Origin: Paenibacillus guangzhouensis
Lineage (GTDB): Bacteria; Bacillota; Bacilli; Paenibacillales; Paenibacillaceae
DNA length: 64,000 bases
Assembly (NCBI RefSeq): GCF_009363075.1
Contig: NZ_CP045293.1
Location: forward strand, 1,178,001 to 1,242,000
Direction: 5' to 3'
Of the stretch, positions 1-64,000 are shown in pieces (within the stretch, counting starts at the first letter, position 1; every line of letters begins with the position of its first letter). Position numbers and translations under genes: made by a program. The notes beneath the pieces were generated by a model. The model did not search any database. It was not told the origin of the DNA and was given only the letters and a program-made list of their open reading frames with translations.

Positions 1-318
1 TCGGGTATCGAAATCGAGAATTATGAGAAAGCGGTTGAAATCATTAAAAAGCAGCTCGATAGTATGCAGGCTGGCCATATTAGCGACCTAGAGCTATCGC
101 AGACCAAAGCAATGATCTCGAACCATGTTCGGGAGCTTGGCGATTCTGCTTTTGAAATGATCGGGTATGACTTTAACCGTCAATTATCCGGTAAGAGCCG
201 CACTGCGGCTGAACTGCTGAAGCAAGTAGAACAAGTGACCATCGAAGATATCAAGCGCGCAGCGCAGACATTCCAATTAGATACGATCTATTATCTTCGC
301 GATCGGAAGGGGGAATAA
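1..318 (+). CDS. ymfF: M16-family peptidase YmfF-like, C-terminal fragment
   Basis: This is the last 105 codons of a gene that begins before the window; the frame is open from base 1 to the TAA at 316-318. The residues fit the C-terminal domain of an M16 (insulinase/pitrilysin) peptidase: a helical stretch around ELSQTKAMISNHVREL, then a VTIEDIKRAAQTFQLDTIYYL ending typical of the family. The zinc-binding part, if there is one, lies outside the window. The next gene, only 3 bases downstream, is a second M16 peptidase, which is the ymfF-ymfH pair of Bacillus, in which one partner usually carries the catalytic HxxEH motif and the other supplies substrate-binding residues. The ymfF name rests on this context. 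Confidence 0.8.
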   Translation, partial: SGIEIENYEKAVEIIKKQLDSMQAGHISDLELSQTKAMISNHVRELGDSAFEMIGYDFNRQLSGKSRTAAELLKQVEQVTIEDIKRAAQTFQLDTIYYLRDRKGE

Positions 319-321
319 TCG

Positions 322-1611
322 ATGCAAACCATTCAACACCCAGAGCTTCAAGAGACGTTGTATTATGAGAAAATGCCGAACGGCCTCGATGTCTATGTTC
401 TGCCGAAGGAAGGGTTCCAGAAGACGTATGCGACGTTCTCGACCCGTTATGGCTCGATCGATAATCACTTCCGCGTCGTCGGGGAAGAAGATCATCAAGT
501 GCCAGACGGCGTAGCTCACTTCCTGGAGCACAAAATGTTCGAAGAGCCGACAGGGGATATCTTCGCAACTTTTGCGACGCAAGGGGCTTCGGCCAATGCG
601 TTTACGAGCTTTGATCGCACGGTATACCTGTTCTCTGCGACCGAGCAGATTGAGGCGAATATTGAGACCCTCGTGAACTTCGTGCAGAATCCTTATTTTA
701 CAGATGAGAATGTGGAGAAAGAAAAAGGGATCATCGGGCAAGAAATTAAAATGTACCAGGATAATCCAGATTGGCGTGTGTACTTTGGGGTGATCGAGGC
801 CATGTATGGTGTGCATCCAGTTCATATCGATATCGCGGGAACCGTGGAGTCCATTAGTACAATTACGAAGGAAACGTTATACACCTGCTACAATACCTTC
901 TACCATCCATCGAATATGCTGCTCTTCGTCGTGGGCGGCGTGGACGCTGAGAAGGTTATGTCCTTAATTCGAGAGAACCAAGCGAAGAAAAATTATGGTA
1001 CCCAAGGGGAGATCGATCGACTGTTCGCCGAAGAGCCTTCAGCGGTATATCAGCAACGGAAGACTTCGCAATTGCCTGTATCATTGCCTAAATGTTTGTT
1101 TGGTCTGAAAGAGAAGAAAATTCTCGAGTTAGGTGAAGAGCAATTGCGCCGTGACCTCGTGACCAAACTGATGCTCGATATTATGCTTGGCTCTAGTACA
1201 CCGTTGTACCAGAAGCTTTATGATGATGACTTGATTTCAGATGGGTTCGGGTTTGAGTTCAACTCGGGCAAGAACTATGCGTTCTCGATCATTGGTGGGG
1301 ATACGCGTGATCCTGACCAGCTCATTGATCGCATTCGAAGCGCTGTGGAAGAAATGAAGAAAACTGGTTTTGATGCAGCACATTTCGAGCGGGCGCGGAA
1401 GAAGAAGGTCGGTAATTACTTACGAATGCTGAATTCACCTGAATCGATCGCGAACGAGTTCACGAATTATAAATTCCGCGAAAGTGATTTATTTGCCGTA
1501 CTGCCGGTGTATGAGTCAATTACGCTGGACGAGGTGAATGCAAGACTGCGGGATCACTTCGATTGGGAACAGCTTGCCATATCGATTGTAGAGAGTCCGT
1601 CGCAAACCTAA
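322..1611 (+). CDS. ymfH: M16-family zinc peptidase YmfH
   Basis: A 429-residue predicted cytoplasmic zinc peptidase of the M16 family. The inverted zinc motif HFLEH is at residues 66-70 and the third ligand is probably Glu near residue 134, in the usual acidic helix some 65-75 residues downstream. This half of the pair is therefore predicted to be the catalytic one. The ATG follows a purine-rich site (GGAAGGGGGAA) and lies just after the preceding ymfF stop, so the two are probably translated as a coupled pair. The substrate is unknown; in Bacillus the family has been discussed in relation to peptide processing, but nothing in this sequence shows a target. Confidence 0.9.
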   Translation: MQTIQHPELQETLYYEKMPNGLDVYVLPKEGFQKTYATFSTRYGSIDNHFRVVGEEDHQVPDGVAHFLEHKMFEEPTGDIFATFATQGASANAFTSFDRTVYLFSATEQIEANIETLVNFVQNPYFTDENVEKEKGIIGQEIKMYQDNPDWRVYFGVIEAMYGVHPVHIDIAGTVESISTITKETLYTCYNTFYHPSNMLLFVVGGVDAEKVMSLIRENQAKKNYGTQGEIDRLFAEEPSAVYQQRKTSQLPVSLPKCLFGLKEKKILELGEEQLRRDLVTKLMLDIMLGSSTPLYQKLYDDDLISDGFGFEFNSGKNYAFSIIGGDTRDPDQLIDRIRSAVEEMKKTGFDAAHFERARKKKVGNYLRMLNSPESIANEFTNYKFRESDLFAVLPVYESITLDEVNARLRDHFDWEQLAISIVESPSQT

Positions 1612-1651
1612 GTATAACGCGTTAAATCTGGGATGAGAGTGAGACTAGGAA

Positions 1652-2398
1652 ATGAAATCATTTGGGGAAACAAACGTGCTCATTACCGGCGGCAGCCGAG
1701 GGATCGGTGCAGCGATTGCAGAGCGGTTTGCTTCTGTGGGAATGAATGTGGTCATTCATTATCTGCAGGCGCATGAGCAAGCGAATGAAGTTGCGCGGAG
1801 TTGTATGAAGTATGGTGGCAAAGTGATGACGGTTACGGCGGACTTGCGTTCCAAAGAGCAGCTTCAACGTATGATGGAGAAACTCGAGAGTCATGGACTC
1901 GTCCCGGACATTCTCGTGAATAATGCAGGCATTGCACATTATGGATTGTTGTCTGATGTGACCGAGGATCAGTGGGATGAGATGATGTCCATTAACTTAA
2001 AAGGGATGTTCCTCTGCACGCAGCTCTGTATGCCGCATATGATCGCGCAGAAATATGGCCGAATTATCAACGTATCTTCCATCTGGGGTTTGTCTGGCGC
2101 TTCCTGTGAAGTGGTCTACTCGACGACGAAGGGCGGCATGAATGCTTTCACTAAAGCTCTTGCCAAAGAACTTGCCCCATCGGGAGTAACTGTAAATGCG
2201 GTCGCACCGGGGGCCGTCGATACGATGATGCTGAGTAATCTGGACGATGAAGAGAAACTCATGTTGGAAGACGAGATTCCGGTTGGTCGGCTGGGACAAC
2301 CAGAAGAGATCGCATCGCTTGTCTATTTTCTAGCACTGCCTGAGTCAAGTTATATCACGGGGCAAGTCATCAGCCCGAATGGTGGATGGCATACGTAA
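1652..2398 (+). CDS. ymfI: SDR-family reductase YmfI (EF-P 5-aminopentanone reductase)
   Basis: A 248-residue short-chain dehydrogenase/reductase of normal length. The cofactor glycine motif TGGSRGIG is at residues 12-19, NNAG at 90-93, the catalytic serine around 143 and the YxxxK pair at Tyr156/Lys160, so all active-site residues are present. In Bacillus subtilis YmfI reduces the 5-aminopentanone precursor on elongation factor P to 5-aminopentanol. The placement directly after ymfH and before ymfJ/ymfK is the same as in Bacillus, which supports this specific name over a generic 3-oxoacyl-ACP reductase. The ligand specificity itself cannot be read from the sequence. Confidence 0.87.
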   Translation: MKSFGETNVLITGGSRGIGAAIAERFASVGMNVVIHYLQAHEQANEVARSCMKYGGKVMTVTADLRSKEQLQRMMEKLESHGLVPDILVNNAGIAHYGLLSDVTEDQWDEMMSINLKGMFLCTQLCMPHMIAQKYGRIINVSSIWGLSGASCEVVYSTTKGGMNAFTKALAKELAPSGVTVNAVAPGAVDTMMLSNLDDEEKLMLEDEIPVGRLGQPEEIASLVYFLALPESSYITGQVISPNGGWHT

Positions 2399-2468
2399 AT
2401 CGAAGAATATTTATCAGCCGAATTGTGCACATTAACATCTGTAGAATGACCAATAAGGAGTGAAACAG

Positions 2469-2717
2469 ATGTCAGTGCTCGGCAATTACGATAATTGGAA
2501 AAAATTCCTTGGAGATCGTGTTTCTCAAGCGAAAGCCGTCGGATTAAGTGAAGATACGATTGCAAAGCTTGCTTATGAAATCGGTGATTTCCTGGATGAG
2601 AAAGTGGATCCGAAGAATGGTCCGGAACGCGCTTTGAAGGAATTATGGGCTGTTGGATCTGATGATGAGCGTAAAACCATCGCGCGTCTGATGGTGAAAC
2701 TTGTCGAAAAAGGTTAA
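2469..2717 (+). CDS. ymfJ: YmfJ-like small protein (DUF3243)
   Basis: An 82-residue cytoplasmic protein without a membrane segment. It matches what I know of the DUF3243/YmfJ family, including the start MSVLGNYDNWKKFL and an acidic-basic helical middle (DFLDEKVDPKNGPERALKEL). The function of the family is unknown. The ATG at 2469 is chosen over the in-frame GTG at 2460, because AAGGAG at 2455-2460 is 8 bases from the ATG and overlaps the GTG. It sits between ymfI and ymfK as in Bacillus and is followed by an intrinsic terminator, so it closes the ymfF-ymfJ unit. Confidence 0.82.
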   Translation: MSVLGNYDNWKKFLGDRVSQAKAVGLSEDTIAKLAYEIGDFLDEKVDPKNGPERALKELWAVGSDDERKTIARLMVKLVEKG

Positions 2718-2742
2718 TGCCCAATATAGGCCAAAAGTTGGA

Positions 2743-2768
2743 AGTCCCCACTCGTGGGGGCTTTCTTC
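2743..2768 (+). terminator. Intrinsic terminator after ymfJ
   Basis: A 9-bp stem (AGTCCCCAC at 2743-2751 with GTGGGGGCT at 2754-2762, one G-T pair) is followed by TTTCTTCT. It ends the ymfF-ymfJ transcription unit. Confidence 0.8.
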
Positions 2769-2875
2769 TAATGTTTTGACGTGTTGCGCTTGCCTTTCCA
2801 TCTAATTTTATATATGATAAAATTTGATTGTGAAAAATCGCGGTAATCATACAAATTTTGATAATTACTTACATT

Positions 2876-2905
2876 TGACAATCCAAATATTTATGACATA
2901 TCTTA
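2876..2905 (+). promoter_or_regulatory. Candidate sigma-A promoter before ymfK
   Basis: TTGACA at 2876-2881 and TATCTT at 2900-2905 are separated by 18 bases. Transcription would begin near 2912, downstream of the ATG at 2909, which is a further reason to take the GTG at 2927 as the ymfK start. Confidence 0.45.
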
Positions 2906-2926
2906 GGCATGGGGAGTGTGTCGGGC

Positions 2927-3691
2927 GTGGAATACCAACAATGGTACATGGAGTACAAAATACATAAAAATAGGCCTGGCCTCCTAGGCGATATCGCGTC
3001 ATTACTCGGTATGCTCGAGGTCAATATATTAACGATTAATGGTGTGGAAGGAAAGACTCGCGGGATGCTCCTCCAGACCAATGACAATGAGAAGATTAAC
3101 TTGATGGGCCAAATGCTCAAAAAAGTTGACAATATTACAGTGACTGCGCTTCGCACGCCGAAGTTGGTTGATATTCTTGCCGTTCGTCACGGCAGATACA
3201 TTGAGAGAGATTCAGATGATCATAAGACATTTCGTTTTACACGGGATGAGCTTGGATTATTAGTAGATTTCTTAGGTGAGATCTTCAAACGTGAAGGTCA
3301 TCAGGTGATTGGGCTTAGAGGTATGCCGCGCGTTGGGAAGACAGAGTCCATTATCGCAGGGAGTGTGTGTGCGATGAAGCATTGGACATTCGTATCTTCG
3401 ACGCTGCTTCGCCAGACTGTTCGCAGTCAATTATCCGAGGAAGAGATGAACCCGAACAATGTATTCATCATCGATGGAATCGTGAGTACAATTCGTTCGA
3501 ATGAGAAGCATTACCACTTACTTGAGAACATTATGAAGATGCCTAGCACCAAAGTCATCGAACATCCAGATATATTCATGCGTGAGACGAACTACGGTCC
3601 GCAAGACTTTGACTATATTATTGAGCTGCGGAATACGCCGGAAGAAGAAATCACGTATGAGACGTTTACAGTGAATTATAATGATTTTTAA
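2927..3691 (+). CDS. ymfK: YmfK-like protein (DUF3388), ACT-like plus P-loop-like
   Basis: A 254-residue protein of the ymfK/DUF3388 family, function unknown. The N-terminal 75 residues (YKIHKNRPGLLGDIASLLGM, then NILTINGVEG) resemble an ACT ligand-binding fold. The C-terminal half carries a Walker-A-like GMPRVGKT at residues 132-139 and a hydrophobic VFIIDG stretch near 180 that could be a Walker B, so a nucleotide-binding role is possible but is my inference. The GTG at 2927 is preferred, with GGGGAG at 2911-2916 ten bases upstream; an in-frame ATG at 2909 has no ribosome binding site and would add six residues. Confidence 0.8.
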   Translation: MEYQQWYMEYKIHKNRPGLLGDIASLLGMLEVNILTINGVEGKTRGMLLQTNDNEKINLMGQMLKKVDNITVTALRTPKLVDILAVRHGRYIERDSDDHKTFRFTRDELGLLVDFLGEIFKREGHQVIGLRGMPRVGKTESIIAGSVCAMKHWTFVSSTLLRQTVRSQLSEEEMNPNNVFIIDGIVSTIRSNEKHYHLLENIMKMPSTKVIEHPDIFMRETNYGPQDFDYIIELRNTPEEEITYETFTVNYNDF

Positions 3692-3756
3692 TTACTTATA
3701 ATTAATGCATTCATCCATACATGATGATATAACATTACAATTGCGGAGGTGAGGAT

Positions 3757-4677
3757 GTGTCGAATTTAGGAGACCTACTAAGAAACGCACGACTCGAGAA
3801 AGGCATGTCGCTAGATGACATTCAAGAGTTGACCAAAATTCGTAAGCGTTACTTAGAGGCCATCGAAGACGGTGATTACAAAGTATTGCCTGGGAGTTTC
3901 TATGTGCGAGCTTTTGTCAAAACATATGCCGAAACCCTTGGCCTTGATTCTGAGGAGATTGTCCAATTGTACAAAAGTGATATCCCTGAGCCGGTATCTG
4001 AGTCGGCGTCTGTGGAGCCTATTATACAGAAACGCCGTCGCTCAGAGCGTCAGCGCCAAGATCGCGCAGGCAAATGGATTTCAGCGGTGCTCATGTGGCT
4101 GTTCTTAATTCTGATCGCCGTGGTCATTTACTTCTTCTATATTCATAAGGCAAGTCCGAATACAGATAAAGTAGACAGCGGCACACAGATTACCAATGAG
4201 CAGAAGCCACCAGTCAAAGAAGAGAACCCAGGAACGGGAACAGAGACAACTCCTCCGACAACACCAGAGACACCGCCAGTTACGCCTGAGGTGCCTGAGC
4301 ATGTCGCTCCAACGCTTGTACCAAGCGGCAAAATCGGGAAAGCGAACCGAATTAAAGTACAGACGACATCGACAGAGCCAATTCAAGTTGAAATCACCGC
4401 TTCGGGTGCTAACAGCTGGCTGAATGTGTACAAGAAAGTGTACAAAGGCGAAGAGTTGTTCAACGCTAATATGCTTGATGGCACAACACAGACCTTCGAA
4501 CTTGGTGAAGGATTGTATATTCGTCTGGGCAATGCGAGTCATCTGGAGATTAAGGTCGGCGGCGTTCCGATTGATGACGGAAATGTTGCAAGAGCAGAAC
4601 GTTTTGTATTGCAGCCGGAAGTGAAAACGCCGGATACAACAACGACTACTGATGGCTCTGCAACAACCGGAGAATAG
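3757..4677 (+). CDS. rodZ: RodZ-like cytoskeletal/HTH membrane protein (YmfM)
   Basis: A 306-residue single-pass membrane protein. Residues 1-70 form a RodZ-type helix-turn-helix (GMSLDDIQELTKIRKRYLEA), then comes an Arg-rich basic segment (92-106), one transmembrane helix at 107-129, a Pro/Thr-rich linker (135-185) and an extracellular DUF4115 domain to about 290. This is the RodZ/YmfM architecture; RodZ links MreB filaments to the elongation machinery of the cell wall. The GTG start at 3757 is preceded by a strong GGAGGTGAGG site at 3745-3754. A weak alternative is ATG at 3755 in another frame, which does not give this protein. Confidence 0.88.
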   Translation: MSNLGDLLRNARLEKGMSLDDIQELTKIRKRYLEAIEDGDYKVLPGSFYVRAFVKTYAETLGLDSEEIVQLYKSDIPEPVSESASVEPIIQKRRRSERQRQDRAGKWISAVLMWLFLILIAVVIYFFYIHKASPNTDKVDSGTQITNEQKPPVKEENPGTGTETTPPTTPETPPVTPEVPEHVAPTLVPSGKIGKANRIKVQTTSTEPIQVEITASGANSWLNVYKKVYKGEELFNANMLDGTTQTFELGEGLYIRLGNASHLEIKVGGVPIDDGNVARAERFVLQPEVKTPDTTTTTDGSATTGE

Positions 4678-4708
4678 GGAGTCTGAATGACGTAAAGGGA
4701 GTGATTCG

Positions 4709-5200
4709 ATGAGTTCAGAGAATTCATTTGATATTGTGTCGAAGTTCGATATGCAGGAAATGAGCAATGCGCTCAATCAAGCGGAGAAGGAAATTGCGAC
4801 GCGTTTTGATTTCAAAGGCAGCAAGAGCAGTTTGAAGCTTGAGAAAGAAGAGCTCGTGATCATCTCCGATGATGACTTTAAGCTTGAGAATGTCATCGAC
4901 ATTCTGAAATCGAAAATGACCAAACGTGGACTCGCATTGAAGAATCTCGAATACGGCAAGATTGAGCCGGCATCGGCTGGTACGGTCAAACAGCGCATTA
5001 AGCTGAAGTCTGGAATCGATCAAGATAATGCCAAGAAGATTAATATCTTAATCCGTGATTCCAAGCTCAAAGTAAAAAGCCAAATTCAGGGTGATCAAGT
5101 ACGGGTGACAGGCAAGAGCAAGGACGACCTGCAAGCGGTCATGCAATTGCTCCGTAAAGCTGATCTGCCAATTGATTTGCAATTCACGAATTTCAAATAA
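4709..5200 (+). CDS. yajQ: YajQ-family nucleotide-binding protein
   Basis: A 163-residue soluble protein matching the YajQ (UPF0234) family over its full length: the start [19 protein letters not shown], then [10 protein letters not shown], and the C-terminal [16 protein letters not shown]. YajQ proteins have two ferredoxin-like domains; members in Xanthomonas and Pseudomonas bind cyclic-di-GMP, and E. coli YajQ binds nucleotides. Which ligand is bound here cannot be read from the sequence. GTAAAGGGAGTG precedes the ATG. It is followed at once by a strong terminator, so it is the last gene of the ymfK-rodZ-yajQ stretch. Confidence 0.9.
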
Positions 5201-5208
5201 TGTTGATG

Positions 5209-5249
5209 AACAACCTCGATCATAAGATTATCTAATGATCGAGGTTGTT
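5209..5249 (+). terminator. Strong intrinsic terminator or bidirectional hairpin after yajQ
   Basis: A perfect 15-bp inverted repeat (5209-5223 with 5235-5249) encloses an 11-base loop. The T-run is short, so the efficiency is uncertain. Confidence 0.7.
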
Positions 5250-5255
5250 ACAATT

Positions 5256-5284
5256 TTGACACCGAATTGGGGTTGTATTATACT
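5256..5284 (+). promoter_or_regulatory. Sigma-A promoter of rimO-pgsA
   Basis: TTGACA at 5256-5261 and TATACT at 5279-5284 are spaced by exactly 17 bases, just downstream of the yajQ terminator and 52 bases before the rimO ATG. One -10 base differs from consensus. Confidence 0.75.
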
Positions 5285-5336
5285 AAGTTAGATATAAACA
5301 GACTTATTGGACATAGGTATGGGGGATGCATAACAA

Positions 5337-6665
5337 ATGACTGAGAAGATTAAGATCGTAACCCTAGGCTGTGAGAAGAATCTCGTGGACTCCGAGATTA
5401 TGTCAGGTCTTATTCATGAACGGGGCTATTCGTTGGTCGAAGATAAAGAGGATGCGACCGTTATTATTGTGAATACATGCGGGTTTATTGATGCAGCCAA
5501 GGAGGAATCGGTGAATACGATTCTGGATTTGGCCGAGCTCAAAGAGACGGCGAACCTGAAGGCGCTCATCGTATCGGGCTGCTTAACACAACGTTATAAA
5601 GAGCAATTGATGGATGAAATGCCTGAGATTGACGGGATCGTAGGTACGGGAGATTTTGATAAAATTAATGATATCGTAGATGAGGCGCTTCGTGGAAGTA
5701 AACCGATTCTTGTCGGCAACCCGGTATTTAACTATGAGCAGAGACTTCCGCGTAAAGTATCGACACCGCGCTTTACAACCTATGTGAAGATTGCGGAAGG
5801 ATGCGACAATGCGTGTACATTCTGCAGTATTCCAATCATGCGCGGGAAGTTCCGCAGCCGTTCGATGGAATCCATCATTGCTGAAGTGGAAGAGCTAGCA
5901 GCACAAGGCGTTAAGGAAGTCAGCTTGATTGCACAGGATTCGACGAATTATGGAACGGATTTGTACGATCAATTCATGCTGCCAACCTTGATGAACCGGA
6001 TTAGTGAAGTGTCCGGGATTGAATGGGTACGTCTACACTATGCTTACCCAGGCTTCTTCACGGATGAGCTCATTGACGCGATTGCGGACAACCCGAAAAT
6101 TTGTAAATATATTGATATGCCATTGCAGCACAGTGAAGATGCTGTGTTGAAGCGGATGCGCAGACCAGGAAGACAGCGTGATACGAGAGAATTAGTAGCG
6201 AAGATTCGTGCGCGCATTCCGAATGTGTCACTTCGGACGTCATTGATTGTTGGGTTCCCAGGAGAAACCGCACAAGATTTCGAGAATCTGTGTGAGTTCG
6301 TCAAAGAAATTAAATTCGATCGTCTGGGTGTATTTACTTACTCCAGTGAAGAAGGTACCCCTGCAACGCGTCTACCGGATCATGTGGATGAAGATGTGAA
6401 GGAGTTCCGTGCGAACACGCTGATGGAGATCCAACGCCAAATTTCGAATGAAGTCAGCGGCAAGCATATCGGACAAGTTCTAGAAGTGCTCGTAGAACGT
6501 TATGAAGGACGTAATGATGTCTATGTAGGCCGTTCACAATTCGATGCACCAGAGATCGACGGTGAAGTGTTCATTACAAATTGTAAAGTAAGCATTGGCG
6601 AAATCGCCAAAGTACGTATTACACATGCATTTGAGTTTGACCTGTCTGGGGAGGGTGTCTCTTGA
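5337..6665 (+). CDS. rimO: Ribosomal protein S12 methylthiotransferase RimO
   Basis: A 442-residue radical-SAM methylthiotransferase that modifies the aspartate near residue 88 of ribosomal protein S12. The N-terminal UPF0004 domain carries three cysteines (12, 48, 82) for the auxiliary iron-sulfur cluster; the radical-SAM cluster motif is Cys156-x3-Cys160-x2-Cys163; a C-terminal TRAM domain ends the protein. The start KIVTLGCEKNLVDSE and the spacing distinguish it from MiaB, which is encoded separately at 21.4 kb. Its TGA overlaps the TTG start of pgsA, indicating translational coupling. Confidence 0.94.
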   Translation: MTEKIKIVTLGCEKNLVDSEIMSGLIHERGYSLVEDKEDATVIIVNTCGFIDAAKEESVNTILDLAELKETANLKALIVSGCLTQRYKEQLMDEMPEIDGIVGTGDFDKINDIVDEALRGSKPILVGNPVFNYEQRLPRKVSTPRFTTYVKIAEGCDNACTFCSIPIMRGKFRSRSMESIIAEVEELAAQGVKEVSLIAQDSTNYGTDLYDQFMLPTLMNRISEVSGIEWVRLHYAYPGFFTDELIDAIADNPKICKYIDMPLQHSEDAVLKRMRRPGRQRDTRELVAKIRARIPNVSLRTSLIVGFPGETAQDFENLCEFVKEIKFDRLGVFTYSSEEGTPATRLPDHVDEDVKEFRANTLMEIQRQISNEVSGKHIGQVLEVLVERYEGRNDVYVGRSQFDAPEIDGEVFITNCKVSIGEIAKVRITHAFEFDLSGEGVS

Positions 6666-7252
6666 ATCTCGCCAATCGTATTACCTTAATTCGTATTTTT
6701 CTCGTACCGATCATGATGTTTTTCTTGCTGGTGAAGACGGATTATTTCCCGGCTATTCATGTCGAGAGTTTCCAGATTACCTATAACCAGATCATCGCTG
6801 CCTTAATCTTTATTATTGCGGCGAGTACAGATGGTCTGGACGGCTATATTGCCCGCAGCAGAAAGATGGTAACAAACTTAGGCAAACTTCTTGATCCGCT
6901 TGCGGACAAGCTGCTCGTTGCTGCCGTACTTATCTCTCTTGTTGATATGGGAAAATGCGATGCATGGATTGCGATTGTCATCATTAGCCGTGAATTCGCT
7001 GTAACGGGTTTGCGTCAGATTGCACTTCTTGAAGGGGCAGTCGTGGCTGCGAGCAAATGGGGGAAAATTAAGACAGCAGCGCAGATTACTGCCATTATTT
7101 TGATGCTGCTTAACAACTTCCCATTTGAGTTCATCGGATTCCGATTTGATGAGGTTATGCTATGGGTAGCAGCACTCGTAACGGTGTATTCGGGAATTGA
7201 TTATTTTGTGAAAAATAAAAATGTGCTTCATTTTGCAGACAAAAAACAATAG
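6662..7252 (+). CDS. pgsA: CDP-diacylglycerol-glycerol-3-phosphate phosphatidyltransferase PgsA
   Basis: A 196-residue integral membrane enzyme making phosphatidylglycerophosphate, the first committed step to phosphatidylglycerol and cardiolipin. The CDP-alcohol phosphotransferase motif is complete: Asp57, Asp60-Gly61, Ala64-Arg65, Gly74, Asp78 and Asp82 with the family spacing. Several hydrophobic helices follow. It starts with TTG at 6662-6664, which shares two bases with the rimO TGA (6663-6665); GGGGAGGGTG just upstream is the ribosome binding site. It is the second gene of a rimO-pgsA operon that stops at a hairpin overlapping the pgsA end. Confidence 0.93.
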   Translation: MNLANRITLIRIFLVPIMMFFLLVKTDYFPAIHVESFQITYNQIIAALIFIIAASTDGLDGYIARSRKMVTNLGKLLDPLADKLLVAAVLISLVDMGKCDAWIAIVIISREFAVTGLRQIALLEGAVVAASKWGKIKTAAQITAIILMLLNNFPFEFIGFRFDEVMLWVAALVTVYSGIDYFVKNKNVLHFADKKQ

Positions 7253-7271
7253 GCTCCGCCTATTGTTTTTT
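7241..7271 (+). terminator. Intrinsic terminator overlapping the pgsA stop
   Basis: A perfect 14-bp stem (7241-7254 with 7258-7271) has a 3-base loop, an A-run on the left and a T-run on the right. The left arm lies in the last pgsA codons. The A/T symmetry would allow termination in both directions. Confidence 0.85.
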
Positions 7272-7318
7272 GCTCTTACCACAGAAAGTGAAATATTGGG
7301 TGAAAGGGAGAATGTTAT

Positions 7319-8566
7319 ATGAAAGCAGAGATTATTGCCGTTGGTACAGAGTTATTGCTAGGCCAGATTGTGAATACAAATGCACAGTACTTATCGCAGG
7401 AATTAGCGGCACTTGGTATTGATACATACTATCAGACCGTTGTTGGCGACAATTTCGGTCGATTGCAGCGTGCGATTGAAATTGCGCGTGAGCGGGCGGA
7501 TCTGGTCTTGTTCACAGGGGGGATTGGCCCGACGCAGGATGACCTGACGAAGGATGCCCTTGCAGGTCTACTCGGCCGAACGTTATCTATTCATCAGCCA
7601 TCCATGGATGTGATCGAACAGTTCTTTAGCAGTCGAGGCGCTCATATGGTAGAGAGCAACCGCAGACAGGCTCTGATGATAGAGGGAAGCACGCCGCTGG
7701 CGAATGCGACAGGGCTTGCTGTCGGGAATGCAATGAAACATGAGGGAACGTTCTATATTCTTCTTCCTGGGCCGCCCAAGGAGATGAAGCCTATGTTCGA
7801 GCATGAAGCCAAGCGCTGGCTGCTTGAGCATGCTTTAACCAGTGAGCAGCCGCTGTATTCTCGCATGCTGAAATTCGCCGGGATTGGCGAATCCTCACTG
7901 GAAGCACAACTGCTTGATTTAATCGAGAAGCAGCAGGATACGACGATTGCGCCTTATGCCAAGGAAGGCGAAGTAACGATTCGTGTATCTACCAAAGCTG
8001 AATCCGCGGAAGCAGCCGATGTGAAATTGCAGGAAGTGGAGTCTGAGATTCGCCTTCGATTATCGGAGCACCTCTATGCTACGGAAGATGTGCCGATTGA
8101 GAAGATTATTGTACAGCGTATGCAGGAACTTGGTCTTACGCTTGGCACAGCCGAGAGTTGTACGGGTGGTCTGTTATCCGAGATGATCACGGCGATCCCT
8201 GGAAGCTCACAGATGTTCAACGGAGGCGTCGTATGTTACTCCAATGCGATGAAGCAGCAGTTGTTACATGTACCGGTGACATTATTAGAAGGACCTGAAG
8301 CCCCAGGAGCAGTGAGTCATGAAGTCGCAGAGATTCTCGCAGATCAAGTTCGACAATTGACGAATTCTGATTTCGGCATTGGAATTACAGGCGTAGCGGG
8401 GCCAGGGATGTCAGAGCGGAAGCCGGCTGGACTTGTTTATGTGTCCATTGCACAGAAGGGCAGACCCACGGAGGTCATGAAGCTTCAGCTGCATGGCGGA
8501 CGTGAGATTATTCGCCTACGCTCCGTGAAGACTGTGTTGTACCATTTGTGGCGTAGACTCCAATAG
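7319..8566 (+). CDS. cinA: Competence/damage-inducible protein CinA
   Basis: A 415-residue protein with the two CinA domains. The N-terminal MoaB-like (COG1058) domain begins MKAEIIAVGTELLLGQ and contains TGGIGPTQDDLTKDA. The C-terminal PncC-type domain (residues about 255-410) contains GTAESCTGGLLSEM and GITGVAGPG, typical of nicotinamide-nucleotide amidohydrolases that recycle NMN. In Bacillus, cinA and recA are co-regulated in competence; here cinA has its own terminator 90 bases downstream, so recA can be transcribed independently. GAAAGGGAG precedes the ATG. Confidence 0.92.
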   Translation: MKAEIIAVGTELLLGQIVNTNAQYLSQELAALGIDTYYQTVVGDNFGRLQRAIEIARERADLVLFTGGIGPTQDDLTKDALAGLLGRTLSIHQPSMDVIEQFFSSRGAHMVESNRRQALMIEGSTPLANATGLAVGNAMKHEGTFYILLPGPPKEMKPMFEHEAKRWLLEHALTSEQPLYSRMLKFAGIGESSLEAQLLDLIEKQQDTTIAPYAKEGEVTIRVSTKAESAEAADVKLQEVESEIRLRLSEHLYATEDVPIEKIIVQRMQELGLTLGTAESCTGGLLSEMITAIPGSSQMFNGGVVCYSNAMKQQLLHVPVTLLEGPEAPGAVSHEVAEILADQVRQLTNSDFGIGITGVAGPGMSERKPAGLVYVSIAQKGRPTEVMKLQLHGGREIIRLRSVKTVLYHLWRRLQ

Positions 8567-8653
8567 TCGATTGCGCTTGGAATAGGATAAAACTGTTATA
8601 ATTCTTGATTTTTACAATTCATCCTTGTATAATGAGGGTAATGTTAACGGAAG

Positions 8654-8690
8654 AACCGTAGCGAAGTGTAACTTTGCTGCGGTTTTTCGC
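8654..8690 (+). terminator. Intrinsic terminator between cinA and recA
   Basis: A 14-bp stem (8654-8667 with 8671-8684, with wobble or mismatch pairs) has a GTA loop and ends in a run of five T. It separates cinA from the recA promoter. Confidence 0.8.
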
Positions 8691-8730
8691 GCTATTCTCC
8701 CGATCGTCTACCCTTGCGAGACGAAAAAAA

Positions 8731-8744
8731 CGAATGTATGTTCG
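8731..8744 (+). promoter_or_regulatory. LexA (SOS) box of recA
   Basis: CGAATGTATGTTCG matches the Bacillus-type LexA/DinR operator CGAAC-N4-GTTCG at all but one position of the defined bases. It lies 10 bases upstream of the recA -35 element, the place expected for SOS control of recA. Confidence 0.82.
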
Positions 8745-8753
8745 AAAAAATGC

Positions 8754-8793
8754 TTGGCAAAGGAACAAAAACAAGTTATCATGATACTATAAT
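8754..8793 (+). promoter_or_regulatory. recA promoter region
   Basis: TTGGCA at 8754-8759 is followed after 17 bases by TATCAT at 8777-8782. A second, better -10 hexamer TATAAT lies at 8788-8793 but has no -35 at normal distance. Either may be used. Confidence 0.55.
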
Positions 8794-8814
8794 CGAAAAA
8801 GGGAAGTGAGTTCA

Positions 8815-9864
8815 TTGTCAGATCGTCGCGCAGCGTTAGAAATGGCTTTACGGAATATTGAGAAACAATTTGGTAAAGGTTCGATCATGAAACTTGGTGA
8901 ATCCACACACATGCAAGTGGAGGTTGTGCCGAGCGGATCTTTGGCATTAGATATTGCACTAGGAATTGGCGGATACCCGCGCGGAAGAATTATCGAAGTA
9001 TACGGACCGGAATCTTCAGGTAAGACGACAGTCGCATTGCATGCGATTGCTGAAGTTCAGAAACAAGGCGGACAAGCTGCCTTTATTGATGCAGAGCATG
9101 CGCTAGACCCGTTATACGCGAGCAAATTAGGTATTAACATTGATGAATTGCTCTTGTCTCAGCCGGATACAGGGGAGCAAGCGCTTGAAATTGCTGAAGC
9201 GCTCGTACGAAGCGGTGCAGTGGATATCATCGTTATTGACTCCGTTGCTGCCCTTGTACCGAAGGCCGAGATCGAAGGCGATATGGGTGACTCTCACGTG
9301 GGCTTGCAGGCTCGCTTGATGTCCCAAGCACTTCGTAAATTGTCGGGTGCGATCAATAAATCGAAGACGATTGCAATCTTCATTAACCAATTGCGTGAGA
9401 AAGTCGGCGTCATGTTCGGAAATCCTGAGACGACGCCAGGTGGACGCGCTCTGAAGTTCTACTCTTCCGTTCGTCTGGATGTTAGACGTGTTGAGACGAT
9501 CAAGCAAGGCAATGACATGGTTGGTAACCGTACACGCATTAAGGTCGTGAAGAATAAGGTTGCGCCTCCGTTCAAACAAGCGGATATTGATATCATGTAC
9601 GGTGAAGGAATCTCACGTGAAGGCAGCATTATCGATATCGGAACGGAAATGGATATCGTGAATAAGAGCGGCGCTTGGTATTCATACGAGAATGAGCGTC
9701 TAGGACAAGGCCGTGAGAACGCGAAGCAATATCTGAAGGAAAACCAAGAAATTTCAAAAGTGATTGAGAATAAAATCCGTGAAGCAAGTCAGCTCTCGGC
9801 AGTTGTTCCAACGACATCGCAAGATGACGAGGATGAAGAAGATTTCGAACTCGAGCTTGAATAA
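8815..9864 (+). CDS. recA: Recombinase RecA
   Basis: A RecA of 349 residues when started at the TTG at 8815. It forms ATP-dependent filaments on single-stranded DNA for strand exchange and triggers LexA self-cleavage. Walker A GPESSGKT is at residues 64-71, and the LexA/L2 loop region [19 protein letters not shown] is intact; the tail is strongly acidic ([13 protein letters not shown]). TTG is preferred because GGGAAG at 8801-8806 lies 8 bases upstream and the protein then begins MSDRRAALE, as other RecA proteins do. The in-frame GTG at 8806 overlaps that ribosome binding site and would add three residues. Confidence 0.95.
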
Positions 9865-9870
9865 GAATTT

Positions 9871-9897
9871 GCCCCCTTCGTGAAGGGGGCATCTTTT
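9871..9897 (+). terminator. Intrinsic terminator after recA
   Basis: GCCCCCTTC at 9871-9879 pairs with GAAGGGGGC at 9882-9890, followed by ATCTTTT. recX begins 43 bases later, so partial read-through may supply recX. Confidence 0.85.
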
Positions 9898-9939
9898 ATA
9901 ATGAGCGGAAAGTGCAGGGATGAAGGGAGGCGATGACAC

Positions 9940-10689
9940 ATGCCAAGAGAGAAAGAAAATGATGATCAGGTGAAGGAACAGAAGTGGGCGCCAGCACCAG
10001 GTGTTGAGCTGATGATAACGGCAGTAGAGCTTGTCCCTCGGAAGAAGCGTCGATATCAAATCTTTGTGAATGGAGAACCAGCATTTACGGTACATGAGGA
10101 TATCATGGTGAAGTATCGACTACTCAAAGGATCAACCATCGACCATGAAGAACTCCTTCCGATTATGGTGGCAGACGAGCTGCAGCAAGCTTATGTGCAG
10201 TCGATTCGATATTTAGGTCGTAAACCACGTACAAGCCACGAAATCCAGCAGCAATTGACACAGAAGGGTTTTGAAGCCGAATTGATCGAGCGCGTTATTC
10301 AGCGTCTCCGAGATGAGCGACTGATTGATGATAACCTCTATGCGAAGCAGTGGACGGATCAACGTGTTCGCAATCATAAGAAAGGAAGACTTATGATTAA
10401 GCACGAGCTGCAGCAGAAGGGAATCGATAAATCCGATATTGCGCAAGCTATGGAGGAACTGAATGTCGAAGATGAGCAAGAGAGCGCTTATCGTGTAGGC
10501 CTTCGGAAGTGGCAGAGCACAAAAGGGGAGCGTTATGAGCGCAAGAGGAAGGTTGCTGCTTTTCTCATGCGTCGTGGATTTCCGTCACATGTCGTAAGGA
10601 ATGCTGTTCAACGAATCATGGAGCAGCAGGAAGATGATGACGGATATGATGGTATGGAAGAAGCTTATGAGGAAGAATTCTATGATTAA
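9940..10689 (+). CDS. recX: Regulatory protein RecX
   Basis: A 249-residue RecX, the modulator that binds and caps or destabilises RecA filaments. It has the three-helix repeat units of the family: AYVQSIRYLGRKPRTSHEIQ, then ERVIQRLRDERLIDDNLYAKQW, and the C-terminal KVAAFLMRRGFPSHVVRNAV. Residues 1-30 are a charged N-terminal extension before the MITAVELVPRKKRRYQIF core, and the last 20 residues are very acidic. The core could also start at the ATG of MITAVELV near residue 25, but AGGGAGGCGATG before 9940 favours the longer form. It follows recA as in many Firmicutes. Confidence 0.9.
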   Translation: MPREKENDDQVKEQKWAPAPGVELMITAVELVPRKKRRYQIFVNGEPAFTVHEDIMVKYRLLKGSTIDHEELLPIMVADELQQAYVQSIRYLGRKPRTSHEIQQQLTQKGFEAELIERVIQRLRDERLIDDNLYAKQWTDQRVRNHKKGRLMIKHELQQKGIDKSDIAQAMEELNVEDEQESAYRVGLRKWQSTKGERYERKRKVAAFLMRRGFPSHVVRNAVQRIMEQQEDDDGYDGMEEAYEEEFYD

Positions 10690-11054
10690 TACCATTGAAT
10701 GGGGTTAAATCGTGTAAATTTCGATTGGAAGTTGATGCTAATTTTACAATTTGTATGCGTAAGTTCGAGGATTCATGTCAATTGCTTGACAACTTCTTTT
10801 TACAAATACTAAAATGAAAATGTATTATACGATTTCTGAATCAATTTTTCCTTCCAAAAAGTTGATTCAAACTGATTAATTTCGCCAATCATTGACTCGC
10901 TTATCTGATTCCTTGGGAAGAAGATAAGGCTTGTATAGCACATGACTTCATGTGTTATACAGATGAAACCGATGAATATGTAAGTGAAACGGATTGAAAA
11001 CCGAATAAGCCCAGGCGTTACCCCTGGAGAAACAACGAGGAGGTGAAATAGATC
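10690..11054 (+). other. Intergenic region before rny
   Basis: These 365 bases carry no convincing gene. They hold the promoter described at 10786-10815 and, just before rny, a small CCAGG...CCTGG hairpin around 11010-11027. The transcript would have an untranslated leader of about 230 bases; I see no riboswitch class I can name in it. Confidence 0.5.
10786..10815 (+). promoter_or_regulatory. Promoter of rny
   Basis: TTGACA at 10786-10791 and TAAAAT at 10810-10815 are separated by 18 bases in an A+T-rich stretch. This is the best promoter in the recX-rny gap. Confidence 0.6.
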
Positions 11055-12596
11055 ATGAACCCTATTCTCGCAATCGTTCTCGTTGTTGCCGCTTTGGTCA
11101 TTGGTTTTGGGGTTGGATATTTTATTCGCAAATCTCTTGCTGAAGCTAAAATTTCAAGCGCTGAACACGCTGCTGAGCAGATTATTGAGAATGCGAAGAA
11201 AGACGCAGAGGCGCTTAAGAAAGAGACAGTGCTGGAGGCTAAAGACGAAGTCTTTAAAGTCCGTGCTGAAGCTGATAAAGACATTCGTGAACGCAGAAAT
11301 GAAATTCAACGTCTAGAACGTCGAGTGCTGCAAAAAGAAGAGTCGCTGGATAAAAAATTAGAATCACTAGAACGCAAAGAAGAACAAGTGGCAAGCAAAG
11401 AGAAACGAATTGATGAAACGCAAGAGCAGATTAATGTGATCTATAAAAATCAAATGGCTGAACTTGAGCGCATTTCCAACCTAACGATGGAAGATGCACG
11501 TCAAATCATCCTAACGAACGTTGAACAAGAAGTTCGCCATGAGTCAGCACAGATGATTAAAGAGATTGAACAACAAGCCAAAGAGGAAGCAGATAAGAAA
11601 GCACGTGAGATTATTACGCTTGCGGTCCAACGTTGTGCTGCAGATCATGTAGCAGAGACGACGGTATCTGTTGTTACCTTGCCTAACGAAGAGATGAAGG
11701 GCCGTATTATTGGTCGTGAAGGCCGTAATATTCGTGCACTTGAGACACTGACTGGTATCGACTTGATTATTGACGATACGCCAGAAGCGGTCATTCTGTC
11801 AGGATTCGATCCTATTCGCCGCGAAATCGCTCGTACATCGCTTGAGAAGCTGGTTGCGGATGGACGTATCCATCCAGCTCGCATCGAAGAGATGGTCGAG
11901 AAATCGCGCAAAGAAGTCGACGAGCGTATCCGTGAATACGGTGAGCAGGCGACATTCGAAGTGGGCGTACACGGATTGCATCCAGATTTGATCAAGATTC
12001 TGGGTCGTTTGAAATTCCGGACGAGCTATGGCCAGAATGTGCTCAAGCACTCGATGGAAGTGGCTTATCTCACAGGTCTGATGGCAGGCGAACTCGGCGA
12101 AGATATCACGTTGGCGAAACGTGCTGGATTGCTGCATGATATTGGTAAAGCGCTAGATCATGAAGTGGAAGGATCTCATGTTGAAATCGGCGTGGAATTA
12201 GCGAAGAAATACAAAGAACATCCTGTGGTAATTAACAGTATCGCATCCCACCATGGCGATTGCGAAGCAACGTCGGTTATTGCAATGTTAGTCGGTGCTG
12301 CAGACGCATTGTCGGCTGCTCGTCCAGGAGCGCGTAGAGAGACGCTTGAGACTTACATCAAACGACTTGAGAAACTCGAAGAGATTTCCGAATCGTTCGA
12401 AGGTGTTGAGAAGTCCTATGCGATCCAGGCAGGTCGTGAGGTCCGTGTCATGGTTGCACCGGATAAGATTGACGATACGGAAGCTTTCCGCTTAGCACGT
12501 GATATTACGAAGACGATCGAGAGCGAACTCGATTATCCGGGACATATTAAGGTCACGGTTATTCGCGAGACACGCGCGGTTGAATACGCTAAATAA
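11055..12596 (+). CDS. rny: Ribonuclease Y
   Basis: A 513-residue membrane-anchored endoribonuclease that starts mRNA decay in Firmicutes. The N-terminal helix (about residues 3-25) anchors it; residues 28-190 are a long coiled coil rich in Glu, Lys and Arg; a KH RNA-binding domain with [12 protein letters not shown] begins near residue 216; the HD phosphohydrolase motif ([10 protein letters not shown]) has His361-Asp362. Length and order are those of B. subtilis YmdA. AACGAGGAGGTG provides the ribosome binding site. ymdB follows after a terminator, as in Bacillus. Confidence 0.95.
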
Positions 12597-12607
12597 TGAC
12601 CATAATG

Positions 12608-12645
12608 AAAAGTGGCTGATTTACTAAGCCACTTTTCGTTTTCTT
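12608..12645 (+). terminator. Intrinsic terminator between rny and ymdB
   Basis: AAAAGTGGCT (12608-12617) pairs with AGCCACTTTT (12627-12636) around a 9-base loop, followed by CGTTTTCTTTT. Confidence 0.78.
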
Positions 12646-12675
12646 TTAAGGCGAGGTTATGAGGAGGAGAATGAC

Positions 12676-13467
12676 ATCAAAGTATTATTCATTGGAGACA
12701 TCGTTGGGAATACAGGTAGAAAAGCATTGAAATACATGCTTCCGCAGCTAAAAGATAAATATAACCCGCATATTATTATAGCCAATGGCGAAAATGCAGC
12801 AGGCGGTAAAGGCATCACGGGCGCAATCGCAAGAGAATTCTACGATATGGGCATTCATGGCCTTACGATGGGGAACCACACGTGGGACAACAAGGAAATC
12901 TTCGAATTTATAGATGATGATCAGCGTATCATTCGCCCGGCGAACTACCCAGAGGGCACGCCAGGCAGAGGCTGGATGACCGTGAAGGCAAACGGTAAAG
13001 AGTTAACTGTCATTAACATGCAGGGAAGAACCTTCTTGCCGCCAATTGATTGCCCGTTCAAGAAAGCCGATGAGATCCTTGATCAAGTGAAGAAGAAATC
13101 ATGCATCTTTTTTGATTTTCATGCGGAGACGACATCGGAGAAAATTGCAATGGGATGGCACCTTGATGGACGCGTTTCCGTCATGGTAGGAACCCATACG
13201 CATGTACAGACGAATGATGATACCATTCTTCCAGAGGGAACAGCGTATATTACGGATGTGGGTATGGTTGGCTCAAAGGAAGGCGTCCTCGGCGTGAATC
13301 GCGAGGCTGTGCTCTACAAGTTCAAAACACAGCTTCCTGTACGTTTTACAGTCGATGAAGGGAAATGGATGTTCCATGCCGTTTACGTCGAAATTGACGA
13401 GTCTACGGGTCGTGCAACACGGATTGAGAAGATCCGCAGATCTGAAGATGAATGGGTGATGAACTAG
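12676..13467 (+). CDS. ymdB: YmdB-like metallophosphoesterase (TIGR00282), probable ATC start
   Basis: A 263-residue phosphodiesterase of the YmdB family, which in B. subtilis hydrolyses 2',3'-cyclic nucleotides and affects biofilm and motility gene choice. Conserved metal-site motifs are visible: FIGDIVG at residues 5-11, NGENAAGGKG, TMGNHTWDN, DFHAETTSEK and GTHTHVQT. The first ATG, GTG or TTG in frame is the TTG at 12727, which would delete the FIGDIVG metal ligands. Homology therefore runs back to the ATC at 12676, which lies 5 bases after GGAGGAGA (12663-12670); no canonical start exists between the upstream stop at 12625 and this point. ATC initiation or a single-base sequence error are the alternatives. 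Confidence 0.85.
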   Translation: MKVLFIGDIVGNTGRKALKYMLPQLKDKYNPHIIIANGENAAGGKGITGAIAREFYDMGIHGLTMGNHTWDNKEIFEFIDDDQRIIRPANYPEGTPGRGWMTVKANGKELTVINMQGRTFLPPIDCPFKKADEILDQVKKKSCIFFDFHAETTSEKIAMGWHLDGRVSVMVGTHTHVQTNDDTILPEGTAYITDVGMVGSKEGVLGVNREAVLYKFKTQLPVRFTVDEGKWMFHAVYVEIDESTGRATRIEKIRRSEDEWVMN

Positions 13468-13509
13468 CCGCTCGTCCCGTTTGATAAGAGGAACTTCTTT
13501 ATGGAAAAA

Positions 13510-13539
13510 GGAGGAATTTATTCCGCTGTTCACGAATAT
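13510..13539 (+). promoter_or_regulatory. Candidate sigma-H promoter of spoVS
   Basis: GGAGGAATT at 13510-13518 fits the sigma-H -35 consensus RnAGGAwWW, and CACGAATAT at 13531-13539 fits the -10 RnnGAATww except for its first base; the gap is 12 bases, as in known sigma-H promoters. spoVS of B. subtilis is a sigma-H gene. Confidence 0.65.
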
Positions 13540-13584
13540 GTGTAATAGTGGAATCCATTCATCATTCCCGAGGAGGTACTTATC

Positions 13585-13845
13585 ATGGAAGTATTAAAAG
13601 TTTCAGCAAAATCCAATCCAAACTCCGTAGCAGGTGCACTGGCAGGCGTCCTACGTGAGCGTGGAGCGGCCGAATTGCAAGCGATTGGTGCTGGTGCATT
13701 GAATCAAGCGATTAAAGCTGTAGCGATTGCCAGAGGATTTGTAGCGCCTAGCGGAGTGGACTTGATTTGTATTCCTGCATTTACCGACATTGTGATCGAT
13801 GGTGAAGATCGGACGGCAATCAAATTGATTGTCGAGCCTAGATAA
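13585..13845 (+). CDS. spoVS: Stage V sporulation protein S
   Basis: An 86-residue Alba-fold protein matching SpoVS over its entire length (MEVLKVSAKSNPNSVAGALA, then GAGALNQAIKAVAIARGF). SpoVS acts in sporulation from stage II to V in B. subtilis and is a predicted nucleic-acid-binding protein. A strong CGAGGAGGT precedes the ATG, a sigma-H-like promoter lies about 45-75 bases upstream, and a terminator follows within 20 bases, so it appears monocistronic. Position after ymdB is conserved in Bacillus. It supports a spore-forming host. Confidence 0.95.
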   Translation: MEVLKVSAKSNPNSVAGALAGVLRERGAAELQAIGAGALNQAIKAVAIARGFVAPSGVDLICIPAFTDIVIDGEDRTAIKLIVEPR

Positions 13846-13865
13846 ATATAACATCATGAATGGAG

Positions 13866-13893
13866 CCTGTTTACGTTGTAGACAGGTTTTTTT
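13866..13893 (+). terminator. Intrinsic terminator after spoVS
   Basis: CCTGTTTAC pairs with GTAGACAGG around GTT, followed by seven T residues. Confidence 0.85.
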
Positions 13894-13953
13894 GCGTTTA
13901 TACCGCTTGCCAAGCTGTAGTTAGGATGTATGTGAGGGAGAGGATGTGTTCGA

Positions 13954-14898
13954 ATGAGACAATACCAAATCGTGGATATGCATTGTGATGTGATTAGTAA
14001 AATGCTGCAGGACCCTGCGATCTCTTTTGCGGAGAATAAGTCACTCGATGCGAATCTTGCACGTCTGATACAAGGACAAGTGAAGGCGCAATGCTTTGCA
14101 ATTTATTTGTCAGAAAATCTTGGAAAGCCTCGATTCGAGCATATTCTGCATAGTATCGATGTCTTTCGGCGTCGTATCTTAAATCATCGCGAGATGAGAT
14201 GGATTCGATGCCAAGAAGATTGGAATCAGCTCGAACGGACGAATCACATTGGAGCGCTCTTGTCTCTCGAAGGTGTTGATGGGTTAGAAGGGGATCTGAC
14301 GTATCTCGATCTATGCTTTCAACTCGGCGTACGTCTCGTCGGTTTCACATGGAACTATGCGAATTGGGCTGCGGATGGCATCTTGGAGCCGCGAAACGGC
14401 GGGTTCACATTGAAGGGCAGAAAGCTGATTGAACGGTGCGATGAGCTAGGTCTCATTATGGACGTCTCCCATTTGTCGGAGGCAGGATTCTGGGAGCTCC
14501 AAGCGCGAACCGCAAGTAAGTATATTGCCTCTCATTCCAATGCTAGAGCGGTATGCGGCCATGTGAGGAACCTGACGGACGAGCAGATTAAATGCATCAT
14601 CTCGCGGGGGGGAAGGATCGGAATGAATTTCTTTCCGCCATTTGTACGAGCCAATACGCCGGTCATGATTCAAGATCTCTTGAACCATATTGAGCATATC
14701 TGCAGTTTAGGGGGTAGCGAGAACATTATGCTCGGATCAGACTTCGATGGCATTGATCGATATATTACCAATTTAGAACATTCAGGAAAATATGAAAATC
14801 TGCGGAATGCCTTGCTGTTGCGCTACCCAGAGCATATGGTGCAAGGATTCCTCTATAAAAACGCTTCCATTTTTTTGAGCGACGCTTTGCCTAAGTGA
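13954..14898 (+). CDS. M19-family membrane dipeptidase-like protein
   Basis: A 314-residue zinc dipeptidase of the renal dipeptidase family. Metal ligands are visible: the HxD pair His10/Asp12 in VDMHCDV, the bridging Glu in SLEGVDG near residue 108, His in DVSHLSE near 172 and His in ASHSNAR near 192, and the late Asp in GSDFDGID. No signal peptide or membrane segment is present, so unlike its animal relatives it should be cytoplasmic. The substrate is probably dipeptides, but the family also includes lactonases. It lies between spoVS and the oxidoreductase pair, a common Paenibacillus and Bacillus cereus arrangement. Confidence 0.85.
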   Translation: MRQYQIVDMHCDVISKMLQDPAISFAENKSLDANLARLIQGQVKAQCFAIYLSENLGKPRFEHILHSIDVFRRRILNHREMRWIRCQEDWNQLERTNHIGALLSLEGVDGLEGDLTYLDLCFQLGVRLVGFTWNYANWAADGILEPRNGGFTLKGRKLIERCDELGLIMDVSHLSEAGFWELQARTASKYIASHSNARAVCGHVRNLTDEQIKCIISRGGRIGMNFFPPFVRANTPVMIQDLLNHIEHICSLGGSENIMLGSDFDGIDRYITNLEHSGKYENLRNALLLRYPEHMVQGFLYKNASIFLSDALPK

Positions 14899-15106
14899 AA
14901 GAAAGCCCGACTCTATCATCTATTATTGATATGATTTCGATCGAAAAGTGCTATCTAAGTTTCCGCCGAAAACGCTTGCTTTTTACTAGCTCTAGCCATA
15001 AAATTTAGTTGACTCATTGAAAAGAAAAAATTTTCTATGTCATATTTTAGGGAATTTTGGCACTTATCATTCTAATTGCGAGTCACAACTAAAGGAGTGG
15101 GCGAGC

Positions 15107-16840
15107 TTGATTAGTCAATTGTCTTGGAAAATCGGGGGACAACAAGGGGAAGGCGTAGAGAGTACAGACCGTATTTTCTCCACAGCATTAAATCGATTAG
15201 GATATTACTTATATGGATACCGTCATTTTTCTTCCCGGATTAAAGGTGGACACACGAACAATAAGATTAGAATCAGTACGAAACCGATTCGTGCAATTTC
15301 GGATGACCTGGATATACTCGTTGCTTTTGACCAAGAAAGTATTGACTTAAATGCACATGAATTGAGACCTGGTGGCGTCGTTGTTGCCGATGCGAAATTC
15401 AATCCAACGCTTCCTGAAGGTATTAACGCTAAATTATTCCCTGTACCGATCACGGCAATCGCTGATGAACTAGGTACATCTCTAATGAAGAACATGGTTG
15501 CTTCTGGCGCGTCTTGGGCTCTGCTCGGACTTCCGTTAGAAGTATTTAATAAAGCAGTAGAAGAAGAATTCGGCCGTAAAGGCGCAGCAGTCGTTGAGAA
15601 GAACGTTGAAGCGGTTCGTCGCGGTTCTGAATTCGTATTAGAGCTTGCAGGTGGCCCACTTGAAGAGTTCAAGCTTCAACCAGCAGATGGCGAACAGAAG
15701 CTGTTCATGATCGGTAACGATGCGATGGCACTTGGTGCACTCGCTGCAGGATGCCGATTCATGCCGGCCTACCCGATCACACCAGCTTCGGAAGTCATGG
15801 AATATTTGATCAAGAAGCTTCCTAAATTCGGCGGTACCGTAATTCAGACGGAAGATGAAATCGCAGCGATTACGATGGCGATTGGTGCGAACTTCGCTGG
15901 AGCGCGTTCGATGACAGCTTCTGCAGGTCCTGGACTTTCTTTGATGATGGAAGCGATCGGCCTAGCAGGGATGACGGAGACACCTGTAGTTATCGTGGAT
16001 ACGCAGCGCGGCGGTCCAAGTACGGGTCTTCCAACGAAGCAGGAGCAAAGTGATATCAATGCGATGATTTACGGTACACATGGTGAGATTCCGAAGATCG
16101 TGCTTGCACCTAGCTCGATTGAAGAATGCTTCTACGATATGATTGAAGCGTTCAACTTGGCTGAGAAATATCAATGCCCAGTTATCGTATTGACGGACTT
16201 GCAGCTATCGCTTGGTAAACAATCCTGCGAAGAGCTTGATTACAACAAGATCGTAATTGATCGTGGTAATTTGGTTCGCAACGCACCTGAACTTGAACCG
16301 AACCAACTGTTCAAACGTTACGAGTTCACGGAAGACGGCATTTCACCTCGGGTACTGCCAGGTGAGAAGTATGGTATTCACCACGTAACAGGCGTTGAGC
16401 ATGACGAGACTGGTCGTCCATCGGAGAGCGCGGTTAACCGTAAGAAGATGATGGATAAGCGTCTTGGCAAAATGGACAATATTAAAGTAACGAACCCAAT
16501 TCATGTGGATGCGCCGCATGAAGAACCAGACTTGTTGATCGTAAGCATGAGCTCAACAGGTGGCACAGTAGATGAAGCAAGAGCACGACTGGAAGCGCAA
16601 GGTTTGACAACGAACCATATTACTGTTCGCTTGTTATATCCATTCCCTACAGAACAATTCGCTCCTTATGCGGAGAAAGCGAAGAAAATTATCGTTCTAG
16701 AGAACAATGCTACAGCACAGCTTGCTTCGCAGATTAAATTGAATGTTGGTCATGCGGACAAAATCGAAAGTGTCTTGAAATACGACGGTAATCCATTCCT
16801 GCCTTCGATTGTCTACAATGCATGTAAGGAGTTGGTATAA
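15107..16840 (+). CDS. korA: 2-oxoacid:ferredoxin oxidoreductase, alpha (fused gamma-alpha) subunit
   Basis: A 577-residue subunit that with the next gene oxidatively decarboxylates a 2-oxoacid (2-oxoglutarate in the best-known relatives) to acyl-CoA and reduced ferredoxin. Residues 1-190 are the gamma domain (SWKIGGQQGEGVESTD); the pyrimidine-binding domain follows with FMPAYPITPASEVMEYL and TEDEIAAITMAIGANFAGAR; a transketolase C-like domain ends the protein. The TTG at 15107 is chosen because AAAGGAGTGG (15091-15100) precedes it and the family begins MISQLSWKIGG; an in-frame ATG at 15017 would add 30 unrelated residues. The stop of this gene and the korB ATG are 2 bases apart. Confidence 0.9.
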   Translation: MISQLSWKIGGQQGEGVESTDRIFSTALNRLGYYLYGYRHFSSRIKGGHTNNKIRISTKPIRAISDDLDILVAFDQESIDLNAHELRPGGVVVADAKFNPTLPEGINAKLFPVPITAIADELGTSLMKNMVASGASWALLGLPLEVFNKAVEEEFGRKGAAVVEKNVEAVRRGSEFVLELAGGPLEEFKLQPADGEQKLFMIGNDAMALGALAAGCRFMPAYPITPASEVMEYLIKKLPKFGGTVIQTEDEIAAITMAIGANFAGARSMTASAGPGLSLMMEAIGLAGMTETPVVIVDTQRGGPSTGLPTKQEQSDINAMIYGTHGEIPKIVLAPSSIEECFYDMIEAFNLAEKYQCPVIVLTDLQLSLGKQSCEELDYNKIVIDRGNLVRNAPELEPNQLFKRYEFTEDGISPRVLPGEKYGIHHVTGVEHDETGRPSESAVNRKKMMDKRLGKMDNIKVTNPIHVDAPHEEPDLLIVSMSSTGGTVDEARARLEAQGLTTNHITVRLLYPFPTEQFAPYAEKAKKIIVLENNATAQLASQIKLNVGHADKIESVLKYDGNPFLPSIVYNACKELV

Positions 16841-16842
16841 CG

Positions 16843-17709
16843 ATGGCAACTTTTAAAGAGTTTCGTAACAATGTTAAACCGAACTGGTGCCCAGGATGCG
16901 GCGACTTCTCGATCCAAGCGGCGATTCAAAGAGCGGCAGCCAATGTTGGTCTTGAACCAGAGAACTTAGCTGTAATTTCCGGTATCGGATGTTCGGGCCG
17001 GATTTCAGGATATATTAACGCATATGGTCTTCACGGGATTCATGGTCGCGCATTGCCAATCGCCCAAGGTGTGAAGATGGCCAATCGTGAACTTACAGTT
17101 ATTGCTTCCGGCGGTGACGGTGACGGATTTGCAATCGGTATGGGTCACACGGTCCACGCGATTCGTCGTAACATTAACATGACTTACATCGTTATGGACA
17201 ATCAAATTTATGGACTAACGAAAGGGCAGACATCTCCTCGTAGTGCGGAAGGTTTCAAGACAAAGAGTACACCAGATGGTTCGATCGAATCAACGCTGTC
17301 TCCGCTTGAAATTGCTCTCTCTGCTGGAGCTACATTCGTCGCTCAATCGTTCTCGAGTGATTTGAAGCAATTGACGACATTGATCGAAGAAGGCATCAAG
17401 CATGAAGGCTTCTCGTTAATTAACGTATTCAGCCCATGCGTAACCTTCAACAAAATCAATACGTATGACTGGTTCAAAGAGAATATCGTAAATCTAGAGA
17501 CCATTCCAGATTACGATTCATCGAACCGCATTCAAGCGATGACCAAATTGATGGAGACTGGCGGAATGTTAACGGGCTTGATCTATCAAGACAAATCAAG
17601 AAAATCTTATGAAGACATGGTTGTTGGATTCCACCAAGAAGGTATCGCGAACCAAGATATCCAAATTTCGGAAGCGGATTTCAGCAAACTTGTGGCAGAA
17701 TTCAAATAA
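16843..17709 (+). CDS. korB: 2-oxoacid:ferredoxin oxidoreductase, beta subunit
   Basis: A 288-residue thiamine diphosphate-binding subunit, partner of the preceding gene. The CxxC of NWCPGCGDFS at residues 15-24 and a later cysteine (ISGIGCSGR near 51) fit the family's iron-sulfur ligands; the ThDP/Mg motif is GGDGDGFAIGMGH with the downstream VMDNQIYGLTKGQTSP. Length is normal for the two-subunit type. No separate ferredoxin gene lies next to it. The exact 2-oxoacid cannot be set from sequence alone; korAB is used for the 2-oxoglutarate type. Confidence 0.9.
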   Translation: MATFKEFRNNVKPNWCPGCGDFSIQAAIQRAAANVGLEPENLAVISGIGCSGRISGYINAYGLHGIHGRALPIAQGVKMANRELTVIASGGDGDGFAIGMGHTVHAIRRNINMTYIVMDNQIYGLTKGQTSPRSAEGFKTKSTPDGSIESTLSPLEIALSAGATFVAQSFSSDLKQLTTLIEEGIKHEGFSLINVFSPCVTFNKINTYDWFKENIVNLETIPDYDSSNRIQAMTKLMETGGMLTGLIYQDKSRKSYEDMVVGFHQEGIANQDIQISEADFSKLVAEFK

Positions 17710-17716
17710 TTCCACG

Positions 17717-17756
17717 AAAGACGTACGGAATGTGCCGTACGTCTTTTGATTTTTTG
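17717..17756 (+). terminator. Intrinsic terminator after korB
   Basis: A perfect 12-bp stem (17717-17728 with 17735-17746) encloses a 6-base loop and is followed by TTGATTTTTT. Confidence 0.82.
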
Positions 17757-17773
17757 AGACAAGGGTGTATAAT
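17746..17773 (+). promoter_or_regulatory. Candidate promoter of the phosphotransacylase gene
   Basis: TTGATT at 17746-17751 and TATAAT at 17768-17773 are spaced by 16 bases. The -35 lies in the T-run of the korB terminator. Confidence 0.5.
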
Positions 17774-17830
17774 AGGTATGCTTCTGAAATAGGTTTACAA
17801 CTTAGAGAGAAAACTAAAGAGGTGGAGAAC

Positions 17831-18403
17831 ATGAAAAAAGAAGTACCTGTCGGTGTATCAGCACGTCATATTCACTTATCCCAAGAACATATCGAGCAAT
17901 TGTTCGGTAAGGGCTATCAATTAACAGAATTCAAGCCATTGTCTCAACCAGGTCAGTTCGCAGCGAACGAGACGGTTGAAGTCGTTGGACCAAAAGGCTC
18001 CTTCGGCAAGGTCCGTATTCTAGGTCCTGCACGCAAAGCTACACAATTAGAAATTTCTCGTACGGATTCATTTGCGATTGGTATTAAAGCGCCTGTACGT
18101 GAATCTGGCGACACAGAAGGCACGCCTGGCATGATTATTAAAGGGCCAGCGGGCGAAGTGGAGACAAGCGATGGTGTCATCGTTGCAGCGCGTCACATTC
18201 ACTTCCATACTTCGGATGCTGAGAAATGGGGCATTCAAGATAAGCAGCAATTAAAAGTTCGTCTTGGTGGAGAGCGTGGACTTGTCCTTGAGCATGTCAT
18301 TGCACGTGTATCCGATCAATTTGCATTAGATATGCACATCGATACGGATGAAGCGAATGCAGCGGGTGCCAAAACTGGCGATTCTGCTGAAATTATTGAT
18401 TAA
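17831..18403 (+). CDS. PduL-type phosphate acyltransferase
   Basis: A 190-residue zinc-dependent phosphate propanoyl/acetyltransferase, which interconverts acyl-CoA and acyl phosphate. The paired metal-binding motifs of the two beta-barrel halves are present: SARHIHLS near the N-terminus and AARHIHFH near residue 120. There is no encapsulation peptide and no microcompartment gene nearby, so a housekeeping phosphotransacetylase role is more likely than propanediol use. The ATG at 17831, preceded by GAGGTGGAG, is preferred; an in-frame ATG at 17779 or an earlier start would add residues unlike the family. Confidence 0.88.
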   Translation: MKKEVPVGVSARHIHLSQEHIEQLFGKGYQLTEFKPLSQPGQFAANETVEVVGPKGSFGKVRILGPARKATQLEISRTDSFAIGIKAPVRESGDTEGTPGMIIKGPAGEVETSDGVIVAARHIHFHTSDAEKWGIQDKQQLKVRLGGERGLVLEHVIARVSDQFALDMHIDTDEANAAGAKTGDSAEIID

Positions 18404-18421
18404 TATAAATGAACATAGATG

Positions 18422-18450
18422 AAGAGAGTGCGTTGCACTCTCTTTTTTCA
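18422..18450 (+). terminator. Intrinsic terminator after the PduL-type gene
   Basis: AAGAGAGTGC pairs with GCACTCTCTT around GTT, followed by a T-run. Confidence 0.85.
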
Positions 18451-18541
18451 TGCATTGGAAATGGATAATTTTTCTTGGTGTTTTCTCATCTCATTTTCAT
18501 CTTTCTCTTTTACAATAACTTAACAGAAAGGATGGAATGAA

Positions 18542-19153
18542 ATGACGGAAATGATTGCTAATCTTGATTATCAAGTGTTTCAATGGTTAAATGATTTTGC
18601 AGGGAGAGATACTTTTCTAAATGAAGTTATGCGTTTTTTTGCTGAACGTGCAGAATATATTATGATTGCTGGCATTATTCTGTATTGGTTCACGCGTACC
18701 CGAGATAATCGGATGATGGCTATACAATCATTGATTGCAACGGCTGTCGGATTTGGGACGAGCGCGCTAATCGCTCACTTCTTCTACAGAGATCGACCAT
18801 TTGTGGACCATGTTGTCTATCAATTGGTCCCGCATGCCGCCAATGCGTCATTCCCAAGTGATCATGCAACAGCTGCGTTTGCGATAGCAATGACGTTCTA
18901 TATCGTTCGCAAGAGGGAAGGGAACGTGTGGCTTGTATTCGCAGCGCTAATCGCGATATCGCGTGTATGGACAGGCGTACATTATCCTATCGATATTCTG
19001 GCAGGAGCATGCTTAGGGATGGTCACAGCATGGGTGGTGCATCGGGTATGCCAGAACTGGACATTCGCCAACCGCGTATTACAAGCTTGCATAGAGATGT
19101 ACGAGAGAGTGGAGTGCAAGATTCTCCCGAAGAAGCAGACGCGTGAAATGTAA
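18542..19153 (+). CDS. PAP2-family membrane phosphatase, BcrC-like
   Basis: A 203-residue integral membrane phosphatase. The three PAP2 signature blocks are present: YRDRPF near residue 83, PSDHATA near 104 and SRVWTGVHYPIDILAG near 140, giving the catalytic histidines. Four or more hydrophobic helices surround them. The closest functional relatives are BcrC-type undecaprenyl-diphosphatases, which recycle the wall lipid carrier and give bacitracin tolerance; the first motif here has a His-Phe-Phe-Tyr rather than Lys lead, so the substrate is not certain. It precedes a two-component system by 27 bases and may share its transcript. Confidence 0.82.
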   Translation: MTEMIANLDYQVFQWLNDFAGRDTFLNEVMRFFAERAEYIMIAGIILYWFTRTRDNRMMAIQSLIATAVGFGTSALIAHFFYRDRPFVDHVVYQLVPHAANASFPSDHATAAFAIAMTFYIVRKREGNVWLVFAALIAISRVWTGVHYPIDILAGACLGMVTAWVVHRVCQNWTFANRVLQACIEMYERVECKILPKKQTREM

Positions 19154-19180
19154 TGAGTGAACAGGAGAGGAATGGATTCG

Positions 19181-19858
19181 ATGCGAAAGGTACTCGTGAT
19201 CGAAGATGAACGTCATTTGGCGCGTTTTATCGAGCTGGAGCTTAACCATGAGTCCTTCGACGTCCACATCAGCTACGATGGGAGAACAGGATTAGAGGAA
19301 GCGCTAAGCAAGGAATGGGACGTTATTTTACTCGATGTCATGCTTCCAGGGCTGAATGGGATGGAGGTGTGCCGTCAAATACGGCAGGTGAAATCTACAC
19401 CTATTATCATGATTACGGCAAGAGACGGCGTTACAGATCGCGTAAGCGGTCTAGATCTTGGTGCGGATGATTATATTCCCAAACCGTTCGCAATTGAAGA
19501 ATTACTAGCGAGGATTCGTTCTCTTCTAAGACGAGTTGAAGATCACAGAGGAGCTTCAAGTTCGATTCTGACGTTTCATAATCTGCAGGTGGATTTAGAC
19601 GGGCGTGAAGTTCAGATCGATGGAAGACTCCTAGAACTAACCAAGCGAGAATATGATTTGTTGGTCATTTTCATGCAAAATATTAACCGCGTACTGACGC
19701 GCGAAGTGCTGCTCGATTCGGTCTGGGGCTATGATACGGAAGTGGAGACGAATGTGGTTGATGTCTATGTGCGCTACTTGCGCTTGAAATTAAAAAGTCT
19801 GGGTGAAGAAAATGTCATTCATACGGTCCGCGGCAGTGGATATGTGATGCGTGCATGA
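19181..19858 (+). CDS. OmpR-family response regulator
   Basis: A 225-residue response regulator with an N-terminal receiver domain (phosphoacceptor Asp52 in ILLDVMLPG, Lys101 in YIPKPFA) and a C-terminal winged-helix DNA-binding domain (LTKREYDLLVIFMQN and the final VRGSGYVMRA). The ATG at 19181 is preferred, since AGGAGAGG ends 10 bases upstream; an in-frame GTG at 19157 and an ATG at 19172 sit before or too near that site. Its TGA overlaps the kinase ATG by 4 bases. By overall pattern it resembles ArlR/YkoG. The targets are unknown; the PAP2 gene just upstream is one candidate. Confidence 0.9.
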   Translation: MRKVLVIEDERHLARFIELELNHESFDVHISYDGRTGLEEALSKEWDVILLDVMLPGLNGMEVCRQIRQVKSTPIIMITARDGVTDRVSGLDLGADDYIPKPFAIEELLARIRSLLRRVEDHRGASSSILTFHNLQVDLDGREVQIDGRLLELTKREYDLLVIFMQNINRVLTREVLLDSVWGYDTEVETNVVDVYVRYLRLKLKSLGEENVIHTVRGSGYVMRA

Positions 19859-21258
19859 GAGAGTGGAGACAGTATCTATCCCGATTGCCACTGCGATGGA
19901 AGCTAACGATTTGGTCGGCGGTTGTATTATTTAGCTTGTTCATCATCTATGCTGGGGTCCATTATTTTGTCATGAATCAATGGCTTGTTCGGCAATCGGA
20001 GCAGAGCATCCGCAAAGATATGAGTCAACTTCGGATGTATCTGGAGGAGAAGCGGGTATCGACGCCGGCTGATTTTCTCGACAGTCGCCGATTTATGGAG
20101 CAATTAAGCGAGACAGATCAGCTTATTCGTATTGTAAATGAGCAGGGCAAATCCATTGTTGTCGTATCTGATGGCGTGAATGAGAATTGGATCATTCCTC
20201 AGATGGTCGAAGCAACGGAACTTAAATATGTCACGCAAGGCGATGATCATTTCATCATCTTACGCAGTCCCTATATCACGAGTCAATTTCGTGGCACGAT
20301 CGAAATTATTAATAGCCTGGAAGCCTTCGATGAGCTAGGCCGGCAAATTATGATTACCGCGTTTATTGGGGTGATCGTCGCCATTCTGATGAGCGTGCTA
20401 GGTGGCTGGATCCTCTCCCGTCAATTGTTGAAGCCCGTACAATCCATGGCGAAGACGATGCGGAGAATCAAGCGGAATGGGATGCAGGAACGAGTCGCAA
20501 CGACGGAGTCGAAGGATGAAATATCAGACTTGTCCATGATGTTCAACGCGATGATGGATGATCTCGAAGCTTCTTTCTTGCAGCAGAAACAATTCGTCGA
20601 GGATGCTTCTCATGAATTGAAGACACCGATTGCCATTCTGGAAGGGCATCTCTCTCTCTTAAATCGTTGGGGCAAGTCGGATCCCGATATTTTGAATGAA
20701 TCGCTGCAGGTCTCGCTGCAAGAAGTTGTACGTCTGAAGGGGATCGTACAGGAATTGATTGACCTGACTCGCGCCGATGCGATGAAGCTTCATACGGTGG
20801 AACCGATTGAGGTCATGGAGCATATCCAGAATATCGTTCATCGCGTCTCCGTGATCCATCATGATTTCCGCTTTGTTCAGAATCTGGAGAAACTACATGA
20901 CATTGAAATTGAAATCGCTCCATTTCACTTTGAGCAGATTCTGTTGATTCTATTGGATAATGCCATGAAATACTCGGAACAGTTCAAGGAGATTCACATC
21001 ATTGGAGAAATTCAATACAATTGGGCCAAAATCCAAGTCATCGATCAGGGGATCGGGATTCCAGCAGAGGACATTCCTCATGTCTTCGACCGCTTCTATC
21101 GGGTTGACAAAGCAAGGTCAAGAGAGAGCGGCGGTGTAGGTCTGGGTCTATCGATTGCGCGTCGCCTCGTTGATGCATACCATGGGGAAATAACGATAGA
21201 ACCTGGTGGAGAGCGGGGCATATGCGTAACATTGCAATTCCCAATCTTGACCAAATGA
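19855..21258 (+). CDS. Sensor histidine kinase, ArlS-like
   Basis: A 467-residue membrane kinase partnered with the preceding regulator. TM1 is at about residues 14-36 and TM2 near 162-185, flanking an extracytoplasmic sensor of about 125 residues; a HAMP domain follows, then the H-box DASHELKTP with His253, the N-box LLDNAMKYS and the G-boxes DQGIGIP and GGVGLGLS. All catalytic motifs are intact. The layout and the ILEGHLSLLNRWG sequence after the H-box are typical of the ArlS/YkoH group. The signal sensed cannot be inferred. A strong terminator follows the gene. Confidence 0.9.
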   Translation: MREWRQYLSRLPLRWKLTIWSAVVLFSLFIIYAGVHYFVMNQWLVRQSEQSIRKDMSQLRMYLEEKRVSTPADFLDSRRFMEQLSETDQLIRIVNEQGKSIVVVSDGVNENWIIPQMVEATELKYVTQGDDHFIILRSPYITSQFRGTIEIINSLEAFDELGRQIMITAFIGVIVAILMSVLGGWILSRQLLKPVQSMAKTMRRIKRNGMQERVATTESKDEISDLSMMFNAMMDDLEASFLQQKQFVEDASHELKTPIAILEGHLSLLNRWGKSDPDILNESLQVSLQEVVRLKGIVQELIDLTRADAMKLHTVEPIEVMEHIQNIVHRVSVIHHDFRFVQNLEKLHDIEIEIAPFHFEQILLILLDNAMKYSEQFKEIHIIGEIQYNWAKIQVIDQGIGIPAEDIPHVFDRFYRVDKARSRESGGVGLGLSIARRLVDAYHGEITIEPGGERGICVTLQFPILTK

Positions 21259-21300
21259 TAGCGGATGTTCCCGGAAGACAATCGCATGACCATCTATCTC

Positions 21301-21335
21301 ATCACCTGTATCGATCGCGATGCAGGTGATTTTTC
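21301..21335 (+). terminator. Intrinsic terminator after the two-component operon
   Basis: A 13-bp stem (21301-21313 with 21318-21330, one wobble) encloses a 4-base loop, followed by TTTTCT. Confidence 0.83.
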
Positions 21336-21414
21336 TATCCTTGCATGATATAATTAAAAATTGGATTCATGAGATGACAATGATGATTTCTGTATAGAGG
21401 GAAGTGGATCAATT

Positions 21415-22971
21415 TTGACTGAGCAGAATAACAAATCCAAAGACTATGCGAAATATTTTGACTTTACAACAGCCAAAGTGGTTAAACAAGAAGAAGGAAA
21501 AACGACGTACCGCATCAACGGCCGTGAAATATCCGTCAATTCTGCACCGAATCATCGTGAAGAGAAACAAAGAGGGAAAGAGGATATTCAAGTTCACTAT
21601 GATGCAGGCATTCCAGATGAACTGAAAACCCTCGGCAAAGGAAAACATTATATTATTTATACATTCGGCTGCCAGATGAACGAACATGACACAGAGACGA
21701 TGAAAGGTATGCTGGAAGAAATGGGCTACCAGAGCACCGAAGATCGCAAGCTCGCCGATATTATTCTCCTGAATACCTGTGCCATTCGCGAGAATGCTGA
21801 AGATAAAGTATTCGGTGAATTAGGCCATCTGAAGCACCTGAAGACCGAGAGACCGGGATTGCTGCTCGGTGTATGCGGTTGCATGTCGCAGGAGGAATCT
21901 GTCGTTCATCGCATTATGGCGAAGCATGGCTTCGTTGATATGATTTTCGGAACCCATAACATTCATCGCTTGCCTTACTTGATTCAGGATGCGCTCTTTA
22001 GTAAGGAAATGGTCGTTGAGGTATGGTCCAAAGAAGGCGACATCATCGAGAACTTGCCGAAGAAGCGCGAAGGCATGCGTGCATGGGTGAACATTATGTA
22101 TGGGTGCGATAAATTCTGTACATATTGTATCGTACCGTTTACGCGCGGAAAGGAACGTAGCCGCCGTCCTGAGGACGTGATCGCAGAAGTGCGGGATCTG
22201 GCCAGACAAGGTTTTAAAGAGATTACGCTGCTCGGTCAGAATGTTAACGCCTATGGCAAAGATTTTACAGATATGACGTATACCTTCGCCAACTTGATGG
22301 ATGATATGAACAAAATCGATATTCCACGCATTCGGTTCATGACGTCCCATCCGCGTGACTTTGATGATCATTTGATTGAGGTGTTAGCGAAACGCGGCAA
22401 CTTGGTAGAGCATATCCACCTTCCTGTTCAATCAGGAAGTACGCAAATGCTTAAAATCATGAGTCGCAAATATACGAGAGAACAGTACTTGGAGTTGGTT
22501 CGTAAAATCAAGCAAGCAATTCCGGATGTCGTGCTCACGACGGATATTATCGTCGGGTTCCCAGGGGAGACGGACGAGCAGTTCGAAGACACGTTATCTC
22601 TTGTGCAAGAAGTGGGTTATGACTCAGCCTATACCTTCATCTATTCTCCGCGCGTAGGAACGCCAGCGGCCTCAATGGATGATAATGTGCCGATGGACGT
22701 GAAGAAGGAGCGCTTGCAGCGCTTGAATGACTCGATTAAGCAGTCGAGCCGTCAAATTCATGACCAGATGGTGGGTCAGGTTGTTGAGGTGTTAGTCGAG
22801 GGCGAGAGCAAGAACAACGCTAACATGTTATCGGGACGTACACGTACGAATAAGTTGATTCATTTTGAAGGGCCTAGAGAGCTCATCGAGACCTTTGTAC
22901 ATGTAAAAGTTACCGATTCGTTCACATGGTTTATGAAAGGAGAACTTGTCACCGAGCAAGTCCCTATGTAA
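21415..22971 (+). CDS. miaB: tRNA-2-methylthio-N6-dimethylallyladenosine synthase MiaB
   Basis: A 518-residue radical-SAM methylthiotransferase that adds the 2-methylthio group to i6A37 of tRNA. The N-terminal domain has three cysteines ([30 protein letters not shown]); the radical-SAM motif is Cys231-x3-Cys235-x2-Cys238; a TRAM domain is at the end. The first 75 residues are a long charged extension also found in Bacillus MiaB. It starts with TTG at 21415, with AGAGGGAAGTGG upstream. ricA follows after 46 bases; in B. subtilis the Ric complex and MiaB are functionally tied. Confidence 0.94.
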
Positions 22972-23017
22972 AATAGTCTCATGTCCAGATTTATTGGCAA
23001 AGAATGGAGAGATAACG

Positions 23018-23476
23018 ATGAGCCATGATCATCATGATCATTCGCATGAAGAGAATCAGATTCCTAAATTTGAAGTACGAGATCTCATCGTACGTGAAGA
23101 TATTATGTCCAAAGCGAAAGAACTTGCAGACTTGATCTACACCTCCGAAGAAGTGAAGATGTATCAACAAGCGGAGAAGACGATTAACACGAATGAACGT
23201 ATTCAAACGTTGATCGCATCCATGAAGAAGAAACAGAAAGAAATCGTAGCATTCGAGAGATTTCAGAATGCATCCATGGTCAGCAAGATTGAGCAAGAAA
23301 TCGATGATCTTCAAGAAGAGCTCGATAACATTCCTATCGTGTCCGAGTTTCAGCAGAGTCAGAGTGATCTGAACTATTTGCTGCAGATGATCATGACTGC
23401 GATCCGTGACACGGTATCGGAGAAGCTGATTGTTGAAGAAGGCAAAGATGTACCCGCATCCAAATGCGGTGAATAA
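23018..23476 (+). CDS. ricA: RicA (YmcA), YlbF-family regulator of RNA processing
   Basis: A 152-residue mostly helical protein of the YlbF/YmcA family. With YlbF (RicF) and YaaT (RicT), RicA forms an iron-sulfur complex that in B. subtilis stimulates RNase Y-dependent mRNA maturation and affects competence, biofilm and sporulation. The N-terminus is histidine-rich (HDHHDHSHEE) and the penultimate region holds the single cysteine (SKCGE), where RicA proteins carry a cluster ligand. The ATG at 23018 follows ATGGAGAG; an upstream in-frame ATG at 22946 lies inside miaB and is rejected. It sits directly after miaB, as in Bacillus. Confidence 0.9.
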   Translation: MSHDHHDHSHEENQIPKFEVRDLIVREDIMSKAKELADLIYTSEEVKMYQQAEKTINTNERIQTLIASMKKKQKEIVAFERFQNASMVSKIEQEIDDLQEELDNIPIVSEFQQSQSDLNYLLQMIMTAIRDTVSEKLIVEEGKDVPASKCGE

Positions 23477-23481
23477 TAGCG

Positions 23482-23527
23482 AAGAGCTGCTTCCTACGCT
23501 TCCATGCGTATGTGCAGCTCTTTTTTA
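23482..23527 (+). terminator. Intrinsic terminator after ricA
   Basis: AAGAGCTGC (23482-23490) pairs with GCAGCTCTT (23514-23522); the 23-base interval has its own inner TACGC/GCGTA stem. A T-run follows. The A/T flanks may also stop the converging quinone oxidoreductase gene. Confidence 0.78.
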
Positions 23528-23543
23528 TGTAGGGCATCCATAA

Positions 23544-24518
23544 TTATGGGATTAAGAGAATCTTCCCCGTTGTCTGACGGCTTTCCATTCGTTGGTGTGC
23601 GAGAGGAGCTTCTTCAAGTGAATACCGTTCTCCAATTTGAATCTTCAATTGTCCGTTCTCGAATAGCCGGAAGACTTGTGCTGCCGTTTCTTGCAGCAGT
23701 TCGGGGCGTTCCTTTCTTGTGGTTCCGAAGCTGAATCCAAGCACGGACCGGCAGCTGGCATGAAGATTTCCGGTATCGACAGTACTGTATTGACCACTCG
23801 CGTTCCCGCAGATGACAAGACGTCCATAGAGAGCGAGACAAGCAGCACTCTTCGCTGTAACGTCGCCCCCAATCGAATCGATGACGATATCTACCCCTCT
23901 GCTATTGGTCAACGAGTTCACCTGTTCAGCAAAGTCAGGGTCATCGTGTAAAATAACGTCATTCGCACCGGCTTGAATAGCAGCTGGAATTTTCTCGGGA
24001 TGACCGACTGTGCCGATAATCCGCCCCGCACCTAACGCTTTTGCAATTTGAATAACGGTTGTTCCTACGCCGCCTGTGGCTGCATGAACGAGAACAGATT
24101 CACCGCCCTGCAGTCGCGCCACGTGAGCAAGGAGCTGATACGCTAAAAAGGATACGATGCCAAAGGCTCCCGCTGTCTCTAGCGTCATTCTATCTGGAAT
24201 CGCGAATACTAATTTCTCATCCGCCACGACAAATTCCGCGTAAGAGCCGTCATGTGGAAATGCGATGACACGCTGCCCGATATGGAACCCATGAACATCT
24301 TCCCCGATTTGTTCCACAATGCCCGCTGCCTCAAGACCAAGCAGGCGAGGGAGTTTTCCTTGATTTTTCTTGCCGTTTCTTGCTTTGATATCTGCAAAAT
24401 TGACACATGTTGCGGATACACGGATGAGTAGTTGATTCGCCCGAATTGACGGTACTTCCACATCGACATATTTCATATGCTCAGTGGATCCGAATTGCTC
24501 GAGTAATACGGCTTTCAT
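23544..24518 (-). CDS. Zinc-type alcohol dehydrogenase/quinone oxidoreductase (QOR family)
   Basis: A 324-residue NAD(P)H-dependent oxidoreductase of the medium-chain QOR group. The N-terminal GroES-like domain has PRLLGLEAAGIVEQIG; the Rossmann motif is VHAATGGVGTTVIQIAKALG near residue 145; TTGKILLIP closes the protein, as in QOR. The structural and catalytic zinc cysteines of alcohol dehydrogenases are missing, so a zinc-free quinone or enone reductase is expected. It is the only gene on the minus strand in this part and stands alone between two + strand units. The substrate is unknown. Confidence 0.87.
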   Translation of the reverse strand: MKAVLLEQFGSTEHMKYVDVEVPSIRANQLLIRVSATCVNFADIKARNGKKNQGKLPRLLGLEAAGIVEQIGEDVHGFHIGQRVIAFPHDGSYAEFVVADEKLVFAIPDRMTLETAGAFGIVSFLAYQLLAHVARLQGGESVLVHAATGGVGTTVIQIAKALGAGRIIGTVGHPEKIPAAIQAGANDVILHDDPDFAEQVNSLTNSRGVDIVIDSIGGDVTAKSAACLALYGRLVICGNASGQYSTVDTGNLHASCRSVLGFSFGTTRKERPELLQETAAQVFRLFENGQLKIQIGERYSLEEAPLAHQRMESRQTTGKILLIP

Positions 24519-24715
24519 GAAATTCTCCCCTTTATAAGTTTCATTATATGCAACACAGTTTCATTAGTTTCTATTTTACAATGATTTGTGCCAATAATAA
24601 ATCGTTATTTTACAAGAAATTGCATCTACAAAATCTTAATAATCCATTGACATGATGTTAACAATCGTTGCCTATAGTTAAGTGGCTAACATATTGAAGT
24701 TATGGAGGATACACG

Positions 24716-25774
24716 ATGCAACCTTATTTACAACTCGCACAAATCCATAAAAAATTTGGATCATTTACTTCGCTGAAAGGCATTGATTTGCATATTAATA
24801 GTCATGAATTTGTATGTCTGCTTGGACCTAGCGGATGCGGTAAGACGACGCTGCTGCGGATTATTGCAGGGCTCGAGACTGCGACGAGAGGGTCCATTAC
24901 ACTCGCAGGAAAAGATATTACCCGGATGCCGGCAGGACAGCGCAATTTTGCGATGATGTTCCAATCCTATGCGCTGTTCCCGAACCTAACCGCTTATGAG
25001 AATATCGCTTATGGCTTGTACACGAAGAAGTTATCACGGGCAGAAGTTAAGAAGCGGGTAGAGGAAGTTCTTGACCTCGTGAATCTAACTGCGCTCGCGG
25101 GTCATTATCCGGGACAATGCTCCGGCGGTCAACAGCAGCGGATTGCACTTGCACGTGCGCTTGCAATGGCTCCGGATGTGCTGCTGCTGGATGAACCGTT
25201 ATCAGCACTCGATGCGAAGGTGCGCGATAAGCTCCGTCGGGAGATCCGTAATCTGCACGAGAAATGCGGCATGACAACGATCATGGTTACACACGATCAA
25301 GAAGAAGCGCTCACGATGGCAGACAAGATTGTAGTCATGAACAATGCGGAGATTGTGCAGATCGGAACGCCGCAGGAAGTATACGAGCGGCCGAATAGTC
25401 CGTTTGTTGCTGATTTTATCGGTGCAATCAACTTCATGGGGGATGATTTGAAACGCGATCTTCACTCGCAAGATCAACAATCCTCAGCGATACGTCCGGA
25501 ACATATTCACCTTGGTGCATTCGCGCACGATGAAGGCGGAGACATGCAATATGGCAAAATTCATAATATCGAATTTCGTGGATCGTTCTACCGTGTCACG
25601 TTGCAATGGATGGATGATCAAAGACATGCTAACCCACGCTTTGTGATGATCGATATCTCTACAGAACAGTCTAAGGGTCTTCAATTAACCAAAGAGCAGA
25701 TTATTCCTTTTAGTCTTCCAAAAGAGCGCATCATAACGTTCCAGCCTGAGAGCCCGTTATTGGCGCATGTGTAG
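24716..25774 (+). CDS. ABC importer ATPase, PhnT-like (2-aminoethylphosphonate or Fe3+ type)
   Basis: A 352-residue ATP-binding subunit. Walker A GPSGCGKT is at residues 37-44, the signature is CSGGQQQR, the Walker B VLLLDEPLSALDAKVR, and a regulatory TOBE-like domain covers about 250-345. Phrases such as GEFVCLLGPSGCGK-like and PFVADFIGAINFM are typical of the putative 2-aminoethylphosphonate (PhnT2) subgroup, which is close to the Fe3+ (FbpC) group. The permease begins 11 bases later. A TTGACA hexamer lies at 24647-24652 with TATAGT 20 bases on, a poor promoter spacing. No binding-protein gene is present here. Confidence 0.82.
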   Translation: MQPYLQLAQIHKKFGSFTSLKGIDLHINSHEFVCLLGPSGCGKTTLLRIIAGLETATRGSITLAGKDITRMPAGQRNFAMMFQSYALFPNLTAYENIAYGLYTKKLSRAEVKKRVEEVLDLVNLTALAGHYPGQCSGGQQQRIALARALAMAPDVLLLDEPLSALDAKVRDKLRREIRNLHEKCGMTTIMVTHDQEEALTMADKIVVMNNAEIVQIGTPQEVYERPNSPFVADFIGAINFMGDDLKRDLHSQDQQSSAIRPEHIHLGAFAHDEGGDMQYGKIHNIEFRGSFYRVTLQWMDDQRHANPRFVMIDISTEQSKGLQLTKEQIIPFSLPKERIITFQPESPLLAHV

Positions 25775-25785
25775 GAGGATTCAAC

Positions 25786-27504
25786 GTGAAGTGGAATGAG
25801 AATTTACAACGACTGTTATTACTTCTAATCGCGATTATACTTGGATGTAGTATTCTGCTTCCGCTAGGCAGTTTATTTGAGAAAGCTTTTATGAACGAGC
25901 AAGGGCAATGGATTGGTGTCTCGAACCTGCTCAATTATATGAAATCTCCCGCACTGCTTGAATCGCTTGGGCATACGATGTATGTCTCTATCATCAGTAC
26001 TGTGATTTCGGTTGGGCTGGCGTTTATTTATGCGTATGGCATTGTGCGTACACCGATGAGGGGGAAGACATTTTTCCGGTATGCTGCGATGCTGCCGTTA
26101 TTTGCCCCTTCGATGTTCTTCGGACTCGCGCTCACCTTTATGTTCGGGAATCAAGGGTTTATCACAACAGGATTTTTCGGGCATTTGCCTTTTGGCATCG
26201 ATATTCATCTCTATGGATCGGTCGGAATCATCATCTCGGAAGTGGTATATACGTTCCCACAAACCTTTTTGATTCTTGTCGTTGCCTTATCGATGTCAGA
26301 TTATCGTCTATATGAAGCGGCGGAAATGCTCGGCGCGAACCCAATGCGTAAGTTCTGGACGGTCACGTTGCCGGGAACGAAGTACGGACTCATCAGTGCC
26401 TTTTTCGTGTGCTTCACACTTGCCTTTACCGATTTCGGCGCACCGAAGATTGTAGGCGGACAATATAATGTGCTTGCGACGGATATGTACAAGTATGTCA
26501 TTGGTCAACAGAACATGACCATGGGTGCGACGGTCGGACTTGTCCTCATCGTGCCGGCATGTTTAGCGTTTATTGTCGATCGGTACTTAGATCGTAAGCA
26601 GAAGAATGCAGTTAGCGCGAAGTCCGTTCCTTATCGGTTGGAGTCTCGTGTATGGAGAGATCGGTTCTACACTATTTATTGCGCGGTCATCTCAGGCGCG
26701 ATACTTGTCTTATTGCTTACAGTAATATTTGGCGCTTTTGCGAAGCTCTGGCCTTATAACCTATCGCTCACATTAGACCATTTTGATTTTACGAAAGTTG
26801 CAGGAGGAACCGGGTTGGAACCATTCTGGAACAGTATCAAAGTGGCGATTTTGACAGCGGTAATCGGAACATTTGTTACGTATATCACGGCTTATGCGGT
26901 AGAGAAAATTAATCACTGGAAATTTGTCCGTCAGATCAGTTATTTTCTCGCGATACTTCCATTAGCCCTTCCAGGGTTAGTGTTGGGTCTTGCATACATC
27001 TTCTTCTTTAATGACCGAGCGAACCCATTGCACGGCATGTATGGGACCATCTGGATTCTTGTGCTCGTCAACATTGTCCATTTCTTCTCCGTTTCCTTTA
27101 TTACGGCGACAACAGCGCTCAAGAAACTGGATTCCGAGTTTGAGAAGGCATCGGATTCGATGGGTGTTCCATTCTATCGCACCTTATTCCGGGTCACGAT
27201 TCCAATTACGCTGCCAGCCATGATGGAAATGGGCATTTATTTCTTTATCAACTCCATGGTGACGATTTCGGCTGTTGTCTTCCTGTATGCGCCGGATCTC
27301 AAGCTAGCTTCTGTGATGATTGTCAATATGGATGATGCGGGCGATATTGCTCCAGCCTCTGCCATGTCCATTTTGCTCGTCGCAACAAGTGTACTCGTCC
27401 GCATTCTCTATGAATGGGCAACATCAGCGATGCGCAAGCGTGCTGCGAAGTGGCAATCCAGAACGAATGATAAGCAAGATCTTGGTGCAATGAAGCTTCA
27501 ATAA
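25786..27504 (+). CDS. ABC importer permease, two fused domains (PhnU/FbpB-like)
   Basis: A 572-residue membrane protein with about twelve hydrophobic helices in two homologous halves, each with an EAA coupling loop (EAAEMLGANPMRKFW near residue 180 and EKASDSMGVPFYRTLF near 455). One chain therefore makes the whole channel for the preceding ATPase. This fused arrangement is typical of ferric-iron and putative 2-aminoethylphosphonate importers. GTG at 25786 follows TAGGAGGA. The absence of phnW, phnX or a substrate-binding protein nearby leaves the transported compound open. Confidence 0.85.
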   Translation: MKWNENLQRLLLLLIAIILGCSILLPLGSLFEKAFMNEQGQWIGVSNLLNYMKSPALLESLGHTMYVSIISTVISVGLAFIYAYGIVRTPMRGKTFFRYAAMLPLFAPSMFFGLALTFMFGNQGFITTGFFGHLPFGIDIHLYGSVGIIISEVVYTFPQTFLILVVALSMSDYRLYEAAEMLGANPMRKFWTVTLPGTKYGLISAFFVCFTLAFTDFGAPKIVGGQYNVLATDMYKYVIGQQNMTMGATVGLVLIVPACLAFIVDRYLDRKQKNAVSAKSVPYRLESRVWRDRFYTIYCAVISGAILVLLLTVIFGAFAKLWPYNLSLTLDHFDFTKVAGGTGLEPFWNSIKVAILTAVIGTFVTYITAYAVEKINHWKFVRQISYFLAILPLALPGLVLGLAYIFFFNDRANPLHGMYGTIWILVLVNIVHFFSVSFITATTALKKLDSEFEKASDSMGVPFYRTLFRVTIPITLPAMMEMGIYFFINSMVTISAVVFLYAPDLKLASVMIVNMDDAGDIAPASAMSILLVATSVLVRILYEWATSAMRKRAAKWQSRTNDKQDLGAMKLQ

Positions 27505-27528
27505 CAACAAGGATTCATTTTTGAGAAA

Positions 27529-27566
27529 AGGCATTCAGACCGAAAGGGGTTTGAATGTCTTTTTTG
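27529..27566 (+). terminator. Intrinsic terminator after the ABC importer
   Basis: A 13-bp stem (27529-27541 with 27548-27560, two wobbles) encloses GAAAGG and ends in a T-run. Confidence 0.82.
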
Positions 27567-27666
27567 CGTTTATTAGCAAATTTCTCTAAGTATCTTTTGT
27601 GAATCATGATATTTTGCCATGCAGCGACGTATATATTGAAGAATGACAGAAGGGAGTGGACAGGAG

Positions 27667-28104
27667 ATGGATGTGTGGGTTGTCTGGTTGATCATCGCAG
27701 GGATATTGCTTATTGCTGAAATGATGTCTTTCACGTTTTACATGTTATGGCTCGCGATCGGTGCGCTGGCTGGTCTGGTTGTTGCATTGGTCGTGCCAGA
27801 ATCATCGCTATTATTTCAAGTCATTGTTGCTGCTGCGGTCGCTGTTCTACTTACAATCTTCACGAAGCCTCTGACCCACAAACTTCGCAAATCTCGTGGT
27901 TTTCAAGATGCTGTGGATCAATTGATAGGGAAGAAAGGAATCGTGACGGAGCCAATTGAGCACGGTCAGATGGGGATTGTCAGAGTGGATAGTGAATACT
28001 GGAGCGCAACCGCGAGCGCGACGCTGAAGCGGGATGCAGAAGTTAGAGTGCTGCGCCGAAGCAGTACTATTCTAGAAGTTGAACCTTGGGGAGGCGATTC
28101 GTAA
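27667..28104 (+). CDS. NfeD-family membrane protein
   Basis: A 145-residue short NfeD protein: three hydrophobic helices in the first 75 residues (VWLIIAGILLIAEMM, MLWLAIGALAGLVVALV, VIVAAAVAVLLTIF) followed by a soluble OB-fold with GKKGIVTEPIEHGQMGIVRV. NfeD proteins are encoded next to SPFH proteins and help organise membrane microdomains; the next gene is such an SPFH protein, 1 base away. The ATG at 27667 is preferred, with GGGAG 10 bases upstream; an in-frame ATG at 27643 lacks a ribosome binding site. Confidence 0.85.
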   Translation: MDVWVVWLIIAGILLIAEMMSFTFYMLWLAIGALAGLVVALVVPESSLLFQVIVAAAVAVLLTIFTKPLTHKLRKSRGFQDAVDQLIGKKGIVTEPIEHGQMGIVRVDSEYWSATASATLKRDAEVRVLRRSSTILEVEPWGGDS

Positions 28105-28105
28105 T

Positions 28106-29038
28106 ATGGAGTGGATCATTACCGTTGTTATCCTGGTGGTCGTCGTTGTCTTTATCGCACTTACAGTAAAGATTGTGCCGCAGCAGCGTGTGGGTGTCGT
28201 GGAACGACTTGGTAAATTCAACCGATTACTAACACCAGGGATCAATATCCTCATTCCGATTATCGATCATGTTCGGACGTATCACGATTTACGTATTCAA
28301 CAAGCGAATGTTCCGCCGCAGACGGTCATCACGAAGGACAATGTGCAGGTGCAGATCGACACCATTATTTTCTACCAAGTGGTTGGACCTGAGCATGCGA
28401 CATACGGTATTTCTGATTATGTCTATGGTGTACGCAATATTACAACAGCGACCATGCGTCAAATTATAGGGAAGCTGGAGCTCGATGAGACGTTATCAGG
28501 CCGGGAGAAAATATCGACAGAAATCCGTATTGCGCTTGATGAAGCGACGGAAAAGTGGGGCGTCCGCATTGAACGTGTTGAAGTGATTGACATTAAGCCG
28601 CCGCTCGATATTCAAGAGTCAATGGATAAGCAGATGAAGGCGGAGCGGAATAAACGCGCGATCGTGCTAGAGGCTGAAGCTGCGAAGCAGGATATGATTC
28701 TTCGTGCTGAAGGGGATAAGCAGAGTAAGATCTTAAAGGCCGAAGGGGATAAAGAAGCGCGCATACGCGAAGCAGAAGGCTTAAGACAGGCGCAAGAACT
28801 CGAAGCACAGGGTCGTGCCAAAGCGATCCAAGCCGTGGCGGAAGCGGAAAAGACAAGGATTGAGCTGATTGCTTCATCGGGCCTGAATGAGAACATCCTT
28901 GCCTACCGCTCGTTCGAAGCGCTCACAGACGTTGCGAATGGAACGGCGAATAAAGTGTTCATCCCAACAAGTGCTGTGGAGAGTCTCGGCAGTATCGGTG
29001 CAATCGGTGAGGTGTTCCGAGCGAAGAAATCCGAATAG
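28106..29038 (+). CDS. SPFH/stomatin-like (QmcA type) membrane protein
   Basis: A 310-residue band-7 protein: one N-terminal membrane helix (about 3-22), the SPFH domain (VPQQRVGVVERLGKFNRLL, PPQTVITKDNVQVQIDTIIF), then a long helical region rich in Ala, Glu and Lys with EAEAAKQDMILRAEGDKQSK repeats. Such proteins oligomerise in the membrane as scaffolds or regulate FtsH-type proteases. GGGGAGG at 28088-28094 sets the ATG at 28106; the in-frame TTG at 28079 lies in the nfeD end. It forms a two-gene operon with nfeD. Confidence 0.88.
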   Translation: MEWIITVVILVVVVVFIALTVKIVPQQRVGVVERLGKFNRLLTPGINILIPIIDHVRTYHDLRIQQANVPPQTVITKDNVQVQIDTIIFYQVVGPEHATYGISDYVYGVRNITTATMRQIIGKLELDETLSGREKISTEIRIALDEATEKWGVRIERVEVIDIKPPLDIQESMDKQMKAERNKRAIVLEAEAAKQDMILRAEGDKQSKILKAEGDKEARIREAEGLRQAQELEAQGRAKAIQAVAEAEKTRIELIASSGLNENILAYRSFEALTDVANGTANKVFIPTSAVESLGSIGAIGEVFRAKKSE

Positions 29039-29115
29039 AAGCTGGAAATCGAAGAAAGATAAGCTAAGCGAATATGCGAGGCTTATTTTTTTTGTGATAC
29101 AATAGAACGAATGAT

Positions 29116-29138
29116 TGACAAATGATTTTAATATGTCA
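29116..29138 (+). promoter_or_regulatory. Dyad overlapping the NAD-salvage operon promoter
   Basis: TGACAAAT (29116-29123) and ATATGTCA (29131-29138) form an inverted repeat with 7 of 8 pairs matching and a 7-base centre. It overlaps TTGACA (29115-29120) and abuts a CATAAT (29137-29142), 16 bases apart, so a bound repressor would block the promoter. It is a candidate operator for the NrtR-like protein just downstream. Confidence 0.5.
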
Positions 29139-29182
29139 TAATAATAATATCAAAAATACAATAATAAATCGGGGCGAGATCG

Positions 29183-29953
29183 ATGGATTCGACACAGAAC
29201 CAGCCATATAATGTGGGGAAATATCGGACACCAGATGGTGCTCCGGCAGATATCGTGATATTTACGATTACACGGACAGAGAAGCAGACAGCCAAGAAGT
29301 CATTGCCCTATCGAGAATTGATGGTATTACTTATCCGGCGCAAGCGTTGGCCATTTGCAGGAAGCTGGGCTTTACCCGGCGGCTTTGGCCGCGAATCCGA
29401 GACTTTATTTGACACGGCACGGCGCGAATTGATGGAAGAGACCGGCGTAGCGGACGTCCATTTGGATTACTTAAATGTCTACAGTAAGCCAGGGCGCGAT
29501 CCACGGGGATGGATGATCTCCCATGCGTTCTTCGCACTCGTCAATGAGAAGTGGCTTGAGAAGCGTAAAGCTGAGGACGACGCCGAAGATGTGAAATTAT
29601 TCACGGTATCGGAAGCGTTGAACGAGTTGGAGTTAGCTTTTGACCACCGTGAAATTATAGCAGATGCGTACCGCAAAATTCAACAACAGATGCTCGTAAC
29701 GACGATCGCGAAGGAATTTTTGCCTGAATTGTTTACATTGAGCGAGCTGTATCAAGTGATTCAGACTGTTGTACCGGATTTCAAGGAGACGAATTTTATT
29801 CGCAAAATAACTTCCACGCAGAGTCGCAAAGGAATTATTCAAGTCGCATGTGATGAATCAGGCGAAAAGCTGTATTCGAATCAATATTCTCAGCGGCCTG
29901 CACAGTTATATCGATTCACAGATTATGTACCGGAAGTGTCGATCTATACATAA
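29183..29953 (+). CDS. NrtR-like Nudix-domain regulator of NAD metabolism
   Basis: A 256-residue protein with an N-terminal Nudix domain and a C-terminal winged-helix region, the NrtR layout. The Nudix box is complete from GFGRESE to RELMEETGV (about residues 74-96), so ADP-ribose hydrolysis is possible; many NrtR repressors have a degenerate box. The C-terminal segment FTLSELYQVIQTVVPDF followed by TNFIRKI is the DNA-binding part of the family. It heads an operon with nicotinamidase and nicotinate phosphoribosyltransferase, which supports control of NAD salvage. A plain ADP-ribose pyrophosphatase is the alternative. Confidence 0.82.
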   Translation: MDSTQNQPYNVGKYRTPDGAPADIVIFTITRTEKQTAKKSLPYRELMVLLIRRKRWPFAGSWALPGGFGRESETLFDTARRELMEETGVADVHLDYLNVYSKPGRDPRGWMISHAFFALVNEKWLEKRKAEDDAEDVKLFTVSEALNELELAFDHREIIADAYRKIQQQMLVTTIAKEFLPELFTLSELYQVIQTVVPDFKETNFIRKITSTQSRKGIIQVACDESGEKLYSNQYSQRPAQLYRFTDYVPEVSIYT

Positions 29954-29974
29954 TGCCAAGAGGAGTGATGAAGT

Positions 29975-30508
29975 ATGGAAGCACTGATTGTCATTGATTA
30001 TACGATTGATTTTGTGAATGGACAATTACCCGTAGGGGAGCCTGCCGTCGCGATTGAACCTCGAATTCTATCCCTCACCGAAGAGTTCGCTGATCGAGGA
30101 GATTTCGTCGTGATGGCCGTAGATTTACATGATGAACAGGATGTGAACCATCCGGAACACAAACTGTTCCCGCCCCATAACATACGGGGCACGGAAGGTC
30201 GTCATTTATACGGCGGTCTGCAAGCTTTGTATCAATCGCGGCAAGATGAGATCTATTGGATGGATAAAACGCGCTATAGCGCCTTCTGCGGTACGGATTT
30301 AGAGCTTCAATTACGTACAAGAGGCATCGAAGAGCTCCATCTGGTCGGTGTATGTACAGATATTTGCGTCTTGCATACCGCAGTTGATGCTTACAATAAA
30401 GGATTTCGAATCATCGTCCATCAAGACGCCGTTGCGAGCTTTAATGCACAAGGTCATGAATGGGCGTTAGGACATTTTGCTAACACTTTAGGAGCACAGG
30501 TCGTATGA
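29975..30508 (+). CDS. Nicotinamidase (isochorismatase family)
   Basis: A 177-residue cysteine hydrolase converting nicotinamide to nicotinate. The triad is visible: Asp8 in ALIVIDYT, Lys near 97 in WMDKTRYSAF and Cys near 131 in GVCTDICVLHT. The metal-binding DLHDEQD segment near residue 51 also fits nicotinamidase rather than other isochorismatase relatives. AGAGGAGTG precedes the ATG. It feeds nicotinate to the phosphoribosyltransferase encoded 30 bases downstream, so the pair recycles nicotinamide through the Preiss-Handler route. Confidence 0.88.
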   Translation: MEALIVIDYTIDFVNGQLPVGEPAVAIEPRILSLTEEFADRGDFVVMAVDLHDEQDVNHPEHKLFPPHNIRGTEGRHLYGGLQALYQSRQDEIYWMDKTRYSAFCGTDLELQLRTRGIEELHLVGVCTDICVLHTAVDAYNKGFRIIVHQDAVASFNAQGHEWALGHFANTLGAQVV

Positions 30509-30538
30509 GCAACGTGCACATGAGGAGATGAACAGAAT

Positions 30539-31990
30539 ATGAACGCTGAAGCGATGGCTCTGCATACCGATAAATACCAAATTAATATGATGTACGCCCA
30601 TTGGGTGAACGGCACACATAACCAAATGGCCGTATTCGATGCATACTTCCGTAAGCTTCCTTTTGGCAATGGTTTTGCCGTATTTGCAGGACTGGAACGA
30701 ATCGTTGATTATATTAAACAACTTCACTTCGATGAAGATGCGATTCAATACTTGGCTGAACAAGAAGAGCAGTATGACCCGCGATTCTTGGAGGAACTTC
30801 GTCAGCTGCGGTTCACAGGCAACTTGCATGCTGTCAAAGAAGGGACGCTCGTATTTCCGAATGAACCGCTTATTCGCGTCGAAGCTCGATTGTTCGAAGC
30901 ACAATTAATCGAGACGGCAATGCTGAATTTCATGAACTTCCAGACGTTGATTGCGACGAAGGCCGCAAGAATTCGACAAGTCGTCGGCAAAGACATCTTG
31001 CTGGAATTCGGAACGCGGAGAGCGCAAGAAGCAGACGCTGCCGTATGGGGGGCGCGCGCAGCATTTATTGGCGGATTCGACGCAACTTCGAACATGCTCG
31101 CAGGGCAACAATTCGGCATTCCCACCAAAGGAACGCATGCCCACGCGTGGGTTCAGAGCTTCGATACCGAAGAAGAAGCGTTCGAGAAATTTGCGCAGGC
31201 GCTGCCAAATCAAGTCAGTCTGCTCGTGGATACGTATGATACGCTGAAAAGCGGCGTTCCACATGCGATCGAACTCGGGAAGAAATTAGCGCAAAAGGGA
31301 AAACGACTGCAATCCATTCGACTGGATAGCGGCGATATTGCCTATCTTTCGATTCATGCACGGGAGATGCTCGATGAAGCGGGATTAACCGAGGTTAAAA
31401 TCGTCGCGTCGAATGATCTGGATGAGAACACGATTTCGGATCTGAAAGCGCAAGGCGCGAAAGTCGACATTTGGGGAGTCGGGACACAGCTGATTACAGC
31501 AGCTGACCAGCCGGCGCTCGGTGGCGTATACAAAATTGTAGCGCTAGAGCGTGATGGTGAATACCATCCGACAATCAAAATTTCCGGGAATCCGGAGAAA
31601 GTGACAACCCCGGGTAAAAAGGATGTCTATCGCATCATTGACCCGAATCGCGGCAAAGCGCTTGCAGATTACATCTGTTTAAGTGAAGAAGATGAAGTAC
31701 AACAAGGGGCGCGGATTAAGCTATTTGATCCATTGCATCCTTATCTGCATCGTCATGTTCAGGATTATGAGACGCAGGTGATGTTAACGCCAATCTTCGT
31801 GGCAGGTGAACAGGTTTATGAGTTGCCGAGTCTGGGAGAGATTCGTGCATATCATAAAGATCAGCTTCAGCTATTCTGGCCTCAGTATCTACGGAAGATG
31901 AACCCGCATGTCTATCATGTAGATTTAAGTCTAGCCACGTGGGAGATGAAACGGAAGCTGCTTGAGGAGCATATGCAGGAATTGAATTAA
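30539..31990 (+). CDS. pncB: Nicotinate phosphoribosyltransferase
   Basis: A 483-residue enzyme joining nicotinate and PRPP to nicotinate mononucleotide, with ATP use. Family blocks are clear: HTDKYQINMMYAHW at the start, EFGTRRAQEADAAVWGARAA near residue 160 and the IRLDSGDIAYLS strand near 262, followed by SNDLDENTI. Length is that of the bacterial PncB subgroup in Firmicutes. GAGGAGATG precedes the ATG. It is the last gene of the regulator-nicotinamidase-pncB operon, closed by a hairpin terminator. Confidence 0.92.
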   Translation: MNAEAMALHTDKYQINMMYAHWVNGTHNQMAVFDAYFRKLPFGNGFAVFAGLERIVDYIKQLHFDEDAIQYLAEQEEQYDPRFLEELRQLRFTGNLHAVKEGTLVFPNEPLIRVEARLFEAQLIETAMLNFMNFQTLIATKAARIRQVVGKDILLEFGTRRAQEADAAVWGARAAFIGGFDATSNMLAGQQFGIPTKGTHAHAWVQSFDTEEEAFEKFAQALPNQVSLLVDTYDTLKSGVPHAIELGKKLAQKGKRLQSIRLDSGDIAYLSIHAREMLDEAGLTEVKIVASNDLDENTISDLKAQGAKVDIWGVGTQLITAADQPALGGVYKIVALERDGEYHPTIKISGNPEKVTTPGKKDVYRIIDPNRGKALADYICLSEEDEVQQGARIKLFDPLHPYLHRHVQDYETQVMLTPIFVAGEQVYELPSLGEIRAYHKDQLQLFWPQYLRKMNPHVYHVDLSLATWEMKRKLLEEHMQELN

Positions 31991-32002
31991 TTCGGTGTCA
32001 CC

Positions 32003-32047
32003 AAAATACCACCTACTCGTTGTGACGACGAGAGGGTGGTATTTTTC
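32003..32047 (+). terminator. Intrinsic terminator after pncB
   Basis: AAAATACCACC (32003-32013) pairs with GGTGGTATTTT (32035-32045), with a partial CTCGT/ACGAG inner stem, followed by T. Confidence 0.82.
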
Positions 32048-32153
32048 ATAATAAATATAGGGAACCCTTTTCTATTTTTCTATGGACCAATATTTCCCAT
32101 TCAGATAAAATTGAGAGCGTATTACATTTCTGAAGGTAGAAAGGATCGTTCTC

Positions 32154-32825
32154 GTGAATTGTTTTTATCATGCTGAAAGTGAGGCATCGGTTCAATGTCA
32201 TCAATGTCATCTTCATCTCTGTGACAAATGCCATGATGCAGAATATCCGGGCCGCTGCTATTCCTGTGCATTACAATATCGCAATGGTTCGATTCAACTT
32301 GAGGGTGAGGCGCGTCATGAAAATAGGGCAGGAATCTTTCGGAAAATAATAGGTTGGTATGAAATGGTTGGCGGGATCGTTGGGATCATGATAACATTTG
32401 GGCTTTTGTTGCGTATAAACTTGCTCAATAATCTCGTCCTGACGATGATTTTCTCGATCTTTGTTGCGTTATTTCTTATGTCGTGTCTCGCTGGATACCT
32501 GCTCTTACAAGATAAGAAGAGCGGCTATTACTTATCTTTAATCGTTCAAGCGATTCAATTTCCTCAGTTTGTAGTTCAAGGGGTTGCCTATACTTTTATC
32601 GCTGGATCTCAATTCACAATCCAATGGATGCATGGTTTAAATACAGCGTTTAATGCAAAGTTTGGCTTATTTAGTGAGTTTAACTTCTTTATTCAATCTG
32701 GTTATCCGATTACGCTTATAGGGATTAACTTCGTGCCAATCGTAATCATTTATGTTCTCATCAAGCAAATGAAGCAGCGAACGAAAAATGTCAGAAGTGA
32801 TGTAACCTCTGAGGTGACGTTATGA
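32154..32825 (+). CDS. B-box-type zinc-binding membrane protein, function unknown
   Basis: A 223-residue protein that I cannot assign to a pathway. Residues 3-38 look like a B-box zinc finger: Cys3, His6, Cys15, Cys18, Cys23, Cys26/His27, Cys35 and Cys38. The rest has about four hydrophobic helices (near 66-90, 95-122, 130-152 and 185-208) and a basic C-terminal tail. The GTG start at 32154 follows AGAAAGGAT. The acetyltransferase gene overlaps its end by 4 bases, so the two are co-translated. The zinc domain would face the cytoplasm if the first helix enters from inside. Confidence 0.7.
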   Translation: MNCFYHAESEASVQCHQCHLHLCDKCHDAEYPGRCYSCALQYRNGSIQLEGEARHENRAGIFRKIIGWYEMVGGIVGIMITFGLLLRINLLNNLVLTMIFSIFVALFLMSCLAGYLLLQDKKSGYYLSLIVQAIQFPQFVVQGVAYTFIAGSQFTIQWMHGLNTAFNAKFGLFSEFNFFIQSGYPITLIGINFVPIVIIYVLIKQMKQRTKNVRSDVTSEVTL

Positions 32826-33328
32826 TTCCCAAGATGAATCTCGAGATTCGCAAGGCCACAATCGATGAGTGTGAGACCATCTTTGATCTATGGATCGGCT
32901 CTGCGAGATGGCTTCAATCCAAAGGCATCGACCAATGGAATCCGAGTCATTTCAAAATCGATCAAGTGCGGGACTGCTTTGAGCAGGGATACGAGTTGTT
33001 TCTCGCAAGGTGGAGGGATGAAGTAGTAGGCACCTGCATGATCTGTTGGTCGGATGCGTTCATTTGGAAGGAGCTGGACCATGATGATGCAGGTTATATC
33101 CATCGATTTGCGGTCAGTAGACGTCATGTGGGATTAGCCATTGGTCGTCAATTACTACAATGGGCTGAAGATTACATCCGAAGTCAAGGCAAGCACGTGG
33201 TTCGACTGGATTGCATGACGGACAATCCTAGGCTCAATCAATATTATCAGTCCTGTGGCTACGAATTTGTAAGGGTATTTCACTGGGATAATGGTTGGCG
33301 TGCGAATTTGTATGAGAAAAAACCATGA
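32822..33328 (+). CDS. GNAT-family N-acetyltransferase
   Basis: A 168-residue GNAT protein. The acetyl-CoA binding core is YIHRFAVSRRHVGLAIGRQLLQWAEDY near residues 98-122, in which the usual R/Q-x-x-G-x-G/A loop is RRHVGLAIG, and the terminal strand carries LDCMTDNPRLNQYYQSCGYE. The substrate is unknown. It starts with ATG at 32822, overlapping the stop of the preceding membrane protein; a second ATG at 32834 is possible. It resembles the small-molecule acetyltransferases often annotated only as GNAT. Confidence 0.82.
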   Translation: MIPKMNLEIRKATIDECETIFDLWIGSARWLQSKGIDQWNPSHFKIDQVRDCFEQGYELFLARWRDEVVGTCMICWSDAFIWKELDHDDAGYIHRFAVSRRHVGLAIGRQLLQWAEDYIRSQGKHVVRLDCMTDNPRLNQYYQSCGYEFVRVFHWDNGWRANLYEKKP

Positions 33329-33389
33329 TGTAGACTAGTTCAGTTGAAGTCAATAGCCCCTTCGAGTCATATGAATCCGAAGAACAGTC

Positions 33390-33398
33390 TGATATAAT
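33390..33398 (+). promoter_or_regulatory. Extended -10 promoter before the CopC-like gene
   Basis: TGATATAAT is a consensus extended -10 element 39 bases before the ATG. No clear -35 is seen, as is usual for this class. Confidence 0.5.
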
Positions 33399-33436
33399 GT
33401 TCGGGGTTCATAAATTAGCTTGAAGGAGTATCAGGA

Positions 33437-34069
33437 ATGAAAAAGTCAATGATATTTTGCATAGCACTCATCTTTACCTTGATCTTCCCAACGACGATTT
33501 TTGCCCATACGGGGTTAAAAGATTCTTCTCCTAGCAGTAAAGAGATCGTAACGACGGAATTGAAAGAAATTACGCTCAACTTCAAGACGACCATTGGTGA
33601 ACTAAGTTCCTTCGAGATTCTCGATGCGTCCAAGAAGAAAGTTGAGTCTTTAAAAATTTCTGTTCATGATAAATCTATGATTGGAACATTGCCAGAAGCG
33701 CTGCCGAATGGCGAATATACGGTGAATTGGAAAATTCTCGGTGAGGACGGTCATGTGGTGAAGAAGTCTTATTCGTTCACCGTGAAGTTGCCTGAAGCTG
33801 CGAAGCAAGAGGAGAATGCAGCAAAGCCAGAAGATACTAAGACACAGGAGACGAAGCCAGCAGACGAACAGTCTGAACAAGTTGTGACGGATACAGGAGA
33901 GGATCAATCGACATCCTCCGATACTTCGGTTACAGAACCTACGAAGGAGGAGAGCAAGGCAGTAGAAGAAACATCCACCTCTAACGTCTGGTTACCAGTC
34001 GGTATTGGAGTCGTGGTGATCATCTTACTCGCAATCTTCTTCCTGAATAAGAGAAAGAATCGCAAATAG
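33437..34069 (+). CDS. CopC-domain cell-surface protein with C-terminal anchor
   Basis: A 210-residue exported protein. A signal peptide (about 1-23, ending IFA) leaves His24 as the mature N-terminal residue, followed by a CopC fold with SSPSSKE near the start and GEDGHVVKKSYSFTV near residue 105. An N-terminal His plus Asp and His later are the ligands of the CopC copper site. Residues 125-178 are a Glu/Thr/Ser-rich linker, then comes one membrane helix (180-203) and a basic tail KRKNRK. No CopD or other copper gene is adjacent, so the copper role is inferred from the domain only. Confidence 0.8.
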   Translation: MKKSMIFCIALIFTLIFPTTIFAHTGLKDSSPSSKEIVTTELKEITLNFKTTIGELSSFEILDASKKKVESLKISVHDKSMIGTLPEALPNGEYTVNWKILGEDGHVVKKSYSFTVKLPEAAKQEENAAKPEDTKTQETKPADEQSEQVVTDTGEDQSTSSDTSVTEPTKEESKAVEETSTSNVWLPVGIGVVVIILLAIFFLNKRKNRK

Positions 34070-34074
34070 AATTG

Positions 34075-34116
34075 AAAAGACACATTCGTCGTTGTGACAG
34101 AATGTGTCTTTTTTGT
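34075..34116 (+). terminator. Bidirectional terminator between the CopC-like gene and thrC
   Basis: AAAAGACACATTC (34075-34087) pairs with GAATGTGTCTTTT (34100-34112), with an A-run and a T-run at either side. It can end both converging genes. Confidence 0.82.
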
Positions 34117-35373
34117 TCACGATGAGATCGCAGCGCGGTGTTGATATAAGTCGTCTAGCTTTCGAAGTGTTGAAGTATGACTTTGCGCTATAGCGTCTGT
34201 ATCCTTCAACAGGTGACCGGTCAGAATACAGACCACATGCTCACTGCGATCAATGACTTGCTGATCGATGAGTTGGCGAAGTCCCGCCATCGTGACGGCG
34301 GAAGCGGGTTCGCAGCCTAATCCCGAGGCATCGATGATCTTTTTCGCCTGCATGATCTCTTCATCACTGACGGCGGCCGTTACGCCTTGCAGCTGAGTCA
34401 GATAGCGGTAAGCTTTGCGCCAGCTCGGCGGATTCCCAATATTCAGGGCTGAAGCAATGGTAGAAGGTGATGGAACAGGTTCAAATTCCTTTGATGTTGT
34501 CCCTGCATGTTGGCGTTGTACGTATTGGTGAAAAGGACTAGCACCTTCTGCTTGTATAACTGCAATCCGTGGTAGACGATTAATTAAACCTACGTTGAAT
34601 AGGTCAAAGAGCCCTTTCCCAAGCGCGGTAGCATTGCTGAGTGCACCACCCGGCACGAGAATCCAATCCGGCATATGCCACTGTAATTGGTGGGCCATCT
34701 CGAAGATGATACTCTTCTGACCTTCGATTCGCAGGGGATTCACAGAATTGCATACATAATAACCGAGAGCATCAGCTTCTTGTTCTAAATATCGAATCCC
34801 GTCATCATATGTCCCGTCAAACGTATAGACATTTGATCCGTAAGCCAGCGTCTGAATCACCTTGTTCATGGAGACGGCATGGCTAGGAACGAAGACGTGG
34901 CTGTTCGCTCCAGCCCACGAGGCATACATGGCTAGCGAGGAGGACGTATTCCCTGTGGAGGCGCAGGCAAAATGTCGGTAACCCATGGATATTCCATGAG
35001 AGACAGCTATCGTCATCCCATTGTCCTTAAATGAACCGCTTGGGTTATGATTCTGGGCTTTGAATTGCAGCCGTTCCACTCCGGCATAGCTCTGTAGACG
35101 ATCATTCGCCGTATAGAGCGGGGTGTTTCCTTCCAATTTTGTTACAATGAACTCTTCTTCAATCCATGGTGCAATCAGTTCCTGGTATCGCCATACGCCA
35201 CTTGCGTAGACCGACATTCGGTCTGCTAAACGTTGTTCGAATCGCATTTTTAATGCATCGGCATCCAAATGCCTAAAGTCTTGTTGAACTTCCATTAAGC
35301 CACCGCAAGCGCATGGCGATGACAGATTTGTCGCTTGATTCATCTCTCTGCATTCAGAACAGATCATCCTCAT
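34117..35373 (-). CDS. thrC: Threonine synthase-like PLP enzyme
   Basis: A 418-residue fold-type II PLP enzyme. The Schiff-base lysine is Lys116 in NPSGSFKDNGM; the phosphate-binding stretch ASTGNTSSSLAMYA and a late GCEPASAVTMAGL segment match threonine synthase, which converts O-phosphohomoserine to threonine. Cys5, Cys8, Cys21 and Cys23 form a small zinc ribbon before the catalytic part, as in many ThrC proteins of this subgroup. It stands alone, without hom or thrB, and is transcribed away from a LysR gene; a paralogue with another substrate cannot be excluded. Confidence 0.8.
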   Translation of the reverse strand: MRMICSECREMNQATNLSSPCACGGLMEVQQDFRHLDADALKMRFEQRLADRMSVYASGVWRYQELIAPWIEEEFIVTKLEGNTPLYTANDRLQSYAGVERLQFKAQNHNPSGSFKDNGMTIAVSHGISMGYRHFACASTGNTSSSLAMYASWAGANSHVFVPSHAVSMNKVIQTLAYGSNVYTFDGTYDDGIRYLEQEADALGYYVCNSVNPLRIEGQKSIIFEMAHQLQWHMPDWILVPGGALSNATALGKGLFDLFNVGLINRLPRIAVIQAEGASPFHQYVQRQHAGTTSKEFEPVPSPSTIASALNIGNPPSWRKAYRYLTQLQGVTAAVSDEEIMQAKKIIDASGLGCEPASAVTMAGLRQLIDQQVIDRSEHVVCILTGHLLKDTDAIAQSHTSTLRKLDDLYQHRAAISS

Positions 35374-35420
35374 CTCGATCTTCTCCTTTGCAAACCTTCA
35401 TTGTTGGTTGCTTCCTTGTG

Positions 35421-35434
35421 TGTATAGCTATACA
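35421..35434. promoter_or_regulatory. Palindrome in the thrC/lysR divergent region
   Basis: TGTATAGCTATACA is a perfect 14-bp palindrome, 48 bases before the thrC start and 83 before the lysR ATG. LysR regulators usually bind such dyads in divergent promoters, so it is a good operator candidate. Confidence 0.5.
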
Positions 35435-35516
35435 ATAATTCTTGATAAATGATCACACAAATATATATAAGTGAAGAAATCATAAATTCCATTTATGAAT
35501 AAAAAGGGAGGTCATC

Positions 35517-36434
35517 ATGAATCTACATGCATTACGTATTTTCCATACCGTAGCTGAGGTAGGCAGTGTCACACGTGCTGCTGATCGGCTCTGTATTAGC
35601 CAGCCAGCTGTAACAGCACAAATTCGCAAACTTGAACGTGAGCTAGAGGTCGAGCTATTGTCACCGCAGGGACGAGGAATCACACTCACCGAAGTGGGGC
35701 GGATGCTGGCAGATCGTGCGTCACAGTTGTTTGCGATGGAAGAGGATATTGAGCTCCAAGTCACATCGTATCGGCATGGAAGACGTGGAGTGCTTCGTGT
35801 GGCAGCGACGTATCTGCCAGCTAATTTTCTACTGCCGCACCTGATCGCATCGTATAAGCAGGAGTACCTGGATGTGGACATTCGAATATCGACGGTGAAT
35901 TCGAGGGATGCGATTGCCATGCTTCGCGAATATGAGGTGGATATCGCGTTTATCGGGGGTGAGCAGCTGGATGATCCAGCATTGCATCGAGAAGATTGGT
36001 TCGAAGATGCTTGTTGGTTCGTCGTTCCCCAAGGACATCCTATGGCTGGAGCAGAGGTTTCCTTCGCACAAATGATGCGAGAGCCCTTTGTCATGCGTGA
36101 GCAAGGGAGCGGGATGCGGGAGAGACTGCTGACTTACTGTCAGATGTATCATGTAACGCCGCCGACGATTGCTGTTGAAATGAACGGATCCCAAGAATCC
36201 ATTCGTGCTGTTATGGCTGGATGCGGGGCGATGTTCGTCTCATCACTCGAAGTGCGAGAAGAGATTGAGCGAGGACGACTTGCGCAAGTGAAGGTACCCG
36301 AGATTGAAGCTGGTAACCCGATTTCAATATACACGAGAGCCAATGAAGCGAGTCCTGTCACGGCAAGAAATCTAATTTCTCGTCTGAAAAATGAAAATGT
36401 GCTTGCAAAATTCAAATATGGTGTGTTATGGTAA
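35517..36434 (+). CDS. LysR-family transcriptional regulator
   Basis: A 305-residue LysR-type regulator. The winged HTH is in residues 1-62 (LRIFHTVAEVGSVTRAADRL, then SQPAVTAQIRKLE), followed by a linker helix and a two-lobed periplasmic-binding-like effector domain (GVLRVAATYLPANFLLPHL onward). AAAGGGAGGTC precedes the ATG. It is divergent from thrC with 143 bases between them, the usual layout of a LysR protein and its target, so control of thrC is likely; the effector is not known. The end of this gene probably also contains the promoter of the leader peptide that follows. Confidence 0.88.
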   Translation: MNLHALRIFHTVAEVGSVTRAADRLCISQPAVTAQIRKLERELEVELLSPQGRGITLTEVGRMLADRASQLFAMEEDIELQVTSYRHGRRGVLRVAATYLPANFLLPHLIASYKQEYLDVDIRISTVNSRDAIAMLREYEVDIAFIGGEQLDDPALHREDWFEDACWFVVPQGHPMAGAEVSFAQMMREPFVMREQGSGMRERLLTYCQMYHVTPPTIAVEMNGSQESIRAVMAGCGAMFVSSLEVREEIERGRLAQVKVPEIEAGNPISIYTRANEASPVTARNLISRLKNENVLAKFKYGVLW

Positions 36435-36465
36435 TACTACTTTAAGAAAAGGAGGTGTAGGCAGG

Positions 36466-36624
36466 ATGATGTACAACGATCGAGTGGATATGAACATGAA
36501 GAAGAACGTAATGATGGTACAAACAGCTGGCTTCGCATTTGTTGAGGCTATTCACGCTACAGGTCTGTCCATTTTTGCACATAGCGAGTATACTCACGCG
36601 GAACGATTCCTGCCTTTACCTTAG
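36466..36624 (+). CDS. BmrB-like leader peptide of the ABC-F/BmrCD operon
   Basis: A 52-codon reading frame with a strong AAGGAGGTG site 10 bases before ATGATG. The product has no known domain: a polar start (MMYNDRVDMNMKKN), then VMMVQTAGFAFVEAIHATG, and ends in ERFLPLP. It lies directly before an attenuator and upstream of the BmrC/BmrD-like genes. In B. subtilis bmrCD is preceded by bmrB, a leader of similar size (about 53 codons) whose translation controls transcription attenuation in response to ribosome-targeting antibiotics. The match in size, position and neighbours is what I rely on; sequence identity to BmrB was not checked. An extended -10 (TG at 36424-36425, TATGGT at 36427-36432) lies in the lysR end. 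Confidence 0.72.
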   Translation: MMYNDRVDMNMKKNVMMVQTAGFAFVEAIHATGLSIFAHSEYTHAERFLPLP

Positions 36625-36675
36625 CGGACGAATAGCTAAAGGGCTGTAGGGACTCCTCCCTACGGCCCTTTTTTT
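36619..36675 (+). promoter_or_regulatory. Attenuator: terminator with competing antiterminator
   Basis: The terminator is a 15-bp stem (36638-36652 with 36657-36671, one wobble) with a CTCC loop and a seven-T run. A competing hairpin pairs CCTTAGC (36619-36625), which contains the leader stop codon, with GCTAAAGG (36635-36642, one bulge), the latter overlapping the left arm of the terminator. A ribosome finishing the leader would cover the first arm and let the terminator form; one stalled upstream would leave it free. This is the logic of ribosome-controlled attenuation. Confidence 0.72.
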
Positions 36676-36763
36676 GTTGCCTCGGAGGCGGAATCGTGAT
36701 GTGTGTACCACCATTACGAGTACGAACGTGATGTTCGTTAAAGCCCAGGAGGAAATGATTAAC

Positions 36764-38689
36764 ATGTTTACTTGTCATCAAATTGAGAAATTTTACGGCG
36801 CTACGCAAGTGCTGTCTAACATAACGTTTGAATTTAATGCCGGAGAGAAAGTAGGACTTGTCGGACAGAATGGGGCAGGGAAATCAACGCTGTTGCAGCT
36901 GCTAGCCGGCACAGATACACCGGATCGAGGCACGATTGCAATCCCTCGCGGAACGAAGATCGGATACTTAACGCAGATACAAGTGGTAAACCCAGAGAGC
37001 ACAATCTATGAGGTTCTCCTTCAGAGCTTCCAGGAAGCAATACAGCTGCAATCTAAGTTACACGAGCTTGAAGCTGAGATGAGTGAACAGGCAGTGGCGG
37101 CTGATGAGCGTAAAATGGAGTTGCTGCTTCGGCGATACGCAGAACTACAAGAAGCGTTCGAACGCGCTGGCGGATATGAGATCGAGATTCGCATCGCGCA
37201 AGTTGCGAACGGATTAGGAATCCCGGCGGAGAGCTTCGATCGCAAATTTATAGATCTCTCGGGTGGAGAGAAGACGAAAGTCGGACTTGCGAAGCTGCTT
37301 ATCGAACGTCCTGATTTCTTGCTGCTCGATGAGCCAACGAACCATTTGGATCTGGACGCGGTGGAATGGTTGGAACAATATATCATCGCCTACGAAGGAA
37401 CTTGCCTCATTGCATCGCATGATCGGTATTTTCTGGATCGGGTCGTAACCAAAATTATTGAGATTGAAGACGGAGAAGCGACGACATATTTGACGAACTA
37501 CTCCGATTATCATAAAGAGAAGCAGCAAAATCTTCTGCAACAATTCGCTGATTACAAAGACCAACAGAAACGAATTAAGCAAATGAAAGAAGCGATCAAA
37601 CGGTATATCGAGTGGGGTAATATCGGAGGTAATGAGAAGTTTTTCAAGAAAGCAGCATCGATCCAGAAGGCATTAGACCGGATGGATAAAATTAAGCGTC
37701 CAGTGCTGGAACGCAAGAAAGTTGATTTTCAGCCGAATGATGCGGATCGATCAGGCAAAGATGTGCTGAGTCTGAAAGAGGTATCGAAAGGTTACGATCA
37801 ACGTCAGCTATTCACGGACATCTCATTGACTCTCACTTATCGTGATCGTGTCGCGATAATCGGCGGCAATGGAGCTGGCAAGAGTACACTGCTCAAGCTC
37901 ATTCTCGGATTAGAGCAACCGGATCATGGGGAGATTCGAGTAGGCTCTCGCGTGGAGATCGGCTATCTTGCACAAGATGAACCGCCCGAGAAGAATGTGA
38001 CGGTGCTTGAATATTTCCGTCATGAACTAGGGCTAGAAGAAGGCGAAGCGCGAGGTCTGTTAGCCAGATACTTATTCTATGGGGCATCCGTCTTCAAATC
38101 CGTCATGAGTCTATCCGGTGGAGAATGGACGCGGCTGAAGCTTGCACTAATTATGCAGCGCACGCCGAATTTTTTGGTGCTCGATGAGCCAACGAACCAT
38201 CTGGACATCGCTTCGAGAGAAGCATTAGAGGAGATGCTCGAAGAGTTCCGGGGATCGGTGCTCACCATCTCGCATGACCGTTATTTTGTGAATCGAATTG
38301 CCGAACATATATGGGCGCTGCGTAATCAGAAGGTGGCGCGCTACATTGGTAATTTTGATGCATATAAGGAGCAATTAGAGAAGGAGAAGGCTGTACAGGT
38401 ACAGCCCGAAACAAAACGGGTGAATGCTCCCATCCGAGAACGTAACGCCACAACCGAATCAGAGATTAGGAAGACAGAACGGCGTAAGGTTCAACTCGAA
38501 CAACAAATTGCGCTAAAGGAGATAGACCGATGTAACCTGGAACTCGCTTTACAGAACGAGGAATATCAAACAGATACTGCGGAGCTCTCGCGGTTATACG
38601 CAGAGCACACGGTAGTGGAGCAAGAACTAAGCGAATTATATGAGGCTTGGCTTGCGATGGAAGAGTTGAATGGAGAGGTAGGGAAATAA
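36764..38689 (+). CDS. ABC-F family ATPase (ribosome protection/translation factor type)
   Basis: A 641-residue soluble protein with two ATPase domains and no membrane part. Walker A motifs are GQNGAGKST (about 33-41) and GGNGAGKST (about 365), signatures LSGGEKTKV and LSGGEWTRL, Walker B LLLDEPTNHLD and LVLDEPTNHLD. The linker (YKDQQKRIKQMKEAIKRYIEWG) corresponds to the P-site tRNA interaction motif, and a C-terminal coiled coil (about 555-640) follows. ABC-F proteins act on the ribosome; antibiotic protection is likely here given the attenuator upstream. The ATG at 36764 follows AGGAGG by 11 bases; earlier in-frame starts lie in the leader. Confidence 0.85.
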   Translation: MFTCHQIEKFYGATQVLSNITFEFNAGEKVGLVGQNGAGKSTLLQLLAGTDTPDRGTIAIPRGTKIGYLTQIQVVNPESTIYEVLLQSFQEAIQLQSKLHELEAEMSEQAVAADERKMELLLRRYAELQEAFERAGGYEIEIRIAQVANGLGIPAESFDRKFIDLSGGEKTKVGLAKLLIERPDFLLLDEPTNHLDLDAVEWLEQYIIAYEGTCLIASHDRYFLDRVVTKIIEIEDGEATTYLTNYSDYHKEKQQNLLQQFADYKDQQKRIKQMKEAIKRYIEWGNIGGNEKFFKKAASIQKALDRMDKIKRPVLERKKVDFQPNDADRSGKDVLSLKEVSKGYDQRQLFTDISLTLTYRDRVAIIGGNGAGKSTLLKLILGLEQPDHGEIRVGSRVEIGYLAQDEPPEKNVTVLEYFRHELGLEEGEARGLLARYLFYGASVFKSVMSLSGGEWTRLKLALIMQRTPNFLVLDEPTNHLDIASREALEEMLEEFRGSVLTISHDRYFVNRIAEHIWALRNQKVARYIGNFDAYKEQLEKEKAVQVQPETKRVNAPIRERNATTESEIRKTERRKVQLEQQIALKEIDRCNLELALQNEEYQTDTAELSRLYAEHTVVEQELSELYEAWLAMEELNGEVGK

Positions 38690-38691
38690 AC

Positions 38692-40434
38692 ATGTTTTCG
38701 ATTTTATTTAAACTAGGTTGGTTCTTCAAAATGTATCGGAAAAGGTACATTGTAGGGATTATCCTGCTCATCGTCGTCGGACTGTTCGAGATGGTGCCGC
38801 CGAAGCTGATGGGTGAGGCGATTGACCAAATTCAGCAGGGCACATTTACCGCAGGGAAATTAACGGAGTTTCTACTCCTTTTCTTAGGACTCATGGTCGT
38901 GATCTACGTAATGGGTTACTCATGGATGTATCAAATTTTCGGCGGATCTTTCCTTATTGAGAGAATCTTACGCACGCGCTTCATGAAGCATTTGTTGAAG
39001 ATGACGCCAACATTCTTCGAGAAGAATCGAACGGGTGATTTGATGGCTCGCGCGACGAATGATCTAGGAGCCGTATCGACGACGGTTGGATTCGGTATCT
39101 TAACCATCGTTGACTCCAGCTTCTTCATGCTCACGATTCTATTTACGATGGGGATTATGATCAGTTGGAAGCTGACCTTGGCAGCGATCCTGCCGTTCCC
39201 GCTGATTGCGGTTGCGATGAGCATCTATGGGAAGAAGATTCATGAACGCTTTACGATCGCGCAAGATGCGTTCGGCACGCTCAACGATCAAGTACTCGAG
39301 ACAATTTCGGGTGTACGCGTCATTCGCGCTTATGTGCAAGAGAAAGCAGATGAGGGTCGGTTCGCGAACTTGACCGATGATGTATTCCGCAAAAATGTGG
39401 ACGTCGCTCGTATCGATGCCCTATTCGAACCGACCATTAAGATTCTTGTCGGTATTAGTTATATGATTGGTCTGGCCTATGGTGCCTACCTCGTGTTCCA
39501 TCAAGAAATTACACTCGGTGAGCTCGTCTCCTTCAACGTATATCTGGGGATGATGATCTGGCCGATGTTCGCGATTGGTGAATTGATCAACGTGATGCAG
39601 CGTGGTGAAGCATCGCTAGACCGGGTGAATGAGACGTTGTCCTATACACCTGACGTTGAAAATGCAGATCGAACGGAGACGGTAGGCGTCCCTCACACGA
39701 TCGAATTTAATCAAGTGACATTCAAATATCCGATGTCAGAGACAGATAACCTAAAAGAGATGTCCTTTACGTTGGAACGTGGCCAGACGCTTGGTATTGT
39801 CGGCAAGACGGGAAGCGGGAAGACGACGCTCATGAAGCAATTGCTCCGTGAATATCCGATTGGGCAGGGGGAAATCAAGGTTTCTGGAACTCGACTGAAC
39901 GAAATTTCACTGGAAGAAATCAATCAATGGATAGCATACGTGCCACAGGAACAGATTCTATTCTCCAGAACGGTACGTGAAAATATTAAGTACGGTCGAC
40001 GCGATGCATCCGAACAGGATGTACAGCAAGCACTCGAATCTGCTTCCTTCTTGCAGGATATCAATACATTAGCCGACGGCTTAGAGACCATTGTTGGTGA
40101 GAAAGGGGTATCCCTCTCCGGCGGACAGAAGCAGCGGGTATCGATCGCGCGCGCATTGATTGCTGATGCCGAAATCTTAATGCTGGATGATGCGATGTCT
40201 GCGGTTGATGCGAAGACTGAAGCAAGAATTATTCAGAATATCCGGCGGGAACGTGCAGGGCGTACGACGTTGATTACGACGCATCGACTCTCAGCGGTAC
40301 AGCATGCGGATATGATTATTGTATTAGATAACGGGGAAATCGTGGAACGAGGCACCCATGAAGAGCTGCTTGCGGCAGGTGGATGGTATCGAGAGCAATT
40401 TGACCGTCAGCAAGTGGAAGCTAACTTAACGTAA
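38692..40434 (+). CDS. bmrC: Heterodimeric ABC exporter subunit, BmrC-like (YheI)
   Basis: A 580-residue half-exporter: six membrane helices in the first 320 residues, then an ATPase domain with Walker A GKTGSGKTT, signature LSGGQKQR and Walker B ILMLDDAMSAVD. The catalytic glutamate after Walker B is replaced by aspartate, the mark of the degenerate half in heterodimers such as BmrCD. The partner follows 12 bases later and is canonical. BmrCD exports multiple drugs in B. subtilis. The ATG is 2 bases after the ABC-F stop, so the operon is tightly coupled. Substrates here are unknown. Confidence 0.88.
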   Translation: MFSILFKLGWFFKMYRKRYIVGIILLIVVGLFEMVPPKLMGEAIDQIQQGTFTAGKLTEFLLLFLGLMVVIYVMGYSWMYQIFGGSFLIERILRTRFMKHLLKMTPTFFEKNRTGDLMARATNDLGAVSTTVGFGILTIVDSSFFMLTILFTMGIMISWKLTLAAILPFPLIAVAMSIYGKKIHERFTIAQDAFGTLNDQVLETISGVRVIRAYVQEKADEGRFANLTDDVFRKNVDVARIDALFEPTIKILVGISYMIGLAYGAYLVFHQEITLGELVSFNVYLGMMIWPMFAIGELINVMQRGEASLDRVNETLSYTPDVENADRTETVGVPHTIEFNQVTFKYPMSETDNLKEMSFTLERGQTLGIVGKTGSGKTTLMKQLLREYPIGQGEIKVSGTRLNEISLEEINQWIAYVPQEQILFSRTVRENIKYGRRDASEQDVQQALESASFLQDINTLADGLETIVGEKGVSLSGGQKQRVSIARALIADAEILMLDDAMSAVDAKTEARIIQNIRRERAGRTTLITTHRLSAVQHADMIIVLDNGEIVERGTHEELLAAGGWYREQFDRQQVEANLT

Positions 40435-40446
40435 GGTGGTGAGACC

Positions 40447-42516
40447 ATGAACGTCATGAAGAAATTATATCAATATGCACTAATCTATAAGAAAACATTT
40501 ATCCTAGCGCTTCTCATGCTCGCTGTTGCGGTTGCTGCAGAATTGACTGGACCCTTCATCGCGAAGACGATGATCGACAATCATATTCTTGGCATTGAGA
40601 GGTCATGGGTCGAAGTGAATGCATCGAGTAAGGATGCGGTTGAATATCAAGGAAAGTATTACAAACGCTCTGATCATTTGGAATCGGGAGAGAAGTCCGG
40701 CCATGAAGTTCGTGTACTCCAAGTCGGTAGACAATTCGTCTTCGTGAATGAAGCGGTGCAGGCGACGGGTGAGCGCACGTTTGCTGACGGCCAGCTTCAG
40801 ATTCGGTCAGCGAATGGCGAGGTCGCAACGTATGCGGCTGAGAAGGTCTCTGTGAACGAGCTGATTGGATTCTACAAGCCGGAGATGAGAGGGATCTTCA
40901 TCCTGATGGGCGGATACCTCGCCTTATTAATCGTTGCTTGTATCTTCGAATATGGACGGATCTATTATCTTCAGACTTCTGCGAATCGGGTTATACAGAA
41001 GATGCGGATGGACGTCTATAATCAGATTCATCGTCTACCTATTAATTATTTCGACACACTGCCAGCGGGCAAAGTGGTATCGAGGGTGACGAACGACACC
41101 GAAGCCGTCAAGGATTTGTTCGTGAACGTGCTTGCGAACTTCTTCTCAGGAACGGTGTATATTACTGGGATATTCGTAGCACTATTCTTACTTGATGTAC
41201 GACTAGCATTGGTGTGTCTCATTATTATTCCAATCCTCATCTTGTGGATTTATGTGTATCGCCGATTCGCAACGCAATATAACCGTATTATTCGTTCGAA
41301 ACTGAGTGACATCAATGGATTGATCAACGAATCGATTCAGGGGATGACCGTCATTCGGGCATTCCGACGTCAGAAGGACACAGAGCAAGAATTCGAAGAG
41401 ATGAACGAACAGCATTATCATTATCGTACGAAAATGTTGAACCTTAACGCGCTCACGTCGCATAACTTGGTCAATGTTTTGCGCAGCTTGGCGTTAGCCG
41501 TCGTCATCTGGTATTTCGGCAGCCGCTCTTTTGATATCGGTGGGGCGATCTCGTTCGGTGTGATCTATGCCTTCGTTGACTATCTTGGGCGGATGTTCCA
41601 GCCAATCGTAGGGATGGTGAACCAACTCGCACAGTTGGAGCAAGCACTCGTATCTGCTGAACGCGTGTTCGAATTGATGGATCAACCAGGAACGGATGTT
41701 GCGGAAGGCAGCTTAGACCGCTATCGGGGGAACGTTAAGTTCGATAATGTCTCTTTTGCTTATAAGGAAGAGGAATATGTCTTGAAGAATATCTCATTCG
41801 AAGCAAAGCAAGGTCAGACCGTCGCGCTCGTCGGACACACGGGATCGGGGAAGAGTTCGATTCTCAATGTCTTGTTCCGGTTCTATGATGTGCAGAAGGG
41901 CGCCATTACCGTGGATGGCGTCAATGTACAGGACATTCCGAAGCAGCTGCTCCGTCAGCATATGGGGATCGTATTGCAAGATCCGTTCCTTTTTACAGGT
42001 ACGATTGCAAGCAATGTTAGTCTGGAAGATCCATCGATTACCCGCGAGCAGATCGAGAAAGCACTGCGTGATGTTGGGGCGGAACGGATCCTTGCGAACT
42101 TGCCGAAGGGCTTCGATGAACCGGTTATTGAGAAAGGAAGCACCTTATCAGCAGGTCAGCGGCAGCTTATATCATTCGCGCGTGCATTGGCGTTCAATCC
42201 CGCTATTCTCATTCTAGATGAAGCAACAGCCAACATTGATACGGAGACGGAAGCCGTCATTCAATCCGCACTAGATGTTGTGAAGAAAGGACGTACAACG
42301 TTCATCATTGCCCACCGTCTATCGACGATTCGAAGCGCGGATCAGATCTTGGTCCTCCATCGCGGTGAAATTGTAGAGAAGGGCAATCACGAGGAGCTTA
42401 TGCAGAATAAAGGCCGCTATTATCAAATGTATCAATTACAGCAAGGAAGCAGTGCAAGCGGGCAAGAACCTGCCGCATCCGCGGCGCCAACCGTAACACC
42501 TTCCTATGTAGGCTAA
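40447..42516 (+). CDS. bmrD: Heterodimeric ABC exporter subunit, BmrD-like (YheH)
   Basis: A 689-residue half-exporter and partner of BmrC. Between the first two membrane helices there is an extracellular insertion of about 100 residues (about 45-145), as in B. subtilis BmrD. The ATPase domain has Walker A GHTGSGKSS, signature LSAGQRQL and Walker B ILILDEATANIDTETE with the catalytic Glu, so this chain supplies the active site pair with BmrC. The C-terminus has an Ala/Ser/Pro tail. It ends the leader-ABC-F-bmrC-bmrD operon before a very strong terminator. Confidence 0.9.
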   Translation: MNVMKKLYQYALIYKKTFILALLMLAVAVAAELTGPFIAKTMIDNHILGIERSWVEVNASSKDAVEYQGKYYKRSDHLESGEKSGHEVRVLQVGRQFVFVNEAVQATGERTFADGQLQIRSANGEVATYAAEKVSVNELIGFYKPEMRGIFILMGGYLALLIVACIFEYGRIYYLQTSANRVIQKMRMDVYNQIHRLPINYFDTLPAGKVVSRVTNDTEAVKDLFVNVLANFFSGTVYITGIFVALFLLDVRLALVCLIIIPILILWIYVYRRFATQYNRIIRSKLSDINGLINESIQGMTVIRAFRRQKDTEQEFEEMNEQHYHYRTKMLNLNALTSHNLVNVLRSLALAVVIWYFGSRSFDIGGAISFGVIYAFVDYLGRMFQPIVGMVNQLAQLEQALVSAERVFELMDQPGTDVAEGSLDRYRGNVKFDNVSFAYKEEEYVLKNISFEAKQGQTVALVGHTGSGKSSILNVLFRFYDVQKGAITVDGVNVQDIPKQLLRQHMGIVLQDPFLFTGTIASNVSLEDPSITREQIEKALRDVGAERILANLPKGFDEPVIEKGSTLSAGQRQLISFARALAFNPAILILDEATANIDTETEAVIQSALDVVKKGRTTFIIAHRLSTIRSADQILVLHRGEIVEKGNHEELMQNKGRYYQMYQLQQGSSASGQEPAASAAPTVTPSYVG

Positions 42517-42533
42517 TTGCACGCATGTAGTTA

Positions 42534-42578
42534 AAAAGCGTTCTGAGGAGTACATCTCCTTAGGACGCTTTTCTTTGA
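42534..42578 (+). terminator. Strong intrinsic terminator after bmrD
   Basis: A 17-bp stem (42534-42550 with 42556-42572, two wobbles) encloses TACAT, followed by CTTT. Confidence 0.85.
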
Positions 42579-42693
42579 TGTCATCGTTGCTCCTCGGATT
42601 GATCCGTTGTGAAACGACATGCTAGACTAAGAGAGAAAGATTTGGTCATGCCTATCATATCGTTATTGCTACTGCTTGAAAGGAAGAATGCCA

Positions 42694-43473
42694 ATGGACG
42701 AACTTATTTTCCTCGGGACTGGAGATTCAATGGGGGTTCCCCGTGTATATTGTGATTGCGAAGTCTGTCAGGAGGCGCGTACGACAGGGATGAATCGACG
42801 ATACCGGTCTTCTGTGATGCTCAGAACGCTAGACGGTGATCTGCTGATTGATTGTGGGCCGGATTGGGTTACGCAGATGGAGCTGCTCGAAAAAAGATCC
42901 ATTCAGACAGCCCTAATTACACACGCGCATTTTGATCATATCGCTGGAATGCCAGAATGGGCGGATGCGTGCCGATGGACAGGGGAGAAGGGGGATGTCT
43001 ATGGTCCGCTGGAGGTGCTCGAGACGATCTGCGATCAGTTCCCCTGGCTGCCGAGGCAGCTGAGATTTCACCCGATTACGGCGGAAGGCATCCGGTTTGG
43101 GGGATGGACAATTGAGCCACATATCATGTGCCATGGGAAGAACGGGACATCTTATGCTTATCGTCTCACGAAGGGAGCTTTGCGCGTAGGGTACTGTTCG
43201 GATGCCATCAATCTTGATGCGGAGCAGAAGCGATTCCTCATGAACTTGGACATTTTGATCTTGGGTACGAATTTCTATTTTGAGGAAGCGGATTATCACA
43301 CACGTTCAGTCTACGATATGGTAGAAGCGATGGAACTGCTTCAAGAAATTCAGCCGCATCGCGTATTTTTTACCCATATGGGTCATGGGGTTGATCTGCA
43401 GGCGAACTATGAGCTTCCGGCTCAGATTACGTTAGCTTGCACGGGAATGAAGATCTCGCTTGCTATGAGATAA
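42694..43473 (+). CDS. PhnP-like MBL-fold metallohydrolase
   Basis: A 259-residue metallo-beta-lactamase-fold protein. The HxHxDH motif is HAHFDH, about residue 74, with later His in CHGKNG and MGHGVD; a cysteine cluster near the N-terminus (VYCDCEVC, about 21-28) corresponds to the structural zinc site of PhnP, the phosphoribosyl cyclic phosphate diesterase. Cyclic phosphodiester or related hydrolysis is likely; no other phn genes are near. The ATG at 42694 is 7 bases after AAAGGAAG; ATG at 42688 and TTG at 42676 are in frame but badly placed. Confidence 0.82.
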   Translation: MDELIFLGTGDSMGVPRVYCDCEVCQEARTTGMNRRYRSSVMLRTLDGDLLIDCGPDWVTQMELLEKRSIQTALITHAHFDHIAGMPEWADACRWTGEKGDVYGPLEVLETICDQFPWLPRQLRFHPITAEGIRFGGWTIEPHIMCHGKNGTSYAYRLTKGALRVGYCSDAINLDAEQKRFLMNLDILILGTNFYFEEADYHTRSVYDMVEAMELLQEIQPHRVFFTHMGHGVDLQANYELPAQITLACTGMKISLAMR

Positions 43474-43515
43474 ATCAGATCATTTTTATATAAGAATTAT
43501 TCTAGCAAAAAATGA

Positions 43516-43570
43516 TTGACAGAAAAAAACACGAGCAGTACACTAAACTCCGATAATGATTCTCATTGTC
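43516..43570 (+). promoter_or_regulatory. Promoter and Fur box of the efe operon
   Basis: TTGACA (43516-43521) and TACACT (43539-43544) are 17 bases apart. GATAATGATTCTCATTGTC at 43552-43570 matches the 19-bp Fur consensus at 16-17 positions, just at the predicted transcription start. Repression by Fur when iron is sufficient is expected. Confidence 0.85.
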
Positions 43571-43614
43571 GGTTTTTTTTATTGTCAAACTAGAGAAAAA
43601 GGCAGGCGAAAGGT

Positions 43615-45096
43615 ATGAAAAGAGCGCTAAAGCCCGTCCTGTCGATCCTCTTCATCGTCATGCTCGTGATGAGTCCATTGACGGCAATGGCGGCAACTAA
43701 AGGTCAAGATCAACTTGTGGAAGCGAATAAGATCATTGACCGTGCGTTATCCGAAGTTGAAAAAGGTGACATAGAGACTGCGAAGGCGAGTTTTGAAGCG
43801 TTCCGCAAAACATGGCTTGAGATCGAGAACAATATTAAGCCAGATTCCTCAGCGGCTTATGCGGATATTGAAGCGGCGATGGGACAATTCGATTATGCGT
43901 CGATCAAGAGTAAGAAAGAAGATCTAGTTAAGGCACTAACAGATCTACAAGCTGTGAATAACAAATATATTTCGAATGGTTATACCGCTGGAGCGGGGTT
44001 TAAGCAAGAGGATATCACTTTGTCTGATTTTATTGTGATTCTTCAGCAGACCAAAGGGGCTGTCGATCAATCTAATGTTGATGCAGCGCTAAGTGAGATT
44101 AAGGAAGCGAGACAATCCTGGTTAAGTGTCGAAGGATCTGTCGTGGCACAATCAGGTACCGTATATAGTGATTCCGAACGTGATCTCGTTGTGATTCAAG
44201 CCATGCTCGAGCAGGGCGATCTCGAAGGTGCAGGGAAGACCATTTCCAATATGGTAACGTACTTGACACCGCTTGCATCGAAGACCGAGTATACGATGAT
44301 GGATGCGGCCATGATTCCGATCCGTGAAGGATTAGAGGCACTGCTCGTCGTCGGGGCATTGCTTGCTTTTGTGAAGCGCAACCCAGGCCCAGAAAGTAAG
44401 ATAGGGAAGACCTGGATTTGGACAGGGATAGCTGCTGGTTTATTATTCAGCTTGATCCTTGCTGTGATTGTGAAATTCGTATTCTCATCCGGCGCATTTG
44501 GTCAGAACAATTTCATTATCAATGGCTGGACCGGGATTATCGCGGCAGTCATGCTGTTATACATGAGTTATTGGCTGCATCGGCAGTCGAGTATTAAGGA
44601 TTGGCAGCAGTATATTGGGCAGAAGAGCCGTACTGCGATGGAGACGGGACAGATGATCTCGCTTGGGGTTCTCTCTTTCCTAGCGATTTTCCGTGAAGGG
44701 ACGGAGACTGTGTTGTTCTTGATCGGGATGGTGAACCAAATATCCATGCAGAATTTGATTCTAGGAATTCTCATCGGTTTTGGCGTGCTAGGGATTGTGG
44801 CTTACCTGATGCTTACGGTTGGGGTGAAGCTCCCAATTCGTCCATTTTTCATCGTGTCGAGTATTATCGTATTCTATCTGTGCCTCAAATTTACAGGCAT
44901 GGGTATTCACGGATTACAACTTGCGGGCGCTATTCCTTCGACAGAAGCACCGCTCCCAAGCATCCATTTCATTGCACTCTATCCGTCATGGCAAAGTGCG
45001 ATCCCGCAGTTCATCATCGTAGCAATTGCCATCATTGTACTTATCTATCAACGTGTTCAGTCTAAGAAAAAAATGATAAATCCGATTTCGGGTTAA
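43615..45096 (+). CDS. efeU: FTR1-family iron permease EfeU
   Basis: A 493-residue membrane protein: signal-like helix (about 8-26), an extracytoplasmic domain to about 230, then seven hydrophobic helices. The two iron-transport motifs RExxE are present: REGLE at about 237 and REGTE at about 359. The ectodomain holds two similar helical modules with TWLEIENNIKPDSSAAYADI and SWLSVEGSVVAQSGTVYSD, which also resemble a segment of EfeO. It is the permease of the elemental/ferrous iron uptake system (YwbL in Bacillus). GGCAGGCGAAAGG precedes the ATG. Confidence 0.9.
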   Translation: MKRALKPVLSILFIVMLVMSPLTAMAATKGQDQLVEANKIIDRALSEVEKGDIETAKASFEAFRKTWLEIENNIKPDSSAAYADIEAAMGQFDYASIKSKKEDLVKALTDLQAVNNKYISNGYTAGAGFKQEDITLSDFIVILQQTKGAVDQSNVDAALSEIKEARQSWLSVEGSVVAQSGTVYSDSERDLVVIQAMLEQGDLEGAGKTISNMVTYLTPLASKTEYTMMDAAMIPIREGLEALLVVGALLAFVKRNPGPESKIGKTWIWTGIAAGLLFSLILAVIVKFVFSSGAFGQNNFIINGWTGIIAAVMLLYMSYWLHRQSSIKDWQQYIGQKSRTAMETGQMISLGVLSFLAIFREGTETVLFLIGMVNQISMQNLILGILIGFGVLGIVAYLMLTVGVKLPIRPFFIVSSIIVFYLCLKFTGMGIHGLQLAGAIPSTEAPLPSIHFIALYPSWQSAIPQFIIVAIAIIVLIYQRVQSKKKMINPISG

Positions 45097-45115
45097 TAAG
45101 AGAGGGTCACTGAGA

Positions 45116-46351
45116 ATGAAAAATACAAAATTAACACTTGCATCCTTCCTGGTATGCATTTCATTATTCGCAGCAGCATTGACGGCATGTGGAACGAAAG
45201 AGGATACGGCGAATGTGAACGCTTCTTCTACGGAAGCGACGCAGACGAGTGATACTGTTAACGAGCCGACAGAAGCCACGGTAGATCCTCAGACGGGAAC
45301 GGACAGTATGATCGCCACATCCGGAGAGTTGAAGACAGCGCTTGAAGGGAAGGATGAGGCAAAAGTCAAAGAACTGACGAAGAAGATTGAAGAAGAGTGG
45401 CTCTCCTTCGAGAACGACGTAAAAACCAAATTACCAGATCAATACGTAAATGTAGAGAAATATTTAAATACATTCATTGCTGGAGGCAAACAAACGGAAC
45501 TGGAATTTGACGTATTAATGACATTGAATGATTCTCTCCTTCCGGCATTGCAGACGCTTAGCGATACGCTCAAATCCGGCGAAGGTGCGGTAAATAAAGA
45601 TTCTTTGGAACAATCCGCTGAGATTCAAGCAGCAACGAAGGAATATGCGAAATACGTGCAAGCGCAGGGAGATGAGTTGGTTACCGGCCTTGAAGCTTTA
45701 CTCAAAGAGATTAAAGGCGGCGACTTGAAGAAGTCCCAAGATCAATATGTCAAAGCTCGTTATCCATATGAGCGAATCGAGCCAATTATTGAGTTGTTCG
45801 CGGAGTTAGATGGAACGATGGATGCACGCGTCGATGATTTTGCGAGTGCAGATGATGAGAATTTCACAGGTTATCACCGTCTTGAGCATTTCTTATTCGT
45901 GAAGAAAGAGACGAAGGGAGCAGTCAAGTACGCAGAGCGGCTCCTTGAGGATGGCAAGAAAATGCGTGAAGAGATCGCTGCGATGCAGATCGATCCGACC
46001 TTATTCGTTACAGGTGTGGGCGAATTGATGGAGGAAGCGCAATCTAGCAAGATCACAGGAGAAGAAGAGCGCTGGAGTAAAGCGACGCTGCCAGTCGTTC
46101 GAGCGAACGTAGAAGGTGCTGAGAAAATATTCGAGCTTCTACGTGCCGAGTTGAAAAAGAAGGATGCTGCATTAGAAGAGAAGATTGATAAGAACTTGAA
46201 AGCCGTGTTGAAGCAAATTGACGACTACTCGCCTAACGGCGTATTTACACCGTTTGATCAATTAAGCCAGACCCAGCAAATGGATCTTAAAAATAAGTTA
46301 GAAGCTTTGGCTGTACCTTTGGTTAAATTGCCAGGAACGCTAGGACAGTAA
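45116..46351 (+). CDS. efeO: Iron uptake lipoprotein EfeO/EfeM (M75, imelysin-like)
   Basis: A 411-residue lipoprotein. The lipobox LTAC puts the lipidated Cys at residue 25; an acidic Ser/Thr-rich spacer follows, then helical modules including EEWLSFENDVKTKL near 100, and the M75 domain with HxxEH in GYHRLEHFLF near 253, a metal-binding motif of EfeO. No cupredoxin domain is obvious, so it is closer to the EfeM-like form (YwbM of Bacillus). It delivers iron to EfeU. The gene lies between efeU (19 bases) and efeB (12 bases). Confidence 0.88.
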   Translation: MKNTKLTLASFLVCISLFAAALTACGTKEDTANVNASSTEATQTSDTVNEPTEATVDPQTGTDSMIATSGELKTALEGKDEAKVKELTKKIEEEWLSFENDVKTKLPDQYVNVEKYLNTFIAGGKQTELEFDVLMTLNDSLLPALQTLSDTLKSGEGAVNKDSLEQSAEIQAATKEYAKYVQAQGDELVTGLEALLKEIKGGDLKKSQDQYVKARYPYERIEPIIELFAELDGTMDARVDDFASADDENFTGYHRLEHFLFVKKETKGAVKYAERLLEDGKKMREEIAAMQIDPTLFVTGVGELMEEAQSSKITGEEERWSKATLPVVRANVEGAEKIFELLRAELKKKDAALEEKIDKNLKAVLKQIDDYSPNGVFTPFDQLSQTQQMDLKNKLEALAVPLVKLPGTLGQ

Positions 46352-46363
46352 GGGGATAGGAAC

Positions 46364-47644
46364 ATGTCTAAACAACTTAGTCGACGCAAATTTCTAGGCA
46401 TGGCGGTTACCGGCGCTGCAGGACTTGTCATAGGTAATATGATCGATCTGCCTAGCCGTGTGCAGGGTGTGGTGGATCCAACGCCCGTGACCCCATCGAG
46501 TCCAACATCAGCAACGAACCCGAAAACAGCTCCCGAAATGGAGCCGTTTTTTGGCGTTCATCAAGCGGGTATCGTGACACCAGCACAACAATTCTTGAAC
46601 ATAACCGCATTTGACCTGCTTACTGAAGATCGGAATGAAGTCAAGGATCTGCTAAAGACATGGACGCAAATGATCGCAAGAATGACAACAGGGAAGTCGC
46701 CGATGGATCAGGCGCAGAACGCAAAATTTCCTCCACTGGATACAGGCGAAGAAGTTGGCCTCAGCCCTTCGAAGCTTACGATCACAATAGGTTTTGGCGC
46801 GAGTCTATTCGACAAGCTCGGTCTATCCAGTAAGAAACCCAAAGGATTCGGGCAAATGCCGATTTTTCATCTCGATGCGCTCAAAGAGCCATTAACGCAT
46901 GGGGATATCGTGGTGCAAGCCTGCGCCGACGATCCCGTCGTCTGTTTCCACGCGATCCGGAACCTATCGATTGCTTCGAGTGGGATTGCACACATGCGCT
47001 GGCAGCACACAGGGCAGTCCGGGACGAAGCCGGAGGGGACACCGCGGAACTTGTTCGGGTTCAAGGATGGCACGAATAATCCACGTTTGAACGATGATGC
47101 ATTCATGAACAACAATGTATGGTTGAACGCCAGCGATGCGCCTTCATGGCTTGTTGGTGGGAGTTATATGGTCGTTCGTCGGATTCAGATGCGGATTGAG
47201 ACGTGGGATCAACTGTCTTATAAGACGCAGGAAGATACGATTGGACGGCAGAAGATTACAGGTGCTCCGATGGACGGAATCAATGAGCATGATGAGCCGA
47301 ATTTTAAGGATGATGCGAATGGTAAAGTTACACCGCTTGATTCCCATATTCGGTTGTCAAATCCGCGTAACGGAGAGCAATCCGAGCGGGAACGCATCCT
47401 TCGACGCGGGTATAATTTCATGGATGGTCTTGATGAAGTTGGCCGCATGAATGCAGGACTGATGTTCATCTGCTTCAACCGCAACATGAAGACGCAATTC
47501 GAATCGATCCAGAACCGGTTAACAAATGCGAAGCAATTGGATCAGCTAATGAAGTATACGCAGACGGTGGGTGGGGGTTATTTCGTTGTTCCACCTGGCG
47601 TGAAGAATGCGAATGGCTACATTGGCGAGGGGTTATTTAGCTAA
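46364..47644 (+). CDS. efeB: Dyp-type heme peroxidase EfeB, Tat-exported
   Basis: A 426-residue peroxidase. The twin-arginine motif SRRKFLG at residues 6-12 followed by a hydrophobic stretch predicts Tat export; B. subtilis YwbN, its counterpart, uses the TatAy-Cy pathway. The Dyp GxxDG motif is GFKDGTNNP near 230, and the proximal heme His is probably in DSHIRL near 328. It oxidises ferrous iron or extracts it from heme outside the cell for EfeU. It ends the efeUOB operon. No tat genes lie in the window. Confidence 0.9.
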   Translation: MSKQLSRRKFLGMAVTGAAGLVIGNMIDLPSRVQGVVDPTPVTPSSPTSATNPKTAPEMEPFFGVHQAGIVTPAQQFLNITAFDLLTEDRNEVKDLLKTWTQMIARMTTGKSPMDQAQNAKFPPLDTGEEVGLSPSKLTITIGFGASLFDKLGLSSKKPKGFGQMPIFHLDALKEPLTHGDIVVQACADDPVVCFHAIRNLSIASSGIAHMRWQHTGQSGTKPEGTPRNLFGFKDGTNNPRLNDDAFMNNNVWLNASDAPSWLVGGSYMVVRRIQMRIETWDQLSYKTQEDTIGRQKITGAPMDGINEHDEPNFKDDANGKVTPLDSHIRLSNPRNGEQSERERILRRGYNFMDGLDEVGRMNAGLMFICFNRNMKTQFESIQNRLTNAKQLDQLMKYTQTVGGGYFVVPPGVKNANGYIGEGLFS

Positions 47645-47680
47645 GGGTTATATAATAGAATAGTTTAAGATAATTACAAT

Positions 47681-47712
47681 ATCCACGATCCGATGCGGTT
47701 GTGGATTTTTTG
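47681..47712 (+). terminator. Intrinsic terminator after efeB
   Basis: ATCCAC(GATC) pairs with (GGTT)GTGGAT around a small loop, followed by TTTTTTG. It ends the efe operon. Confidence 0.75.
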
Positions 47713-47942
47713 TTATTGATGAAGAATATATTTTTGATAGAAATTGTAATTTTTCGGAGGCAAGGTAAATAATCGAATTAAATCTTTATTTGATAAAATG
47801 TTACAAATTTATACATTGTAAATCATTTACCTAATATAAAAATTCTGTTATTGTAAGAGAGATTGGTGTTTTTTGCCTATTGATTGTCGAAATAAGTGAA
47901 TAAATACCTATTTTTAGAATTATATCTAAGGGGTGTATACAA
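47713..47942 (+). other. Intergenic region before the type VII cluster
   Basis: A 230-base A+T-rich stretch with no gene. TTACAA (47801-47806) and TTGTAA (47816-47821) make a dyad with a 9-base centre and could be an operator, but no standard promoter with good spacing was found near it. AAGGGG shortly before 47943 is the ribosome binding site of the first gene. Confidence 0.4.
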
Positions 47943-49169
47943 ATGCAAATCGAGCTCACTTTATTTGATTCTAAGAATCCAAATAAAAAGATCGATGTCA
48001 GTCTTCAGGATGATATTCCCATTAGCGAGTTGCTCTCTCAATTATTGAATCTGCTAGATCTGAAGACAATAAGAACAGAGGATGAGGGAAGTCAGATATT
48101 TTATGATGTGATGGTCTCTGGGCCAGACATGCAATGGATTCCACTTCAGTTGTCGCAATCTATTAGTGAAGCGTCCATTATGGATGGGGGATATATTCAA
48201 GTCAGTGAACATTTAGAGCAAGAAGAGGTTGAAATTCCTGTTCAACCAACGATATCCCAAAAAACTAAAGTAAGAAAATCGGAAGAGTCCACTTCGAAGG
48301 AGTCTTTTTTTAAGTTATACAAAGATCGTCGAAGTAAGAAGCAGGAAGAGGATTCTAATTCAAACCCGGAGAATCCTGAACTCGCAAAGCGCATTATGGA
48401 GAGTGCTCAGACAGCGCCGGTTCCTGTGAATCAAGATCGTACAGCTATACAAATCGGTACGAATACGAATGTATTACATGGTCCTGTTTTTGTAGGTTTA
48501 TGTCCAGCCGATGTAGAAGTTGACGCAAGTCAAACGGTGTTTGTATTAGCTTCGTCTTTAGTGAAATTAGGCTATGTGCCGTTGGTCTGTAGTGAATCGC
48601 CTAGGGACATTGCCAACATTGAACAACTTATATTTGAAGGTGCAAAAGAAGATCCCGATGCGATGGTGTTTGGTTTCGATGGCGTGGACTATATGCGTCC
48701 GCACACGACATGGACTTATCATGATCTAATGGAAAGTCATTATACACATATCATTTTTTGGTACGAACATTATGACCATATTCCTGAGAATGATCGAATT
48801 ATTGAATGGTCAAGAACCCATATCCCGTTACTTTTAGCTGACGGTGCTAGATGGCGGATTGATCGGTTACATAAATTTGTACAAAAGGCTGCGATTGATC
48901 GGAAGATTAGTAAATTGCTTTTACAAAATTCACAGCAGGATGTTCAACAAGAAATAATCAAGCACTACCCAGATGTTAATGCTTTATTGATTCCGTATAG
49001 TAATGATCCATTTCGTCCAGATTCTACTGTTGTAAAATGGGTAGGTCAATTATTTACAGCGAAAAAAAGATTACATATTCGTCAAAAAGGACTCTGGATC
49101 TTCATCGGTTCAGCTGCGTTGATATCCATTATCTCGATTACAATTGGATTGTTCATTAAAATTCCTTAA
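47943..49169 (+). CDS. YukD-like domain fused to a degenerate nucleotide-binding-like domain and a membrane anchor
   Basis: A 408-residue protein of unusual build. Residues 1-90 resemble the ubiquitin-like YukD/EsaB fold (ELTLFDSKNPNKKIDVSL, then WIPLQLSQSISEASIMDGGYIQVSE). A charged linker runs to about 165. Residues 170-365 look like a ParA/MinD-type domain that has lost its P-loop: VFVGLCPADVEVDASQTVFV occupies the place of the usual glycine-lysine loop, followed by LVKLGYVPLVCSE. The C-terminal helix (about 384-405) is a membrane anchor. It heads the cluster with EssC and probably acts as an accessory or assembly component; the specific role is unknown. Confidence 0.65.
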   Translation: MQIELTLFDSKNPNKKIDVSLQDDIPISELLSQLLNLLDLKTIRTEDEGSQIFYDVMVSGPDMQWIPLQLSQSISEASIMDGGYIQVSEHLEQEEVEIPVQPTISQKTKVRKSEESTSKESFFKLYKDRRSKKQEEDSNSNPENPELAKRIMESAQTAPVPVNQDRTAIQIGTNTNVLHGPVFVGLCPADVEVDASQTVFVLASSLVKLGYVPLVCSESPRDIANIEQLIFEGAKEDPDAMVFGFDGVDYMRPHTTWTYHDLMESHYTHIIFWYEHYDHIPENDRIIEWSRTHIPLLLADGARWRIDRLHKFVQKAAIDRKISKLLLQNSQQDVQQEIIKHYPDVNALLIPYSNDPFRPDSTVVKWVGQLFTAKKRLHIRQKGLWIFIGSAALISIISITIGLFIKIP

Positions 49170-49198
49170 TAGAAATTAAAGAAGATAGGGGTTGTATC

Positions 49199-52100
49199 AT
49201 GATAACGAAAGAAAAACAAGGAATACTGATTCAGCGGACACCACGTATCATACCGCCAATGGATACAGGGGTTATTAGCATCGAATCAGCTCCTGGAAAA
49301 ATGGAAAAACCCTCGATATCTTGGTTTAGTATATTGTTTCCGCCGATTGCGTTGTTAGGTGTGACGCTCGGTTCAGCAATGCTCATGAAATCAAAAACAA
49401 TACTTTTTTCTGCGATAGGCATGACTGGCGTTTCATTAGTCGTATCGGTCACGAACTATCTATCAACGATTCGGAAGCATACGAAAAAAGAGAACGATAA
49501 AAAATCTAAATATCGCGAATACAGCACGGCAGTGGTTCAAACGCTGGAGAAAGCGAATGTAAAGCAAAGAGAAATTACGCAGTTTGTTCATCCAACCATT
49601 GTTCAATGTGTTGATATCGCCGCCAATTTGGGGAAAAATCTTTGGGAAAGAACCTCCATTGAAAATGATTTTCTACACGTGCGCTTGGGTACGGGGGCGC
49701 AATTGCTAAAAATCCAGGCCGAATTTCCACCTATCAGTACAGCTGCTGATGGAGAAAACGCATTACTATCTGATTTAAAGAAAAGATGTGATTTGGTAAG
49801 CAGTGTGACGGGCGTCCCATTTGCACTTCCTTTGCGTGAGGTTGGATTGTTAGGAGTTGTTGGAAATCGAGCTAGAGTAAGAGAACTAATTAATGCAATG
49901 ATTATTCATCTCACTACTCATCATGGATATGATGATGTGAAAACGGTGTTTCTTTTTTCGCAAGAAGAGCAGGAGCATTGGGACTGGGTGAGATGGCTTC
50001 CACATGTATGGAATGAGGATCGTACGGTACGTTATATGGCTTCGGATCAGATGAGTTTATTGAAAATTATTGAAGAGCTGCACCCATTAATGAAATCTCG
50101 CGAATCTCGTAAAAATGGGTATTCGGAGGCGACAAGCCAGACTCGACTTCCGCATTATATCTTCTTCGTAATGGAACCTGAGTTGTTAGAAAATACAGAG
50201 TTTTTCAATTATCTTCTTATGAACGAGCCTTCATTAGGGATTACGAGTGTGTTCTTGTCCGAAAGGATAGATCTGGATTTGCCGCTCAATTGTCAGACAA
50301 TTATCGAAGCGGGCGAACTTGAGGGTTTCATTCGGCGAGATTTGACCAAGCAAACGGATGATTTCGAGAAAAAAATTGAGTTGGACTATGTTAATGTTCA
50401 AACGTCTGATCAATTTGCTCGCCGATTAGCTCCAATCCGACTAAAAGAAACAGGCGGTAAAAATAAGGTTCCTAATATGGTAACCTTCTTAGATATTTTC
50501 GAAGCAGAAGATGTAAAAGATCTGAATATTATACAACGCTGGAATAAAAATCAATCAAACCGCTCGTTGTCTATTCCTCTTGGAAGATCTGCGGGTGGAA
50601 AGCTATTTATGTTTGATATGCATGAGAAGTTTTTTGGACCACACGGACTAGTAGCGGGTACGACAGGCTCAGGAAAAAGTGAGCTATTACAATCCTTAAT
50701 TCTATCTTTAAGCGTAAACTATCATCCACACGAAGTTGCAATGGTAATCGTCGATTATAAGGGTGGAGGGATGGCGAATGCTTTTATCGGTATGCCACAT
50801 TTAATTGGAACAATTACGAACCTAGGAGGTAATCAAATTAATAGAGCATTAGTCTCAATTAGTAGTGAGCTAAAACGTCGCCAAGTACTATTTAGCCAAT
50901 TAGGTGTGAACAGCATTGATAATTATATTCTGCGATATCGTGAAGGTGATGCTAAGATTCCATTGCCACATTTGATTATTATCGTCGATGAATTCGCGGA
51001 ACTCAAATCGGATCAACCGGAGTTCATGAATGAATTAATTAGTGCAGCACGTGTTGGACGGAGTCTAGGTGTTCATCTTGTACTTGCAACACAGAAGCCT
51101 TCAGGTGTAGTCAATGATCAGATATGGAGCAACTCCAGATTTAAATTATGTCTGAAAGTTCAAGACATATCTGATAGTCAAGAGATGCTCAAACGTCCGG
51201 AAGCTGCGGAAATCAAAGAACGGGGGCGCGGTTACCTGCAGGTAGGGAATAACGAAGTGTTCTCATTATTCCAATCGGCATGGAGCGGTGCTCCGTATCA
51301 ATTAGAACAAGAAGAAGCCGATATGCAAGTATATCAAATTGGTCTGAATGGTGCGCGTCATGAGACACGCTGGCAGCAGAAGGAAAGCAAGCAACAGGTA
51401 GATCAGGTTACACAATTACAAGCGGTAGTTCAGCAGATTATTCATACGGCAGAGAAGAATCATATTCAAGCGGTGCAGCCGTTATGGTCAGAACCATTGC
51501 CTGAACGACTACTGCTTCAGGATTGCTTCAACCTTCCAAATTCTATTGGGGAACAAACAATCCAAAGAACAGAAGGCTTAATGATGACAATAGGGATGGT
51601 AGACGATCCTGCTAGACAGAATCAATTTTCTTTTCAATCGGATTTGTCGAAGGATGGTCATATTCTTATTTATGGTGCCCCTGGTAGCGGGAAGACTACG
51701 CTTTTAAAGACGATCATGACTTCATTAGCAACCAGCTATACGGCGGATGAATTGAATTTTTATATTTTGGATTTTGGGTCTCGCACGTTATCTGTTTTTA
51801 AAGAATTACCTCATTTTGGGGATATTCTATTTGTTGAAGATGAGGACAAGTTAAATAAGCTAATTAAAATGCTATTGCAAGAGTTGGATGATCGGAAAAA
51901 ACTATTTTCCTCTCTAGGTATCGCGAACATTACATCTTATCGAAATATGACTAAAGCTTCAATCCCAGCGATCGTCGTGATCCTGGACAACTATACCGCA
52001 TTCTCAGAGAACTATAGTGATGAGGTCGCGCATTTCATTACCTTTGTTCGAGAAGGTGGCAATTATGGAATCCACTTGATTATGACGGGAACGGCATCTA

Positions 52101-53188
52101 ATACATTTTCTTACAAATTATCGCAAAACGTACGTCAGCATATTCCTTTACAAATGGCAGACAAATCGGATTATTATGCTCTAGTAGGCCGTGCAGAGGG
52201 ACTTGAGCCAGATCAAGTCGCAGGGAGAGGCTTAGCTAAGTTTGATGTTCCGTTAGAGTTCCAAACGGCGCTACCTTGTGAAGGTGATTCCGATGAAGAA
52301 GTAACGCTTCGTTTGCGTGAATTAGCACAACAAATCGGAGAGAACTGGCAGGGTAAGAGAGCGCGGAAGGTACCATCAATTCCAACTATCCTAAGCGCGG
52401 ACGAACTGTTGGAACGAGTTGAAGAAGAAGGTATCAGGGAAAAAGACGAATCAGAGCTCTTCCCGATTGGTCTGAACTTAGAGACAACAGCACCAGTATA
52501 TTTCAGGTTGATTGATTTCTTTAGCTGTATATATTCATATACGGATTCGGATCAAGTGCAACCGATGATACAGTCGATGGTTACCATATGGAATCGTTCC
52601 ATAGCTCAAGATCAACTTCAAATTCACATGATCGATGGTGTAGATCAACCTTTAGTACCAACAATGAGACGATCTGATACGATTCACACCTATGTTTCGA
52701 CTAATCAACAATTGCAGGATTACACAAAATGTATCATTAATGAATTGCAGCAACGCAAGGATGCAAGCAGAAAAGCTGCGGCATTAATTCCTGAGGATGA
52801 GTTTTTTGATGAATTTACATTTATTTCTAACACATATCCTCGTCTTTTTATTTGTATCACGGATGTTCAACAAATCAGCGGTATGTTGAATGAAGAGATT
52901 GAACTTGCGTTAGAACGAATAGCCAGATTCGGTAAAGGTCTTGGTATCTATCTTTTTGTCTGTGCGAACGCTTCGGATATTAGTCGTCTGAAGCATGAGT
53001 ATGCCTTTATGAGTGCCTTTATCGATCGTAAATGCACGATTGTATCTGGGGCAACCTTACAGCAACATGACGTTTTCAGTCAAGAATATAGCAGTATACC
53101 ATATCAAGAGCAGAGTAAAGAGATGGGTGAACATGTAGGTTGGTTACTGCGTAATAACCAGAAGCATAAGTTAAAGCTACCGTCGTAA
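49199..53188 (+). CDS. essC: Type VII secretion ATPase EssC/YukB-like, without FHA domains
   Basis: A 1329-residue FtsK/SpoIIIE-type ATPase, the motor of type VII secretion. Two membrane helices (about 41-62 and 67-88) come almost at once; the two N-terminal FHA domains of classical Firmicute EssC (about 1480-1500 residues) are missing. ATPase domain 1 has Walker A GTTGSGKS at about 487-494 and Walker B IIIVDEFAEL; domain 2 has GAPGSGKT at about 826-833 and VVILDNYTAF; domain 3 (from about 1085) has no P-loop, with FFSCIYSYTDSDQVQ at its expected place. It is the only EssC gene in the window and precedes the WXG100-like genes. Confidence 0.87.
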   Translation: MITKEKQGILIQRTPRIIPPMDTGVISIESAPGKMEKPSISWFSILFPPIALLGVTLGSAMLMKSKTILFSAIGMTGVSLVVSVTNYLSTIRKHTKKENDKKSKYREYSTAVVQTLEKANVKQREITQFVHPTIVQCVDIAANLGKNLWERTSIENDFLHVRLGTGAQLLKIQAEFPPISTAADGENALLSDLKKRCDLVSSVTGVPFALPLREVGLLGVVGNRARVRELINAMIIHLTTHHGYDDVKTVFLFSQEEQEHWDWVRWLPHVWNEDRTVRYMASDQMSLLKIIEELHPLMKSRESRKNGYSEATSQTRLPHYIFFVMEPELLENTEFFNYLLMNEPSLGITSVFLSERIDLDLPLNCQTIIEAGELEGFIRRDLTKQTDDFEKKIELDYVNVQTSDQFARRLAPIRLKETGGKNKVPNMVTFLDIFEAEDVKDLNIIQRWNKNQSNRSLSIPLGRSAGGKLFMFDMHEKFFGPHGLVAGTTGSGKSELLQSLILSLSVNYHPHEVAMVIVDYKGGGMANAFIGMPHLIGTITNLGGNQINRALVSISSELKRRQVLFSQLGVNSIDNYILRYREGDAKIPLPHLIIIVDEFAELKSDQPEFMNELISAARVGRSLGVHLVLATQKPSGVVNDQIWSNSRFKLCLKVQDISDSQEMLKRPEAAEIKERGRGYLQVGNNEVFSLFQSAWSGAPYQLEQEEADMQVYQIGLNGARHETRWQQKESKQQVDQVTQLQAVVQQIIHTAEKNHIQAVQPLWSEPLPERLLLQDCFNLPNSIGEQTIQRTEGLMMTIGMVDDPARQNQFSFQSDLSKDGHILIYGAPGSGKTTLLKTIMTSLATSYTADELNFYILDFGSRTLSVFKELPHFGDILFVEDEDKLNKLIKMLLQELDDRKKLFSSLGIANITSYRNMTKASIPAIVVILDNYTAFSENYSDEVAHFITFVREGGNYGIHLIMTGTASNTFSYKLSQNVRQHIPLQMADKSDYYALVGRAEGLEPDQVAGRGLAKFDVPLEFQTALPCEGDSDEEVTLRLRELAQQIGENWQGKRARKVPSIPTILSADELLERVEEEGIREKDESELFPIGLNLETTAPVYFRLIDFFSCIYSYTDSDQVQPMIQSMVTIWNRSIAQDQLQIHMIDGVDQPLVPTMRRSDTIHTYVSTNQQLQDYTKCIINELQQRKDASRKAAALIPEDEFFDEFTFISNTYPRLFICITDVQQISGMLNEEIELALERIARFGKGLGIYLFVCANASDISRLKHEYAFMSAFIDRKCTIVSGATLQQHDVFSQEYSSIPYQEQSKEMGEHVGWLLRNNQKHKLKLPS

Positions 53189-53255
53189 AATGGAAGATCT
53201 TGACGAATAAGATATAATTGACTATTATACTAATATGTTACAAGGAATGATCTTA

Positions 53256-53945
53256 TTGGAATATGAAGATGATTTTGACATAAAGCTTTCGATAGGTGAA
53301 CTTGCTTATCTCGTAGCTCTTATAGGTGGAACAAATCTTAGAGGTATAGAATATTCTTTCGATCATTTGCATGAAAGCGAGTTGCGTCAACGATTTGAGT
53401 CCATTCAACAGAAACTTGAGAACAAAGGCTTTCTTCGTGTGAATTTCGATGGAACCGTTCAAATGGATCAAGCAGTTCATGACGTCATCTCAGCAGTAGC
53501 TTTTTGTAATCGAGTCATATTGCAAAAAACAAATGAATCGGAAGAACAGAAATCCTATCACTATTATGTTTATGGTGGGTCGACGTTAGAAATGCAAGTT
53601 GAAGAGGATCAATGTGTACTTCGTCCGTTGCGAGCAATCTATGAATTACAAGCAACCATGATTGAGCGAAGTGGATTTCTACAGCATTATGATTTTGACG
53701 AGGCAATAGATTCTCAAGATCTCTCTATCGAAGAAATTGAAGAGAATATTTCTAGCCTTTGTAGCATTCACTGTTGTCACCTGGAGAATGAGCAGATTGT
53801 AGCAGAGCGCGAAGTAAGTTTTACGACTTCCGATTCTATGCTCTATCAAATAAAAGTAGATAAAGAGGTAGATGGTACTCTAACTCCTTCGCTGAATCCT
53901 GTTTCTCTTCAATGGGTTGTTCAAGCGATTAACCAAATCCTTTGA
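53256..53945 (+). CDS. Unrecognised 229-residue protein in the type VII cluster
   Basis: I do not recognise a family for certain. The protein is acidic, soluble and mixed alpha-beta; residues 8-75 (LSIGELAYLVALIGG, LRQRFESIQQKLENKGFLRV) look like a winged-helix start, and the rest is strand-rich. In position and general form it could be an EspG-like chaperone for WXG100 substrates, but this is inference. The TTG at 53256 is 9 bases after AAGGA; ATG codons in frame at 53235 and 53247 are less well placed. The stop is 16 bases before the first WXG100-like gene. Confidence 0.6.
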   Translation: MEYEDDFDIKLSIGELAYLVALIGGTNLRGIEYSFDHLHESELRQRFESIQQKLENKGFLRVNFDGTVQMDQAVHDVISAVAFCNRVILQKTNESEEQKSYHYYVYGGSTLEMQVEEDQCVLRPLRAIYELQATMIERSGFLQHYDFDEAIDSQDLSIEEIEENISSLCSIHCCHLENEQIVAEREVSFTTSDSMLYQIKVDKEVDGTLTPSLNPVSLQWVVQAINQIL

Positions 53946-53961
53946 GGTGGGGAATGATGAG

Positions 53962-54297
53962 ATGCATTCAAGCACAGTATTTGCAATGGAAGCCAAGTTA
54001 GCTCCATTAATTGCAAGATCGCAAGAAGTATCGAGTGAGATGAAGCAGAAAACGCAGAATAGTTCAAGTTACTGGAGTAATTTTGGGCAACTAGAGTTTC
54101 AACAGAATACGGAAAAATGGGTTAAAAACATGAATAATTACGCGCAAACACTTCGATCTTTACAGAGTAGTATTCACGCTTACGGAGTACAGCTACGAAA
54201 CGAGGAGATTGAAGCTGAACGACGAGAAGCTCAACGTCGAGAAGCTGAGCGTGCAAGAGCCCAAGCAGCAGCAGCAGCTTCTTCAAGAAAGAAATAA
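53962..54297 (+). CDS. WXG100-like small protein with charged C-terminal tail
   Basis: A 111-residue helical protein. Residues 1-80 match a WXG100 helical hairpin in pattern, with the turn at SSYWSNFGQ (Trp38), though Trp-Ser-Asn-Phe-Gly replaces Trp-x-Gly. Residues 81-111 form an Arg/Glu/Ala helix that ends in SSRKK. The ATG at 53962 is 9 bases after GAGGTGGGG; in-frame GTG at 53947 lies in that site. It sits between the unrecognised protein and the second WXG100 gene, so it could be a heterodimer partner or a substrate of the EssC system. Family membership is based on pattern only. Confidence 0.65.
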   Translation: MHSSTVFAMEAKLAPLIARSQEVSSEMKQKTQNSSSYWSNFGQLEFQQNTEKWVKNMNNYAQTLRSLQSSIHAYGVQLRNEEIEAERREAQRREAERARAQAAAAASSRKK

Positions 54298-54360
54298 TAA
54301 CTGGTTTACTCTCTTCAAGGAAGAGTTTAAATAATATACGAATCAAAGGGGATGACATTT

Positions 54361-54654
54361 ATGGCAGATTTAACAGTCTCGTATGAAAGTCTTAATCAGA
54401 AGTCAAGGGAAATGGATCAACACAAAAACAATTTCCATACGCTTATTGGTCAAGCAAAAACTACGATAGGCGGATTATCGGCAGCTTGGAAAAGTGATGC
54501 TCAGGCACAATATGAACAACGATTTCATGAACTTGAACCAACATTTAAAAAATTCGAACAAATGTTAGAAGAGTATGCGAAGTTCCTTAAAACTTCATCG
54601 GATCACTATCGTGCAGCTGATGAAGCTGTGAAGAAAGCAGCTCAAGGATTCTAA
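54361..54654 (+). CDS. WXG100-family protein EsxA-like
   Basis: A 97-residue WXG100 protein of normal length. The turn is AAWKSDAQAQY with Trp43 and Ser at the glycine position (WxS), a known variation; both flanking helices are amphipathic. Near the C-terminus YRAAD (Tyr83 to Asp87) satisfies the YxxxD/E secretion signal that EssC recognises. The ATG at 54361 is 10 bases after AAGGGG; an ATG at 54352 is too near the site. It is likely both a substrate and an allosteric activator of the EssC ATPase. A terminator-like hairpin follows. Confidence 0.85.
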   Translation: MADLTVSYESLNQKSREMDQHKNNFHTLIGQAKTTIGGLSAAWKSDAQAQYEQRFHELEPTFKKFEQMLEEYAKFLKTSSDHYRAADEAVKKAAQGF

Positions 54655-54669
54655 TATGGCGAACAACAG

Positions 54670-54697
54670 AGGCTATGCATCGTGCATAGTCTCTTTT
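54670..54697 (+). terminator. Intrinsic terminator after the EsxA-like gene
   Basis: AGGCTATGCA (54670-54679) pairs with TGCATAGTCT (54683-54692, one wobble) around TCG, followed by CTTTT. It may allow high EsxA yield, or separate this unit from the Tad-like genes. Confidence 0.7.
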
Positions 54698-54979
54698 CAT
54701 TAATTGGAAGGGTAAGTACAAAATTCACCTCAAATATCCACCTAAAGTCATGTGATAGTTCTAAGGACTGCTGTATAACTTTTGCTCAAATTATTGCAAT
54801 AAAAAGGCATAGATTAAATATACCTAATAAATTTGTTTTATACACCATATTTCGACAGTATATGACATTTGTTAGGTGATATAATTGTTGAATCGTCACG
54901 AATAATAATGAAAAAGGATGTGTGTCTTTCGATCTAATTAGAGACTAATGTGTGACAAACATACTAGGAAGGGGACTGA
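54698..54979 (+). promoter_or_regulatory. Intergenic region with promoter and dyad before the Tad-like cluster
   Basis: There is no convincing gene in these 282 bases. An extended -10 element TGATATAAT lies at 54877-54885, about 95 bases before the first gene. ACCTAATAAAT (54822-54832) and ATTTGTTAGGT (54867-54877) form an 11-bp inverted repeat with one wobble and a 34-base loop; its right arm ends on the TG of that promoter, so it may be an operator. GGAAGGGG at 54967-54974 is the ribosome binding site of the next gene. Confidence 0.5.
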
Positions 54980-56113
54980 ATGTTGCGATCGAGAAGAAAT
55001 AAGAAAATTATGTTTTATTTATTGTTAGTGGGGATCACTGCTGTAATTGTGACGAGTTCGGTAGGATTCATGAGTTATCGTTTTTTTAATGCGAAGTTAC
55101 TTAAAGAGAGAACTTTATATGAGAACAAGCTCGCCGAAAAGTCTCAACAATTGGCTTTATATGAAGTAAAGAGCCACCAAGGATTTGTTCTTAAGAACAA
55201 GAAAAAAGCAGGAGAAACTATTAACGAAGAAGATATTGTTTCCTTGAAACTACCTGATTATTTCACACCCATAGATCTAATTGATACGAGAGAGAACATC
55301 GTAGGCAAAGTGATTAAGATTAACGCAGATACAAACACAGCAATTACGAACGAAATGGTTTATGCGAATGGCCCACTTGATCCGAGCCTTCGCAGAGAAG
55401 AAGTGGAATACATTAAATTGCCTCTTGAACTTAAGAATAAAGATACGGTAGATATACGGATTGTTTATCCGAACGGCGAAGATTACATCGTCGTATCGAA
55501 GAAGAAATTGGACGTAGTCAATCAGGAGAAGCAGCTTGCATTTTTTAATAGTGTTGAAGAAGAAGCACTTTTATTACAGTCTGCTCTTGTCGATGCTTAC
55601 ATTAACAATGCTGAATTATATATGAAAAAATATATAGAGCCTGAAATGCAGCCTGAGCCGATTGTAACCTATACGCCAAATAAAGATGTCATTACTGTAT
55701 TAAAAACAAATCCACAAATTCTAAATCAGGCAAAATGGAAGTTAAGTCTAAAAATACGTGAAGGTCTAGAAGACCGATTGAAGTTGATCGAAGATAAGGA
55801 TCGTATTCGAGTAGGTGCGGATGCACCGTCTGGCAGTGCAGTATCCAAACGTAAAGGAAATGATGGAGCAGTTCCTGCAAATCAATCAAATCCGAATGGA
55901 ACAGCTACAGGTGTCGAAGGAACGGTCAATAACAATAATCCACAGGTCATTCAACCAGAAGGATCTTCAACATCTACGAAAGAACCGACTTCCAGTATCG
56001 ATTCTAGTTCTATCCATTCCACGGATAATGACGATACTGGAGTAACGAGCAATTCTACCACGGATAATTCAGTAAATACCGAGGATCAGAATTCCAGTCT
56101 CTTAGGGAGGTAA
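54980..56113 (+). CDS. SAF-domain (CpaB/RcpC-like) pilus assembly protein
   Basis: A 377-residue protein with a membrane helix at about 11-34, a coiled stretch, and an SAF-type domain (about 62-135; GFVLKNKKKAGETINEEDIV, LPDYFTPIDLI, IVGKVIKINADTNTAIT), followed by DTVDIRIVYPNGEDYIVVSKK. This is the CpaB/RcpC arrangement of Tad pilus systems, where the protein sits outside the membrane. Residues 287-377 are a Ser/Thr/Asn-rich low-complexity tail with no known role, possibly in the cell wall. It heads the second unit of this region. Confidence 0.75.
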   Translation: MLRSRRNKKIMFYLLLVGITAVIVTSSVGFMSYRFFNAKLLKERTLYENKLAEKSQQLALYEVKSHQGFVLKNKKKAGETINEEDIVSLKLPDYFTPIDLIDTRENIVGKVIKINADTNTAITNEMVYANGPLDPSLRREEVEYIKLPLELKNKDTVDIRIVYPNGEDYIVVSKKKLDVVNQEKQLAFFNSVEEEALLLQSALVDAYINNAELYMKKYIEPEMQPEPIVTYTPNKDVITVLKTNPQILNQAKWKLSLKIREGLEDRLKLIEDKDRIRVGADAPSGSAVSKRKGNDGAVPANQSNPNGTATGVEGTVNNNNPQVIQPEGSSTSTKEPTSSIDSSSIHSTDNDDTGVTSNSTTDNSVNTEDQNSSLLGR

Positions 56114-56115
56114 GC

Positions 56116-56694
56116 ATGAGATTAATCGTAGCGGGAGATTGTGAAAAGCATGATTTTATCTTGACTGTTGCAAATTTAATTCATTCATATTACCCAGATC
56201 AATCTCTTGTGATCGTGACAGATCATTCGCGACATTATCGATATTTTCAAGATTCGGGGATTCCTATTCACATGGATTTCTCGATTGAACGAACTGAAGA
56301 TATTGTTATCTATGATCTACATTGCGACATTCCGGATGATGTTGTGACAGAGAATACGAAAATTGTATTTGCTACCAGCTTTGAGCGTTGCTCCATTGAA
56401 GCCGCAACGCAGTTCTCAAGAATCATTACACCATTGGCGCTAATGATGATAGGATCCGAGTGTAACATCAATGAGAAATATATCAAGCTGAATATACCGA
56501 TTCGTGTCGATTATTTTGGTTATTACGACAATAGCATAAGAAGAATTGATTGGGTTTTTGAGGGGAGTACTCGATTTACGAAGCTTGACAAGGATTTCAA
56601 AGAGGCAGTGGAGTTTTATTTGACAGAGATTGTTGAAATCCCAAGTAAAGACCTGAAGAAGCTTTGGTCTTTTGCCAAGAAGAGAGGGAAATAA
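56116..56694 (+). CDS. Degenerate MinD/CpaE-like protein, 192 residues
   Basis: I do not recognise this protein with certainty. The start MRLIVAGDCEKHDFILTVAN, followed by SLVIVTDHSRHYRYF and IVIYDLHCDIPDD, has the strand-loop-helix rhythm of a ParA/MinD-type domain, but the loop after the first strand (GDCEKHDF) has no glycine-lysine P-loop. Hydrolysis of ATP is therefore unlikely. No membrane segment; C-terminus basic (KKRGK). It starts 2 bases after the SAF gene stop and ends just before a second CpaE-like gene. It could form a pair with it as a scaffold. Confidence 0.6.
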   Translation: MRLIVAGDCEKHDFILTVANLIHSYYPDQSLVIVTDHSRHYRYFQDSGIPIHMDFSIERTEDIVIYDLHCDIPDDVVTENTKIVFATSFERCSIEAATQFSRIITPLALMMIGSECNINEKYIKLNIPIRVDYFGYYDNSIRRIDWVFEGSTRFTKLDKDFKEAVEFYLTEIVEIPSKDLKKLWSFAKKRGK

Positions 56695-56696
56695 AG

Positions 56697-57524
56697 ATGT
56701 TGGTTGCTTTTTGGGGACCCGTGCATGGTCAAGTGCGTACAACAAGCAATATGATCGCTATATCTACGATGTTAGCACTGGATTATCAGATGCGAATATT
56801 AATCACACATACGCATGCTGAGCGTTCTACACTGGAAATGGCCTATTCTAAATTACGTCAAGTAGATATCTATCGCGAAGTAGCTGCAGGAATGGATGGA
56901 ATTGAGCATTTAGCTCAATGTGGCATGTTAACACCTGAGAGTATTAAAGATAATGCGGAGTCTATTGTACATGATCGACTAGATCTTATTCCGGGATTGA
57001 CGAATCTTGATGTGAAGTCATTTAAACGGACACTGCCTTTTATCATTGAATCTGCTCGCCGATTCTATAATCTCACATTTATTGATGTATCATCGGGAAC
57101 AAAAAATGAAATTTCACAATATGTCATGGAGCAAGCAGATTTAGTGGTGGTTAATTTGAACCAAAACTCTTCGGTACTGGATACCTTTTTCAGTCGACAA
57201 GATTGGCCATCCATATTAGATCAGAAGCCAGTCATTTATTGTCTGGGATCCTATGAAAGAAATTCGAAAATGACCACGCAACGCATAGCTTCTCGCTATT
57301 CTGTATCGCGTAAAAAGATTGGGGCGATACCTCACAATTATCGTTATATGGATGCACACAATGAGCAGCATATTATTGATTTTCTGCTTCGTGCGAGATC
57401 GCGTGAGAAGAAGTTCCTTCAGCATGATGAAGAAGTGTATTTTACAGAATCGGTTAGGAACGTAGGAAAACAAATATTGCATGGTCTGGGTCTGGTGCCG
57501 CTGCAAGGGGATGATGATGATTGA
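56697..57524 (+). CDS. CpaE/MinD-like protein with altered P-loop
   Basis: A 275-residue cytoplasmic protein of the CpaE/TadZ type. The fold start MLVAFWGPVHGQVRTTSNMI and the later FIDVSSGTKNEI (Walker B-like) and ADLVVVNLNQN strands align in order with MinD/ParA. In the P-loop the GKTT of active enzymes is replaced by VRTT, so the catalytic lysine is Arg; nucleotide binding may be weak or lost. TadZ/CpaE proteins localise Tad pili at the pole. The ATG at 56697 follows AGAGAGGG. The C-terminus is acidic and its stop overlaps the TadA start. Confidence 0.75.
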   Translation: MLVAFWGPVHGQVRTTSNMIAISTMLALDYQMRILITHTHAERSTLEMAYSKLRQVDIYREVAAGMDGIEHLAQCGMLTPESIKDNAESIVHDRLDLIPGLTNLDVKSFKRTLPFIIESARRFYNLTFIDVSSGTKNEISQYVMEQADLVVVNLNQNSSVLDTFFSRQDWPSILDQKPVIYCLGSYERNSKMTTQRIASRYSVSRKKIGAIPHNYRYMDAHNEQHIIDFLLRARSREKKFLQHDEEVYFTESVRNVGKQILHGLGLVPLQGDDDD

Positions 57525-59367
57525 GATCATCCTAATTGTCATCGTAGTGCTTGGAATTATAACATTTCTATACTTCTGGATGCGACGGAATAAAGGCGCG
57601 ATTCACCGAATAGAGGAAGCCAGATTCGACTTCGACAGTATTCAAAAATATGTCAGTGATGCACTTCAGAATTTTATGGAGTCCTCACTCTATGAGGGTA
57701 ATCCTAGCACCGAAGAATATAATCGCCGAAAGGCAAGACGAAATGAATTACGCAAAGCGCTTCGAAGCTGCATGCATGGTAATCTATCAACAAAGAAGTA
57801 TGTCAAAATTTTCATTCGCACCGTTTTGGATCACTATGGATTTAATGAGTTCAATGTGAACCAAGTGATTCCGTTTGACCGAGCGGAGCGTCTAACTCCA
57901 CAAGATTGCTTCGATATTATTTTACAGCAATACATGAAAGAACATGATCGAGATGCGCTGAACCAACTTATTCAGAAATATCATCTAGATGAATTAAAAC
58001 CATACGCTACGGGCTCCAAGGGGTATAAGATTACTTCGGAAGAGATTAGACAGATTTATCAGGCAGAGCAATTTGATCTATCCTTCAACGATAAGATGGA
58101 TGTTATCGTTCAACGTGTTTACCAATCTTTCAAAGGTCTGGGGGTTATTGATGAGATTCGCGATCAAAAAATTGATGGCGTAAACGGTGGAACTAGTGGA
58201 GTACCAACAGATATTGCTCAATCTATGGATGCTGCTCATTATTTGGATCAAACCTATTCAATACCCAAAACCTATGATGCGGTCTGGATCTTCTATCGAG
58301 GGAAATCGATTCATCTTGAGTTTCTAAGTTTTGGTTCCGAGCTGGAGTTAAAACGTGTATGTCAAAATATTTATACATTCGGTAATCCAGGGCAATTGAA
58401 TGAAGCAAAAGGATTTATGGTTAATGATATGGCCGATGGAAGCCGGGTTGTTGTCGTCAGGCCCAAAATGTCTGAAAGCTGGGCATTTTTCGTACGGAAA
58501 TTTGATGTGCGTATCGTCGAAATCGAAGACTTGATTAAGGGCGAAAATGCCTTCTTACCGATCATGATGAGTAAGTTTCTGATTAAAGGGGAACGAATCA
58601 CAGCGGTTACGGGTCGACAAGGTTCTGGTAAAACAACATTGATGATGGCGTTGATTGGATTTATTAATCGAAGACACAACATTAGGGTGCAAGAGATGTC
58701 TTTCGAGCTTAGAGCTAGAAAAATGTATCCTGATCGAAATATTTTAACTTTCCGAGAGACGCCGACGATTAGTGGACAAAAAGGATTGGATACCCAAAAG
58801 AAAACAGATGGAAGTGTCAGTATTCTAGGAGAAGTAGCTGATCATCCTGTTGCCAGCCTCATGGTTCAAATTGCGCAGGTTGCCTCCGAATATACGTTCT
58901 TCTCCCATCATGGCAAGACCTTTCCGAACCTAGTCAGCGCACTTAGAAATAGTCTAATCGCGGACGGTGCTTTCTCGAATGAAAAGGCTGCAGAGAAACA
59001 GGTTGTGGATGTTCTAGGGTTTAACATTCATTTGGATATGACAGCATCTGGGAAACGGTTCGTTGAACGAATTACAGAATGTATTCCACTTGAAGATGAT
59101 GACGATTATCCGATGCACTATAAAGAACAGGATAACTTAAATCAGAAACTGGATGCCATAGCAGATACATTAAGAGAGTATTTCTATCGTCAAACCGATC
59201 GTAAGACTTATACATACCAAGATATTATCGTATGGGAACAAGACAAGTACGTTGCGAAGAATTGTCCGACAGATCGGAATATTATGGCGATGCTCAATAA
59301 GATGGATGATGCAGATGCGGATGATTTTATTTCGTTCCTGGAAGAAAATTGGGGGTATGTCATTTGA
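57517..59367 (+). CDS. TadA/CpaF-type secretion ATPase with N-terminal membrane helix
   Basis: A 616-residue hexameric ATPase of the type II/IV secretion superfamily. An N-terminal helix (about 2-20) would anchor it in the membrane, unusual for TadA. Walker A is GRQGSGKT at 366-373; Walker B is SVSILGEVAD near 425, and the His box is SHHGKTFPNLVSALRNSL near 465. The N-terminal domain (residues 25-330) is larger than in typical CpaF. Three ATGs overlap; 57517 has the best spacing to GCAAGGGG and overlaps the preceding stop. It powers the fused membrane protein encoded next. Confidence 0.8.
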   Translation: MIEIILIVIVVLGIITFLYFWMRRNKGAIHRIEEARFDFDSIQKYVSDALQNFMESSLYEGNPSTEEYNRRKARRNELRKALRSCMHGNLSTKKYVKIFIRTVLDHYGFNEFNVNQVIPFDRAERLTPQDCFDIILQQYMKEHDRDALNQLIQKYHLDELKPYATGSKGYKITSEEIRQIYQAEQFDLSFNDKMDVIVQRVYQSFKGLGVIDEIRDQKIDGVNGGTSGVPTDIAQSMDAAHYLDQTYSIPKTYDAVWIFYRGKSIHLEFLSFGSELELKRVCQNIYTFGNPGQLNEAKGFMVNDMADGSRVVVVRPKMSESWAFFVRKFDVRIVEIEDLIKGENAFLPIMMSKFLIKGERITAVTGRQGSGKTTLMMALIGFINRRHNIRVQEMSFELRARKMYPDRNILTFRETPTISGQKGLDTQKKTDGSVSILGEVADHPVASLMVQIAQVASEYTFFSHHGKTFPNLVSALRNSLIADGAFSNEKAAEKQVVDVLGFNIHLDMTASGKRFVERITECIPLEDDDDYPMHYKEQDNLNQKLDAIADTLREYFYRQTDRKTYTYQDIIVWEQDKYVAKNCPTDRNIMAMLNKMDDADADDFISFLEENWGYVI

Positions 59368-61445
59368 TTACTTCCCAACTACTCAAACTCGTCGTCATTT
59401 CGTTATTCGTAATATTAGGTTTACTCATAGGGACTCTTGTATTCGTGAATTATCGATTACGAGATTCTAAGTATCAAGAGCAGCGAAAATATATCGCAAT
59501 GCTGCCTAAGAAAAAGAAGAATCAGAAATGGTTCATATTTGCTTCCAAGATGTATCCATATATGCGTAAAATCCCAGTAGTCAAGACGATCCTAGCGAGA
59601 ATACGTAAACGTTTCTTGATATTACATGCTGGGGATGAACGAATCGTTCGCAGTCAATCTGCGAGTGTTACCTTGATTATCAGTAGTACGATTGTCGTTC
59701 TAACGATTGTATCTTTTATCTGGACGAACTCATGGTCCATGCGCCTATCTATATTTCTGGTCGCTGTCTATATCGGAAGTTTTCTCAGTGATATGTTCAT
59801 TGCGCGCGAAGAAAAAAAATTACTGCATGGACTATCTGAGTTATGCCTAGATATTCGTCATGAATACCATCAGACCTATATGGTAGGTAAAAGTATCGAA
59901 CAGGCAGCCGAGCGTTCCAAAACTGTAGTGGCTAATCATGCAAGGAAGATCAATGGTGTTCTAAATGCGATTGATACGAACGAGGAATTAAGGCTCTACT
60001 ACGATGTCGCACCTAATCGGTATTTGAAGCTCTTGGCGGGGATCAGCCATAATATTGCCGAGTATGGCGATACAAATGTTCACGAAGGTGAGAAGTCGCT
60101 GTATTTGCAAGCCCTTGGGAATATTCGTGAAGAGATTCATTTGGACATCACGCGACGGAATCGTCTGGATAATCTGCTAGCCGGTATTGTCTTTATTGCT
60201 CTGTCGCCTGTATTCATGCTCGAACCGATTAAGAATTGGGCAGAGTCACAATTTCCTATCGTTAGCGATTTTTATAATTCAGCCTTTGGGTTGTACACGC
60301 TAATAGGATTATATCTTATTTACATTGGTTGTTTCTTTGGATTACGGGTTATTAAAGGGATGGATGGAGACTCACAGACAGTAAAGGAAGAAGGAGAATT
60401 TCTTCGACAACTGCTGCGGATCAAATGGATCCATAAGATTGTAGAACGATTTGTGCCTGCGGAACGAGAATCTTCGCATTTTCGAACGATGAGACAGATT
60501 AGAGAGGCAAGTTCCAAGCTAACCTTAAGCCAATTTTATTTGCAAAAGCTGTTGTTCGCACTCGTCATATTCACCAGTGTGATTGTCGTTCAATTCTATA
60601 TTCATGCGACGATCAAACACAATATGATGTACCCTAACATTAAGATTGTGACGGGAGGCAATCAGCCTAGCTCACAAGTATATATCGCGGAGCAGAAGTA
60701 CTACTTTGAGGCTAATATATTACAAGAATTAAGGAAGAAGGAGCTTCCAGAGGATCTGGTGGTTGCCTATATCAATGAACAATTAGAGCAACAAAGCTTC
60801 ATGCCTCGACAGGCTGAACGTGAGAAACTAGCGGAAGAGATCGGTGCCAAATTTCAAAAATACAATCAAGAGTATTATCGCTGGTATGAATTGCTCATTG
60901 CTTTTGCCGTTGCCTTAAGTGCTTATCGTATCCCGAACTTACTACTAATGATTAGGCGTCAAATGCGTCGATGGGAAATGCAAAATGAAGTCGATGGATA
61001 TAACTCGATTGTGATGATGTTATCCAAAATAGAACGGATTAGCGTCTTTGAGATGATTGATTGGCTGCATCGGTATAGTTATATTTTTGAATCCCAGCTA
61101 TTACGTTGTCTGCTGGAGTATGAAGCGGGGGCATGGCAGGCGCTTGAAAGACTGAAAGACGAATGCAATTTTGTTCCATTAGAAAGAATCGTGGACCGTC
61201 TTCAGGTCGCAGCCGAGCTCATTCCGATTAAAGATGCTTTTGATGACATGGAGCAAGAACGCGTTTTTGCAATGGACCAAAGGAAACTTCACTACGAGAT
61301 CATGGTGAGTCGAAAGAGTACTCTTGGGAAGTTAATCGGTTTTCTACCTTTACAGGCAACCTTCGTGATGTATTTGTTGGTACCATTCGGATACTTAGCA
61401 TTTGTACAGCTTGGTGAATTAAACGTGGTCACGAACACGATGTAG
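59364..61445 (+). CDS. TadB-TadC fused T2SSF membrane protein
   Basis: A 693-residue membrane platform protein. Hydrophobic helices lie near 5-26, 107-150, 275-330, 390-412 and 510-530 and at the C-terminus, arranged around two cytoplasmic regions that resemble the T2SSF domain: ELCLDIRHEYHQTYMVGKSIEQA near 165 and SIVMMLSKIERISVFEMIDWL near 550. In classic Tad systems these two are separate genes, tadB and tadC; here they form one chain. It starts with TTG at 59364, sharing TTGA with the preceding TGA. It should form the inner membrane ring for the pilus under the TadA ATPase. Confidence 0.78.
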   Translation: MITSQLLKLVVISLFVILGLLIGTLVFVNYRLRDSKYQEQRKYIAMLPKKKKNQKWFIFASKMYPYMRKIPVVKTILARIRKRFLILHAGDERIVRSQSASVTLIISSTIVVLTIVSFIWTNSWSMRLSIFLVAVYIGSFLSDMFIAREEKKLLHGLSELCLDIRHEYHQTYMVGKSIEQAAERSKTVVANHARKINGVLNAIDTNEELRLYYDVAPNRYLKLLAGISHNIAEYGDTNVHEGEKSLYLQALGNIREEIHLDITRRNRLDNLLAGIVFIALSPVFMLEPIKNWAESQFPIVSDFYNSAFGLYTLIGLYLIYIGCFFGLRVIKGMDGDSQTVKEEGEFLRQLLRIKWIHKIVERFVPAERESSHFRTMRQIREASSKLTLSQFYLQKLLFALVIFTSVIVVQFYIHATIKHNMMYPNIKIVTGGNQPSSQVYIAEQKYYFEANILQELRKKELPEDLVVAYINEQLEQQSFMPRQAEREKLAEEIGAKFQKYNQEYYRWYELLIAFAVALSAYRIPNLLLMIRRQMRRWEMQNEVDGYNSIVMMLSKIERISVFEMIDWLHRYSYIFESQLLRCLLEYEAGAWQALERLKDECNFVPLERIVDRLQVAAELIPIKDAFDDMEQERVFAMDQRKLHYEIMVSRKSTLGKLIGFLPLQATFVMYLLVPFGYLAFVQLGELNVVTNTM

Positions 61446-61458
61446 AGGAGTTGCGTTG

Positions 61459-61947
61459 ATGGAAAATTTACAAACCTATTTGAAGTGGGTCATTGGACTA
61501 TTATTCACGTTAGTCATCATAGGCGCGGGGATTATGATCTGGAATCAAACGCAGCCTATGATGCAAATGGCCAATCGACAAGCGGCAGAGCAGGCACAGG
61601 CCATTGCCGATGACGAGTATTCAGCCTATGACTATCAACTTGTAAGTGGCTCACAAGTACTTACGGCTGTTCGTCGTTATGCGATGAAAGAGGTTTTCTA
61701 TATCTATGTGAAGACGAACACGAGTGAATTCGGCGTGAGGCTGAGTGATGCAGCGACAACATGCCCGAAGTTTGATTACAGCAGTGGAACGATCGATACG
61801 AGCGGAATTACCGGATGTTATACCACAACCAAGGAAATGATGGAGATTTCCGATACGGATTATGTTCCACCGCAAGCAAGATTTCGTTCAACACTGCTCA
61901 GAGATGGCAATGACCGAATTACAGGAATTTATTTTAGACAACAATAA
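61459..61947 (+). CDS. Pilin-like membrane-anchored protein A
   Basis: A 162-residue protein: an N-terminal hydrophobic helix (about 8-29, WVIGLLFTLVIIGAGIMIW) after a short polar start, then an extracytoplasmic part. The first half has EYSAYDYQLVSGSQVL followed by RRYAMKEVFYIYVKT, which recurs with changes in the next two genes. There is one Cys pair (Cys near 96 and 113). The layout is that of a prepilin or pseudopilin, but I see no classic cleavage motif at the start and name it by context only. TTG at 61456 is the alternative start; ATG at 61459 follows GAGGAG. Confidence 0.65.
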   Translation: MENLQTYLKWVIGLLFTLVIIGAGIMIWNQTQPMMQMANRQAAEQAQAIADDEYSAYDYQLVSGSQVLTAVRRYAMKEVFYIYVKTNTSEFGVRLSDAATTCPKFDYSSGTIDTSGITGCYTTTKEMMEISDTDYVPPQARFRSTLLRDGNDRITGIYFRQQ

Positions 61948-61976
61948 CATTTAAATGATATGGAGGGTTCATAGTT

Positions 61977-62489
61977 ATGGAAAATATATCGACGGGTCTG
62001 AAATGGGCAATTGGGATTATTGTAACACTTTTGATTATTGCGGCAGGGATTAGCGTGTATCTCGTCGCGAATGGGTATTTTACAAGAGCGCAGCAGCAGA
62101 CGACTTCGCAATCGCAAATGTTAAGTCAAGCGGAGTATGCGATTTATGATAATAAGAATGTGACTGGTAAAGATGTTATCGATGCAGCGACGCGTTATCA
62201 GGATCGTCCGGAGTTTTCGGTGATTGTAAGAACTCGTATCAATAAGACTGGATATTATACTAAGAGCAGTTATACGAATAGTTTATATTCCAAAAATTCA
62301 AACAATGCAGGAGCATTTGCAGTTAAAGGTGCCGAGAGTGGTCTGGATACGGGAATTTCAACTACCGCTATGACAGATCCTTCAAAATTAGAAAGTTATG
62401 TCAACCCTACTGGTATTTTTTCAGCAAATATTTATCATGACGAAAACGGAGAAGTCCGTCTTGTAGAATTTGTACAAAAAGGACAATAG
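61977..62489 (+). CDS. Pilin-like membrane-anchored protein B
   Basis: A 170-residue protein with an N-terminal helix (about 9-30, WAIGIIVTLLIIAAGISVYL) and an extracytoplasmic domain. EYAIYDNKNVTGKDVI followed by ATRYQDRPEFSVIVRT is the counterpart of the block in protein A. The middle is rich in Ser, Asn and Tyr, and the end (SANIYHDENGEVRLVEFVQKG) resembles the end of A (RDGNDRITGIYFRQQ). It is probably a paralogue of A and part of the same filament. TATGGAGGG precedes the ATG. Confidence 0.65.
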   Translation: MENISTGLKWAIGIIVTLLIIAAGISVYLVANGYFTRAQQQTTSQSQMLSQAEYAIYDNKNVTGKDVIDAATRYQDRPEFSVIVRTRINKTGYYTKSSYTNSLYSKNSNNAGAFAVKGAESGLDTGISTTAMTDPSKLESYVNPTGIFSANIYHDENGEVRLVEFVQKGQ

Positions 62490-62509
62490 TATGCTTTGGG
62501 GTTAAACAA

Positions 62510-62875
62510 ATGAACAATCTTCTAAAATTCTTTTTCACACTTATTGCGTGGATTGTGTTCATGGTGGCGGGAATTCCTTATTTAACGACTGAACTAACGG
62601 AACGAGTGAAGCCACTAGAATCGAATGCTAACGAGGTTAATGCTGCCCCTTATGTGGGCACAGCAGATCTATCCATCCAATCTGGGGCTCAAGTCGTTGG
62701 ACTTGTGCCTTATGCATTAGCGGGTGATTTCGATTTGTATATTGATGGCTTATATATCACCCATATGACAGACATCTCAACGATTAATCTCAGTGGTGTA
62801 ACCACGCTAGATTATAAGATTTCGATCACGAGAGATGCACTAGGCACGATCCGAACGATCTATGCATCACATTAG
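62510..62875 (+). CDS. Pilin-like membrane-anchored protein C
   Basis: A 121-residue protein: an N-terminal helix (about 5-25, FFFTLIAWIVFMVAGIPYL) and a short outside domain. IQSGAQVVGLVPYALAGDFDLYIDG is the counterpart of the block in A and B, and the C-terminal RDALGTIRTIYASH resembles theirs. The three genes are consecutive, suggesting repeated duplication. Length is close to Flp pilins plus a domain. It follows protein B by 20 bases. No cleavage site is recognised. Confidence 0.62.
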   Translation: MNNLLKFFFTLIAWIVFMVAGIPYLTTELTERVKPLESNANEVNAAPYVGTADLSIQSGAQVVGLVPYALAGDFDLYIDGLYITHMTDISTINLSGVTTLDYKISITRDALGTIRTIYASH

Positions 62876-62892
62876 GCAAGGGGGAGGCTACA

Positions 62893-63438
62893 ATGGTTGA
62901 TGCACTGAAAGCAACTTTTGTCATTCTTCTATTGACCATTGCTTTTGTCGTCTATCCGACGCTGCGTTCTGCTGAGAAGCATGAAGAAACGACTAGGAGT
63001 GCGGCCAGGGCCGCTGTTGTCACATTCGTAGATACGACACGGGGAAAAGGTTACGTTGATGTGCGAGATTATAATCAATTGCTTCGATCTTTAGATGCAT
63101 CCGGCGGGGTGTTTGAGGTTACACTGGAGCGATATCAGAAGCTTATTCAGCCAACGTATACGGACCCAACAGATTTTTCAACGTTCCAGAATACTTTTAC
63201 GGTTCGATACGATGGATTCTTTACGCAAGAGATTCTTCAGGTGTTATTCCCGAACACGAACGTTCCAGATGATGATCCAACAAGAAGATACAACATGCAT
63301 GCAGGCGATCTGTTTAATGTCCGTATTGAGTCTAGAGGGACTACATTGGCTGGAAGAATGCGGTCACTCCTTTTCCGTGGCACGAATATACCAATCATAG
63401 AACGATATGGGGGTATGGTTCGAAGTGAAGCCCCTTAG
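62893..63438 (+). CDS. Membrane-anchored pilus-cluster protein, 181 residues
   Basis: An N-terminal helix (about 5-24, LKATFVILLLTIAFVVYPTL) and an extracytoplasmic domain. The segment GYVDVRDYNQLLRSLDASGGVFEVTLERY (shown here only by its ends: VDVRDYNQLL and SGGVFEVTLE) recalls small proteins in other Firmicute Tad-type clusters that carry a Y-x-x-x-L-x-x-x-G-x-x-x-x-V-x-L-E pattern; these are poorly characterised. GGGGGAGG precedes the ATG. The next gene begins 14 bases before its stop. A minor pilin or TadE/F-like role is the best guess. Confidence 0.6.
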   Translation: MVDALKATFVILLLTIAFVVYPTLRSAEKHEETTRSAARAAVVTFVDTTRGKGYVDVRDYNQLLRSLDASGGVFEVTLERYQKLIQPTYTDPTDFSTFQNTFTVRYDGFFTQEILQVLFPNTNVPDDDPTRRYNMHAGDLFNVRIESRGTTLAGRMRSLLFRGTNIPIIERYGGMVRSEAP

Positions 63439-64000
63439 TATTGTTTTGTTGTTTTTGATTATTGCCCTAGGGTTAGGGATGAGCCAAGATGCGAGGCAGG
63501 ATATAAATGAACGACACGTGCAGACACAGAAGGAATACGCCAATGCTTTTCAAGCTGCTGTTGATGACACGGGGGCTTATCTCGCTCGATTTGAGGCCCA
63601 ACAAGTGACTTCTGGGATTCGTTATCAGCGAGAGAAGCAACTCGCATTCGATATGGATATTTTGAATGTGTTTTATGATAATCTAGCGCTGAAGTTCGGA
63701 ATTGAGAGCAATTCAGCTGCAATTCAAAACTTAAAGGTACATATTCCAGCAATGGTCTTATTCCATTATAACGGCTACGAGCTTGTTACATTGGAAGATC
63801 GGTTGAATAACGGTGGGCAAACGGAGTTAACACCTGTGTTTTGGCCTATTCGTGCGTATAACTATACGCTGTCGAATGGGAATATATTATATTTCACACT
63901 CGATGATCAAGTGACGATTTATGATCGATATAACAACCGTTTTCTCCAGGATTCTTTTTCGGATATACAAGCTATCACCAATACTGCACCCTTAGATGAT
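63425..64000 (+). CDS. Membrane-anchored pilus-cluster protein, cut by window end
   Basis: An open frame of 192 codons that runs off the window, beginning with GTG at 63425, 14 bases inside the preceding gene. The start MKPLSIVLLFLIIALGLGM is a hydrophobic helix; a coiled part (ARQDINERHVQTQKEYANAF) and a mixed domain follow, with no recognised fold. By position it is one more membrane-anchored component of the Tad-like system, possibly a TadE/G-like minor pilin. No family name is assigned. Confidence 0.6.
   Translation, partial: MKPLSIVLLFLIIALGLGMSQDARQDINERHVQTQKEYANAFQAAVDDTGAYLARFEAQQVTSGIRYQREKQLAFDMDILNVFYDNLALKFGIESNSAAIQNLKVHIPAMVLFHYNGYELVTLEDRLNNGGQTELTPVFWPIRAYNYTLSNGNILYFTLDDQVTIYDRYNNRFLQDSFSDIQAITNTAPLDD

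Follow-up and report, generated by a model that had tools for sequence, protein, structure and literature searches.

Type VII systems that adjoin Tad genes

T7SSh, the closest described subtype of the type VII secretion system (T7SS), was defined in 2024 by Garrett, Higginson and Palmer with the components TshA, TshB, TshC, TshG and TshM, which are encoded beside Tad genes (PMC11217815). T7SSg and T7SSh are stated there always to adjoin Tad genes; the link is called unclear, coincidence is raised, and Tad pili in contact-dependent killing are cited in the discussion. The adjacency of T7SSh and Tad genes is hence already published and not new here. How type VII substrates pass across the thick Gram-positive wall is an unsettled question.

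The locus studied here occupies positions 47943 to 64000 of the window, i.e. of the whole stretch of 64,000 nucleotides of Paenibacillus guangzhouensis DNA that was analysed; all features listed below lie on the plus strand. The original prediction had described it as a reduced type VII cluster next to a Tad-type pilus cluster and had proposed that the Tad-like platform supplies functions which the type VII set lacks. All open reading frames it had named are open in the window, with unchanged coordinates.

With the HW567 locus as T7SSh reference, a counterpart of each of the five components was found in the window, that of TshG being a candidate; judged by its genes, the type VII cluster is of the T7SSh subtype. 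Common to both are an EssC without FHA domain, a WXG100 protein, a YukD-like protein, counterparts of TshG and TshM, and adjoining Tad-like genes. The window differs in that TshB and TshM are one protein, whose gene lies 5' of essC, and in that we read TshM as MinD/TadZ-like, whereas a possible likeness to Ser/Thr kinases is given in PMC11217815. T7SSg, compared by its description there, likewise has an EssC without FHA domain and adjacent Tad genes and occurs in Paenibacillus, but possesses the DUF5050 propeller TsgL, of which none was found among the window genes scanned. EssC, WXG100, YukD and polymorphic toxins are shared with T7SSb, from which the window genome differs by the absence of EssA, EssB and an EsaA above cut-off and by the FHA-free EssC. 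With the Tad/Flp type IVc pilus, the cluster has in common a TadA-type ATPase, CpaB-like and TadZ-like proteins and a polytopic protein following TadA, but it lacks a Flp pilin, an A24 peptidase and a recognisable T2SSF domain. Finally, EccD of the ESX systems (T7SSa) likewise links a ubiquitin-like domain to a protein anchored in the membrane; EccD is polytopic, as stated in PMC11217815, whereas the window protein combines a MinD-like domain with one helix. For the fusion, the MinD/TadZ reading of TshM and the recurrence of the pairing in further EssC groups (see below), no earlier description was found in the literature searched.

The type VII genes

The FtsK-SpoIIIE ATPase TshC (49199-53188) scores 1290.5 bits against T7_EssCb_Firm (TIGR03928; cut-off 778), and on this sequence evidence its identity as EssC is certain. 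The first hydrophobic helix predicted in it begins with residue 40; as residues 1-400 gave no Pfam match at E 0.01, an N-terminal FHA domain is absent. The following gene (53235-53945, 236 aa) is the candidate for TshG, for which an EspG likeness is claimed in PMC11217815. The gene in the corresponding position in HW567 is homologous to it (48 bits in L062); in P. turpanensis (L061), no homologue was recognised. Two WXG100-like proteins complete the block: that encoded at 53917-54297, whose true start is uncertain, reaches 18.6 bits (Pfam) and 24.3 bits (NCBIfam), both below cut-off, and that at 54352-54654 reaches 48.7 bits and may be TshA or a toxin partner. Together with the YukD domain described below, these genes bear out the predicted set of an FHA-free EssC, a YukD-domain protein and two WXG100-like proteins, with YukD and one WXG100 scoring below cut-off.

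The predicted gap of 325 bases between the blocks (54655-54979) was confirmed. Located in it, 3' of the second WXG100 gene, is a terminator-like hairpin of 12 pairs with a T-rich tail (54668-54694). Between positions 47600 and 64000 there are 10 terminator-like sites, compared with 10.4 in shuffled sequences, and this one has the most pairs among the ten. As far as such a predicted site can tell, it argues against simple co-transcription of both blocks here; hairpin and gap are observations that speak against a composite apparatus.

The Tad-like cluster

The second block begins with a CpaB-like protein with one N-terminal helix (54980-56113), for which only a weak ChapFlgA match was obtained (16.7 bits); its homologues in two relatives exceed the SAF cut-off with 42.4 and 26.4 bits. 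It is followed by a 192-aa protein (56116-56694), which the locus comparison showed to be conserved between the cpaB-like and cpaE-like genes, and by a soluble CpaE-like protein (56694-57524) with a P-loop that is degenerate by eye, whose family profile matches that of stand-alone TadZ-like proteins (88.4%). The ATPase encoded by the next gene (57511-59367) is of the TadA type but divergent, and it has a single hydrophobic helix at its N-terminus. Both its scores are below cut-off (TIGR03819, 36 bits; T2SSE, 24.0 bits, just below); with the profile of its family, the true TadA of this genome is retrieved with 77 bits. A C-terminal extension of this ATPase was considered as a T7SS marker and discarded, as near-full-length matches also occur in EssC-less genomes such as G104 and G050. 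In the place of TadB/TadC, there is a polytopic membrane protein about twice as long as these (59349-61445), which was assigned by position and helix spacing. It contains no T2SSF domain, the matches listed for 19 family members include none better than E 0.13, and hhalign found no match to TadB/C of the same genome.

The cluster ends with small anchored proteins, of which at least five had been predicted; indeed there are five, each with one N-terminal hydrophobic helix. These are s163 (61456-61947), which belongs to the family of s170; s170 itself (61977-62489), which in other loci has up to 5 tandem paralogues; s121 (62510-62875); s181 (62893-63438); and s332 (332 aa), which starts at 63407 and runs on past the window end at 64000. 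Asking whether s170 is a pilin, we obtained an AlphaFold model (pLDDT 68, a weak model) without a PDB match at E 0.001. Genome and family scans detected neither an A24 prepilin peptidase nor a Flp pilin among the window cluster genes; the absence of both, and of a pilin match for s170 within the limits of its weak model, are points against a composite. Because no T2SSF, A24 or Flp match exists in the cluster, the label "Tad-type pilus" is too strong, and "Tad-like machine" seems a fair term on sequence grounds. The predicted Tad-like genes thus stand, with CpaB-like, CpaE-like and TadA-type proteins that are present in divergent form, but neither the pilus label nor a recognisable TadB/C does.

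The TshB::TshM fusion

The gene at 47943-49169, 5' of essC, encodes the fusion of TshB and TshM. It comprises a YukD/ubiquitin-like domain (residues 1-91), a linker, a degenerate MinD/ParA (TadZ-like) domain (residues ~180-313) and one C-terminal transmembrane helix (residues 386-404). The N-terminus scores 20.7 bits against Pfam YukD (cut-off 27), and the ubiquitin fold of residues 1-91 was recognised by a structure match of the predicted model, which has a low mean pLDDT of 55.9; in fold-model alignment A4 the last YukD strand is misplaced, and A2 and A5 were left out, as their short YukD rows were misplaced. The fusion is a homologue of HW567 TshM. A fusion of identical type occurs in P. 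anaericanus (84% identity); in the 16 remaining T7SSh genomes, TshB and TshM are encoded by separate neighbouring genes, and in these 16 a WXG100-like gene, a homologue of 53917-54297, lies between tshM and cpaB. This interleaving and the fusion of YukD to a TadZ-like domain exceed, as far as gene order and domain assignment can be trusted, mere proximity, and they hint at a joint working of both blocks.

The relationship of TshM to TadZ-like proteins was established by a two-step profile chain. The direct comparison with stand-alone TadZ-like proteins is weak (58.5%), hhalign gave no alignment with the true TadZ of the same genome, and profile comparison gave no match to the cluster's own CpaE-like family. 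The family profile found nothing better than E 0.25 in the PDB, and a phmmer search with the fusion protein found no match. TshM of L035 matches no Pfam family at E 0.1; the fold recognised for TshM by structure match is of the MinD type. Judged by profiles and models, TshM resembles a MinD/TadZ-type protein that is degenerate and anchored in the membrane; the weak direct alignment, the lack of one to true TadZ and the low pLDDT of the fusion count against a composite. The N-terminal regions of the T7SSh, T7SSc-like and stand-alone TadZ-like proteins did not match each other in hhalign, for which reason a "receiver-like" nature of these regions is an impression only. Among six EssC-free Tad-like loci, a TadZ-like gene precedes cpaB in three (L051-L053) and is missing from the other half; in L053, which belongs to the window genome, the TadZ-like domain is part of a fusion with a kinase. 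The pairing of a TadZ-like gene with cpaB in the absence of EssC is a further observation against a composite.

Related functions elsewhere in the genome

The genome comprises 6.95 Mb in 2 contigs. A true, classical Tad locus (L150) with a T2SSE match of 187 bits and two T2SSF genes lies 3 Mb from the window, and no T2SSF domain was found in the genome outside it. The sole A24 peptidase match is located at 4.23 Mb, beside a Flp1_like reading frame (63 aa, 62.3 bits). The predicted absence of EssA, EssB and EsaA from the window extends to the whole genome, which has no match to EssA at E 0.001, none to EssB and no EsaA above cut-off. The EsaA profile gave five matches, all below cut-off (best 83 of 122 bits). 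These were rejected as EsaA, as the same profile also matches 4 of 14 control genomes, in 1 of them above cut-off; we take the five to be YhgE/Pip-type proteins. EssB exceeds the Pfam cut-off in none of 245 Paenibacillaceae genomes, with one match below it (G135). Since EssB is absent across the family, its absence neither singles out this locus nor by itself calls for a substitute.

Constancy of the pairing

A T7SSh EssC was detected in 16 of 394 Paenibacillaceae genomes searched (E ≤ 1e-280), and in all 16 the Tad-like cluster lies directly downstream (the window, seven and eight further loci). A second scan of contigs gave 13 loci, among them 10 of T7SSh type, each with a Tad-like cluster as far as the available DNA extends; eight belong to genomes among the 16, and P. 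oenotherae and P. turpanensis are new. The co-occurrence of FHA-free essC and tadA, which the original prediction had named as a check, therefore holds for the T7SSh group in 18 of 18 genomes, and T7SSh was never found without an adjoining cluster. These loci come from one family and cover five of 19 genus codes; those with names are all Paenibacillus. For distant EssC/FtsK matches in Ruminococcus, Fructobacillus and Aurantimonas, no Tad-like gene was recognised.

A survey of EssC in 245 genomes gave 105 matches above 600 bits (counted by eye), of which 83 were examined; the 22 left out are all of the 750-bit class by score. A linked Tad-like cluster was found at 8/8 T7SSh, 9/10 T7SSc-like and 5/8 FHA-bearing loci (22/26 together), and at 0/57 other EssC loci (26 of the 900-bit and 31 of the 750-bit class), a count that covers ~8 kb on each side and would miss a partner 8.5-10 kb away. 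For 20 of these 57, the matches listed include a TadA-like one on the same contig, the nearest being at least ~190 kb away; in six of the genomes concerned (G005, G117, G093, G125, G164, G141) the best TadA-like match is weaker than those listed.

The T7SSc-like group is represented by L048, with a vWA domain (30.5 bits), a kinase domain (31.0 bits, just under cut-off) and YukD (27.8 bits); its tenth locus (G007) has only the TadZ-like gene at essC. In the FHA-bearing group, two members score 71.0 and 59.7 bits for FHA; among its five linked loci, L078 shows only s181 and s332, as the contig begins there. Of the nine linked T7SSc-like loci, six have s332 and essC 34-62 bases apart and three have them 8.5-10 kb apart; in the five linked loci of the FHA group the spacing is 2.6-3.4 kb. 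The wide spacing in three of the nine is an observation against a composite. Neither the T7SSc-like nor the FHA-group pairing is described in the available parts of PMC11217815.

A TadA-like match at 1e-90 or better occurs in at least 136 of the 245 genomes, in which 22 EssC loci have one near. Tad-like clusters are commoner than T7SS-linked ones and usually occur without EssC, as does L053 in the window genome and as do two loci of the T7SSh-Tad clade; this, too, counts against a composite. The original prediction had regarded homologous loci in which either cluster is usually alone as contrary evidence: for the Tad-like cluster this is the usual case, for the T7SSh EssC it was found in none of the 18 genomes.

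Trees, distances and separated loci

In a FastTree phylogeny of EssC, which carries long-branch warnings, 13 T7SSh sequences including HW567 (L062) and the window form one clade with support 100, and T7SSh is split from the other FHA-free groups with support 84. The 750-bit class does not form a single clade, as two of its members, L049 and L075, are placed next to the linked loci of T7SSc-like type. The TadA tree was rooted by choice on the FHA group; in it, that group, the T7SSc-like one and the T7SSh group, which includes two loci without EssC, are apart, and stand-alone clusters are placed between the T7SSh and T7SSc-like groups. Of 20 further TadA loci (L014-L033), eight passed the frame filter into this tree, and L014, one of these eight, is the L051 gene. 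With both trees, a single old pairing with later losses would be compatible.

Pairwise EssC distances correlate with those of the TadA-like (0.937), TadBC-like (0.921), CpaB-like (0.961) and CpaE-like proteins (0.846) and of TshM (0.934), and none of 2000 shuffles gave a value as high. This correlation shows joint inheritance, not contact; that co-inheritance at one locus alone would yield it is a point against a composite. In G092 and G232, which are sisters in the T7SSh-Tad clade, the genes from cpaB to s332 are kept, essC and the TadZ-like gene are absent within 20 kb, and no T7SSh EssC was found in these genomes. In G007, the TadZ-like gene lies directly 5' of essC and the cpaB-s332 block is on another contig. 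In both separations, the TadZ-like gene shares the fate of essC.

The toxin array

An array of ~35 kb 3' of s332 encodes polymorphic toxins with shared N-termini of ~560 residues and varied C-termini. It includes three long frames (766, 747 and 713 aa), one of 677 aa that starts further in, and fragments; a second copy of s332, ~14 kb further on, precedes the 713-aa frame. An EndoU nuclease (105 bits) forms one of the C-termini. The HW567 toxins carry Colicin-DNase/WHH domains with a SUKH-type immunity protein, and Peptidase_M74 (P. anaericanus) and Endonuclea_NS_2 (P. herberti) were found as C-termini in T7SSh relatives. The Pfam LXG N-terminal domain had no match at E 0.1 in the toxin frames scanned.

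Homologous N-termini occur at four EssC loci of the 900-bit class (L069, L070, L109, L111) without Tad-like genes in the available DNA, and none occur at the EssC-free Tad-like loci L041, L042 and L050-L053 in the 0.7 to ~23 kb following s332. Therefore, the toxins seem to belong with EssC. The occurrence of related N-termini at the four loci is an observation against a composite: judged by gene content, EssC systems evidently carry such toxins without a Tad-like partner and seem to export them without it.

What may join the two blocks

That the EssC translocase and the Tad-like machine are functionally coupled, probably as one composite apparatus, has in our estimation a chance just short of even; taken separately, it is likely that the two blocks are coupled in function, and a single composite machine is plausible. 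Of the original proposal that the Tad-like platform serves the T7SS, the side that stands comprises the 18/18 linkage, the interleaved genes and the fusion, and the family-wide absence of EssB and the hairpin stand against it.

More specifically, we tentatively propose a composite machine whose type VII translocase passes WXG100-paired toxins on to a pilus-like structure that crosses the wall and is powered by TadA. The ubiquitin-like::TadZ-like adaptor would be the joint, and the partnership would have arisen or been retained in three groups of EssC within the Paenibacillaceae. The ubiquitin-like domain would dock on EssC, as the EccD domain does on EccC in ESX-5 according to PMC11217815, and the TadZ-like part would hold EssC against the TadA-type motor. 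From CpaB and the small anchored proteins, this motor and the polytopic protein might build a structure crossing the wall, which could fill the role suggested for EsaA in T7SSb. The WXG100-paired polymorphic toxins of the downstream array would then be exported towards competing bacteria. The three T7SSc-like loci with 8.5-10 kb between the blocks and the missing TadZ-like gene in half of the EssC-free loci make such a composite slightly less probable.

It is somewhat more doubtful that two separate machines are kept together, the Tad-like one being an adhesive or contact structure and T7SSh delivering toxins, with TshM only co-placing or regulating them. The two modules are also found apart, the hairpin lies between them, and EssC-free loci such as L042 continue with a stalk-type protein (Cu_amine_oxidN1, 110 bits) and large secreted proteins, which suggests surface structures; the killing role of Tad pili, cited in PMC11217815, would fit as well. 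However, a WXG100-like gene stands within the Tad-like gene order, YukD is fused to TshM, and T7SSh is linked to the cluster in 18 of 18 cases. A recruitment of TshM alone into the type VII system, the rest of the cluster being functionally unrelated and nearby through history, is improbable: the TadZ-like gene does accompany essC in G007 and has gone with it from G092/G232, but the Tad-like block is retained in all 18 T7SSh genomes and recurs in two other EssC groups. A coincidental neighbourhood, raised in PMC11217815 itself and favoured by the origin of all T7SSh loci, which are hence not independent, from one family, is very improbable given the fusion and the recurrence of the pairing, in differing gene order, in three groups of EssC.

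The pairing in the T7SSc-like and FHA-bearing EssC groups suggests a rule that is wider than T7SSg and T7SSh. One candidate joint is marked out by the fusion, by the WXG100-like gene placed among the Tad-like ones and by the MinD/TadZ reading of TshM. If the composite reading is true, the Tad-like structure would supply the trans-envelope part that is missing from these T7SSs.

Genomic surroundings of the window cluster

Directly upstream of the type VII/Tad-like cluster, genes for an FTR1 permease, an imelysin-type protein and a Dyp peroxidase (window 43615-47644) form an EfeUOB-like iron uptake set, which is followed by a terminator-like hairpin (47681-47706). After the window locus, long and fragmentary polymorphic toxin frames stand in tandem (L003 and L093, C1 contig of the same genome, about 1.242-1.278 Mb), and this tandem looks like an orphan-cassette array. 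Putative immunity genes are present among the frames, and a segment comprising the s181 end, s332 and a toxin start occurs repeatedly.

The same genome contains a classical Tad locus (L150, C1 4.228-4.237 Mb) with TadA, TadB, TadC, a Flp1_like pilin and an A24 peptidase; TadE/F-like proteins were also judged by eye to be present. Besides the window cluster, a second Tad-like cluster, free of EssC, lies at L053 (C1, about 2.70 Mb). Here, the TadZ place is taken by a fusion of a Ser/Thr kinase domain (131.7 bits) with a degenerate MinD-like domain (L053 13362-14879). The N-terminal domain of the TadZ-place protein looks exchangeable, being a kinase, YukD or others.

Related loci with Tad-linked EssC

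Near Tad-linked EssC genes, Lipase_3-type frames (L044 13676-15016, 31.3 bits; L077 3591-5213, 29.6 bits) recall the 'reverse' lipases of the T7SS subtype survey (Garrett, Higginson and Palmer 2024, PMC11217815). At locus L045, a transposase-like ORF pair (10187-11358; rve integrase core, 85.5 bits) sits among surface-protein genes in the s332-to-essC interval. Five consecutive genes for s170-type anchored proteins, the last cut by the stretch end, were found in L146 (11241-14000); such a row is expected if these genes encode a repeated structural subunit.

EssC with an N-terminal FHA domain (frames of about 1540-1600 aa) occurs at loci L077/L145, L078, L079/L146, L080/L143 and L081/L144, with two WXG100-like genes and near a distant Tad-like cluster. 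This combination may constitute an undescribed T7SS-Tad pairing.
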